A stretch of 64,000 bases of DNA, taken from NCBI RefSeq assembly GCF_041381155.1, contig NC_091147.1, positions 15,723,318-15,787,317 of the forward strand, written 5' to 3'. Below the pieces are notes generated by a model. That model did not search any database, was not told where the DNA came from, and worked only from the letters and a program-made list of their open reading frames with translations. A program made the position numbers and the translations under genes. This DNA comes from Argopecten irradians. Its lineage: Eukaryota; Mollusca; Bivalvia; Pectinida; Pectinidae. Shown here piece by piece: positions 1-64,000 of this stretch (position 1 is its first letter; each line of letters starts with the position of its first letter).

Positions 1-2064
1 GTCGGAAATACTCAAAATATTGCCGATTTTTTATAACTTAAAGGGACAATTCACTCAGGCTAATTCTTTTACATAACCAAAAAGCAAAATATGGCATAAA
101 TGTATTGTTTTACATTTCTTATGAAACATATAACATAAAATATTGACAAATTCCACGTCATTGTTTAATATTTTAATTAATATCGTTGAAATATCAATTC
201 GTTGATCAATACGATTAACAGGCACAATATGGACGTTGTACCCATACCCGAGCCAAAGTCACGCACGTTAAACAAATAAACTACATAACCCCTGAGAAGG
301 TGATAAAATGATTTTTAGGCAAGACAATTCGCCTAATAAGGTAAACACACTACTGTCAGAGCGATTTGAGCAGTTCTAGACAAAAGTTGCATTACTCTAC
401 GAGCAAGGGACAGGGTTCGGCATACAAGAAGTTCGACCACAATGTGTAATGGCGGACAGCGAGCGAGTTTGAACATCTACACACATGTCACAACCATGGG
501 CTTTTCAGGCATATCACAGTAAAAACGACTGATCTAATTTCCATTAGAACTGGGTTTTTTTCGATATTATGTACAAATTTTAATGTTTTCTTCGACTGAA
601 TTGTCCCTTTAAAAACAATATATGCGCAAATTACCTGAAATATCGTAAACAAACTAATCAATATTTGTATCATGGCTCCATCAATATATTTGCTCTGTAA
701 AACACTGTTATTTCTGCTTTGTCCGTGCCGATTCACCGTCCGTTCACCGCTTCTTTCACTTTCTATCGTTCCGAGTAGTGTGTTTATTGTAGGATGTTAG
801 TACATTATTTGCCGTTGAAAAATGCACGAAAATAATCTGATCAACTGTAAATGAAACATATTAAAGGATTATTGAAGTTTTGACAACAAGTTTTTAACAA
901 AATTATCAACACTCACGGCTGTAGACTCGCCAGCCATTCCAGGACCAACACGGCGTCATGATCAGGTAATGGCGATAGTACGGGACCTCGCCGTTTTTCA
1001 TGTACGTCAGATTTTCGTTCGGTCAAATTGAATAAAAAAATCGTCAAAATCATTGTCAGATTATATCCTTTTAGGCCTGTGATATTTAAATATCATGACA
1101 TCGTACTTATAATTACAAATATATACCGTAATATCAACAGCAGAAGCCATGATGGCGTCCCCGGTAACATGAGTGAAGCAGTGAACACAAGTGCGTCGGC
1201 AGAGTTTGTAACAGTTGTCTCCCTTTGTACGGACTGTTCTTTTTGACATGTTCGTTAGTTTGGGGAATTCTAGTTCATTTTTATAAAATATTAGTGGATA
1301 GGCCTAGCAATATTCGATTAAATACCCGTAATTGAAAAGGCATTTATTGTCAGTTGAATTATTTTTACTTACAAACAAGTTCATATGCAATTACTGTTAG
1401 ATTCGCGGTTTGCAAGTTAGTCTGCCGTAGGTTAGTAAGGCCAACAGATCTAGATGCAGCGCACTCACTAGTATAAGTACCGATATTGAGACACACTTTC
1501 GGTGAGAATAATTAATAACTAATTGTAACATTGAAAATAAGTCTAAAGTAATTAAGTAGGAAATTATAATGTGACTGAAACATGTAATCAACGGAGAACC
1601 TCTGACTGCTGTATAATACACAACGTACGTTGCAATACACAGTGTAAAGTTATCTCCCGTAGTTCCGGAAACTGTCGATAGGATTACCAAGGTATAGTGT
1701 TCCGGTGATAATTGAAAACCAGAGTGATTACATGATGGCAGGCTGCGCCTCCATAAAAAGTATGGAAAAAGTAGTCAATAAGTGGCAGGAGGGAAAGTGG
1801 ATTGAAATTAAGTTGTGCATAAAAACATCACCGAATTTGGAGCTCTAGTTAACATGATTGGATATTGGGCGATTGAAGAAAAAACTTTCGCATTTTTTTC
1901 GAATTAGGATGAAATTATTTTCGAATAAACCAGATAGATTGGCTAATAACGAAAATGAAAATGGGTAGTGAGCCCAACTCTAGTGCCTAAAAATTCACAA
2001 TTTTTACTTTTTAAAATGTTAATTAGCATGTAATATAATTTTTACATTTGATGACAAAACTTAC
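1..2064. other. Non-coding flank left of POLA1 exons
   Basis: Apart from the TTAA MITE at 38-616, I see no convincing gene. Two short minus-strand openings end in donor-like sites: 917-937 (MAGESTA, then gtgagt) and 635-736 (then gtaatt). They lie in a locally CpG-richer patch (about 700-1240) and could be first exons of an unrelated gene, but nothing downstream supports them. Confidence 0.4.
38..616. repeat. TTAA-bounded MITE, copy 1
   Basis: A ~575-bp unit starts TTAAAGGGACAATTCACTCA and ends with the inverse, ...GAATTGTCCCTTTAA. A second copy of the same interior lies at 49087-49664. TTAA at both edges and the absence of coding capacity suggest a non-autonomous piggyBac-type element (inference). 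Confidence 0.75.
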
Positions 2065-5037
2065 CGCATATCTGACTTCTAGATAGTCCGACTCAACTGG
2101 CACCTCTTCTTTCTCAAAGGCATACAACTTTGTAGCTTTCTGTAATACAAAGGCATCAAACATTTAACCTCTTCCTAAAAAATCAATTGATTCTCTTTGT
2201 ATCTTTCTAATCTTATCATTTCAGGACCAAAGCAAAGTTGCAAAAAGTACAAATTTCTGGTAGCTTGGTAAAAGATTTTCCTTCAATATAAGAATTAATT
2301 TTATCGGAAATTTTACAGATTCCTTTACTGGAACTTGATACCAACAGTACTATGGCTCTTTGGCTGGTGTAGTCAGTAGAGATATTAACAAAGACTGCCA
2401 CGGTTTGGTTCCCCAACCAATATGATAATGTATCAGGTCACTTGCCAGACCACATGGTTTTTGTAATGGTACTTCTGTTTCTTCTTGCACATGACAAAAT
2501 TCATTCATTCAATAGACTTTTTCAAATCAAAATCATTAATAAGCAATAAGCATGAGATATTTGGCCAAGTCCTGTCTGAACATAAAGAAAAAATGTACAT
2601 AATATGTACAAAAACATTAGTTTAAATTCATCAAGAGTGTAATACAAACCTTGGACTTGAATTTTTTTATTTTGTGTTTCTCGACAATCTTCTCATTGAA
2701 TTCTGTGTATACATCGACCAATCCAACCTCAAACCCGGTGTCTTCTTTAGACTTCATGCAAAATTTCTACAGCATCAATAAAGAGAGGTAAAAAATTCTC
2801 ATCAAAAATGTTCATCATAGAATTGATTTTAACATTTAATAATTAATTTTCTCTTTGTTTCAGGCTTTCTGATTAATCCATTCATTTTTTTCATTCCACG
2901 ATGAAAAAAAATCCGAGAATGGCGCGGAATTCCCGACATTATTATGACGTCACAATAGAAACATTGACGTCGCGTATTGATTTGGAAAAAATAATCCCTT
3001 GGAAAAAATCAATTGAATCGTACGTGTAAATGTATTTCATTTTATAAAGTAGCCTGGGAAATTAATTAAAAGTATTGAAGTCACTATTTTTTAATTTCAT
3101 CGGGGTATGAAAGAAATTTTGTTTGCAAACTGTGTGAATCCGCGTAGTATGAAATTAAAAAATAGTGACTTCAATGCTTAAAACAACTACAGTCATTGTG
3201 ATTGTAAACACACTATCTGCTACGTACATTTGGTGGCACTGCTAACACCACATCTTCAATTCTTTTCTTGGTGACATTTTGAAATATTATTGATAGTCAA
3301 TGAAATAAGTATGAATATAATATATGTAGTTAATACAGCTCCGGTTAAAAACATAGGTATTCAATCATAAACTAATATCAAAATTTATTTTAAGTGTTGT
3401 GCGGTTATTTTCATGAGAAACAGATCTATGTTTAATATTTTATCCACACTGAGAAAATACTGAAATTCTTAACATGTTACTATACCTACCGTTTTCCTCG
3501 GTAGAAGGTACAACCTTCTCTCTATGTTTTTGACAGTTACACAACAGCTGACATGTGTTTTAGCTGACTCAATCCAAACTTTCCCAAACAGATAAACGGT
3601 TCCTATAACACACAAAAACATTAAATCATGAATTAATACTACATGTGTACAAGAAGCAGGTCAGTGCCAGTTAAATGCCTGTAATTCTGCGGATGTAGGT
3701 AGAGACATTAGCTATCAATCCTCTATTTCCAGAAGTTACGATCACTTATGATCTACACATCCCTGGAGTACAACAAGTCTATCACCACTAGAGTTGTGTT
3801 GTGTAAACACTCTAGATATATAGATCACTGCCTCTGATTATTACAAGGTTGCCTACCAATTACAAGGCATGGCACTAATTAATAAACGGCCAAGGCCATG
3901 ATTAACCTGGGTAAGACCCATTTCTGCTTGTAAAATATTATGAATGAGCACATGGAGGCAATTTTTTATCACCAAAAAAAAATTTGGTAGTCATAATTTC
4001 TATTATTATTACTATTTTGTTTTTTTTTGTTAGATCTGAACCGCTGGCATGTATTGTCACCTGGGTTATTGTAGGGGTCCTCGTAAGCATCCAGCCAGTA
4101 AAATCGTAACACCTGGTCGCCAGACGAATTGGTAACCAGGGGCAGGTTTGATGTGTCCACTTGTATGTCAGTCTGTGAAACAATGGGCTCTGATTGGCCT
4201 TCAGCAAAAGAGCCCCAACTGGTTGAGAATGTCTCGGTTGGACTGAAACAAAATTCTTTTGGAGTATTTATTATGTTCTTTATTTTTTTTTTTTTAAATT
4301 TCATGTGAAGAATACCATTGACTACCAAATGGATATCTATATGACAGATGTCAGGTTATACTTACAGTAAACCAAAAATATAGTATCGCGAATCTAACGA
4401 AATCACTTATATCTATATGAATTTCCATTCAATTTGAAATCTGTGAATGTTAATCTTCATGTTTTGAAAAGGAAATCACGAAATCTAGTGACAGCGAAAG
4501 GAATTTGGTTTACAACAAACGTAAGAACCAGCTGAAGTGTTAAAAATAACATGAAAAAGTAAGTTTAACGAAATTAATATTACACACATATATATGTAAC
4601 ATTGTCTTCAATATTGCTGTAATCATTCTGTAGACATCTTTTTTTGGAAAAAGTTATGTAAAATTAATTACCTAACTCGACAATTTCATTTATTGAGGAA
4701 TTAGAATTGGCGGAGAATAATAGATAGAACTACCATCTATTGAAGGCCTGAATCTACTCAAAATGATCATGATACAACTGACACTGCTAATAGATCACAG
4801 AGAATATATAATAGAACATAGATTTATGATACTTGTACAATTTTCACAGAATATGCCGAACCTAATATTGCCTAGATGGATGTGTGTGTACTTACATGAC
4901 TTCCACGGGTTCAGATTTTATCTCTACTTTTGGTTTGACTGACGTCATGGAAGAAGCCTCCTCTTTGACCTTCGTGCTTTTGTCCTCTACATCTTCATCA
5001 AAGTCGATGTCGTCAAACTCCGCAAGGCCAGAATCAT
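2065..5037 (-). CDS. POLA1: DNA polymerase alpha catalytic subunit, five internal exons (partial gene)
   Basis: Five exons read on the minus strand: 4896-5037, 4061-4242, 3490-3602, 2650-2766 and 2065-2139. Each has AG/GT borders, and the phases (1-2-1-0-0) join without a stop. The peptide resembles the N-terminal region of animal POLA1, notably [15 protein letters not shown] followed across the junction by [20 protein letters not shown], then [20 protein letters not shown] and [13 protein letters not shown]. The first exon is acidic ([11 protein letters not shown]), as upstream of this region in vertebrate POLA1. The family protein is the catalytic subunit of the DNA polymerase alpha-primase complex, which starts DNA synthesis at nuclear replication origins and on the lagging strand. 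The polymerase core (exonuclease-like and palm domains) is not in the window and should lie to the left of base 1; the conserved N-terminal DDWIVDD region is also absent and should lie to the right. The next upstream exon must end in phase 1. A partial duplicate cannot be excluded, but the exons carry no lesion. Confidence 0.9.
3070..3182. repeat. Long imperfect palindrome in a POLA1 intron
   Basis: Arms containing TTGAAGTCACTATTTTTTAA and its inverse face each other across about 50 bp. A related fragment appears near 27670. It is probably a small foldback or MITE-type insertion within the intron between the 3490-3602 and 2650-2766 exons. Confidence 0.55.
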
Positions 5038-5305
5038 CTGTGTAATTGATAAAGATAATACAGTAGTTAAAACTTCTAGATTCTTTGTCAGAAACAGAAC
5101 ACGTGGTCAACATTATTGAAAAAAAGACAGTTTACAACTTCATTCATACATTTGTAAACTTTATTTCAAAATAATTGCAAAATGAATTCTAATCAAATTT
5201 TTAGTAAACACTGCTCCTGTTTTCCCTTATTTGAGGAAGGATGTAAGGTGCTTTACTAGCGTTGGGACCAAAGTGCTAAAGGACCAAACTCCTGCAGTCT
5301 GACAC

Positions 5306-5425
5306 TGGTGACCCAGTACCTTTCATGCTTGATAAGGTATACTCAGGTGACCCAGTACCTTTCATGCTTGATAAGGTATGCTCAGGTGACCCAGTACCTT
5401 TCATGCTTAATAAGGTATACTTAGG
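5306..5425. repeat. Three-copy 39-bp direct repeat
   Basis: The segment beginning GGTGACCCAGTACC and ending near GATAAGGTATACTCA is repeated three times in tandem. The rest of 5038-5780 has no gene. It shares a TGACGTCACAA.CAATA stretch and its surroundings with 14200-14460, so it is partly dispersed repeat. Confidence 0.7.
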
Positions 5426-5778
5426 TGCCATATGACCATCTTGCAAAATTATCTGCCCTTAATGGGTAGGTAATGATTGTGACATAATGTGCTTAAGAGC
5501 ATGTCATATTTCTCTGGTAAAACAATGCAGACTTTAGCTCAAAAAATGACATCAGAATCAATACCTACCCGCAAGGACAGCTATCTCTGTATTAACATGC
5601 AAAGTCGAAATTGATTGTGACATCATGTTTACAAATACAACATCTCATTTTTCACAGAAACTAATTTTCGCACACAAACTGATGACGTCACAACCAATAA
5701 GTACACCCAAGAGCTGACAACTCTGTAATGAACAATATCAACTTAATTAGTGACCACACTTTACTTTGATGTTGTTTA

Positions 5779-7862
5779 CTGTATAATACACTGTCTGTTC
5801 TATGGGACATTTTGTGTCCGATATAACAGGAACATATCTGTCTAATACACCGTCTGTTCTATGGGACATTTTATGTCCGATATAACAGGAACATATCTGT
5901 CTAATACACTGTCTGTTCTATGGGACATTTTATGTCCGATATAACAGGAACATATCTGTCTAATACAGTCTGTTCTATGGGACATTTTATGTCCGATATA
6001 ACAGGAACATAGGTGTATAATACAGTCTGTTCTATGTGACATTTTATGTCCGATATAACAGGAACATATCTGTATAATACACTGTCTGTTCTATGGGACA
6101 TTTTGTGTCCGATATAACAGGAACATATCTGTATAATACACTGTCTGTTCTATGGGACATTTTATGTTCCATATAACAAGAACATATGTATATAATACAC
6201 TGTCTGTTCTATGGGACATTTTATGTCCGATATAACAGGAACATATCTGTATAATTCACTGTCTGTTCTATGGGACATTTTGTGTCCGATATAACAGGAA
6301 CATATGTGTATAATACACTGTCTGTTCTATGGGACATTTTATGTCCGATATAACAGGAACATATCTGTATAATTCACTGTCTGTTCTATGGGACATTTTA
6401 TGTCCGATATAACAGGAACATATGTGTATAATACACTGTCTGTTCTATGGGACATTTTATGTCCGATATAACAGGAACATATCTGTATAATACACTGTCT
6501 GTTCTATGGGACATTTTGTGTCCGATATAACAGGAACATATCTGTCTAATACACTGTCTGTTCTATGGGACATTTTATGTCCGATATAACAGGAACATAT
6601 GTGTATAATACACTGTCTGTTCTATGGGACATTTTATGTCCGATATAACAGGAACATATCTGTCTAATACACTGTCTGTTCTATGGGACATTTTATGTCC
6701 GATATAACAGGAACATATCTGTATAATACACTGTCTGTTCTATGGGACATTTTATGTCCGATATAACAGGAACATATGTGTATAATACACTGTCTGTTCT
6801 ATGGGACATTTTATGTCCGATATAACAGGAACATATCTGTATAATACACTGTCTGTTCTAGGGGACATTTTGTGTCCGATATAACAGGAACATATCTGTA
6901 TAATACACTGTCTGTTCTATGGGACATTTTATGTCCTATATAACAGGAACATATCTGTATAATTCACTCTGTTCTATGGGACATTTTATGTCCGATATAA
7001 CAGGAACATATGTGTATAATACACTGTCTGTTCTATGGGACATTTTATGTCCGATATAACAGGAACATATCTGTATAATACACTGTCTGTTCTATGGGAC
7101 ATTTTATGTCCGATATAACAGGAACATATCTGTATAATACACTGTCTGTTCTATGGGACATTTTATGTCCGATATAACAGGAACATATGTGTATAATACA
7201 CTGTCTGTTCTATGGGACATTTTACGTCCGATATAACAGGAACATATCTGTATAATACACTGTCTGTTCTATGGGACATTTTATGTCCGATATAACAGGA
7301 ACATATCTGTATAATACACTGTCTGTTCTATGGGACATTTTATGTCCGATATAACAGGAACATATCTGTATAATACACTGTCTGTTCTATGGGACATTTT
7401 ATGTCCGATATAACAGGAACATATCTGTATAATACACTGTCTGTTCTATGGGACATTTTATGTCCCATATAACAAGAACATATGTATATAATACACTGTC
7501 TGTTCTATGGGACATTTTATGTCCGATATAACAGGAACATATGTGTATAATACACTGTCTGTTCTATGGGACACTTTATGTCTGATATAACAGGAACATA
7601 TCTGTATAATACACTGTCTGTTCTATGGGACATTTTATGTCCGATATAACAGGAACATATGTGTATAATACACTGTCTGTTCTATGGGACATTTTATGTC
7701 CGATATATCAGGAACAGTATGTATAATACATTATCTGTTCTATGGGACATTTTATGTCCGATATAACAGGAACTATGTGTATAATACAGTCTGTTCTATG
7801 GGACATTTTATGTCCAAAATAACAGGAACATATGTGTATAATACACTGTTCTATGGGACATT
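5779..7862 (+). repeat. 59-bp tandem array, left block
   Basis: About 35 tandem copies of a 59-bp unit whose core is GGGACATTTTATGTCC followed by GATATAACAGGAACATAT and GTATAATACACTGTCTG. Copies are mostly identical, differing by single bases (for example CTGTATAAT, GTGTATAAT or CTGTCTAAT). Each unit carries the dyad GGACAT-TTT-ATGTCC, and TGTTC/GGAACA can also pair across it. It is not a CRISPR: the units abut without spacers, and the context is eukaryotic. The same array in inverse orientation ends the region at 56.35-58.33 kb. It may serve as terminal or subterminal binding repeats of a large transposon (inference). Confidence 0.9.
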
Positions 7863-8447
7863 TTGTTCTACAGAATGTTCTGAACATATGTGTTTCATAT
7901 ATCAAAAACCATTATGTATTTATATGCCTCTCAACTGATGAAGCCCGGGCAATTAAAGAATGGTTAAATCAAAAGGGCAGAAACTCAATTGGCACTTATT
8001 TCATACTTTTTATCAATTTTGAATTATGATATTTAACAAAAATAAGAAAGAAAAAACAATATAGACACTGTGAAAGTAACAATAGTCATAAAAGTTGTAT
8101 CAATTAAATCATAAATGGAAGAATTTAAAAAGTGCCAATTGAGTCTTGAGGAAAATCATAAAATTGCAGACGTTTGTAATAAATATAAACAACTAGTAAT
8201 ATCTGTGAAACTTAATCAATAGGGTTCTCTTTGTCAGCTAGATATGTATAATATATAGTCTGTTCTACGGGACATTGAATATCCGACATAACAGGAACAT
8301 ATGTGTATAATACACTGTCTGTTCTATGGGACATTTTATGTCCGATATAACAGGAACATATCTGTATAATACACTGTCTATTCTATGGGACATTTTATGT
8401 CCGATATAACAGGAACATATCTGTATAATACACTGTCTATTCTATGG
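7850..8447 (+). repeat. Conserved segment of left terminal block
   Basis: After the 59-bp array comes a non-tandem segment, then three more 59-bp-type units (about 8244-8447). From about 7863 to 8400 it matches the inverted sequence at 55870-56350 almost base for base, and a more diverged direct copy lies at 16110-16460. It includes a conserved short open frame (about 7926-8026, STDEARAIKEWLNQKGRNSIG) and the leader exon at 8115-8171. ACTCAATTGGCACTT (about 7986) and AAGTGCCAATTGAGT (about 8131) are inverse copies. Confidence 0.85.
8115..8171 (+). CDS. Candidate leader exon in the left block
   Basis: An ATG opens 19 codons (MEEFKKCQLSLEENHKIAD) that end exactly at a gtttgt donor in phase 0. 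The identical exon lies inverted at 56040-56096, and a four-residue variant lies at 16378-16434. Which acceptor this left copy would use is unclear: the Crypton gene downstream has its own start, and the transposase exon is 8.4 kb away. Splicing is inferred from sequence only. Confidence 0.4.
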
Positions 8448-9753
8448 TAGCAGAAAACAGAAGATTTTGACAATCTATGAAAATAAGGCTCATGCCTTAG
8501 AAATATAGATATAGTCATCTAACTATAAAAATACCTGTACAAATGTTTTTTAATCTTCCCTCTTCTGGATGGTTCAAGTGAATTATTCTCTGGGTTATGG
8601 ATACAATAGTGGTGAAAGAACTGATGAAATTAATTTCGGAATGAAGTGATGAGAATAATGAAAATAAGTTCACAAATACATGTACATTACAACAATGTTG
8701 ACAAATACCTGGGTTAATCTTTAATCCATCTCTCCAAGGATTTAATGAATGAGGATGTATTTCTGACTACATGCTAAGATTTGTTCATCAGTCTCTACAT
8801 TTACCTTCAACTGTGGAATAGTTACCTTTTCCCGTGGAATAGTTCACAAAGAATAGTTCACACACTTTTCCACAGCAAAAGGTAACTATTCCACAGTAGT
8901 ACGTGATAATAGTAGATTTTGCTCCGACTATACCTCAAGCTATAACAATAGATGACATCACAGCCATGTTTTAATTTCTGAGAAATAGCAGTAACAAACT
9001 CAACTATCACAATTCAAGATGGCAGCCTGACAGGTTTTTTGGTCTCCTTACAAACTTTCAGTGTTAACTGCTTTGTCTCTTGTGACCTTGAATGAAGTCA
9101 AATTAAACAAGTACTCATTGTAATGGACACCAATGACCATTACATAGTCCCCCACATGCATCCCCAATTGCAACAAATCAAGAATGCAGTTGCACAGTGT
9201 ATATGAACATCTTGGGAGAATTTTGATGTACTTTCATATAGGAATTCTGGGTCTCCTAAAATGTACATAACTCGGTGATCATGACCCAGGACCTGGCCAT
9301 GCCTTGTACCTGTAGTTTCTTTTTCAAAGTCAAACCAGAACGACTGTTATATTGAACTTCCAAATTGGGAAAAGAAATTACTGTGAATTACATGCACCAA
9401 TAGAACGACTGATTTAGTTGTCATCAAACTTTTTAGTGTAACAGGTTATGCTGGTAAGACAACATGTACTTTTAAAATGAAAACCAAGTCTATTTCTATT
9501 GAGTTTTTCTTTATTTATTTTGTTCCCCCTATTTACAAGATGACATTTATTGTGCAGGCTTTCAACGTCCGAATCCACCTCTCTGAAAACAGAGCAAAAT
9601 TTTTGCATTAGAAAACGTCTTTTGATAAAAATCAAATACTAGGTATGAAGTTGTAACAAATGATGTTTTGTATCTTTTGTTCCAACTTTAACTTTTAGAA
9701 TTATACTAAAACAAGATAACAAAGGAAAATTCATTACTGTTGAACAATTGATA
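8448..9753. other. Non-coding stretch with degenerate repeats
   Basis: No gene is visible. Around 8820-8900 the phrase CTGTGGAATAGTTACCTTTT and its inverse form a small foldback. About 8980-9060 carries a fragment of the dispersed family marked by CAAGATGGCAGCCTG. A minus-strand segment at about 9536-9581 (EVDSDVESLHNKCHL) has an acceptor and a weak gtaaat donor, but its phase does not fit the POLA1 exons. Confidence 0.4.
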
Positions 9754-11490
9754 TTAAAGGATTTGTGCAGTCAAAAATGATAATTTCAGTTTATGCTAGA
9801 AATGAATTGTAAATGACGCTTGACGTACTTACACACCAAGGATTTATAGATGATTTTATAAGTCCTTGGTACACACTGATGATTGATCATCACAAGCATT
9901 GTATTGTGTGTTGTTAACCGAGAGAATTGAGATATATTAATAACTGTAATATGTTTCAACATGTGGTAGAAAGAATTTATTTTTTTATATCATAAAAGAT
10001 AAAAATATTGAGATAAGCTAAACAAACGAAAAAATATGAGTAGATACACTGATATAGATATATAATTAGCCATTCCTTTGTTTGATGGTTACATAATACC
10101 TGGACCAGGATGTTATTTACCTGTACGCACACTCATTCATAAAACTCATCTGTAATTACCTAGTCACGGGCAATTTGCTATTTGGTTGACTATGTTGGTT
10201 ATTTCCTATTGTTTTACTGTCAAGCAGGTTAGGAGACCCATTAAATATGCATTGTTATTTGAATTATGGGAAGCCCGTACATCTACAAGTGTATGTTTTT
10301 ATTGACACCTACATTTAAAATGTAGATGTGAAAGAAAAAGGAAATAAAATATCCTTTATCATACATGTGTACCCCTAGGAATATGTATTATGTGGGATGC
10401 ATGTAAAACATTTTAACAAGCTGAATCATTCAGCAACAAAAAAAATGACTAAGAAATATTTCAACTAAAGGTTTAATCTTGAAAATTCTTTCAGTTAAGT
10501 TCTGTAATTACAGAATCTTGGTGTGTAGTACATGAAATTTTGTTCGTAATTTCTAAGGTATTCACTGTGGATAATCTATAGTCATACACAAACGGTTACA
10601 TTACAGCATTACAACACAAAATATACTTATTTAAATATGACTGAGTTATTATAGATTATTTACAATACCTGTGTACAAGTAGTTTCATCCCAATGCCTTG
10701 ATAAATATAAGAAACTTGTCACCTCGGCTTTAGTATGAAGTAACACTTTATGTGGTTGCTTTTTGCAATTATATGATAAATGTTCATTTATTAAACCAGA
10801 AACATCTATACATAGTAAATATATGCTTCTGATTATACTATTTAAATCTCGATATGATATGCAAAAGGATCAACAATACAAAGGGATCGACAATGAAGAT
10901 ATGTATTTTGTTGTAAATACTGTATATTTTTATGTCGACCACTTGGATGACGAGTCTCTGACTCAAAGTGTTATCGACTCTAAATAAAGTCTATTATTAT
11001 TATTATTATATACCAGGATTTAGCATAATTTTAAAATAATGAATTTAAATCTGCACTTATACTGCAATTTAGAATATTAAGCAATATTTACATTTCAGTT
11101 TTCTCTCTGTTATATAACCTTACCAACTGCGATATGTGTTTACACTTGCGTAACCGCAGAGCCTTGCAGCGCAAGAATACATTGTTGACAGCGACAGCAA
11201 CAAAACTTGGCATGTTGCCAATTCTATCAATACACATCTACAGACCCATAATTCCTTTGTTAATTTTTGATAATGTACAGATACTTTGCGCTTTCACAGC
11301 TCAATTAAAAATGGCATATTATTTATTAATACAGTATTGTCAATTTCTTTTTTTTTTGTTAGGCACGAAATATATTATCATAGTTTGTCCGTATTTTCCG
11401 TTTCGATATTTGTTCAAAAATTAAATAAATAATAATACCGATTTGTTCATGGTCATCAATATCGTCGTCTGCTAAAAGTATCAGTCAACG

Positions 11491-13644
11491 ATGTCATCCG
11501 ACTCGAGCTCCGAGGAATTCAACATGGAAAAGGCTATGTATTCATATGGAAACTTTCAGGTTTCTTTAAATGAACAAAACGACGACGGATTTGTTTGTTC
11601 AGATGGTGAAGACATGGACACGTTACTGGAATCGATTGATGTGGGAGTGTTGCTAGCGGGTTCCATGTTATCCGAGGTTGAACTTCAATCCATTTCCGAA
11701 GCACTAAAAAGTCCAGCCGATCCCGACCTCCCTCCCCCAGAGATGCCCTCAACAAGCTTAAGTTCGTCTACATTTAGAGACACTAGTATGCCAAAGCAAG
11801 AGTCGGAATTAACCACACTTACCGGTAGTTCTGTGAGTGACAAACCTAGTAAAACATCTAGATTCAAAACTGTATCCGAAAAACAAATAAAGGACTACAA
11901 AGAAAGCAACCAAAGCAAGGCGACGAAAAAGAACACAGCGTGGGGTGTAAAACTGTTCCAAGGTAATTAATAACAACATCTAGACTGTCTATTTGTGCAC
12001 AATATTTTCAGAATTAAATACTGCGACTTATTTATCACTAGATCTACCAATGAAACTAAAAAAATACAGTATAATTTCGTACTATACTTCAATAGGCCTA
12101 CAGTACATGTTGAAATCCAAATGGTGAATTTATTCAAATCGTATACAACATTGTAAAAAGATACAATAGTGACGAAATAAAAGGAAATGCTTAAAGTCAA
12201 TATAGCATTCCACAATCATTCCATCAATACACGATTGAAAACTTCGTTGTTGCTTCCGATGTGTAGTTATTATGCTTCTATAAATCACCAAACAGTAAAC
12301 ACATTAATTGAGATTGTAATGACATTACGCGCCCCAGTGTTAACCACCTGTCAAAATGTCAAAGATTGGGTGGTAGGTCCAGATGAAAGTCGGACTAATC
12401 ACATGTCATATTCTCTTTCAGAATGGCATGTTGAAGTGTATGGCAATGAACTTGATTTGGCCACTGTTGAAGAAGATGCTTTGAACAAAATTCTCGCGAA
12501 CGTTCAACAACGCGAGGAAAAGATGGGACTTGCCCCTCAACATGCCGGGGAATATCACAAAAACTCTCTAAAAAATCTCAGGGCAGCTATTAACAGGAAA
12601 TTACAAGATCTGGGCAGAGATATCGATATCGTTAGAGATAAAGCTATTAAGCAGTCCAACAAAACTTTGAATGGACTTTTTACAGACAGAATGGTATCGG
12701 GAATGTCCAGACCAACAGCACACAAAGAAATCATATCCCAAGACCACCTAAGACAAATATCGTCTTACCTTGAACATGGCGCACTTTCCTCTCCTGTGGT
12801 CCTCCGTCAAGCCGTGTGGTATTCCCTGGCAATACACTTCGTTTCCAGGGGTGTCGAGTTCCATCACCAACTCCGTGTTGACAGTTTTTGTTTTAAATCT
12901 GACGAAAACGGAGAATACGCCACACTAACTTATGAAATAAAACAAAAAAATTTCCAAGGAGGTGTGTGTAATGTGGAAGCACAGTCAGACAAACGCATGT
13001 ATGCGACAGGTACAGCGAATTGCCCCGTGAAACTTCTCAGGACACTAATCAGTAAAACAGATCCCAAAGCTGGAAAACTTTTCAACAAACACACAGCTGA
13101 TTCGCGTCCAGATGTTCTGTGGTACAGCGATAAAATGCTCGCTCAACGTACATTTTCCAACTTTATGGCCGATATTTGTAAAGGTGCCGGCCTTGACAAA
13201 AAATACACGGCACATTGTTTACGTGCCACCTCAATACACGCGATGTCGGAAAGTGATTTCTCCACCCGCAGTATAATGTTCATGTCCGGTCATCGTAATG
13301 AGGCTTCTATCAGATCATATAGTAGATCGTTTTCTAGTGACCAAAAGAAAGCTTTGTCGACAACATTATCTACACTGGCACAGGGTAATGATCTCGGACC
13401 ACATGCAACGGTTACTCGTCCATCATCAACTGTTTCTCGTCCATCATCAACTGTTTCTCATCCATCATCAACGGTTGCACATTCTCCAGAAATCTCACCT
13501 ACTCCTCTGAACCAGTTATCACACGTTTCGATGAGCGATACCATTAGCCATCAAACATTTGCCAACAGTAATTCATCCTCATTCACAGCAGGGTTCCTGT
13601 CGCACTCAGTTTTTCACGGATGTAACTTTACATTTCAAAATTGA
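11491..13644 (+). CDS. Crypton-type tyrosine recombinase (KIAA1958-like), two exons, intact
   Basis: Exon 1 is 11491-11962 and exon 2 is 12422-13644. The intron starts gtaatt and ends ttctctttcag, and splicing restores LFQ|EWHVEV in frame, giving 564 residues. The N-terminal ~150 residues are acidic and Ser-rich; then RFKTVSE..IKDY and TKKNTAWGVKLFQEW match the SAM-like DNA-binding start of Crypton and KIAA1958 proteins. The C-terminal catalytic domain shows R300 (SRGVEF), H422 and R425 (HCLRAT), H448 (SGHRNE) and the nucleophile Y457 (RSYSR), so the recombinase set is complete. The tail carries four TVxxPSS-type repeats. The family cuts and rejoins DNA through a covalent tyrosine link; host-domesticated members act as nuclear proteins. 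An AATAAA lies at 13834, 190 bp past the stop. It could be a live mobile element or a domesticated gene. Confidence 0.88.
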
Positions 13645-13833
13645 CACACTGACATGCCCCTTTGATCTATTGCTTTGGTTTGAGCTGGATCACTGACTTG
13701 GTCAAGCCCTCATGTAAATGCGCATCCGATTATGTCAGATTTATCTGTATTGATAAATGTTCGATTTTTAATACAATGGGAATCTACATTTATGTATAAA
13801 AAATATAATATTTATGAAATATTGTACTAATAG

Positions 13834-13839
13834 AATAAA
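13834..13839 (+). terminator. Poly(A) signal of the Crypton-type gene
   Basis: AATAAA, at once repeated as AATAAAATAAAA, stands 190 bp after the recombinase stop codon in AT-rich sequence with no other plus-strand gene nearby. Confidence 0.5.
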
Positions 13840-14656
13840 ATAAAACGAAGTTATTGTGGAACTATACTTTGTGTACTCTCTAAACTTGACAACATTTCCC
13901 GCAAAATTGGAGACAGCTGTCCCGCCATTCAATTATTGACTGGCTGTTACATCAATCGTATAATATCGAAAAAAAAGATTTTTTTTACCGGAACATTAAA
14001 TGAAAAGGAAATGTAAATAAAAGGAATGATTTTTTATTTTTTGTTGTTTACTGGTGTGTAAACTGCATTTTTTGGACAGATATTTCAACATGACGCGTCA
14101 TTTAAAATATCTGTCCAAAAATGCATAAATATCCCGATATATTATCAAAAAAAAATTTTGACTACACAAATCCTTTAAGGTAACTTCAATTTCAACAGCT
14201 ATATTGACAGGCAATGCCATAATATGCATCTACCGTACAGAAATGATTTACAATGAGCTGTCCACTCGACACCCCAGGGGTTACTATCACTATCCTTTCT
14301 TTGCATAGTACAGGGTTATCTTCCTTGCAAGTAGGTATCCATTGTGACGTTGTTTTGAGAGTGAATGTGTCATTGTTTTCTCTGAAGAGTATGATTTTAT
14401 GCTCACAAACACATGACGTCACAATCAATACCTAACCACAAGGGCAGACAACTCTGTAATATGAAAAGACAACCACAGTGTACCATTAATCTTTTGATGT
14501 ACATGTAATGACCAAACACCTGTTAAATCTGTGGTCCCCTACAAGGTGTCTAAGAGTATGTATAATGATAGTGATAGTAGCCCCTGGAGTGTCGAGGATG
14601 TGAGCTACTCAGCTGTCCCAAATATCTTCCTATCAAAACTTAAGATTATACTTACA

Positions 14657-14712
14657 AATTGGAACTGTGGGTCAGTACCAAGTCCAACGTCAGCTTTCTT
14701 ATCACTGCTGGC
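14657..14712 (-). CDS. Orphan exon candidate of unknown gene
   Basis: On the minus strand, tgtttgtttacag precedes a 56-nt segment that ends at a perfect gtaagt donor. In the frame without stops it reads SSDKKADVGLGTDPQFQF and ends in phase 0. It lies upstream of the POLA1 exons on the same strand, so it could be a POLA1 N-terminal exon. However, its end phase does not join the 4896-5037 exon directly, and I recognise no POLA1 motif. Confidence 0.3.
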
Positions 14713-14719
14713 TGTAAAC

Positions 14720-15790
14720 AAACATTAATTATAGAGATTTAATACAGATAATTCATTATTTGTATTACAGCAGATTTATTATAGCTAATTCATTATTCAT
14801 ATTTCAAGAGATTTATTTATTACCTTTATATAATCAATAGTTTTTTTTAATATTTAAAAAAAAAAAATTCAAGTTCTATGCCAATCAGAATTTTAATCAA
14901 TTACCAATTGATTAAGTATCATTTCACTAATGGATTATGAAAGGAAAGCTAGGGTTTCATTTATTCAGTTCTGTTCAGACAAATCTTATTTAAACTATTT
15001 AAGTCTATTTACTATCAAAACAAGTTTTGCTTTAGATTTAAAAAGATGGTACATCACTCAAACAAATGTTTTTTTCTCTATCAAAATTTTACTTAAAATT
15101 AACAAGAAATCCCAGACGGATCTTGGCGCCAACCAAAGATTGATCTATGTCTGACAAATGAGAGATCTTTTCTCTGCTTTTCAAACTTAAATTTTTTTTC
15201 TGCTTTTCAAACTTAAAACTTCTTTTTCCTGCTTTTCAAACTGAAACTTCTTTTTCCTGCTTTTCAAACTTAAAACTTCTTTTCTCTGCTTTTCAAACTT
15301 TAAACTATCAATATCCAAGATGGTTGCCTGGTGGCCATATTGTTTTTCCGATCAGTCTAAAAATCTGCATGGCACTCCGTGTGCAATTGAATAGCCCACC
15401 ATCTGATAATAGTTGGCTAAAAATGCAAAATTTCATAATTATCAGCCCAAAATTGTACACAATTTTTTTCTTAAGACCTGCCTTAAATTGAGCATTTATT
15501 TCATAGGTCACATTGTGTGGATTTTTCAATATTTTTGCCTGAACCCGCGCCATTGATTTTCCTTCAAGTAAAGCTAGCATTTCCGGTCAAGACGCACTTC
15601 CGGAGTAGCCAAAAATTGTAATCTCTAACTGTTTTAGTTATGTTTATTCTTTAAAAAAATGAAACTTAAATTAAACCCTCCATATTGGATTCACCAATTT
15701 CAAAATATATTTGATTCTTAATTTTTATGCATGGTTCAAAACAGGGGCTTTCCACTTAATAAAAATATAGACTGGGGCCAGGCTGTTCTT
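14720..15790. repeat. Repeat-rich spacer with a tandem CTTTTCAAACTT tract
   Basis: At about 15173-15302 the phrase CTGCTTTTCAAACTTAAA recurs four times with spacing near 37 bp. Sequence at 15110-15425 belongs to the dispersed family also seen at 26350-27015 and 39615-40250 (TCTATGTCTGACAA..., CAAGATGG..., CACCATCTGATGATGGTTGGC-like ends). No gene is visible. Confidence 0.6.
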
Positions 15791-16530
15791 CTATGATCTG
15801 CTACTTATGGGACATTTTATGTCCGATATAACAGGAACATATGTATATGACATAGTCTGTTCTACGGGACATTTTATGTGTGATACAACATGTACAGGAA
15901 CATACCTGTTTAATAGATTGTCTGTTCTATGGGACATTTTATGTCTGATATAACAGGAATATATGTATATACATCTAACATAGTCTGTTCTATGGGACAT
16001 TTTATGTCCAATATAACCGGAGCATATGTGTATAATACACTGTCTGTTCTATGTGACATTTTTTGTCCAATGTAACAGGATCAAATGTGTATAATACATC
16101 ATCTGTTCTATGGGACATTTAATTCTACAGGAAGTTCTGAACATACATGTACGTGTTTCATATATCAAAAACCATTATGTGTTTATATGCCTCTCAACTG
16201 ATGAAGCCCGGGCAATTATAGAATGGTTAAATCAAAAGGGCAGAAACTCAATTGGCACTTATTTCATACTTTTTATCAATTTTGAATTATGATATTTAAC
16301 AAAAATATGAAAGAAAAAACAATACAGACACTTTGAAAGAAACAATATTCATAAAAGTTGTAAAAATTGAATCATAAATGGAAGAATTTAGAAAGTGCCA
16401 ATTGAGTCTTGAGGAAAATCATAAAATTACGGATGTTTGTAATAAATATTAATATCTCTGAAACTTCATAAGTAGGTTGAATCATAAATGGAAGAATTCA
16501 GAAAGTGCCAATTGAGATCCCTTATATCAT
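15791..16530 (+). repeat. Middle, diverged copy of the terminal block
   Basis: Five or six diverged 59-bp-type units (15800-16110) are followed by the same conserved segment as at 7850-8300, including the STDEARAIIEWLNQKGRNSIG frame and the leader exon at 16378-16434. A second partial copy of the leader start follows at 16490-16515. The block has the same orientation as the left one and lies directly upstream of the KDZ transposase exons. Confidence 0.85.
16378..16434 (+). CDS. Candidate leader exon of the KDZ transposase gene
   Basis: ATG opens 19 codons, MEEFRKCQLSLEENHKITD, ending at a gtttgt donor in phase 0. The first recognised transposase exon begins in phase 0 at 16586, after a 151-bp intron ending ttatttcag, so the reading frame continues as ITD|STLRAP. 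The same leader in the right block precedes the protease gene in the same phase. It therefore looks like a 5' exon shared through the terminal repeats (inference; no transcript evidence). Confidence 0.5.
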
Positions 16531-16585
16531 GTATTATCACAAAAATTACATTTGATATTTATGTATATTTCTGATATTATTTCAG

Positions 16586-19500
16586 TCAACATTAAGAGCA
16601 CCTGATTTACTTAAAAAAATCAGACACCATAACGAAGGAAAATACGATTTCAAAAAAATTCCCCTTCTGAAAGGAACAAGGAACAAAAACCTAAAAGGGC
16701 GTCCCCATGCTATTGCCGAGGTATCCCCACGTAAAAGAAAAGCAGATGAGGACTATGCAGTTTCACATGAACCTGTAAGTAGACTTTAATTTACTTCATC
16801 TGATCTCCATATTTTGACAATATTTAAAATTATTTTCCCTTAAATAAGTGAATTTTGTTTAACAGACACTTGGACATGCTTTGCTGTGTAACATACATTG
16901 GATGTTCTAGCATATCCAGTGATGCATGTTAGCTTTTTTTTGTACATCACTCTAGGTTCTAGGATATAGACAACCTACATGAGATATTTGCATGTGCTCA
17001 CATAGGATAAGAAAATCAAAGTACTGCAAATACAACGCAACAGAAAAATAGAATGAAATCAAATGCATTTCCAAAATCAAATATATAAACCATATTATAT
17101 GAATTATTTCAAGAACATTCAACTGATCACAGAAAATACATATGTTTTGTTTTACATTTTTCTTAATTAAAGTTCCTACATAAAAATTACAAAGAAAACA
17201 AAAGTCTTCATTAAAATGAGTTTTTATCCTTATACTCTTGTTTCTTATGTTGCACATACACTTATTTTGGTAAAACCATGCACACATGAGGGCAGCCTTA
17301 TAAATTAGTTTGCCTTTACCTCAGATCTGTATTTAACAACGATTTAAAAACATTATTTTAAGGTTCACAGAAAGGGCATCTTTATAACTCTTATGTCTAT
17401 AAGCCTTAGATAGTAAGTCCAATTTGAATTATCTTTAACAGAGATTATGTAAGTTGGACAGAGGAGTCACCAGCAAGCAACATTTGACCTAGATGGGCTG
17501 TGTATTATGTAACACTCTGTGTATTCAATACACACTCTGGGTATTCTACCAATCAGAAGGCAGTCTTCCCATGACTACTGATTGGTCCAAAGGATTATTA
17601 TTCAATGAATGGGGAATTTATGAATGGAAGTTTATGAATGAAATGGTTCAAGAGGTCACCACTAGATGTCATTGTAGGGCAAGTCCTACACAGTCCTACA
17701 CATCATAGTAAACCGGATAGCAATGATACAAACGCTAGTCGCGTTGTATTAAAAACAAGAGGCCCAGAGGGCCTGTATCGCTCACCTGGTTTGTGATGGC
17801 AAGAAATGTTCTAAATACAGATTCATTATTTCTTTTATGAAGGAATTTACCTCTTAATTTCCCATAGTGGTTCCTGCCCCTCCTGTCCCCAGGGGGGTCA
17901 GAGACAAAATTTATACAAACTCTATTCCCCTTCCCCAAAGGATAGTTTCTGGCCAAATTTGGTTACAATCCATGCAGAACTCTATGACAAGTAGTGATTT
18001 AAAGGAAATGCTATGTGCCAGGTGAGCTCTAAAAAACAATTCACTCTTTTGTGGTGAGACAAGAGATTTCAACTCTTGGTATAAGATTCTTAAGCTGTCA
18101 AACACTCGACATAGCTTCATGTTTGACAGCTTAAGCATCAGAATCTTACCCCTGACGTTGAGATTCTACTAATCTCACACCAAAGAAAATGAAAGATAAT
18201 AATAATCCTCCACCTCCTAAACCTGACATATTCTTCACTGTTGGTTATAGCCACTTAACCATATAATACATACCAAAACATAATTGGTTATTTGGTTTTG
18301 TATTGCATTTTCATTGCAGTTACACCAAATATCTGCAATCCAAGAGATTGATGTTGATTTGGTTCCATCTTTAAACATCGAGGAATGCTATTTGAATGGC
18401 ATCAAAGAACAAGGTGGATTGTTTTCTATCGATAACATTTTCCATTCATTCATTTTGATGGACTTTTCGGAAGAAACCAAAACAGTAAAGGTTTGTTATT
18501 TTCATTGTATACAATTCAAGTAATGAAAGATTTATTTAATAGAATTTGTTTTTTAATATGGAAATAATAAATCAGAGTGTATTGTTAATAATTATTATTC
18601 AATTTCATCCAGTGAACTTCAAAATGTTTTGATGGAGCCTTTTTTTCAAAGATATTGCTCCATTGTTTTATCTGTCACACAGACACCATGATACAAGCAA
18701 TATTTAATTATATGAAATTGATAATATAATAAGTCAATTCAAATTCTTTGACGGACTATCTTTTAACTTGAAGAATTCCTGATTAATGTCACTATCAAAA
18801 TTTAATTAAACTTAAATACAATTTTGTTAACAATTACAAAATGTCTATGGTAGCATCTGTATTCCAAGAATTTGTTTTGTAGAACAACAAATTCGTGTTT
18901 CTAAAACGGAAGGTCAACAATTTTGAGGATGTTGGTTGCTGGGTATATTCATGTTCTTGCGAGCCAGCTAGAGCTGAGTTAATCGCTTGTTTGGACAACA
19001 ATTTGGATGTTTCCTTTGATGGTAATTCTTTTACTTCACTTTAAACTAGTTTGTGGCCATTATGACTTTCTTATGACTTGCATGTAAGTGTCTTTAATCA
19101 CATAACTGACCTGTTCATATCAGAAATTGTAAGACATGCATGTAATAACACTTGTGACGTAATAGGTTGTTATGAAATCATAACCAATGAATGATGTTGG
19201 TCATGTGATTTATTCGGTAGATGGGAACAACACATTTGAGTCTGCTTTCTAATATTTTATATAGAGACAAAATTTGAAGTTTTGCTGATATTTCCATGAA
19301 TAAAAGTTGAATCTTAAACGATATTTAATAAGTTCCATATTACATATAGTCGTGTGTGTAAGATTCTATTTAACACATAACTTTTCTTGGTGAAAATATA
19401 AACAAAAATTTTCACATAAACTTAACGTTTATTGTTTATACTATTATTATTATATCATAAAATGGGTATATAATCTATCCTCATTTAAAACCACTAGATT

Positions 19501-22500
19501 TAAAAGTACACTCTTTATTTTCAGATTTTGTTTTGAGACATCCATGGTGTCATCATATTCAGGTAGTGAAAACCATACTTGAGGAATTTGATGCTGTTAA
19601 TGGTATTTTTCCTTCTACCTTTGGTTAGTATTATTTTTTCAGTGTCATTAACTTGTTTATTATCTAGGTAATTTCTTATTGCATATTCTGGTAAATGCTA
19701 GATTTTTTTTTCTCAAAAAGTGAGAAACAGATAATACAGGTATATTTCAGTTGCATTCCATGCATTGAAACTGTTTAATAAAAAAATACAGATTTGTCTT
19801 AATGTAAATTAGTTATGATGTCCTTTTAGGATGAAATTTTACAAAGTACATGTACTTGATAAATGTATAAAAGAGCGAGTCCAACACGGTAGTTCCTTCC
19901 AGTAAGCTGATTTTCAGAGACTTTTGGCAGGACAGGGTGACAGCCGTCCAGGCGGAAATAGATTCGGCTTGTACACTCTTGGACCCAAACACTTCACAAC
20001 AAGAAAAGGAACACATCAATTCTCTTATAGCGGCCTCCGTTTCTGCCGTTGAGAACGATTATGCCAAACAATCACCAAAAAGCCATAACAGCGATACCAC
20101 AACCAGGAAAAGAAACAGGCGTTTCATCAAAAAGAAGATATACAAGAAGCGTTTGAAACCTCCAGAAAAAATTACAGATAATTCCGTTGTAAGTCTCTCT
20201 AATATCACCTTGAACAAACACGAGTTTAGCGTTCTTTCCGAATGTTTATCTTTTTGTCCAACTCCCGGACCCACACATGAAATTGATATCCACTGTGATG
20301 TATTATTGTTCCAACGAAGGTTAAGGTTACATTTGTTTTTTCAGAACGCCTCAAAACTAACCCGTTCCGACCAGCATCAGGTTGGACGCCACGCAAGGGC
20401 CTAAATGAGGACCTGGATTCGTTCCTCAATATTACCCAATATCACATCGAAACGGACCAAAGGCCAAGACCTAAACATACCAACATACCCTCGGCACAGA
20501 GAAAAGCACTTCTAAACTTAAAAAACAACTCGGAAATAGTCATAAAACCAGCTGACAAAGGAGGAGCAATTGTAGTACAAAGCTGGGATGACTACATCTT
20601 GGAAGCCAATCGCCAATTGAACAACCTAGACCACTATTTGGAACTACAATCGGATCTTACTCCATCCATCATCAAGGAGATCAACGGTTTTCTATCCAAA
20701 GTGAGAAACCAACATCAACATCAGGCTCCGTACCGAGGAATCTTACATTGCTTTCTTAAGACACCACAGAACCTTCTGGTCTAAACATTCTAAACTAACA
20801 ATATGCATTAATATATAACTTGTCTTCCATGTACAAGGTTTTATCGATAGGACATAATATCCATGCATACACCCACAACAGGATTCGTCCTTTATTTCAT
20901 ATTGATAGGAACTGACAATTTTATTAGAATGTCATCTTTAGTGGCTTTTTCGCATTGCCACTTTGTTTATCTCTTCACTATTGTATTATTTTTTTATTTT
21001 ATTTTTATGTTTCTACACAAAATTAATCACATTAGTTAGCTTATATCTCTTAGATAAACCTTCTGGTCTTTTTCAGTACTTATTTTTATAAAATGATTAT
21101 GGACTAATATTTAGAATATCTAATTGTACTATTCTATTATATAAAACTGTTTACCAGTACATCTAGATCATTGCCTAGATTTTGTGTACTCTCTATGACG
21201 TCAACAATTTCTGTTGTTTACGTGCGTATCCATGACGTCACAATTGATTGATTGTTGTTCTGAGGACGACTCGCTTAGAGTCGAAACATGTCAACAACTA
21301 TCTGATTAAAAAATCAGCTTACTGGAAGGAACTACCGTGTTGGACTCGCTCTTTTATACATTTACCTGGATTACAAGTGAGGCCTCTGTATTCTTTTGAA
21401 TCCACGGCCGGTTCCATCAAGAATTTCTACATTTTCCATAACCCAGGACGTTGCGCCTCCACCTCCCGTAGAAAGTACTTGATAGTTATAGAATTATCAA
21501 CCATATGCCAGTCATAGAAGACATGTGTATCCAAAAGTGTCTTTTATTGTTTTATTTAAAATTTTGACTAAACAGCACCTGCATTTCCTATTGAATTTAA
21601 ACAGTAAAATTCTGTTTCAGACAACTCATCTCCAGAAATTAATGAAGTTGATCCTTCCATTGAAGTAAGCTATCATTATGTACTTATTTATGCAGAGACA
21701 AAAATATCATTCTCTTGTAACCACATTTTGCAATGTAGCACTGTAGCATTGAAGATTTCACTTTGTGAATGTCAATGGTAGCTATCCTCTGCCTGGATAT
21801 TAGGGCTGTAACGAGTATCCGAGTACTCGAGTATTCACGAATTATTGAGAAAGATCGGATACGAGTATTCGTTACTCCTTATATTTGTGGATCGCGATCT
21901 TTCAAAAGCAAAAAATAATACCTTCTTTAATGCTGTCATAGCTCAAAAACGTGAAGGAATGTACACTAAAATCTGAATATCATCGATGTTTTCACTTTGA
22001 AGTAGACCGGAAGTACACAAGAGCTGCGTGAAGTAAAGCTAGCAACATGTTATTTTCGTATCCACGCTTCGATGCAGTGTTGTGAATTCTTCATAAAATA
22101 ATAATGATAAAACATAATTATTGAATTCTAGAGATGTAAAAGATGATAATTGATTTCGTTTTCATTACGGGTCGGAAATATGTAAAAATACGAATATATT
22201 ACATTAGGCTACTGAGTATGTAGATGTGAACCTTATGTCAAAAACGAAAGGTAGGCTAATTGAGTCAAAATCATAAATCACTTGATTAAAAATAAAAACT
22301 ATAGGCCTAGAACCAAATTAAATTGTAACTCTTACAGATTTAAACATTTTTTTTTCTTAATCTCAATGTTTATTCTGTATTTGACCAAAATAAAAGTAAC
22401 AGTGAAAATATTTTCAAATGGTTATTTATGCCTTACCATGATGATTTCATGCCGTAATTGATGTGCAGTAGTATTTTTGAGATGACGTCATTTCAAAATC

Positions 22501-25500
22501 AAATGATTTGATTTTTTTTAATCCTGCTGCACTTCACCTGTAACTCTATTGCTTAATGATAAGGAATGTAAAACTGCTAAAAATGGTTTTATTATCAATC
22601 AAACATTTTTCATTATATAAGAGCATTATTGATTTATCAATAAAAACAGTTTCGACTTAAATTGAATCTTTTGCTTGTATCTAACTGGTGATTCGTGGTC
22701 CGATCTGTGAATCATCAACCTCGAATCGTGGATCGGATCGGATCGCCACATGTTAGACAATCCACAGCCCTACTGGATATACACATCTTAAAATGTTAAA
22801 AATGGTAATAAACTGATATTTTATCTTTATATCTACAACAAGTGCATTTGCAAATATAAGTGTTGGTTATATTTTTGACATGGAAAATTTTGACATCCTT
22901 ATAACACTGTAATTATACTGTGCTGATGTGATTTATAATATGCTGATACAATCAGAGATCAACTCAATAGGTACTGTTCCCAAAGCAGAAGACCACTCCG
23001 GAATGATAGCTTTAAATGTAATTGAGTTAACGGAATGTAAGCGTAAAGGATGGCATCTTGATGGTTGCCGGCTGTCCACGGTATGATATAATTACAAAGA
23101 AATAAAGGAAACAGTAACAAGGATTGATAGAACTCACCGGTGTCATAAGTCAGACATAACTCATTTATATAAAATATAATTGCCCTTTCCCAACAATGAT
23201 TCAAACGAAATTTGGTTGCCATCCATTCAAGGGTTAAAGAGGAGTATGATTTTAAAGCTAAAATTAAGACAAGAATTCCATGACTCTTGCAAATATTGAC
23301 GGATTTTGACGCTGACATAGTTATATCTAAGTGTCGCCCTTGTGTTGCAGGCGACACAAAAATTAAGATGTATCAAACCAAACATGGTTGAAATTTGATT
23401 TGCAGTTAAGGAGTAGCGTCATGACTAGGGTCATAAGGGAACCTATGTTATGCTGTCTGAAATTTGAGACAGATCCCTTCAATACAATATATTTCAATTT
23501 TCACTGAAGTTGGACTCAATTAAACTTCTTAAAAATTCCGGTTTAATTTGCTCATGAACTTGGGTATGAACTTGGGTATCTTAACATCGGTTTTCGCGCA
23601 AGAAAATATTTTATCTAGACCTACGTTTGCCTAAGAAGGCATAGGCCTACATGCAGCTTCCTACTAGGCCTAGGCATATCTAAAAAGCGGAATTTTTTTA
23701 AAAGTGCAAATATTACGGACAGATTTCTACATTTTTAAAAGTACTTTTTATGAACTTTCGTTTTACTGTCTCTTGTGTATCGTTCGAGTCAGCAACATTG
23801 CCTACCGAAGAAAAATAAAATGTGCCATGTCCCTGTGTGACGTGTGTCGAAACTATGTTAGAACGTCTCAGTTACAAATAAATGATGAAGCCTAAACGGC
23901 GATAAGAAATAGGATATAAAAGTCAATGAGTGTTGATTTACCTTTAATCAGTTGTTTAAACAAACCACTAGAACTTTTCCTTTGCCATCACGTTACGGTG
24001 ATTCCATTTTGAATCGAAACGGGAGACAACAGTATCACGAGTCTAAACATTATTCTTCCGCATGTTCGGCGGACCATTTTTGCAATCACTTCTAAATCTA
24101 TTGGAAATGTTTTATGTTTCATCTGGATTACATTGGTAATTAAGTTGTTTCTAATTAAATGTATGACAAATTGTAATATTTGCGATATTTATTCATAATT
24201 AGTTGTATTCTAATGACACACTATTTTCTTACGACTCTTGTTTTACACATAGATTTGCACAAGCCCAGAAACTCGCAATTTTAAAAAAATCTATAGACTA
24301 ATACAATTGATATTTGAAATACAAGGACTGAATCTTGGTTTGGTGGTTTCATGGGGTGATGAATTGAGTTGCTCTTGAAACAAAATTCAACATGAACTGC
24401 GTCGCAGTTCAATCAATTTGTTTTACAGTAGTCCAAAACCAAGGCCGACATATTATAGACAATTTACAGTCATTCATGAGCAGCACATTTCGCAGTCGGC
24501 CCATTTCAGGAGTGTCCTTTCTGCCATCTTGGAAGGTTTAGCATTATATCTTCAACGCAGAAGAAGAAGGGCATGCTAACAGACCGGTAATTCTGGAATT
24601 AGAATGGCACAAATTGAGTTGACCTCAAATGTTGAAACAACATGGCATCTAAACTTTTAACCTACAGGCCTAAGAGTATTATATTTCTGGTATAAATCTC
24701 TTGACAGATGTTCTTTTATGGTTTCAGGAAGTTACTAAGCTTAGTGAAAAACTCTTCTGTGTTCAGTCACAGAAGGGACCCGGAGTAATAGAAGTGACAG
24801 GTGCAGTAAAATGCCTTACTTGCAATTCCTGCAAGGTTCATTGCCTGCACCTGTCAAAGTTTCTGGAACTCCATGGATCCAATGACAACGATTCCATTAA
24901 AACCGGATCATATCAGCCAAAATGTTATTCTACACTGCGTATTCCTTTTGTGTCGACACCTACGATGCAAGAGGTTTACAAGCTATCACCTGTAGATAGA
25001 GTTTCCTTGGTGCAGCAACTGGTCTCTAAAAACGAAGTACCATCTAGACCTATCCAGTGCATAAATTGTGGTGTTGACCTTGAAGGCTCTGAGGAAAACT
25101 ATACCACTGCACTTCTACTAACCAGTGGAATTGTGGAATTGGAAGGTATTTTATTAGGTCTCTACAATGAAATATGTGGAAAATCAGAGCATATATAATA
25201 AATCTGTCCATTGATCTCCATTGAATGAAAAAAATGTGAATTTTTCAATAGATTCAATAACATAGAAGTACGTTATAAATGAACAAGCTAAATACCAGTA
25301 TTTTCTTGTATGCAATCACACTTTGTAATCTTTCAACCATTCATATAAATATTACCATACATATGGACAAGCCGGCCAACAGACTTTCTTTGATGTTGGA
25401 CTGCAAGATAAGCTAGTGATAGTGATTGATAACCTATTTAGAAAATGCAGTAAAAGAATTAACTATGAGTGTAATATTTCACAGATTTAAATATGTACTT

Positions 25501-28500
25501 TTTTTTTTTTAGTTTCCAGTAGGAAATGTTCAAAATGCAAGAGTCTTAACCCAATTGATGGCATTCAAGCATGTTTGATCAACATGGGCAACTACATGGT
25601 TTGCCATGAGATACTTAGGAAATACCTTTATTATTTCCTTTCTGGAAGGTAATGTAACATTCAGATTTTTCGAGCAAGTTTGAGTTTTTCCAGATACTGT
25701 AAACCAACTTTTATTCTTGGCTACAATTTTTCTTAAATCTGTTTTCAAAAAGGGTTTGCGGAGATTAACTTATTGAAACAGACTACCTGGTATAGACGTA
25801 CTTTCATTACTTTCCCTTGAATTAAAGTATTTACGATGTGTTACATATCTCCTATTGTAAAACAAAGTATAGCTTTAGTTTTTTTAGGACAAACATTTTG
25901 GTATTAGCATTGTAAGACATAACATATGCCATGAAAATCATTCACTTGAACCTATAGGTACACCTTCAAAAACAATCACAATATACATGTGTAGCATTAA
26001 GCTAAAAATACTGAGACTTGAGAAAACTCTGGAAAAGATTAAAGAGAATCTGTTTGTCAAAACTGAACTTACCCTTCTGATCAAAAGTTCCTCACAGAAA
26101 TTAAAGGAAACCATCAAGACCTGATAAAACATCAAAAAAGAGTAAAGAGGATGTCTTTGTCACAAAAACGAAACAAATGGGTTGTTGATGATTTCCATCT
26201 GGTGTGTCAATAGTCATGGCACAAACATTGCATCATGCTAACAGAGCATTTTTGAACTATACAGTCATACATATGTATTGATAATAATTCGTGAATAAAA
26301 GTTGGTTTACAGGTAGATATTTTTTTGTGAGAAATTAAATCAATAAATTACAAGAATCCCAGAGGGATCTTGGTGCCCACCAAAGAATGATCTATGTCTG
26401 ACAATGGAAAGAGGAATCTATTCTGTGCTTTTCAAATTTTTACTTCATATTAATACATATTAAATTTGAGAAAGATCCTTTCAATACTTTCTGAAATATA
26501 TAACACTAACAAACTTTAATTATCAAAATCCAATATGGCTACATGTCGGCCATCTTGTTGACAAATCGGTTCGAAAATGCAATATGCACAACTAAGGTCC
26601 TAGGGAAATAAACACATACAAGAGATCCAGCAATCCAAGATGGCTGCCTGATCTATGTCTGACAATGGAAAGATGGATCTTTTCTCTACTTTTGAAACTT
26701 TTTCAAACATACTACATATAAAATTTGAGACAGATCGTTTCAGTACTTTCTGAGAAATAGCAGTAACAAACTTCAACTATGAAAATTCAAGATGGCTCCT
26801 TGGCGGCTGTCTTGTTGATCAATCGGTCCCAAATCGCAATAGGCATAACTAGGGTCCTAGGGGAACCTACATATTGAATTTAAGTAAGATCCCTTAAGCC
26901 CTTTCTGAGAAATAGCGGTAACAAGAAATGTTAAGGGACGGAAGGACGGACGGACGATGGACCATGGACTAAAAGCGATTTGAATAGCTCACCATCTGAT
27001 GATGGTTGGCTAAAAAGCATGCATATACTTATTATGTTATTACCATGCTTTTTATTTTCAAACAATTGCAAACTATTTATGACATTCGATTATATATTAC
27101 TGCTCTTTCATTTTATAAGGACATGTGTAAATATATACATGTAGTTAGATTTGCATTATAAATCAATTCATTTGAGAAATAATAATGAAATCTAACTACA
27201 TGTATATATATAAAATTTACATATGTCCCTTTATAATTAATGAAAGAGCAGTAATCGCAATGTCGGATGAATACAAACCCATTGCGCTACATTGAATATG
27301 TAGGTATCCACTTTAGTTGACACCGTTTTTAACACAATCCACGGTTCAATCCCTGTATGATGTCATTTACGGGTAGATATCTGAAAATTTAAAACAAGAG
27401 ATTATAAACAATATATCATTCTACTACACAGTCTGGATTTTTATACGAGTCATTATCAGAAGTTGTCACTGTTTTATTATTTTCCTGTTCATGTCAATAT
27501 GCCAACCTCTTATGAGGAAAAATCATTTGATCAAAATAGAAAACACTAATGAAAGGATCAAAACATGGGTCATACAGATTAAACATATAATAAGTAGGAA
27601 TGTCAAACTGGTCAGAAGAATCCAAGTAAGCGGTTAATCAATGAACCTATGATTAACATCATAATATTATACTTAAGCATTGATGTCACTATTTATTGGG
27701 GTATGAAAATAAATACCTTAAATATCCCCTTCCCCCCTTTTGCCAAACCGATAATCGATCATGTCCAATGCAACCTCGGATGATACTGCATATCTTTGGC
27801 CATCCTGACTACCATAGTTACCAACTTAGCAACCAACACTATTTTAAATTTGACGATTAACATGTAAAATTATACTTCTTTATATATGTAAATATATAGA
27901 TTGAACTTTGTTTTGATTTCTAATTCTTCCAGGTCAACGATCTTTACAGAGTACTCAACATTGAAGTTGTTTTATGAAGATCAAGGTATATTGGACTTCA
28001 GCAATAAATTTTCGTACAACAACTTCAAATGGTCATGGTATGCCTTTTTGGAACTGCTTGAAATTGACTACGAAACTGGATTTGAATGTCCGGATTGTGG
28101 AGAAGATCCTGATACATTGATCATGGATGCAACAAGTGTTTCATTCAGGAAAGAGCTGGCATCCTGGTCTGTTCTAGAGAACCTCCAAAATCCTCCAAAA
28201 CCTAGCAAAAGAGACAAAACAAGGTACCAGTACATTAAAAAAAAAGGCTTTTAACCAAATTTTTCATTAAGCATTAAAATCATTATACAGAAGTGGTTGC
28301 TACATGTGTTATATTAAAATAAGATTTTACTATTCACTAAGATGCCTCATTACCTTGTATTTGTCACAGTGATGTTTATCTCTACAGTGCCGATAGTGGT
28401 GGTGTGCCGTACGTCATACATTACAATATAAAGTAGAGTACATTGTAGGCCTGAGGTAGTTTACATTTTATAGAATTACACTGTAGTATGTTGAAGTACG

Positions 28501-31500
28501 ACAGCCTGTATTGTTTACGACAAAATATGCTTCCAAACCTCACCGAGATAAAATACAAATCACACTGCAGTAAAAATAACGATAATGATATTGTTATATT
28601 ACTGTATTTTAACTTGGATACTGGAACTGCCAGAAAAAAAATATGATACAGGTAACAATTGTTTCGTAGACTTTTAACGGAAAAGTACTTGTATCAGAAG
28701 ACACTGGGATATTAAAATCACATCAAAATCTCAAATAACAAACTATATTCTCTATTCAATTAATGCCACCTGCTGGCACCATTGAGATAACATCACTAAC
28801 ACTGTGACCAAGTAGGACCGATAGGGCCTACTCAAACATACGTACTAATAGTTATGTTATTTTTTTTTTTTTTGTAGAAATCAGGAACGTACTTTTTTAA
28901 GTAAACCACTTTGCAACTTCTTGTCCTCTTTGGTTAGTAAGGGTGGAGTGGAGAAGAGTCGCTGGCCTCTTTTCCTGTCACAGCTGGAGGAAGAGTGTCC
29001 CGTCGTTGTCCCCCTTATGAAAGTGATTCAAGAAACTGATGGAATTTTGATAAAGGGAGAAAAGATGTATTATATCGGCTTGTGGCAGGACTTCCTAAGA
29101 TGTCTGGCGAGCTCCTACCCATTTTGTTCCTTCATCACAACCTCCGATGAAGTCCACAATGTATTGAAAAGGATGTGCAATCCTGATTTTGCAAAGAATG
29201 ATACAGATGTATCAATTCTCCAGCACAATGTTCCCGTAATTTTCCATCTGATGATGAACCTTCACGATAGTTTTCCAAGAAAAGAGTTCTGTAACATGTT
29301 AGATGCGATGATAGTCAAATCGCTATCTCCTTTTGACACTTCAACAGAAGTGCTTGATAATGGAGCTGTCAGCGAAAACATTTCACACTTTCCTTCTCTG
29401 GCGATCAAAAGAGGACGAGGGTCTTTTTCTGCAGATAAACAGATCTTCAAAAACCAATGCTCAAAAAGCTCTACCGGCCATCCATCTCTTCTGCCTGGAG
29501 TTTTCACACTTTTCTGTAAACATGGTAATTAGACATAGTTTGACTAATAAAACCCAATTTTTTCTACAACTTTTTTCAAGTGAAACATCTGAAATATTAC
29601 AGATTATTCGATGTTGTCTGCTTTTAAAAAAAATGTATGTCCAAAATGTAACTATTCATAGTTTGAAGGAAGAAAATAACTGATACAAAGAAATCAAAAT
29701 GTTCAAAAATATGCGAAAATATGTGCTAGGAGCAGTACTGGGTCGCGACCAGTTACCGTGATTTTCTCGAGGTTTTTTAAGGGTTTTGTCAAAACTAACA
29801 CACAGAAGGCGTTGAAAATTGACATGAATTATCTTTAGTCCAAGATACTTCAGTAACAATAGTCGTTGTTTAATTTTGATAATATCTTTTTTGACCAGAC
29901 GCCATTTATTTTCACCGCTAATTGGTGTACAGTTGACGATACTTACAGGACCAGTTACCGTGATTTCAAAATGGAAAGGAAATGCGCTTTTAAAAACATG
30001 CTTATTGCACCAAAACTTAGTTTGTGTTTCACTAAAGCGACCAACATCTATTTGATATCTATTAGTGGAATAATATAATCGTAATGCATGGTTATTTTGG
30101 GATCCAGTGACTGATCGAAAGAATCACGGAAAAAACGACTGTCTAAAGGTGCGTTCGATAGGTGACCGGGGAATCACTAAAAACAGGATTCAGCTCTGGG
30201 CAGGAGTAAAATTAGACAAACAAAAGTGTAAACGACCTAAAACTTACAGAAATTCAATGCATACATATTAATTTATTTTGTTTGAAAAAATGGTAAACAC
30301 AAGACGTCTTAACCAGGTAAAAACTACCTTCTGTTTTACGATCCTGTCCATCCATGCCCGATCGGTAATTTGCCATATACCCATTATTTTGCATACTTTG
30401 ACCTACTTTGATGCAGACGAATTTTGGAAACGACAAACAAACAAAATTAACGATGATTTCATGAAATTTCAGGATTAAAATGCAAGTAAGTCATGATTTC
30501 AAGCTATCCCCCGCTGTGATTTAGTGTTGCAAACTTTGATTTCAAAAGGAAAACGTAGGTGTGTTGGCAATATCGGTTGCAAATGAACAATTTTTTGTTG
30601 AATGGACACTTGCATGGCTACCGTGATTTAGCTGTTTAAAAAAATCCAAAAAATTGTGCGGGAGATAGAGTATGCGCAGAAATCACGGTAATTGGTACAT
30701 CACGGTAACTGGTCGCGACCCAGTACCCTCAGTACATCCAGAACTTTGATCTCCAACACCAACGCTGTAAAAATCAATAATTCATGTGTCATTTTTTAGC
30801 ATAACAACTAATATGATAATTATAAACTACTTTCAGGTAAAATAACAAAGCTAGTTTATATCTACAGGCAACAAATTACCTTTAACTAATAAACTATGCT
30901 ATAGGCCTATGGTAGGAACATATGTCTAGCCCAAATCGCTGTCCAAGTCTAGTTACGCAATGACAATTAGGTTATGAACTAACGAATACATTTTTTTCAA
31001 TCTTATTCTGTCGATGAAACATATTTTTCTGTTATATTTGAAAGTGTGTTCTTACCTGTATAAGACATACCTAACGTGAATTCTCGGCTGTAGCGCGTCG
31101 ATCCGCTCTTTGGAATTTCTGATTTGGGGTTTCCGATAGCTAACCAAGGGCACTTAGGTCACACACTACCGATTATTATATCTATGAATTTTCATCAAAC
31201 TGCTTCTGATAATCGAAAGGCCATGATGTGGTCTGATATTAGGCCTAACGTGATAGGGTAAATGGTGACACTCATCCATACGGCCAAATAAATGTATATT
31301 GCACTGTATGGTCCGAAGGCCCCATAGTCCGAAGGCCCGTTAGTCCGAAAATGAGTAAATCGGTCTATTGCAATCTACAGTCTATAGTTGTTTCCACTAT
31401 AAACGTTTAATTCATGCTTTGTAAATATAGTTATGTATATTTCAAAAATTAAACAAAAATAAGCAAAAAAAATCTGCTATGTAGTGTATGTATAGGCCTA

Positions 31501-32486
31501 TATTTCCGATAGCATGATGTGATGACTGATAAATGGCTACTATAACTTGGTTCAAACGAATGACCTTGTTTTTCATTTTGTTTTGTTCTTACATGTAGGT
31601 GTGTGCTATGGCTTTGAAGTTATGAAATATCACGAGTCGCCAAATGTTCCGTTCACTATTCTCCGCAGTAGATTCCAGAAAGGTAACTATTTATTATACA
31701 TGTACATCAGTGTACATGTGTTTTAAGTGGGATAAAAATACAATAAGGTCAAATAAAATTATATGCGTTGTTCGTCGTAGTTTATACATGTTTAATAAAA
31801 CAACTGTTCATCTTCGACACTCCAGGGTTACTATCACTGACACTAAATATATCCTACACTGTCTCATAGTCTTACGAAAGCCGATTGAGCTCATTTTAGA
31901 AGAAGAAGAAGAAGAATAGCATAGAGTTAAGAAATATAATTCCAATTTTATTTTTTGTTATCTTTATTTCAGCTCCAAGCCTTGTTGTGTATGACAATGC
32001 ATGTAACCTGCATACTTATTGCCTGAACAGAGATCCTTTGTTTTTCAAGGACACCCAATTCCGTGTTGATGCACTTCATTTTAGAAACCATAAAGGTATC
32101 AATTAATTGTTTTTCTAAGATTTCATCAATATTATTAGACACGTGTAGTGCGATATAAATCGATTAATATCTTTGCATTAGAACAAAAAAAAATCATCTG
32201 TTAGCAATCTGTTAGCAATCTTAAATCTTGATATGTCTGTTTTCACCACGAATTTGATTTGGTAATCTCATTGTGTTTTTCAGCATGTGGACCCAGTTAT
32301 GAGTTAAAAGGTTATCCACAACACCAAAGTCTAAATTCACAAGTGGTGGAGCAGTCAAATGCTCGCTTACAGAGGATCAAGAGCCAGCTGTCTTATATGA
32401 CTCAGAACAACTTTATGAGTCATTGCAAATTTTATCTTTGGGCACAAAACAGAAAAATTGTAGTCAAAAATGCCAACTCCATTTGA
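16586..32486 (+). CDS. KDZ-superfamily (Zisupton-like) DDE transposase, twelve exons, intact
   Basis: Exons: 16586-16774, 18320-18490, 18883-19021, 19525-19623, 21621-21664, 24728-25145, 25513-25648, 27933-28223, 28878-29524, 31599-31682, 31973-32095, 32284-32486. All splice phases agree, giving 847 residues without a stop. Order: a basic start with PRKRK; a SWIM-like zinc finger split over exons 3-4 (CSC...CHH); Cys/His pairs in exon 6 (CLTCNSCKVHCLH) and exon 7 (CSKCKSLNP); CPDCG just before the first catalytic Asp (IMDATS, about residue 464); LLPGVFTLFCKHG; the second Asp in VVYDNACNLH (about 747); and the Glu in NSQVVEQSNARLQR (about 803). This D-D-E layout, with YDNACNLH and NSQ..EQ.N, is my recollection of KDZ transposases, which cut and paste DNA. 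It is convergent with the Ulp1 gene. A domesticated HMGXB3-type relative is the alternative; I see no HMG box. Introns hold many later insertions. Confidence 0.87.
17755..18030. repeat. GAGGCCC / CACCTG dispersed bivalve repeat
   Basis: It begins ACAAGAGGCCCAGAGGGCCT, continues GTATCGCTCACCTGG and ends CCAGGTGAGCT, so the edges can pair. Relatives in this window lie at 41062, 44952, 46131, 53834 and 54345. Such copies are very common in bivalve genomes (recollection). Confidence 0.7.
18045..18185. repeat. Palindromic foldback element
   Basis: TAAGATTCTTAAGCTGTCAA faces its near-inverse TTGACAGCTTAAGC..AGAATCTTA across a short loop, with further pairing of GTGGTGAGA and TCTCACACC outside. It has no coding capacity and is likely a small MITE. 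Confidence 0.65.
19856..21365 (+). mobile_element. Penelope-like retroelement fossil, truncated
   Basis: This sits in the KDZ intron between exons 4 and 5. A ~50-bp outer arm at 19862-19915 (AGAGCGAGTCCAACACGG...) recurs inverted at 21306-21360, as expected for inverted Penelope terminal repeats. Between them are pieces of the region N-terminal to the reverse transcriptase: LSECLSFCPTPGP, PFRPASGWTPRKG and VIKPADKGGAIVVQSWDDYI, all typical of Penelope proteins. The catalytic core and the endonuclease are not seen. It is a broken copy with several disruptions. The well-matched arms suggest it is not extremely old, but I cannot date it. The 3' part carries a hammerhead-ribozyme motif. Confidence 0.82.
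21254..21298 (+). ncRNA. Hammerhead ribozyme motif in the Penelope terminal repeat
   Basis: Helix I: GTTGTT (21254-21259) pairs perfectly with AACAAC (21293-21298). Core: CTGAGGA (21260-21266). Helix II: GACTC/GAGTC (21268-21272, 21278-21282) with loop GCTTA. Then GAAA (21283-21286) and the self-complementary ACATGT as a minimal helix III. The predicted cleavage site follows C21292 in GTC. One extra C (21267) sits between the core and helix II. Hammerheads with very short helix III are known from Penelope-like elements, which fits the surrounding fossil. Confidence 0.75.
21801..22772. mobile_element. hAT-type non-autonomous element with 8-bp target duplication
   Basis: It starts TAGGGCTGTAACGAG and ends ACAGCCCTA, and is flanked on both sides by CTGGATAT (21793-21800 and 22773-22780), a perfect 8-bp target duplication. 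Near the left end is GAGTACTCGAGTATTC. No transposase frame is present in its 972 bp. An 8-bp duplication and short CAGGGCTGT-like ends fit the hAT superfamily. It sits inside the KDZ gene's fifth intron. Confidence 0.85.
22773..24727. other. Remainder of KDZ intron 5
   Basis: No host exon is visible. About 22940-23540 carries degenerate dispersed-repeat sequence (GAGACAGATCCCTTCAATAC-type phrases). About 23930-24080 is locally richer in CG pairs, without a convincing frame. Confidence 0.4.
26345..27015. repeat. Dispersed repeat with GACGGACGG tail in KDZ intron 7
   Basis: Repeated phrases (GATCTATGTCTGACAATGGA, GAGACAGATC.CTTCA, CAAGATGGCTGCC) end in a GGACGGAAGGACGGACGGAC tract and CACCATCTGATGATGGTTGG. 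The same family lies at 39615-40250, and fragments lie at 15110-15425, 9000 and 53405-53535. No reverse transcriptase is seen; it may be a non-autonomous element. Confidence 0.65.
27093..27256. repeat. Palindromic MITE with ~60-bp arms
   Basis: ATTACTGCTCTTTCATT...ATACATGTAGTTAGATTT is followed, across a ~35-bp loop, by its inverse ending AATGAAAGAGCAGTAAT. It is non-coding and lies in KDZ intron 7. Confidence 0.75.
29735..30726. mobile_element. ~1-kb element with palindrome-bearing inverted ends
   Basis: The left end TACTGGGTCGCGACCAGTTA is matched by the inverse TAACTGGTCGCGACCCAGTA at the right end. The match continues as ACCGTGAT/ATCACGGT. GGTCGCGACC is itself a perfect palindrome, so each end can fold alone. 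Internal ACCAGTTACCGTGATTTC and ATCACGGTAATTGG copies echo the ends. No transposase or clear target duplication is seen. It lies in KDZ intron 9. Confidence 0.7.
30727..31598. other. Rest of KDZ intron 9
   Basis: No gene is visible. At about 31310-31355 GTCCGAAGGCCC is repeated in short tandem (ATGGTCCGAAGGCCCCATAG...), a tiny GC-rich motif in AT-rich surroundings. Confidence 0.45.
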
Positions 32487-32606
32487 AATTTCCTACTATC
32501 AAGTTAACAAAGATGTTTGCAAACAATCTGTACCTCTATTGAGATAAGGTGGACAATTGGAATCATTTCGATGTATTGGCGCAGTGGTAGTCAACTAATT
32601 AATACG

Positions 32607-35600
32607 TTGATCCGCGTTATGAAAGTTTATAAGGCATGTATACCACCACATCGACTTGTCACCACATGATAACGTCTGTATTTGATGTCTATAAGGTGTG
32701 TATGTCACCACATCGACTTGTCACCACATGATAACGTCTGTATTTGATGTCTATAAGGTGTGTATGTCACCACATCGACTTGTCACCACATGATAACGTC
32801 TGTATTTGATGTTTATAAGGCGTGTATACCACCACATCGACTTGTCACCACATGATAACGTCTGTATTTGATGTTTATAAGGCGTATGTACCACATCGAC
32901 TTGTCACCACATGATAACCACCACATCGACTTGTCACCACATGATAACGTCTGTATTTGATGTTTATAAGGCGTGTATGTCACCACATCGACTTGTCACC
33001 ACATGATAACGTCTGTATTGTATTTGATGTCTATAAGGTGTGTATGTCACCACATCGACTTGTCACCACATGATAACGTCTGTATTTGATGTCTATAAGG
33101 TGTGTATGTCACCACATCGACTTGTCACCACTGTAACGTCTGTATTTGATGTTATAAGGCGTGTATGTACCACCACATCGACTTGTCACCACATGATAAC
33201 GTCTGTATTTGATGTTATATAAGGCGTGTATGTCACCACATCGACTTGTCACCACATGATAACGTCTGTATTTGATGTTTATAAGGCGTGTATGTCACCA
33301 CATCGACTTGTCACCACATGATAACGTCTGTATTTGATGTTTATAAGGCGTGTATGTCACCACATCGACTTGTCACCACATGATAACGTCTGTATTTGAT
33401 GTTTATAAGGCGTGTATGTACACCACATCGACTTGTCACCACATGATAACGTCTGTATTTGATGTTTATAAGGGTGTATGTCACCACATCGACTTGTCAC
33501 CACATGATAACGTCTGTATTTGATGTTTATAAGGCGTGTATGTCACCACATCGACTTGTCACCACATGATAACGTCTGTATTTGATGTTATAAGGCGTGT
33601 ATGTCACCACATCGACTTGTCACCACATGATAACGTCTGTATTTGATGTTTATAAGGCGTGTATGTCACCACATCGACTTGTCACCACATGATAACGTCT
33701 GTATTTGATGTTTATAAGGCGTGTATGTCACCACATCGACTTGTCACCACATGATAACGTCTGTATTTGATGTTTATAAGGCGTGTATGTCACCACATCG
33801 ACTTGTCACCACATGATAACGTCTGTATTTGATGTTTATAAGGCGTGTATGTCACCACATCGACTTGTCACCACATGATAACGTCTGTATTTGATGTTTA
33901 TAAGGCGTGTATGTCACCACATCGACTTGTCACCACATGATAACGTCTGTATTTGATGTTTATAAGGCGTGTATGTCACCACATCGACTTGTCACCACAT
34001 GATAACGTCTGTATTTGATGTTTATAAGGCGTGTATGTCACCACATCGACTTGTCACCACATGATAACGTCTGTATTTGATGTTTATAAGGCGTGTATGT
34101 CACCACATCGACTTGTCACCACATGATAACGTCTGTATTTGATGTTTATAAGGCGTGTATGTCACCACATCGACTTGTCACCACATGATAACGTCTGTAT
34201 TTGATGTTTATAAGGCGTGTATGTCACCACATCGACTTGTCACCACATGATAACGTCTGTATTTGATGTTTATAAGGCGTGTATGTCACCCACATCGACT
34301 TGTCACCACATGATAACGTCTGTATTTGATGTTTATAAGGCGTGTATGTCACCACATCGACTTGTCACCACATGATAACGTCTGTATTTGATGTTTATAA
34401 GGCGTGTATGTCACCACATCGACTTGTCACCACATGATAACGTCTGTATTTGATGTTTATAAGGCGTGTATGTCACCACATCGACTTGTCACCACATGAT
34501 AACGTCTGTATTTGATGTTTATAAGGCGTGTATGTCACCACATCGACTTGTCACCACATGATAACGTCTGTATTTGATGTTTATAAGGCGTGTATGTCAC
34601 CACATCGACTTGTCACCACATGATAACGTCTGTATTTGATGTTTATAAGGCGTGTATACCACCACATCGACTTGTCACCACATGATAACGTCTGTATTTG
34701 ATGTTTATAAGGCGTGTATGTCACCACATCGACTTGTCACCACATGATAACGTCTGTATTTGATGTTTATAAGGCGTGTATGTCACCACATCGACTTGTC
34801 ACCACATGATAACGTCTGTATTTGATGTTTATAAGGCGTGTATGTCACCACATCGACTTGTCACCACATGATAACGTCTGTATTTGATGTTTATAAGGCG
34901 TGTATGTCACCACATCGACTTGTCACCACATGATAACGTCTGTATTTGATGTTTATAAGGCGTGTATGTCACCACATCGACTTGTCACCACATGATAACG
35001 TCTGTATTTGATGTCTATAAGGTGTGTATGTCACCACATCGACTTGTCACCACATGATAACGTCTGTATTTGATGTCTATAAGGCGTGTATGTCACCACA
35101 TCGACTTGTCACCACATGATAACGTCTGTATTTGATGTTTATAAGGCGTGTATGTCACCACATCGACTTGTCACCACATGATAACGTCTGTATTTGATGT
35201 TTATAAGGCGTGTATGTCACCACATCGACTTGTCACCACATGATAACGTCTGTATTTGATGTTATAAGGCGTGTATGTCACCACATCGACTTGTCACCAC
35301 ATGATAACGTCTGTATTTGATGTTTATAAGGCGTGTATGTCACCACATCGACTTGTCACCACATGATAACGTCTGTATTTGATGTTTATAAGGCGTGTAT
35401 GTCACCACATCGACTTGTCACCACATGATAACGTCTGTATTTGATGTTTATAAGGCGTGTATACACCACATCGACTTGTCACCACACATGATAACGTCTG
35501 TATTTGATGTTTATAAGGCGTGTATGTCACCACATCGACTTGTCACCACATGATAACGTCTGTATTTGATGTTTATAAGGCGTGTATGTCACCACATCGA

Positions 35601-37745
35601 CTTGTCACCACATGATAACGTCTGTATTTGATGTTTATAAGGCGTGTATGTCACCACATCGACTTGTCACCACATGATAACGTCTGTATTTGATGTTTAT
35701 AAGGCGTGTATGTCACCACATCGACTTGTCACCACATGATAACGTCTGTATTTGATGTTTATAAGGCGTGTATGTCACCACATCGACTTGTCACCACATG
35801 ATAACGTCTGTATTTGATGTCTATAAGGTGTGTATGTCACCACATCGACTTGTCACCACATGATAACGTCTGTATTTGATGTTTATAAGGCGTGTATGTC
35901 ACCACATCGACTTGTCACCACATGATAACGTCTGTATTTGATGTTTATAAGGCGTGTGTATGTCACCACATCGACTTGTCACCACATGATAACGTCTGTA
36001 TTTGATGTTTATAAGGCGTGTATGTCACCACATCGACTTGTCACCACATGATAACGTCTGTATTTGATGTTTATAAGGCGTGTATGTCACCACATCGACT
36101 TGTCACCACATGATAACGTCTGTATTTGATGTTTATAAGGCGTGTATGTCACCACATCGACTTGTCACCACATGATAACGTCTGTATTTGATGTTTATAA
36201 GGCGTGTATGTCACCACATCGACTTGTCACCACATGATAACGTCTGTATTTGATGTTTATAAGGCGTGTATGTCACCACATCGACTTGTCACCACATGAT
36301 AACGTCTGTATTTGATGTCTATAAGGCGTGTATGTCACCACATCGACTTGTCACCACATGATAACGTCTGTATTTGATGTTTATAAGGCGTGTATGTCAC
36401 CACATCGACTTGTCACCACATGATAACGTCTGTATTTGATGTTTATAAGGCGTGTATGTCACCACATCGACTTGTCACCACATGATAACGTCTGTATTTG
36501 ATGTTTATAAGGCGTGTATGTCACCACATCGACTTGTCACCACATGATAACGTCTGTATTTGATGTTTATAAGGCGTGTATGTCACCACATCGACTTGTC
36601 ACCACATGATAACGTCTGTATTTGATGTTTATAAGGCGTGTATGCACCACATCGACTTGTCACCACATGATAACGTCTGTATTTGATGTTTATAAGGCGT
36701 GTATGTCACCACATCGACTTGTCACCACATGATAACGTCTGTATTTGATGTTTATAAGGCGTGAATGTCACCACATCGACTTGTCACCACATGATAACGT
36801 CTGTATTTGATGTCTATAAGGCGTGTATGTCACCACATCGACTTGTCACCACATGATAACGTCTGTATTTGATGTTTATAAGGCGTGTATGTCACCACAT
36901 CGACTTGTCACCACATGATAACGTCTGTATTTGATGTTTATAAGGCGTGTATGTCACCACATCGACTTGTCACCACATGATAACGTCTGTATTTGATGTT
37001 TATAAGGCGTGTATACCACCACATCGACTTGTCACCACATGATAACGTCTGTATTTGATGTTTATAAGGCGTGTAAACCACCACATCGACTTGTCACCAC
37101 ATGATAACGTCTGTATTTGATGTTTATAAGGCGTGTATGTCACCACATCGACTTGTCACCACATGATAACGTCTGTATTTGGTGTTTATAAGGCGTGTAT
37201 GTCACCACATCGACTTGTCACCACATGATAACGTCTGTATTTGATGTTTATAAGGCGTGTAAACCACCACATCGACTTGTCACCACATGATAACGTCTGT
37301 ATTTGATGTTTATAAGGCGTGTATGTCACCACATCGACTTGTCACCACATGATAACGTCTGTATTTGATGTTTATAAGGCGTGTATGTCACCACATCGAC
37401 TTGTCACCACATGATAACGTCTGTATTTGATGTTTATAAGGCGTGTATACCACCACATCGACTTGTCACCACATGATAACGTCTGTATTTGATGTTTATA
37501 AGGCGTGTATGTCACCACATCGACTTGTCACCACATGATAACGTCTGTATTTGATGTTTATAAGGCGTGTATGTCACCACATCGACTTGTCACCACATGA
37601 TAATGTCTGTATTTGATGTTTATAAGGCGTGTATGTCACCACATCGATAACGTCTGTATTTGATGTTTATAAGGCGTGTATACCACCACATCGACTTGTC
37701 ACCACATGATAATGTCTGTATTTGATGTTTATAAGGCGTGTATAC
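32607..37745. repeat. 62-bp satellite array between convergent genes
   Basis: About 83 tandem copies of a 62-bp unit: CGTCTGTATTTGATGTTTAT, AAGGCGTGTATGTCACCACA, TCGACTTGTCACCACATGAT, AA. Most copies are identical; changes are single bases or small length changes (for example TATACC for TATGTC, or GTCTATAAGG), clustered at the two edges, as expected of unequal exchange. TCACCACAT occurs twice per unit. The array begins about 120 bp after the KDZ stop codon and ends about 1.5 kb before the 3' end of the protease gene. It has no coding sense; open frames inside are by-products of the period. Confidence 0.92.
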
Positions 37746-39097
37746 CAACAAAAATACCAGACACGAAAATATCTTTTTGTTTAAATATTGTTTTATTTGA
37801 TTGTGCATTGGTAACATACCTTTACTCAAAATCATTTCAAATATTGTTATTATTGGAGTAAGATTTCTAAATATTTGTCTTTCCATATAAAAACAATTGA
37901 CAATAAAAATTAGGATACAAGTATTAATAATGTAACCTTCAAGATACTCCACTACAATCAGAGCAGAAACAACATGTATTATTTTGACAATAGTTTAAGT
38001 TTAATTATATGGTGTATTTAAGTCTCATTATCACAAAAATACATGGATATAAAAGAATTTGTTTTGTTTTTGTTGTATGTTATATGTGCCATGACTGTGC
38101 GAACCTACGACATGTTATTTTTTTATCAGTAATGTATTGAAAATCATCAGGTTTAAAATTGATGATTCAATTGTAAAAATCAAATGGACAGACAAACATG
38201 AATGATGCCTTATAAACATAATTTACAACATAGAATTTATTAATTACTTATAATACTGTAGAAATGTGAAATGATATGGATGGCAAAATGTACTCATTTC
38301 ACTGTACTGTATATGTAAATATGCTGTAGAAAAATACAAAGTAATCTAATCCTGTTTTTAAAAGATAAAAATTACCATTCATCAGAGGTGTAGCATCTGT
38401 AAGTTACTAAATACGAATTGAAATCAAACTTAAGATAGCCTAATGCAAATAATAAAATTTAAGTAAAAAATATTCAAACTTGAACTCTACAAGACATAAC
38501 AAATGCTATTGAAATCATCTGAACACATCTTAATCAAAGTACCGAAAGTACTGGGACTTAAGCCTAAAACAAACCTTACAAATGAAGAATTCTGATTTGC
38601 ATTGATTACATAAATGATAAATATCAATACAAATTCCATTGTCATAAATTTTTATCAAATTGCAATGGTAAAAATTTGTATATTCGCATTTTTAAAGTTA
38701 ATTTTCTATTTCCTTCTACTCAAGAAGAACATACTAAAGAACATGTGTTAGTCTACTTGTGTTATGATACAATAAAGTATTTGAAAGACATTGCAATTCC
38801 TTAGATGAATGAATTTGATACTGGTGAACAGCATATCATACGCATCATGTAAATTCCAAGTTGGACAACTACGAATTCCAGGTAAAAGTGTTGTTTTATA
38901 AATACAAGCATTCTATTATAATATGACAATCTATTTCATTATTCATAATCACAAAAAATATATGTTAGTATAGCAAATCACAAAATAGGGTCATTACAGA
39001 AGATGACTGGACTGTAAGTCAATGACATATATAATATCCCCTTCTCTCATTCTTTTGAGGAAATGATAACAAAATGTAATTTGTCACTCTAAGATTT
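37746..39097. other. AT-rich spacer between the satellite and the protease gene 3' end
   Basis: No gene or clear repeat is visible; the sequence is strongly AT-rich. Confidence 0.5.
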
Positions 39098-39103
39098 TTT
39101 ATT
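39098..39103 (-). terminator. Poly(A) signal of the Ulp1-type gene
   Basis: AATAAA on the minus strand, 138 bp after the protease stop codon at 39241-39243. Confidence 0.5.
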
Positions 39104-39240
39104 AAAATGTATGTATATGTGTACCTTGTATTTATCTTATCCTTCAAATCCCTCTATGACAATCTTCAATTTACTCTGACAACATCAACCAGATAGTATT
39201 CTAATTATCTAACTTCTCATTCATACATACTTATATATAA

Positions 39241-42200
39241 TCAAATTGATTGAAAGGCTTTTTTTGCATCATTAGCAATCTCCATGAAGCCAGAACGCTT
39301 CATGATATCTGTCTCCCTCCAGTTCAGTGCTTGATATTTACACTGTACAACCTGCACTCACTCAGGGTTACCTGTATTTAATTCAATATCATAAGCCAAA
39401 TATATTTCAAGTTATTTTGAAAATGTTGAAAATATAAAAATACAGTTAAATTTTCATGTATATTTTTCAAACCATCATTATCTTATTTTGAATGATAATA
39501 AAATATCAAACATGAAACATTGTCTCATTAAATTCAGTATATTCAGTGATTTCATTCTTATGTGTTGAAAATACTGTTTCTGCTGTTTATTTCGTATATG
39601 ATCTTTCATATGTATTTGAGGACCAGAGGGATCTTGGCACCCACCAAAAAAATGATCTATGTCTGACAATGGAAAGATGGATCTTTTCTCTCCTTTTGAA
39701 ACTTTTTCAAACATATTACATATAAAATTTGAGACAGATCGCTTCAGTACTTTCTGAGAAATAGCAGTAACAAACTTCAACTATGAAAATTCAAGATGGC
39801 TCCTTGGCAGCCGTCTTGTTGATCAATCATTCCCAAATCGCAATATGCACAACTGGGGCACCATGGGATCCTACATGTGAAATTTGAGAATGATCCATTC
39901 AGCACTTTCTGAGAAATAGCGGCAACAAACTTTAAATTTCCCAAAACGCAATATGCACATCTAGGTCCCTAGAAGAACCTAAATATGAAATTTGAGACAG
40001 ATCCCATCAGTTCTTTCTGATAAATAGCTATAACAAACTTTAACTATCAAAATCCAAGATGGCCGCCTGGCATCTTGTTGACCGATCCGTCCCAAAATGC
40101 AATATGCACAACTACGGCCCTAGGGGAACCTACATATGGATTTAAAGACAGATCCCTTCAGTACTTTATGAGAAATAGCGATAACAAGAATTGTTAACGG
40201 ACGGAAGGAGGGACGGAGGACCACGGACAAAAAGTGGTGGGCTAAAAAGCAGATTCCAAGGACTTGTACTTGTGTCAATTCACTATATATATAACGGAGA
40301 CATAATGCGAAGTTCAAATGCAAAAAGGGCAGAGGTAAAGTTGTCCCTTCTTAATATTGTCAGTTGGTTTGACACACTTGACATGAACCCAAAACGCACC
40401 GCATCTATCACAGCCAAGCTGGAATAAAATCATAAGAAAAACCATTAAAAACAATAACACAAATGACTGAATGTACCAATAATATCTTAAGCAGGTTTTT
40501 TTAAAAAAATATTTTGTTTCATATATACATCAACATGATTTAATTAAAAATAAATGTCTTTATAAGAATCAATACTATTCTCCTAGTTATGCAAATATTT
40601 ACAGTTTGGACTAAATAACCATGCGTTTCAGTATTATCATTATCAGTGTATAATGATAGTACAACACATGCGGCGATTCTATTGTTACGGGAACAGTCGT
40701 TGGCGTAGCAACGTGGAGTCATGACCTCACTTTTGATGGGAACATATGAATGACTCGATTCCAATCAGCTGTTTAAGCAAATTCGTTGACGATGACGGGA
40801 GAGTAAAAGCTATGGGTATTTTAATAAAAATTATGCAACTGTCCCAAGAATAAATAATATTCATTTATGTGAAAAACTGTAAATATAAGGAATAGATTTT
40901 GATTTTGTTGAGGTTATGAGGGTATAATGATAATGGAGCCTGTGTAAATTAGGGTTACTTAAATTTACATGGGCTCCATTATCATTATACCCTCATAACC
41001 TCAACAAAATCAAAATCTATTCCTTATATCTACATTTTTTCCTTAAATAGACATGAAATGTGAACAAGAGGCTCTTGGGGCTTAATGCTCACCTGAGTTT
41101 TAATAGATATTGCGCATGGCAACCAACAAAAGGCGATTAGAACAGGTTACTTGAGACTATGTCTCAGGTGACCAAAAGATGTATTTGGTAAAATGAAGTT
41201 GGGGAACCTTACCCACTGATCATCGTAGATTCTTTGGATTTTGAAGCAGAACCTACAGTGCTCTTTAGTGTCAATATCTAAAAAGAAAAAGGTGATAACA
41301 GTTAAAGAAATATATTTTAAATAATTCAATTTTGCTTGTTCAAGCATTTTCATTGGCTTAAAAATTTACTTTATCTTCATAGACAAATGAGTCCCAAAAT
41401 GAATTTTGAATATTGAAGATATTATCTTTAGTAAATTGAATTATAGGGATTAATTTGAATAAATTTTTTATGTTATTGAGATATATTTACATTTTGTCAC
41501 TGCGACTCCCATTACTCTAATGATAATCTTGATCTGCATTATGAGCCAATAAATGCAGCCTAGACTTGGCGTAGTAATATCTATAATATATATTATATAT
41601 ATATCTCAAATGGATGTGAGCATTGTTTACTGACACCATGCTAGTCCGCGCGGGAAAATTGACAATGTAGTCGAATGAACCAGGTTGGTTATGAAACTTA
41701 TAAAAAAATCTTTTGAATATCTGGATAATTGAAATTAAACTGAAAAGCTATTGGAAAACATTGTAATTTTGTTATCATTTCAATCTATTATAGGGACTAA
41801 TTTTTATCACATTGAACTTGGCTGTTGAGGTTAAATGGCTGAAGTGGGAAATTCAAATGTTCACTCGAATCTATTTTATGTTTTACTTTGAACTAGAAAG
41901 TAAAATGTAAATATAACAATTAAAGGATTGTTAGATTGCATTTATTGGAGATATAAATGCAATCTGGGTGGCAGATAAATAGAATAGCGCCCGTTAGGAT
42001 AGCAATAAATGCAATCTAACAATCCTTTAATTGTTAAATAACACAAAAATCTGAGTGTACTCTCATCATCAACCGCTTCGCAGTTTATTTAGAGTACACT
42101 CAGATTTTTATGAACAACTCAGTAGATATTTAGAGGTTATTATATGACAATTTTGATATCGCACCCTTTATCAGCCCGAGACCGCCATATCAGCCCAAGG

Positions 42201-45200
42201 GCCGCAGGCCCGAGGGCTGATATTAGGTCAAGGGCTGATAAAAGGTGCGATATCAAAATTGACATATCATAACCTTTTTATCACACATTTTGAAAAAAAG
42301 GAGAAAGAAATTTTAACATTTTAAAAACATGTATTAAAACGTATTGATCAATGACCGATATTCCACTGGTCATATTGTAGGCCAATTTAATGTTGAAACA
42401 GTGGAAAAACTTCAATACATGTTCAATACATGTACATTGTATAGGTTTTTTACAAATACATAATCCCCGGTTCAATGAACGAGTTGAAACATAAATTTTA
42501 AGCAAAATCAACAAGATCCTAGTGAATGTTAACTATCACTTAAAAAAATGATAATGTTCAACAAATTCCGGCAAAGCAGGTTCATTTTAGATTGATCAGT
42601 TTTACAACGGACAGGAATTATGAATTCGACGGGGAAATTAAACTGCACGTATTAAACTGCCTAATTTATTCCCGTGTCTCTTCTTGTTGACAAACGCATG
42701 TCGTTGATTTTATTTATACCAAATACATTCTTTTTGTGTTACAATTATGTGAATTGCAATGCTTTGTTTTCGGCACTGTGGACAAAACTCATTTTAACCT
42801 GATCTTAGTTAAGACATTTATCACCAGTAAAATCATCATGAAACAGACTATTTCTGATTTCTGATATCTTTCTCAATACGTTTATCCGAGAGCTATTTTG
42901 AAATTGAAAATTGTATCCGTTATTCAACTTATCGTCTGTAGGAAACTGAATCGTAGCAGCAACTCTAAAATCCGGAGTGAAAACCCCGGATGACGTGATA
43001 TCAGCCCGGGCCGATAACTGATATCAGCCCGGGCTGATATCAAATTATGACGTCATAATGTGATATCAGCCCGAGCGCTGATATGACGGCACGGACAGCA
43101 CTAGTATCGCATGGGCAAAACGTTCATTATCAAAGACAAAAGTGTGATAATTTATGTCATATTTACATTTAATATCAATCTTATGATAAACTCAAAAGAA
43201 TTTACATCTATAATGAATAAATAATTTTTAGAACAGTACAGGAAGGTCTGAAAATATATACAACACCTTGATTTTGGAGAATTTCTTTAAGTACTTCTAT
43301 CCGGTATGCTTGAATGTCATCTGGTTTATCAAATACATTCAAGGTCCTTCCTTGCAGGAAATTTTCAGCAAACTGTTGAGAGTAATTAATCTTTAAATAA
43401 ATACAAAACAAGGTTTGATAAATTGAAGTAAAAATAAAAGAAAAGGCTGTAATAGCAGAAAATACATTAAAGATAATAAATCCTGAAACTGTTTTGCTGT
43501 TTAAGAAAGTTATACAGTGTACACAGAATTGTATTTGAATTTTATAATTATATGGTAAATTTCAAACACATGGTAGCTCATTTGAGCCATGTCACACTTG
43601 GCATCTCTGCCATTTGACATTTAAATGCCAAACGAAGAGCAACAATGCAGGGGGATCAGCATGAGCATTTGTACAAATTTGAGTCAGCACCCAATCAGGA
43701 TGTTACCAGTCAAATTCCATCCAGCATTTATGAAGAAGTGAAGTGTTGGTTGGCGACACAGACATCGGACACTGAGTTAAAGCATAATTTCACCATGGGC
43801 GTTTGGACCAGGTGAGCTAATACATAAGTTTTAAATAATTCAGTGAAATAAGTGCTTCCAGCAGGAACAAACTTCTTCAACAGTACCTTCAAGCAAAATA
43901 TTCCGCAAGAAGTGCTGTCCATCTGCTTACTATGAAGGACTGTACGGACTCTCCAGGAACTGTTCCTGGATTGCAATTCCATAAATCGTCTGAGAAAAAA
44001 TAAAGAGAATAATATTAATACTTACCAATTTTATTGCAGCATTATATATTGGTACAACAGAAAAGCGTAATATGAAAATGTTATCATGGATAGGGATTTA
44101 AAAGAGTTGTAATAGAATTGTGTTTATAATGGTGGTATTAACACATAAACCATCCATAGTCCTTTCATTTGAACTATATTTTCAATACTTTAGAAAAGGA
44201 TAATTATTCCAGTACTTGCCATCTTACATCAGTTTCATGCAAGTGATATGAAATGGATGCCTTTGTCATCTATTAATTCTATATTGAACTGAAGTATTAA
44301 CAGTTAAAATGTTTATCTGATTCCGTCCATTATGTATGTTCGAATACATACATCCAAGATTGCAATAACCTCTGAAGAGTACTCCAGTTTTCTCCAAGAG
44401 GATCAATGATTACAATATCTCGACTCTTCATGTCCATGAACTAAAATGAAAAGAATGTACTACTTTTAAAGTATGTACAAGGGAGACTATGTTTTTCTCA
44501 AAATTCAAAATAAATTGTATCAGTAACTGATGAACACTTTAACAGTAAGCATGAGGTTAATTTAGCAATCCACCAAAACTAATCCTTATCTGAGACCATA
44601 TGGAAACCAACTAATCCTCCACTTTTTTTCAATTGTTATTGAAGCAGGTGATATGTCTAATCACAAACAATCATATTTATGTTGCAATAATTGACCAAGA
44701 TTGAACAACATTCACAAATATTAAATTATTATGCATTTTTAGAAAACCTGAGTAACTCGGTTACTATAGCAACCAAATCTCCCCAACAAAAAAGAAAATA
44801 TACATGTACACAGGTTCATACACCAATGGCAGCATTCAAATGTTTAAGTTTATATATACTTACACAAAAAATCCAATGCTGTCCCCGTACATTTATCATT
44901 CCACACAACTCTGGGTTTTCGATATCCATCTGAAATTTATTTTGAAAATCTTAACAAGAGGCCCATGGGTCTTAGCGGTCACCGGAGTTTGTTTAGAATG
45001 AAACAAAGACATATAAACACTAATATACTGGCCCTTGAAGTATGAAGAGTATTTGCTTCCATCAAACCTGTGAACTTCGAAGATTTTTAAAAAAAACTTT
45101 TTTGTAAAGGACTTAAGACCTTTCTATCTATTAAGAGTATTTGATTCCACCACATCTGTGAGTGGAGAAGAAGATTTTTGAAATTTTAGTCATTTTTACC

Positions 45201-48200
45201 ACTTTTGGCCCCTCCCACAGCCCCCTGGGGGAGGGGGGACCATATAATTCACAATTTTGATTACCTTATGCCTTAGAAGGTTTGTGCATAATTACATTGA
45301 AATTGATTCAGCGGTTTTGGAGAAGAAGTCGAAAATGTAAATTGTTTACGGACATACGATGGACGACGGACAAAAGGCGATTAGAATAGGTCACTTGAGA
45401 CTTCGTCTCAGGTGACCTAAATATCAAAATTAAAAGAATCTCTATCCAATATCGAAACTTCATATTCATTATACAACTCACAGTCAAACAGGCTTATGTT
45501 GATGATTTGTGTGAATATGAAATGTCAAAATTAAAATATATCCGTATACAATCAATTACAAAAATAACACAATACAATACATCATCAATAGTAGCAAAAA
45601 CTCACTTCCATGACCTTGTGCTGCATGCTAGGGTCAAAAATGAGTGACATCACACTGCAAGGCAAATATTGTGTGGTGATCTGAAAAGCAAATTAATTTT
45701 TACTTGTGTAATTGAAGTTAGTTTATCAATTACAACTTTGGATCAATTGATGATAAAAATATATATACTGTAAAAATAATGATAAAAAATCAAAATAGAT
45801 ATCGACTATGGTTAAATTTTGCTTACCTGGTACAAGCTTTAGTGAGAAACGGCATGTTACACAGATTTACAGTTTGCAAACAATTTGTAATGTCCAAAAA
45901 ACATGTTTCTTTCCTAGTAACTCAACTCAAATTCAATCCCAGGTTAATAGTACTTCATATGTAGCCATTGAAGTTTTTATGTATGAAAATAGTAAAATCT
46001 AACAGATAATTGCCATCATCAAATGAAAGGACAACCATTATCTGTTATTACAGTATATTTACCTCTTTTCTTCTAACTCTTGTCATCATGTATGCATCAA
46101 TAACCTACAAAATTTATAATTATATATAACAAGAGGCCCATGGACCTAATAACAGTCACCTGTTATCTGATACAAATTAGTTATGTCATTCACAAGCCAA
46201 CTGATGTCTTTTGTTCACGAAAAAGGATCATAAATCTAATAGGCCAAGGTCTATATACAAAGTTTCAATAAGCTTGGTGCATATATACTCACATTATCAT
46301 GTTCAACAGGTTCAATAATTATTATTGCAAAGGGCAATAACTCCGTAATTAAATTAGAGTAGGATCAAGCTGATTTTCGAAGTCATCTGTGATCTTTCCA
46401 ATGTTAGTCTACATACAGAGTTTAGATTAAGTTGGGCGCATATTTACTCAAGTTATTGTGTTAACAAGGTACAATCATAATTATTAGTGCAAAGGGCAAG
46501 AACTCTTTCAATTGCAGTCAAACCAGGCCAATTTTCGAACTTGTCAGAGATCTTTCCAATGTTAGTCTACATATAAAATTTCATTAAACTCAATTTATAT
46601 TTACTCAAGTTCTGGTGCTGACAAGTTCAAGTAATAATTATTAGTGTAAAGGGCAATAACTCTGTAAATTACAATCAAGCTGATTTTCTAACTCCTCCAA
46701 GATCTATCCGATGTTAGTCTACATATAAAGTTTCATTAAACTCGGTGCAACTCGGACAAAAGACTATCGTAATAGGTCACCATGACCTATGGTCAGGTGA
46801 CCAAAAATACTGTATTCACGGTAATAAGCACCCATCCCCTTTTCTTGAGAAGAGGGGAACTTGTGTAGATGCCACATCCCATGTTTGATTAAAAGCATCC
46901 ACATGTACTTACTTCATCAGAAATCTTGTTCTGAAGAAATTTCACAGTCGTAGAATAAATTCTAACTCCTGCTACAATAGCAACGAGTATATTCCTGTGC
47001 AATTTTCTGGCATTCCAAATGCTGAGGATATCTGAAATGTGATATCAATTACAGCTACAAATATGCATTATAAATTATCACTACAGCGTAGGTTTGGTTT
47101 TAGAGTTTATTATTCTTACCAGTCAATAATTCTACCCAATCAAATATGTCAAGGTGGATCAGCATATTGTCATAGTAAAGTCTAACATTTCTTGCTATAC
47201 ATTTTTTAAACAGAGAACTGAATTGACATGCATCAGATATAAATATACGAACTAGGGTTACTTTAATTTCATATTGGCTATTTGTTTTACATAGTTATAA
47301 ATATATACTTACACTTGTGCAATTGTTCTTCGTTGCTTTCTTTGGCAATGGCAGAGGCAATAGCAAAGTCATCATTTACAGAAGTAGCCACAGAACTGGG
47401 TGCCACACTAACCACAGGACTGGGTGCCACACTAGCCACAGGACTGGGTGCCACACTAGCCACGGGACTGGGTGCAACACTAGCCACGGGACTGTATGCC
47501 ACACTAGCCACAGGACTTGGTGCCACACTAGCCACAGGACTTGGTGCCACACTAGCCACAGGACTATGTGCCAAACTAGCCATGGGACTGGTTGCCACAC
47601 TAGCCACAGGACTGGGTGCCACACTAGTCTCGGGACTGGGTGCCACACTAGTCTCGGGGCTGGGTGACACACTAGTCTCGGGGCTGGGTGACACACTAGT
47701 CTCGGGGCTGGGTGACACACTAGTCTCGGGGCTGGGTGACACACTAGTCTCGGGACTGGGTGACACACTAGTCTCGGGACTGGGTGACACACTAGTCTCG
47801 GGGCTGGGTGACACACTAGTCTCGGGGCTGGGTGACACACTAGTCTCGGTGCTGGGTGACACACTAGTCTCGGGGCTGGGTGACACACTAGTCTCGGTGC
47901 TGGGTGACACACTAGTCTCGGGGCTGGGTGACACACTAGTCTCGGTGCTGGGTGACACACTAGTCTCGGTGCTGGGTGACACACTAGTCTCGGTGCTGGG
48001 TGACACACTAGTCTCGGTGCTGGGTGACACACTAGTCTCGGGGCTGGGTGACACACTAGTCTCGGTGCTGGGTGACACACTAGTCTCGGTGCTGGGTGAC
48101 ACACTAGTCTCGGGGCTGGGTGACACACTAGTCTCGGGGCTAGAATGGGTATGGATGTCTTCTCTGAAAGAAGCAAGGAGAAATACATGTATCATTAAAT

Positions 48201-51200
48201 CTGTTAAAACTCATTTTAATCCTTTAGATTTAAATGGTACAAATATTTAAATTAGTAAAATCTATATATGTGAAATTAACAAAATCAATAAACAAATGTG
48301 TAACTTTTAATTTATGCAAGCTGCCAATGATATAGAGCTCGGATGCATTAATGAGAAGCAAGTTAGAGAAAAGCTGATGGTAATGTTCAAAAATGTTTTG
48401 TTGCTTATATATTTATCCCACAAAAATCGAATATAAAGGAAGGCTTTCATGTATTGTCAATGCAACATGTAATTGAAAATGAAGATATGTATTCCTAGAA
48501 TTTTTGCCAGACCTTTAGAGTGTCCAGTAGACGGACCCATTTCATTTGGAAAATAGCACTGTATTTTCCCAAATTGCGTCAGTATTTTCTAAATGGAAGT
48601 ATAATCAAGTGAAAACTCGAAATGTCCATATCTCATATATATACCTTTGAAATCAGTAATTAATATCTTAAAAAGTTGAAAATATTGCTTGAAAATCTTA
48701 TATTTTATAACAATTTTTTCTGTATGCAATTCATGAAGCCAGAAAAATTAAATTATATTTGTGTTTAAATCCCTATTCTATTTACTAGATCAAAAATGAA
48801 GAGAGTGTTTACAAAATGCGAAAATATCTTAAGCCTACTTTGTTATATGCTTATTGCCACTTTGGTATTATTTCAAAAAACTGAAGAAAATTTAATCAAA
48901 ATGATGATGATGCTTTTCCCCAATTTTTTCTTAGGGTTGTTTTCCAAAAATAGGTGGCAAAAACCCTGTATGCTGATAGAATGATACACAACATATTTCA
49001 CATATATATATCTGTATATATGCCAAGCCAATTATCCATCAATTCATTTTGAAACTATAACAAGACATTTTGACAATAAATATTTGACTTAAAGGGACAG
49101 TTCACTGAGACTGATTCTTTAACATAACCACAAGGCAAAATGTGACATAAATATATTGTTCTACATTCCTTATGAAACATATAACAAGAAATATTGACAA
49201 ATTTCACGACATTGTAAGTGTTTTAATTGATACCGCTGAGATTCCAAATTGTATAGCAATACGATTCAGCAGGTACAACATGTATGCTGTACCCATATCC
49301 AAGCCAAAGTCACACTCGTTAAACAAATGCAATACATAACCACTGAGGAATTGATGAATTTTTTTAGAAAAGAACATGCATCTAATAAGGTTAACACACT
49401 ACTGTAAGAGTGATTTGAGTAGTTCTAGACAAAAAAGTCTTTACTACACTGGCAATGGCCAGGATTGGCATACAAGACACCCGACCACAATGTGTAATAG
49501 TGGACAACAAGTGAGTTTGAACATTTCACAAAGATTTCACTACAGTGGGCTTTTCTGGCGTATCACAGTAAAATCAACTAATCTTATTTCTATGAGAACT
49601 GGTTTGTTTCCTATATATATGCGGATTTTAATGTACTCTTAGACTGAATTGTCCCTTTAATCTAAAATATCTGTCAAAAATATGCTAATCATACACCAAT
49701 GAACAACAAAAATAACATAAAAAAAATAAGAGATGCAACTCCTGAGCCAGGTACTAAATGATATATTCTAGGTTCATCTGGTGCTGCTGGTTGCCAACAT
49801 GTTTCAGCCTTAAAGGCAGGCCGTCATCAGGGCACAGCTTGCATATAACAGTGTACCAGTTACAAATAGTATAGTTTGACAATAGAGGTTATGTGATAAT
49901 AACAATGTATTATGCAACATAGATAAGTTGCTAAGGCAGTAAGGGAGAAAATGATAAAAAGCTAAATGGTGATTGGTGTAAATTTTAAGAATATGAATGC
50001 AAAAGTTTTATGAAATTTAAAAGATGACTGATACAATAGAAATAATAAATTAGTTTTATGAGGATATATGAGTAGGAATAAATTAAATATGTATAGTTAA
50101 TAAATTCCATATAGTAAATGTAAGCTGTATGAGAATAACAAGAATAACAGTTATTTCAAAATTAGAAAAAAACAATCTAGAGCAATCTGAGCTATGAGAA
50201 TAGTATCATAATATCACAAAGGAACAAAGAAGATTAACATAGATGTTAGGGCCCAACATTAATCAAATCTTCAGCCAGACAAGTCACTCGCATTAAAGAG
50301 AGAATATAAAACATTGAATCAAATTAATAATCTGTGACCCTCAGGTTCAATATCCCTCCACATTCTTCTTATCCTGTCAAGTCTTATAATATTTGTTTTC
50401 ATTATGAAAATCAATGGGAATGATAAACATACCATATGATACCCGATAACGTTTGTGCAGTACTAGTATCTCCAACGTCACTCTTTGTTATCTTCCCACT
50501 GAAATGAAATTAGTGTGGGACATCATCGTACATCATTCCATCACCAATAGATACAATAGTCCCGCACAAACGTTAACTTATCGGGTATCACGTGGTACGT
50601 GAATTATCCTCATTCTAGATGATAATAAGTTACTGTGAACACAGAAATCATTAATGTTGAGCACATTGTTTAAGTCAAAGTAAATGAAATCAAATATTTC
50701 AAACTCATTCAAAATAAATAACACAAACAATAACATTGCAAATGCAACAATCCTTATCAAGAGGTACAAACATAATATAATCATCTTGGCAATTCTGAAG
50801 ATATGACGCCATAACTGCCCGAAGATCTTTTACATTCAATCTGCCATGCCCTAATAAATAAATACATTTTTTACACATCACTGGATTGGTAATTTATTCT
50901 AGGAAAGCAAATAATTTAAATTAAAACATTATATCAGCTCATTTGATTTCATGTTGTTTTTACTGATGTGATCTCTTCTGAGGCGGGGGCATAAAAACTG
51001 TAATTAATTTTTGATAATATATTAATACAAAATAAAAGATAAAATAAATTACAATTAATTAATCATTTTTTAAATTTCTTTTTCCAATTCAATATGCAAC
51101 ATCAATGTCTATGTTCCAATAGCATTACCTTTTTTTTTGCCATCTTTGTCAAATAAATCACATACAAACAATGGAAAAATAATTTACCTTTTGAGTAACT

Positions 51201-54200
51201 GTTTGGAGAACTAAAGGGAACCCTTGTTGGCCACCATGATGGCTTATTTGTAGCTATATAAACATTCTTCCCTGTGATTTTGAACAAAAATAAATTGATT
51301 ATATTCATTATTTAGCTAAAAATGTATTAGCTAAATTAGTTTTTTCCCCCATAATTCAATATCAAGTAATCTCTTCAAAGAATTTAGTGTTTTTTAAGAG
51401 TTCTAGATTACCGAAAAATTAAATACTCTGTGGACTGGGCATCCAATATTTACTGGTTGGAATCTCATATCATTTGTTATTTGGAGAGTACATGTTAAGT
51501 CTCATTGATAGCGGGAGTTTCCACTTAGGTGTTAGCAGAATTTGACATCTGAAATTGAATCTCTAGCTATGTTTACTGACGCTTACAATGCAATATTTAA
51601 TTTGGGTGAGTCTGGAGAAGGAATTGATGAAATAGACAGTCTCTTTGACAATAGACAGTGGGAAATTATGAAAACACAGCCTTAAGATGAAGGTTTTCCA
51701 GGTAATATGCTTACATATTGTAAGATTTAATTTGATGTTTTATAATAAGATGGAATAATAAAGAGAGTATGGAAAGCAGAAGTAGAGGAATTATCTAAAT
51801 TTATTAATCAACCTAAATATCCTTAGAGAGTGTTGTCATGCAAACAGGGTTTTAGATGAACTACTAAAGCAACATGCTCAATCAGGCAGTCTGACACCAA
51901 CAGAGCATAAACCTGTGATTGAAAATGCAGTCTTGGACAAATTTTCCTATTTTATACTAATCAAACGGTTTAAACAATCCAATGATTCTAATAACAAAAC
52001 AATTAGTGTGGAATTTCACACTCTGTTGTCGACAGAATCTTTCACATTCATGTTGCAAAACATGTGGCAAAGAGTATGAAACTCTGTGCAAGAAAAGAAT
52101 CACAAAGAAGGGACAAATTCTTTCAGGGCCCCCGACTGGGAGAGGAAAACAATCGAACTGTTAATGACTATAGTCATTAAGCAAGACACTAATATACATT
52201 ACACTTTAAGCTTCTCACAAACTATGAATCCTTTTTGTACCAGAAACAGACCTTGTCAAAACCAGCCCTCTACTCTACACTGGAAAAAGAACAGTTGCAA
52301 ATCCTATAATTGTCACCGGGACTGCCAATGTTTAGTCAATCCTGGAAGGTTTGCCACGACCAGAAACTCCAGTATCTCCGCAAAACATGCCTAGTTATAT
52401 TATAATACAGCTAAATCAAACAGATTTCCGACTGTATCTGAAGAAGAATTAGACAAGTCTGTCTCAAAGTAGGCAGGCAACAAATACTAAGAAAAATACA
52501 GCCCGGGGGATGAGACTTTTCCAAGGTAAGTGCAATATAGTAACAGCTAGGCCTAACACTACATGATTGTTGAAGTGTACAAAATACTGTGTAACATATT
52601 GTTAATTGAAACCAATGGACTACCTTACTACCTTATAGTTTATACAAGCAGTCGTAATGTTCCAACAGTACCAACCTTGTCAACAACTATATCACAGAAA
52701 TACTCTTAAAAATATAAGAGGGACAATAAAACATTATTTATCAGAGATCCATTGCAACATTGATATCATCAGGCAGGAAGTTGTCATTCAAATACCAGAA
52801 ACGTAACCATTCAGCCTGTTGACACACGTGGTAACACCGTCACTGATGAACATCTCGCAATCCCTTACCAGATCAGACACCAAATAGTGAGTGCCATTCC
52901 GATTTCTTTTACTAGGATTGGCTTCTTATCAACTGTTTGTCCCATCTGGTAACAGTTTAATACTTGAATATTTATGCTATTATATATTAAGTACCTTTTA
53001 ACCCCTGTCTTTTCAGAATAGCTGGGATGATTAGACAGAGAGCATCCCATGTGTACTCTTCAGCATCATCTGATGGCAGCTCCATAAAATGTCGTAGAGG
53101 CAATTCAGCTGCATAAAAAACAGTATTAAATTCTAGAAAGAGATATCTTATTACAGTTCAACAATAAGAACAAGACAATAGTCAATAACAAACAACACAT
53201 AGAATCAGTTATCATGAAGCTCATTTGTCAAAATAAATACTAAACTGAGCTGAACCTTTTCATTGTATCTCATATGCTATTCTGAAAGTGTCATGCTATT
53301 TATATAACATGTATATGGCATGGAATTCATTACTGTAAAAAAAAGTTAAGCTCTTGAAAGAAACTCTAGTCTAAAGTCACCCTTCATGAAAAATGTCGAA
53401 GTAATTGGTAAGCAAATTTGAGAAAGATCCCTCCAGTACTTTCTGAGAAATAGCGGTAAAAACCTTTAACTATCAAAATAGTGGACAACAGACAACGGAC
53501 GAATGGCAATTTGAATAAAATAGGCTAAAAATGTAATTTCAAATCTACGTTACAATAAATACATATTTACCTTTTTAAAAACTTCAATACTCAGTATTAT
53601 GCCTAATTATCTATACCTGTGCTTATGACAGCTCGGCTTTCTTGTAACCGCATTTCAACAGGCCTTTTTAAAGCATAACGCTTAAAAAGGTCACCTGCTT
53701 CCCGGCAGAAACCCTCCATGTGCTCAGGAGCTAAAATGAAATGGAATGAAAACTATACATATTTATGCTAAATATGTGTTTTGATAATAATATAATATTG
53801 ACCCCCACCCCTTAACAAATGTTTATAAGTACACAAGGGGCCCAGAGGGCCTGTATCTCTCAACTGGTTTTATTTCAATTAGTTATTTATTACCACAAAA
53901 ATTTATAAGATTACTTTCAGAGAAGTTGTTTATTTGAAAACAGTCAAATTAACCCCTTTGTGTTACCAATCAGGCTCCATTGGAAGGAAGATTCAATTTT
54001 GTATCTCCACCATATATATAACGATGCTACCAATATAATTATGCAATAGAAATGCTATAAAAATGCTTATAAATTCACACTTTTGGCCTTGCCTTTTATG
54101 CCCTTGTGAGGTCATCCCCACCAAAAGTCTTTGGACCAGGTGAAAATGTCTTACCAAAGAAGTCAATTTGGCCATTTTTACCCAAGTACATCATGGCCAT

Positions 54201-55805
54201 ACTTGGAGTGGCATTTCCTGAGTCATTGCACCACTGCTGTGCCTATATAAAAATATAGAAAAACCTTCATTATGACACACAATTTACATATTTTGTAAAT
54301 AACTCTATAGATCTTTCATTTTATGTTATGAAGTAAAATATCAAACAGGATCCTTAACGGTCACCTGATATTTGATACAAATTAGTTATGTCATTTACTA
54401 GCCAAGTGATGTCTTTTGTTCACAAAATAGGAACATACATCTAATAGGTCTACATACAAAGTTTCATCAAGCTTGGTGCATATGTACTCACAATATTGTG
54501 TTCACCATGTTAAATAATTATTATTGCAAAGGGTAATAACTCCGTAAATAAGTTAGAGTCAAATCAAGCTTATTTTCAATCTTGTTCAAGATATTTCCAA
54601 TGTTACCTATATAGTCAATATGCAAAGTTTCATTAAGCTTGGATCACATTCACTCAAGTTATTGTGTTCACAAGATAAAATAATTATAGTTGCAAAGGTC
54701 AATAACTCCGTAAGTAACAAACTAATCAGGTCGATTTTCAAACTTGTCCGAGATCTTTCCAATTTTAGTCTGAATACAAAGTTTCATGAAGCTGAGTGCA
54801 TATTTATTCAAGTTATTGTATTCACAAGGTCCAATAGTAATTATTAGTGCAAAGGGCGATAACTCCGTAAATTATCATTGGATTAAGCTGATTTTCGATC
54901 TTGTCCAAGATCTATCCAATGTTAGTCTACATACAAAGTTTCATTAAGCTCAGTTTATATTTAGCCCTCTGGAGGACTAGTGTTTGGAAGTATATATTTA
55001 CTAAAGTTATTGTGTTCACCCAATAATAATTACTAGTGCAAAGGGCCATAACTCCGTTAATTACTGTCGAACTATGCTGATTTCCAAACTCGTCCGAGAT
55101 ATTTCCAATGTTAGTCTACATACAAAGTTTCATTAAGCTAGGTTAATATTTACTCAAGTTATCACGTTCACAAGGAAATGTTACCGGACGTCACACGACG
55201 ATCGACGACAGACAAAAGGCGATTGCAATAATATTATCTGTTCCTGTTATATAGGACATGAAATGTCCCAAATGCCTATATATTTGAATGAAATGTCACT
55301 AAATCAAATACTCTCTTTCAAGATATAAAAACCACCATATTACATTGCCTCACATTATTTGTATCTCATTAATCATCTTTAGCAAAATTTGGTGTAAAAG
55401 GGGTAAATTTCATGCAACTTATTATGTTATTTTGTTCAAACAATGTAAGATTTGTTAAATTACCTCCAACCTCATCATTATAAAACAAAGGTGAACACAA
55501 CTCTAAGCAGACAAGATTATGAGACATCAGGAAGATAATCAAACAATTCAGAAATTGAAAGATGTAAATCTATAAGATATTACTTAAGTTTCAGTATGTT
55601 TGTCTGGGTTCCATTAACTAATTTTGGTAGCAGTGTACAGTTAGAACTAATGGCCATGGGTGAGATTTTTATTAAGCAAAAAGCACATGTTTTATTGGAA
55701 AAAATGAAAAAAATGAAAGAAATATAAAAAAAAATATACATATACCCTTTTGCACAGCAACTCCCATTGACGGGATAATCGTTTCGCTTTCGATTCCGCT
55801 TTGAC
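39241..55805 (-). CDS. Ulp1/C48-type cysteine protease with coding minisatellite and PHD-like tail, seventeen exons
   Basis: Exons in gene order: 55746-55805, 54155-54242, 53617-53730, 52995-53108, 51188-51271, 50772-50850, 50433-50498, 47313-48139, 46913-47031, 46063-46104, 45606-45680, 44864-44929, 44352-44440, 43887-43989, 43267-43372, 41213-41277, 39241-39351. Phases match throughout, giving 735 residues plus a possible 19-residue leader. The C-terminal third is a Ulp1 fold: VIDAYMM start, catalytic His in GQHWIFC (about 574), Asp in IVIIDPLGENW (about 591), Gln in SKQMDS (about 630) and Cys in SCGIFCLK (about 636), followed by YRIEVLKEILQNQ. The end, CRFCFK...DDQW|VVQCKYQALNW, resembles a worn PHD finger. 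The N-terminal region (NKPSWWPTRVPFSSPN) is unrecognised. Ulp1 proteases remove SUMO-like tags, and KDZ transposons often carry one. The exon 8 acceptor (ctag before 48139) was chosen because the stronger cag at 48164 would create a stop at the junction. Confidence 0.83.
39615..40250. repeat. Dispersed repeat, GACGGA-tailed family
   Basis: Same family and order of phrases as 26345-27015 (GGGATCTTGGCACCCACCAA, GATCTATGTCTGACAATGGA, CAAGATGGC...), ending near GGACGGAAGGAGGGACGGAG. It lies in the last intron of the protease gene (39352-41212). Confidence 0.7.
40873..41040. repeat. Near-perfect 70-bp-arm palindrome
   Basis: AAGGAATAGATTTTGATTTT...GATAATGGAGCC is matched by the inverse GGCTCCATTATC...CTATTCCTT with a loop near 15 bp. 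It is non-coding, probably a foldback MITE, in the last intron of the protease gene. Confidence 0.8.
41062..41178. repeat. Short GAGGCTC / CACCTGAG repeat
   Basis: It begins AACAAGAGGCTCTTGGGGCT and GCTCACCTGAG and ends GTCTCAGGTGACC, so the ends are inverted. It is a 115-bp internally deleted member of the GAGGCCC family. Confidence 0.65.
41914..42036. repeat. TTAA-type palindromic MITE
   Basis: AACAATTAAAGGATTGTTAG...ATTTATTG is matched by its inverse CAATAAAT...CTTTAATTGTT. It carries TTAAAGG ends like the other TTAA elements here. Confidence 0.7.
42135..43110. repeat. GATATCAGCCC palindromic repeat cluster
   Basis: At 42145-42275, TGACAATTTTGATATCGCAC and its inverse enclose several TATCAGCCC / GGGCTGATA copies. 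A second cluster at about 42990-43090 repeats GATATCAGCCCGGGCTGATATC. These may be the two ends of one ~1-kb insertion in the protease intron between 41278 and 43266. The tract between them shows no gene. Confidence 0.6.
44952..45421. repeat. GAGGCCC dispersed repeat in a protease intron
   Basis: It begins AACAAGAGGCCCATGGGTCT, contains CCCCTCCCACAGCCCCCTGG and ends GACAAAAGGCGATTAGAATAGGTC then TCTCAGGTGACC. Confidence 0.75.
46131..46805. repeat. GAGGCCC repeat with internal ~150-bp repeats
   Basis: It begins AACAAGAGGCCCATGGACCT and ends GGTCAGGTGACC. In between, GGGCAATAACTC, ATCTTTCCAATGTTAGTCTA and AAGTTTCATTAA recur about every 150 bp. A sister copy lies at 54345-55240. Confidence 0.75.
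47390..48139 (-). repeat. 24-bp coding minisatellite in exon 8 of the protease gene
   Basis: About 31 tandem 24-bp units, read on the minus strand as SPSPETSV, SPSTETSV or (at the 3' end) SPVASVA, make a roughly 250-residue Ser/Thr/Pro spacer within a 276-codon exon. The exon exits the repeat into VATSVNDDFAIASAIAKESN and then a good donor. No unit contains a stop in either direction, which explains long open frames on the opposite strand. Units grade from the older VASV type to the younger ETSV type. The role may be a mucin-like flexible linker (inference). Confidence 0.85.
49087..49664. repeat. TTAA-bounded MITE, copy 2
   Basis: Starts TTAAAGGGACAGTTCACTGA and ends CTGAATTGTCCCTTTAA. The interior is alignable with 38-616 along its length, with scattered differences. 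It sits in the protease intron 48140-50432. Confidence 0.75.
49789..49834 (-). ncRNA. Second hammerhead-like motif
   Basis: On the minus strand: helix I strand TGCC, core CTGATGA (49824-49830), helix II GGCCT/AGGCT with loop GCCTTTA, then GAAA, self-complementary ACATGT, and cleavage after U in GTT before GGCA. An extra C follows the core at the same place as in the motif at 21267. The surroundings (49680-49860) resemble a terminal scrap of a Penelope-type element, but no protein piece is present. Confidence 0.6.
51570..52545 (+). pseudogene. Decayed Crypton first exon
   Basis: The 3' part reads NRFPTVSEEELDKS and then, in another frame, NTKKNTARGMRLFQ followed by a gtaagt donor, matching RFKTVSE and TKKNTAWGVKLFQ at the same place in the intact Crypton exon 1. 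The opening near 51570 (MFTDAYNAIFNLGESGEGID) is acidic, as expected. Frameshifts and stops break it, for example a TAG just after DKSVSK, and the catalytic exon is not found downstream. It sits antisense in the protease intron 51272-52994. Confidence 0.65.
53405..53535. repeat. Fragment of GACGGA-tailed dispersed family
   Basis: GAGAAAGATCCCTCCAGTAC, TTTCTGAGAAATAGCGGTAA and GACAACGGACGAATGG are shared with 39615-40250. It lies in the protease intron 53109-53616. Confidence 0.55.
53834..54142. repeat. GAGGGCC dispersed repeat
   Basis: It begins CAAGGGGCCCAGAGGGCCTG and TCTCTCAACTGG and ends TGGACCAGGTGAAAATG, just 13 bp before protease exon 2. Confidence 0.6.
54345..55240. repeat. Long GAGGCCC-family repeat with ~150-bp internal units
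   Basis: It begins near GGATCCTTAACGGTCACCTG and ends GACAAAAGGCGATTGCAAT. Internally, GCAAAGGGC.ATAACTCCGT and CCAATGTTAGTCTACATACA recur five or six times. Sister of 46131-46805. Confidence 0.75.
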
Positions 55806-55861
55806 CTGTAAAATAACATGTAATATAAAAAGTCATGAATCATCTTCGATTTTGTTCCTGT

Positions 55862-56350
55862 TATATCGAACATAAAACGTCCCATAGAATAGACAGTGTA
55901 TTATACACATATGTTCCTGTTATGTCGGATATTCAATGTCCCGTAGAACAGACTATATATTATACATATCTAGCTGACAAAGAGAACCCTATTGATTAAG
56001 TTTCACAGATATTACTAGTTGTTTATATTTATTACAAACGTCTGCAATTTTATGATTTTCCTCAAGACTCAATTGGCACTTTTTAAATTCTTCCATTTAT
56101 GATTTAATTGATACAACTTTTATGACTATTGTTACTTTCACAGTGTCTATATTGTTTTTTCTTTCTTATTTTTGTTAAATATCATAATTCAAAATTGATA
56201 AAAAGTATGAAATAAGTGCCAATTGAGTTTCTGCCCTTTTGATTTAACCATTCTTTAATTGCCCGGGCTTCATCAGTTGAGAGGCATATAAATACATAAT
56301 GGTTTTTGATATATGAAACACATATGTTCAGAACATCCTGTAGAACAAAA
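55862..56350 (-). repeat. Conserved segment of right terminal block
   Basis: This is the inverse of 7850-8400: AACAATATAGACACTGTGAA, the MEEF leader, the STDEARAIKEWLNQKG frame and the 59-bp-type flanks agree almost base for base. It lies 57 bp upstream of protease exon 1. The two blocks are far more alike than either is to the middle copy at 15.8-16.5 kb, so left and right have recently been homogenised or duplicated. Confidence 0.88.
56040..56096 (-). CDS. Candidate leader exon of the Ulp1-type protease gene
   Basis: ATG opens MEEFKKCQLSLEENHKIAD and ends at a gtttgt donor in phase 0. Protease exon 1 starts in phase 0 at 55805 after a 234-bp intron ending ttattttacag, giving IAD|VKAESK in frame. 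It has the same structure as the transposase leader at 16378-16434. Predicted by eye only. Confidence 0.5.
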
Positions 56351-56351
56351 T

Positions 56352-58335
56352 GTCCCATATAACAGTGTATTATACACATATGTTCCTGTTATTTTGGACA
56401 TAAAATGTCCCATAGAACAGACAGTATATTATACAGATATGTTCCTGTTATATCGGACATAAAATGTCCCATAGAACAGACAGTGTATTATACAGATATG
56501 TTCCTGTTATATCGGACATAAAATGTCCCATAGAACAGACAGTGTATTATACAGATATGTTCCTGTTATATCGGACATAAAATGTCCCATAGAACAGCCA
56601 CAGGACTATGTGCCACACTAGCCACGGGACTGGGTGCCACACTAGCCAAAGGACTGGGTGCCACACTAGCCACAGGATTGTGTGCCACACTAGCCACAGG
56701 ACTGGGTGTCACACTAGCCACTGGTGCCACACTGGGTGCCACACTACCACATAGACAGGACTGTGCCACACTAAGGTGCCACACAGAACAAAATGTCCCA
56801 TAGAACAGTGTATTATACACATATGTTCCTGTTATTTTGGACATAAAATGTCCCATAGAACAGACAGTGTATATAATACAGATATGTTCCTGTTATATCG
56901 GACATAAAATGTCCCATAGAACAGACAGTGAATTATACAGATATGTTCCTGTTATATCGGACATAAAATGTCCCATAGAACACGACAGTGTATTATACAG
57001 ATATGTTCCTGTTATATCGGACATAAAATGTCCCATAGAACAGACAGTGTATTATACAGATATGTTCCTGTTATATTGGACATAAAATGTCCCATAGAAC
57101 AGATCATGTATTATACATACAGTTCCTGTAATATCTGACATAAAACGTCCCATAGAACAGATAATGTATGATACCTACTGTTCCTGTTATATTGGACATA
57201 AAATGTCCCATAGAACAGATCATGTATTATACATACTGTTCCTGTTATATTGGACATAAAATGTCCCATAGAACAGATCATGTTTTTTAATATTGTTCCT
57301 GTTATATCTGACATAAAACGTCCCATTGAACAGATTGTGTATTATACATACAACTGTATCCTGTTCAATGGACGGTTTTATGTCAGATATAACAGGATGT
57401 CTATGTCCCATAGAACAGATTGTGTATTATACATTCTGTTCCTGTTATATCAGACATAAAATGTCCCATAGAACAGATCATGTATTATACATACTGTTCC
57501 TGTTATATCTGACATAAAACGTCCCATTGAACAGATTGTGTATTATACATACTGTTCCTGTTATATTGGACATAAAATGTCCCATAGAACAGACAGTGTA
57601 TTATACATACTGTTCCTGTTATATCAGACATAAAATGTCCCATAGAACAGATAATGTATTATACATACTGTTCCTGATATATCTGACATAAAACGTCCAA
57701 TAGAACAGATTGTGTATTATACATACTGTTCCTGTTATATTGGACATAAAAATGTCCCATAGAACAGATCATGTATTTTACATACTGTTCCTGTGAATAT
57801 ATTTTGTATTATACATACTGATCCTGTTATATTTGACATAAAATGTCCCATAGAACAGATTGTGTATTATACATACTGTTCCTGTTATATCTGACATAAA
57901 ACGTCCCATAGAACAGATCATGTATTATAAATAGTGTTCCTGTTTTATCAGACATAAAACATCCCATAGAACAGATTTTGTATTTTACATACTGTTCCTG
58001 TTTTATCAGACATAAAACGTCCCATAGAACAGATCTTATATTATACATATACTGTTCCTGTTATATCAGACATAAAACGTCCCATAGAACAGATCTTATA
58101 TTATACATATACTGTTCCTGTTATATTGGACATAAAATGTCCCATAGAACAGATCATGTTTTATACTTACTGTTCCTGTTATATCAAGACATAAAACGTT
58201 CCATAGAACAGATTGTATATGATACTGTTCCTGTTATACCGAGACATAAAACGTCCCTTAGAACAGATCATGTATTATACATACTGTTCCTGTTATATCA
58301 GACATAAAACGTCCTGTAAAACAGACTGTTTGTTA
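56352..58335 (-). repeat. 59-bp tandem array, right block
   Basis: The same 59-bp family as 5779-7862 in inverse orientation, about 30 units. Inner units are close to the left consensus. Outer units (57100-58330) are more diverged and lean to CATACTGTTCCTG and GATCATGTATTATAC variants. One unit at about 57355-57400 is inverted. The array is interrupted at 56597-56785 by a piece of the 24-bp minisatellite. Confidence 0.88.
56597..56785. repeat. Minisatellite fragment inserted in the 59-bp array
   Basis: About seven units of CCACACTAGCCACAGGACTG type, matching the older VASV-type end of the protease exon 8 minisatellite 9 kb away in the same DNA orientation, lie inside a 59-bp array. The junction is at CATAGAACAG|CCACAGGACT. 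Gene conversion or template switching is likely. Confidence 0.85.
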
Positions 58336-58643
58336 CTGTTACTGTTATACTGGACCAAAGGAGCTTGATATTCTGTCAATAATTTATAAATATATAAAAA
58401 TATACCCCTGAATATATATTATATTTTCGATTATTTATGATTCTTGGACATAATATGCCCCATAACAGTTACGCCTTAGTATTATATATACAGCTATAAC
58501 AGCCAGATCGACTTCTAAACAAGTGACGTGATAATAGTAAAAATTATGAAGGTGTAGTGCGTCGAAACATTCTGGTACAGTTTCAATATTTTAAGCACAT
58601 TACCATTCCGCCAGGCATAATCAAGTGTCTGAGTGATTGAGAG

Positions 58644-58650
58644 TATAAAT
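58644..58650 (+). promoter_or_regulatory. TATA box of a rightward transcript
   Basis: TATAAAT in GAGAGTATAAATAGACAAG, just outside the right block. A start about 30 bp downstream would give a ~250-nt exon ending CACCG|gtaagt at 58928. No long frame lies in that exon, so it would be a 5' UTR exon whose gene lies to the right. Confidence 0.4.
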
Positions 58651-58674
58651 AGACAAGAGTCTAGCTGACCGGGA

Positions 58675-58928
58675 GGGACCCATATAATGCCTACGTCACT
58701 GTTTTGGGCTCTCTGTTTTATCCCATTTTTTGTCCACTAATATACCTCAACATTGACGTGTACTTGGCTAATGAAAACACTGTGAGCAGCAGTCAGTAGT
58801 CATAAATAGATTTCTGTAGCACGGAGAAAACATCGACCTTTCACCGATAACGGAAAGCAGACGATGTAGATAAGAATCCATCGAGATCTTCCCGTTGAAA
58901 CCATTAATTCAGTTTAGTGTTGACACCG
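58675..58928 (+). other. Possible 5' UTR exon
   Basis: It follows the TATA box above and ends at a perfect gtaagt donor. I found no matching acceptor with a recognisable coding exon in 58929-64000. Low certainty. Confidence 0.3.
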
Positions 58929-59916
58929 GTAAGTCCATCACACCACCATTCACACACGTGTATTGACATCTGGATCACAATTTCGTCAGATATTGCTGCG
59001 TGATCAATATCACATGTAAATGACACATTAATTAAATTATGTTTGAATACTTAAGATTTTTATGCAAATATTTAATAAAGAAATGTCTTCGATAATTTGT
59101 ACATGGTGGTGATATTCTGTTCAATTTATTTTGTCAAATGTCAATATATAATCCTGATAAAGGCCATGCTGTGAAATGTGTACTTCTATTGATTTTCGGC
59201 CTCCGCCAGCCAGTGCAGATGAGACTGCACATGTGCTAAGACAGGCAACATGCTATTCTGACAATGAATTACGTTTGCATTGTTTTGTTTTCTGAATTTA
59301 GTTAATTACTATGAAAGATGATTTTTTTTTATAAATATATGATGACAGGATGCTTGAATTTTTTAATGTGATAAAAAAATCTCATTTAAATATTAAAATC
59401 TAAAAAAAGAACTTTAGTAATATGATGCATGTTATTACTATATCAAGAAATAATTTTAAAGTCAGAATTCAAGCACCTGTGATAGGATGGCATGCAATTC
59501 TTACAGTAGTCAAACTTGTTTTTATGAAAATTAGCTGCAGGTATACATTCAGTTTAAATTTCAATACCGTAGTATTTTATTAATAAAAAAAGGTTGGCAG
59601 CTTTATTTATTAAATTCAGTATGTTGTATTTTTAGGCTAAAATTTCATATATTAATATTATATATCCGGTAGATATCAGAATATTGTTTCATCATATAGA
59701 TCCTAAACAGTTGTATAAATTTCAGAATATCAAATTTGTTTAACATAACCAAGGACGTATATGAGAAGGATAAGTCACACTGAGTTTTGGGCAAAGACAG
59801 CGCAGGCGCTTTTGTGTTTGTGCACTGACCGTGACGTTGGGCGACGACTGATTTCCTTTGATATCCGCCGCCGCAGCCTTTGATGTAGCATGGGGGTGCG
59901 AGGGTTACCGTCTTAC

Positions 59917-59936
59917 TTTCTGAAGCGTGCTGCCAT
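59917..59936 (-). CDS. Possible short first coding exon
   Basis: ATG opens MAARFR plus two bases before a gtaaga donor, within a CG-richer patch (59780-60130) that looks promoter-like. It is on the strand of POLA1 and the protease. Its phase-2 end does not join protease exon 1 in the working frame. It could be a POLA1 first exon, but no link is visible. Confidence 0.3.
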
Positions 59937-60129
59937 TTCATGAGCGGTCGTATTTTTTTAACGATAGTTTAAGACATTTCTTCTAAATCTTCCGTCTTTA
60001 AAGCAAGTTATAAACGTTGTGAAATTTAATTTACTTTACATTGGCGTTTCGTTTGACTCGATAAGACAAGTATTTGTTGAGAAAAACGGTTTTTATTCCC
60101 GATTCATAAGCGTCTCGCGTGGTGTTTAG

Positions 60130-61825
60130 TAGTGTAAAGAGACAGACACGAATCCTTCTCACTTATAAATCCTTGACATAACTCACACATCAGAACATTT
60201 ACCAGCAGGCAATAAAAGGGTTTCAGTTAAAATGTGAGATCAAGAAATAAAATAACATATACATTTAAGACAAAGTACAGCACATGTACTCATAGGCATT
60301 GACTGAATCAGAAAGCTGAGTACCACAGTATATCAATGAAGTCCTTAGTTCTCTGATAGAGTTGGGAAAATCTAATATATAAATTCATTAGAGAACAAGG
60401 GAGATCACTTGGGAGTAGTTGATAAGTTACTTGCCCAATTTATTAATAACTGAACAGCCAAAGTGCACGTGGCTTAATTTGTTAGAATCCAATCCCTACA
60501 GGACTATCAACATGTATAATAAATGATTAAATGTATATATTGATGGCTGACCAGAGAGTATACAGTACAATAGTGTATTTGTAGATTTCAGAAAATATTT
60601 TAATACATGTACACCCCAGCCAATCACATTATAATAGCAACTAGTAGAAGTCATCCTACTCCTTTTATACTGATGAATGTTAGCAGGATCAAAAGTCTAG
60701 CACTTTCATAGACTAGTGTACATATGTTAGCAGGATCAAAAGTCTAGCACTTTCATAGACTAGTGTACATGTCCTAGCCAGGAAAAGAACCAGCAGACTT
60801 CTTCATGAGACAAATGCTCCACCTTAAACCAAAATTGAAGCGGCGTCAATGGATGCATTTGGAAGGAGAATATATTTCAGAAAGAATAGCATAATATCTC
60901 AGATTTTGTTGCTTTATCCAATCATGCAATGGGGGAAGCGATATAAGCAGGTACAATTCAGAATTTCCGATGCTCTGCCTGCAGGGTTTGGGTTTCCGAA
61001 ACCCTATTAGGATTTGTGATGGCCATTTGGATATTTGTAATTACTGTTTGGATATTTGTAAAAAAAAAACCAAAAAACATCAGATTATTTAAGTTGATCC
61101 TTTAGAAACATGTGTATGGATACCTAATGACATGAAAACATTTTTTAGGTTTTTTTTCTGTCTCTTTGAGGGACTTCTGTATGGTGATCCTTTGGTGATG
61201 ATAATTGTTCTTTAGGGTTTTATGAAAGCCTTAAGATTTGACAATTTGGTGATGGCATTCTGGACACTTCGAATGATAAGAGGATTAACTGGAATATATA
61301 TCCCATAGGAGTCTGTGTATACCTGTGTATATCCATTTTAGAAACTTTGAAACATGTCAAAATCTCTGTAAAGTCTAAATCTCAATAAAGTGTAGGTTGT
61401 AATGATTTTAATTTTTGATTTCCTGACATTTAGGAGAAATCCTCAATATTTTAATGATGTTGAGGACTTGAATCAGGATTTCCTGGGATTATTACTAGTC
61501 TATAGAATTTAAGATGCCACTTTTGCTCAGTTCTGTCGACTATTGTTGAATGTTCCAATAGTTAGATAATGCGTGTGACTCTATAAGAAATAACCGGTTA
61601 AGAAGGAATATATATATATATATAAACTGTGGACTTTGGATGCAGGTTAAGTGGCCGAGGGATAAAGAGATATATACACCGCTGTATCCCCTAATAATCA
61701 ATGTACAAAGATCGCTGCAATGGTTGACGGGTCATCAGCCTTTAATCAGTGAATACGGTCATATCGACATCATCATAAACAGGCTTTACAGATTCACATT
61801 GACAGTAGCTATAGGGCTGCCATGC
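60130..61825. other. Non-coding stretch
   Basis: No gene is visible. At 60677-60771 a 49-bp-period direct repeat (GTTAGCAGGATCAAAAGTCT...) occurs twice. A short (TA)n tract is at about 61608-61623. Confidence 0.5.
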
Positions 61826-62300
61826 AATTGAATTCAATTTGTTTATTTCCGTAAGCCTTAAATTGCAGCTTATAAGATACAAAGTACAATTTTAATACAT
61901 ATCAAATAACTTAAACATGTACAGGAGAGTGATTGTATACAATTAAACACAAACATTAGCACACATTATACATCAGATACTATATATACAGTTACGGTGT
62001 ATAAGAGGCTGAGAACATTTTTTCTGGAATGCAAGTTTTAAGAATTTTCCGAGATTATTTAAATCTTAAATATTATTGACACTGAGTAATTGAACAAGTT
62101 TGAACACACTTTGATGATAAAAATAATAAGGTTTCAGATATCTAACTCGTAGTTGGGTATAAAAAGGACATTTAAGGATGAAATGAAACTCATCTTCTAT
62201 ATCATTGGTATTGCAAACTGTACAGATTCTATTGGTAGTGCCACATTTCGAAACCTACCACTTTCCATCCATGCCCAGTAGTTAAAATCACCAGACATAT
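61826..62300 (-). mobile_element. LINE 3' end, C-terminal fragment
   Basis: On the minus strand the frame reads CTVCNTNDIEDEFHFILKCP then FYTQLRVRYLKPYYFYHQSV, a Cys/His knuckle and tail common at the C-terminus of I/Jockey-type LINE reverse transcriptases. It is followed by a short 3' UTR (GCTTACGGAAATAAACAAA) and AATTGAATTCAATTG at the end, like the GAATT-repeat tails of such LINEs. It is 5'-truncated, and the polymerase domain is absent. Confidence 0.7.
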
Positions 62301-62324
62301 TACCACAACAAATATCAACACAAG

Positions 62325-62655
62325 CCCTCTACCTCAGCTCTGGGTCATGAGATTGAATACCATGTGGGGTAGTTGCCATTGGCACGGACTGTAGGTCGTT
62401 GGGTTTTTCTCTAGGTACTCAGGCTTTCTTCCACCTCTCAAACCTGACACCATCCTTTTATAACCCTGCTTGCCTGTTTATAAGACATCAAATATTACCA
62501 CTAGCACTCTAGGGTGTGATTTCTAAATCCACTTTTGGCAGTCGCCAGGTATGAATTGTAGGTTAATGTCTTTTTTCCTGGTACTCTGGCTTTCATGCAA
62601 ATCTTAAAAATTATCCTGGATCTTAAAAGGACTTGAAATAAAATAAACCAAACTA
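62325..62655 (+). mobile_element. Two tandem molluscan SINE copies, degenerate
   Basis: The first copy (about 62325-62500) shows GGTCATGAGATTGAATACCA, GTGGGGTAGTTGCCA, CTGTAGGTCGTTGGGTTTTT and CTCAGGCTTTCTTCCACC, in the order of a tRNA-derived SINE I recall from many bivalves. The second (about 62515-62655) repeats GTCGCCAGGTATGAATTGTA and ends AATAAAATAAACCAAACT. GATTGAATACC stands where the tRNA B box should be. Confidence 0.65.
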
Positions 62656-63439
62656 ATCATTTAAATCCATAAAACTCATAACAGTTAACTATTACATTTG
62701 ACATAAACTGGAGTTACAAAGTCATGTGTTGTAGTTACTCCAACAATGTTAGAGGTATAGCACGACGAGACACTTTTGATCATTACGTCGTGTCTCAGAA
62801 GTTTCTCAATATCGAGATCTAATATTATTGGATTAGTGTTGTAGTCTGATAGTTTAACTGACGACTGGTGATTCTTCAATTACAAGGAATTACAGCAGCA
62901 AATAAAGAAATCCCAAGTACAAATACAAAAATTATCAGAAATGTTTGTAATGATATACTTAAATACTGATGTAACCCATCAGATTTGTACACAACATAAA
63001 CTACAAGTGTGTACCTGATGGGTGGGGAGACAGGTGGTATTGGTTAAAGCTGCTTATAGTTGTAGTTTACATTGTAATCATATCATATTCCGTATGCTTA
63101 TATTTCCTCATATGACATTTTCCGTATGATATTTCCTCATGCTACCAAATATACTTAACATACAATTTTAATCAATTTCTACTGGAGTTATAAATTGTGT
63201 ACTATGTACTATGAATGCTTCCGTATACTGTACATTGAATTCAACTTACATTATACAGTTTACAATTTATTATACAGTGTACTGCCATAGGAAGAAAATA
63301 GGAATAAAACAGCGAAACATCTTATTTACCACAAGTTATGATCTTATTCTGTTACAAATAGTGAATGTTTGTGAACGCTTCACAAATTTTGTTGAATATT
63401 TCCACTTAAGGTATCAATTGTAATTAATCCTGAATGCTT

Positions 63440-63890
63440 CCTTACATAATTCATGATACCTTATATTGCAACAGAAAGAAACAAAAAATAAAGGAAAAAT
63501 ATCAGAAATTTTGTATACAACTTATAATTATCAGAGTTTGCATGTCACTCCTTACCTTATGTTACCATAGTCGATACCTTGTATTGTTATAGAAAGAAAG
63601 AAAAAAAACCTGAAAAACAGCATGAATTTTTTAGATAACTTATTTAGGGGTTTGAATGTCACTCCTGTTACAAGTTAGTGTCCGTTATAGTTTAACAAGT
63701 CATGTGTTCAGATAAGCTGACATATATATATATAGGGGTTTGAATGTCACCAAAAATGAATGAAAAACAGCAGAAATTGTGTATATATCTTATATATAGG
63801 TGTTTGAATGTCACTCCTGTTAGAAGTTAGTGTCCGTTAAAGTTAACAAGTCATGTGTTCAGATAAGCTGACCTCAGACAGATAGCTATA
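63440..63890. repeat. Three imperfect ~150-bp tandem units
   Basis: GATACCTT.TATTG..A.AGAAAGAAA, then GGGGTTTGAATGTCACTCCT, GTTAGTGTCCGTTA and AACAAGTCATGTGTTCAGAT recur with shifts near 63600 and 63800. It is a non-coding local duplication. I see nothing else in 62656-64000. Confidence 0.6.
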
Positions 63891-64000
63891 TAAACACTGT
63901 AGGTGTGACACCGTGTTGACTTCCAACAGGAAAATTTTGTAGAAAATAGTTACAGGATAACTTTTTTATTTAAGACGTTTAGTGAGTCTGGTATAATTGA

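Follow-up and report, generated by a model that had tools for sequence, protein, structure and literature searches.

Genes and repeat blocks in the window

The window, by which we mean the whole 64-kb stretch of animal, probably bivalve, DNA analysed, holds a predicted plus-strand KDZ transposase gene and a predicted minus-strand gene for a Ulp1-type protease with a PHD finger (Ulp1-PHD). The two run towards each other onto a 62-bp satellite, with the KDZ gene ending about 140 bp short of it. Three related repeat blocks, in each of which a core of ~370 bp adjoins a 59-bp array, accompany these genes, and a predicted Crypton-type tyrosine recombinase gene lies between the left and middle blocks (Table 1). 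The original prediction of convergent KDZ and Ulp1 genes enclosed by inverted blocks was borne out in this respect, the blocks lying near the 5' ends of both genes. No tRNA or Rfam families were found within the 64-kb window.

Table 1. Features of the locus, with positions counted from the first base of the window
Feature	Position	Strand	Description
Left block	5779-8447	+	59-bp array (~35 units), core 7870-8237, short inner array 8245-8447
Predicted Crypton-type tyrosine recombinase gene	11491-13644	+	open frames 11476-11970, 12181-13644; between left and middle blocks
Middle block	15806-16520	+	same sense as left; decayed 59-bp array, 5-6 units, plus core
Predicted KDZ transposase gene	16586-32486	+	753 codons in nine modelled exons, free of inner stops
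KDZ exons 1-5	16586-16774, 18320-18490, 24728-25145, 25513-25648, 27933-28223	+	modelled
KDZ exons 6-9	28878-29524, 31599-31682, 31973-32095, 32284-32486 (stop)	+	modelled
62-bp satellite	32625-37743	.	between the convergent KDZ and Ulp1 genes
Predicted Ulp1/adenain-type protease and PHD gene	40314-53730	-	two open exon runs
Ulp1 gene, run 1	53730-53617, 53108-52995, 51271-51188	-	three exons, open
Ulp1 gene, run 2	44929-44864, 44440-44352, 43989-43887, 43390-43267, 41277-41213, 40418-40314 (stop)	-	six exons
Ulp1 gene, unjoined stretches	50850 onward; 48163-47313	-	second stretch with 24-bp repeats
24-bp minisatellite	47396-48141	-	8-aa repeats in candidate Ulp1-gene exon; related units within right block
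Candidate first Ulp1-gene exon	55746-55805	-	60 nt, 48 bp inward of right block
Right block	55853-58335	-	inverted; inner array, core ~55971-56338, 59-bp units, outer 58-bp units
24-bp repeats	56596-56721		inserted in right block array; related to 24-bp repeats of Ulp1-gene exon

Predicted genes and their neighbours

Both gene models are sequence predictions, and the openness of their exons carries no p-value because the exons were picked for being open. The first two KDZ exons came from a splice-plus-coding scan and are in phase with the rest. Pfam profile PF18758 (KDZ; cut-off 26.6 bits) matched the C-terminal 145 aa at 32.0 bits, over profile positions 76-206 of 217, and a 448-aa piece at 29.0 bits. 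On this catalytic domain we place the predicted product in the KDZ transposase superfamily. The 696-aa model gave no KDZ match at E values up to 1; its matches were a CxC4 cysteine cluster (E 2e-5; 24.9 bits, under the cut-off of 26.9) and one chance hit. NCBIfam returned nothing for the KDZ piece. Read-through frames on the plus strand at 22.6-32.5 kb and on the minus strand at 37.7-47.0 kb had no Pfam match at E 0.01, presumably because introns split the domains; the joined models did score. No start codon was located for the KDZ gene. The exon at 16586 contains no ATG, and the gene must therefore start in or beyond the middle block; a search for a first exon within the blocks yielded no good donor. 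An open reading frame beginning MEEF, identical in the left and right cores, was rejected as a coding first exon for want of a good splice donor.

The Ulp1-PHD gene was recovered in two runs, the part between them (50.8-44.9 kb) being not fully joined, and some of its splice sites scored poorly. The earlier statement that both genes are open across all predicted splices thus held for the nine KDZ exons and, for the Ulp1 gene, within two separate runs with the middle part unjoined. The candidate first exon has weak coding status because it is open in three frames. The predicted protease domain matched Peptidase_C5 at 21.7 bits (cut-off 21.3) and C48 at 19.5 bits (cut-off 20.7), and a PHD finger follows on its C-terminal side (27.0 bits; cut-off 24). 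The segments HW, IDPLG and QMDSTSCG in the translation are what we take to be the His-Asp-Gln-Cys protease residues. With this domain and these residues, the product is a predicted Ulp1 (C48/C5) cysteine protease, as had been proposed; the match to SENP1 itself was weak (E 0.42). The N-terminal run of the model (51188-53730, minus strand) has a weak match to an Nrf1 DNA-binding domain (E 0.031, below the cut-off).

Multi-exon models free of inner stops might also be expected of host genes, that is, of KDZ- and Ulp1-derived sequences domesticated and kept in place, with the blocks serving as shared promoter modules. We regard this as quite improbable: multi-exon genes are normal for Zisupton elements (PMC9297572), and the near-identical, array-bearing blocks suggest recent turnover.

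The recombinase frame at 12181-13644 matched Phage_integrase at 40.3 bits and DUF3504 at 37.8 bits, both above cut-off, and both matches were repeated on the joined model. Its translation has residues in the order R..HxxR..H..Y, presumably the catalytic ones. A tyrosine recombinase with R-H-R-Y identifies the predicted gene as a Crypton, and it looks intact. A plus-strand segment at 52351-52803, in an intron of the Ulp1 gene, weakly matches this recombinase (22.9% identity, E 5e-5) and is possibly an old remnant. Open frames at 19871-20784 (plus strand) resemble the N-terminus of a Penelope-like element; Pfam gave no match there. A dispersed repeat pair, 36-612 and 49087-49660, is 80% alike. 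A PDB search with one plus-strand frame from 58.3-64 kb gave nothing.

The locus had also been described as lying in a POLA1 intron. Searching with a human POLA1 probe, we found minus-strand POLA1 exons to the left of the left block at 3603-3493 (E 4e-15) and 4217-4059 (E 4e-11), and weaker pieces at 2130-2062 (E 0.03) and 2796-2683 (E 0.08). With this probe, neither N-terminal POLA1 exons nor any exon to the right of the blocks was found in the window. The intron placement is unsupported because no exon was found on the right.

Repeat blocks: similarity, spacing and ends

Tandem Repeats Finder (TRF) placed arrays at 5779-7864, 8245-8447, 15806-16120 and 55853-55966, with 56362-58325 split over several entries. 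The middle block has no inner array; its homology to the other blocks stops at 16476, and a partial core repeat extends it to ~16516. An inverted pair, 7776-8358 and 55853-56435, is 98% identical over 583 nt, and the middle and right cores (16150-16457 and 56017-56324, inverted) are 94% identical over 308 nt. With gaps set apart, the left and right cores, with 48 kb between them, differ at a single one of 365 aligned bases (364 matches), whereas the middle core differs from them by about 6% (left/middle: 305 matches and 20 mismatches in 325 aligned; right/middle: 303 and 19 in 322). The middle array is also decayed, with a TRF match level of 76% compared to 95% for the left array. In the right block the outer array is built of 58-bp variant units and is ~83% like the left one. 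Near-identity of the blocks, as claimed, therefore applies to the core and adjacent units and not to the long arrays. A palindrome, in its commonest form GGACATTTTATGTCC, occurs in 28 of the 39 units in the left block, 2 of the 6 in the middle block and 13 of the 32 in the right block.

When a profile of the 59-bp unit was run on the window with the blocks masked, one clear match appeared, at 55236-55270 on the minus strand (E 2.3e-8). This single unit lies inward of the right block and in the same orientation. A doubtful match outward of the right block, at 58442-58464, had an E value of 0.38, with the best reversed-sequence control at 0.54. The 24-bp repeats inside the right block are co-oriented with those of the candidate Ulp1-gene exon, the best long match being 86%, and, read by eye, the array-to-core junction text of the right block is present twice, around these repeats. 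Repair with template switching within one unit would produce such a patch. Helitron-type ends were considered for the blocks and, by eye, did not fit.

All blocks share the order array-core-gene, pointing inward. The first recognisable KDZ exon (16586) begins 110 bp from the end of the middle-block homology and 70 bp from the partial core repeat; on the other side, the first sure Ulp1 exon lies 2.1 kb inward of the right block, beyond the much closer candidate exon. The left block faces the recombinase gene at 3 kb. When three blocks were placed at random, with 55803 taken as the Ulp1 exon start, both genes fell within 110 bp of a block in 6e-6 of draws; the fraction was 1.25e-4 with the sure Ulp1 exon only (2.1 kb), and 1.2e-3 when the limits were relaxed to 1 kb and 2.2 kb. 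These draws are post hoc, since the spacing was noticed after the fact. The spacing and orientation relative to both genes support a single unit.

The ends of such a unit were less clear. At the left/right block edges there were 0 shared 8-mers and 3 shared 7-mers (control mean 7.7). The middle/right edges shared 7 8-mers (control mean 4.8; 7 was reached by 0.03 of 400 random pairs), which are AT-rich, the longest being ATAAAAATATA at 15759/58394, besides one TGATTCTT at 15712/58438. A check for an 8-bp target duplication thus found no convincing one, the middle/right matches being chance-like. The 30 bases just inside five placements of the ends gave 4-11 inverted-end matches (random mean 8.2, 95% point 12), so none of the five shows terminal inverted repeats (TIRs). 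Aligning the left and right blocks did not define outer ends either: homology breaks off within the arrays, and when 800-bp flanks on the outer and inner sides were compared in six pairings, no shared terminal sequence rose above shuffles.

These results bear on the reading that the blocks are an independent, dispersed, satellite-bearing repeat, perhaps non-autonomous, which landed three times, with the KDZ and Ulp1 genes residing independently in a region rich in repeats. Within 64 kb there are three copies, unequal in age and with uneven ends, and large-unit termini were not found. The edges of the right block alone share 7 8-mers, the longest being CCTGTAAAA at 55805/58313 and ATATAAAAA at 55823/58392; these counts were reached by 0.02-0.05 of random pairs, and with longest matches of 9 bp the right block may have inserted on its own. 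Other dispersed repeats occur inside and outside the proposed unit, such as the 80% pair described above, which has one member in each. In the Pacific oyster, mobile elements have been reported to carry satellite-like arrays (PMC7492417). Against this stand the orientation of the blocks towards, and their closeness to, the first exons of both genes, the finding of just one clear array unit elsewhere in the window, and the left and middle blocks, which taken singly have no duplicated flanks other than array text or chance matches. We consider independent insertion possible and, on balance, rather doubtful.

A proposed giant KDZ element and its relatives

The best single reading, which we hold tentatively and at slightly below an even chance, is that the blocks and both genes form one very large KDZ DNA transposon, autonomous or recently so. 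It would span ~42.5 kb if it starts at the middle block or, with the tyrosine recombinase included, ~52.5 kb if it starts at the left one. The scarcity of 59-bp units elsewhere, the 364/365 match of the left and right cores and the above-threshold KDZ domain support one unit; against it are the presence of three blocks instead of two and the fact that the two best-matched blocks (left/right) are not the two that adjoin the genes (middle/right). Gene conversion, or an older and a younger copy nested together, would explain this conflict. The proposal of one mobile unit of either length thus draws support from orientation, spacing and domains, and lacks a convincing duplication and defined termini. 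Around the left block no remnants of KDZ or Ulp1 turned up, as tblastn with these proteins gave no additional match below E 0.2. No further copies were confirmed in viral-contig and prokaryote-genome collections, and 10 pattern matches in the prokaryote genomes were discarded, none being upheld by tblastn.

We infer that such an element would be mobile and would work as follows. Its ends would be the long inverted blocks, whose 59-bp arrays with the palindrome are putative binding sites for the transposase or an accessory protein, and the unique core of each block would be a putative promoter or leader for the inward gene. The KDZ transposase gene would be transcribed from the left side and the Ulp1-PHD gene from the right side, the two converging on the satellite. 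Cutting at the element ends would fall to the transposase. The Ulp1-PHD protein may have an accessory role, to judge from the plant VANDAL/KIU elements, which bear Ulp1 and counteract the silencing directed at them.

As a sub-case of this giant-element reading, a 52.5-kb composite of three genes (tyrosine recombinase, KDZ and Ulp1), each with a block ahead of it, could truly end at the left and right blocks. Besides their nearly identical cores, both blocks have an inner array, and the recombinase gene and the left block face the same way. We think this unlikely: the recombinase gene begins as far as 3 kb from the left block, gene conversion could make the blocks alike, and Cryptons are independent elements. 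Animal Cryptons lack terminal repeats (PMC3212892), and the limits of the recombinase element cannot be drawn for that reason. The fullest version, a three-gene animal transposon of 52.5 kb with a block before each gene and a Ulp1-PHD protein that binds the 59-bp arrays against silencing, strikes us as very improbable.

Large size as such is already known among KDZ elements, and the expectation that they are usually far smaller needs a caveat: elements of 30.3 kb in Ectocarpus and 31.7 kb in Chlamydomonas are reported (PMC12477816). The locus resembles these algal elements in its KDZ catalytic domain, its proposed length and perhaps a CxC-type cluster (here just under cut-off); for Ectocarpus, nested elements and extra genes are reported as well (PMC12477816). 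KDZ1-3 of Cryptococcus are 9-11 kb long, with TIRs of 139-241 bp and duplications of 4-8 bp (PMC12810828). Target duplications are given as 8 bp for Zisupton-type elements and 7 bp for Kyakuja (PMC12730594), and Pristionchus Zisupton, whose genes are multi-exon, has inverted ends for which that study found no duplications (PMC9297572). The locus differs from the superfamily in its 42-52 kb, its array-bearing inverted blocks, its Ulp1-PHD partner gene and the lack of a detected TIR or target duplication. No pairing of Zisupton with Ulp1, or of Kyakuja with Ulp1 and transposase, was found in an open-licence library of papers. If it is one mobile unit, it would be larger than the reported KDZ elements compared here, and an animal KDZ element would then share the MuDR-like arrangement in which two genes start at inverted ends and converge.

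Maize MuDR itself has a transposase of another superfamily and TIRs of about 215 bp, and is far smaller than 42-52 kb. It is alike in that transposase and second gene are convergent, with promoters in the terminal inverted repeats (PMC3440606). Arabidopsis VANDAL/KIU is alike in carrying a Ulp1-domain protein that recognises motifs in the transposon's own non-coding DNA (PMC13317346); it differs in being a non-TIR plant element with a MULE transposase, and here recognition and anti-silencing are conjectural. Hypomethylation is reported for VANDAL/KIU, and the same review describes what the Ulp1 domain itself does as unknown (PMC13317346). With a SUMO-protease-like partner in one mobile unit, transposon-encoded anti-silencing would become testable in an animal. 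The oomycete CryptonF and CryptonS likewise have a C48 (Ulp1) peptidase alongside a tyrosine recombinase; no KDZ is named in what PMC3212892 says of them, and in our case the recombinase occupies a separate segment between the left and middle blocks. KDZ domains are reported to be enriched in Crassostrea gigas (PMC10546077).
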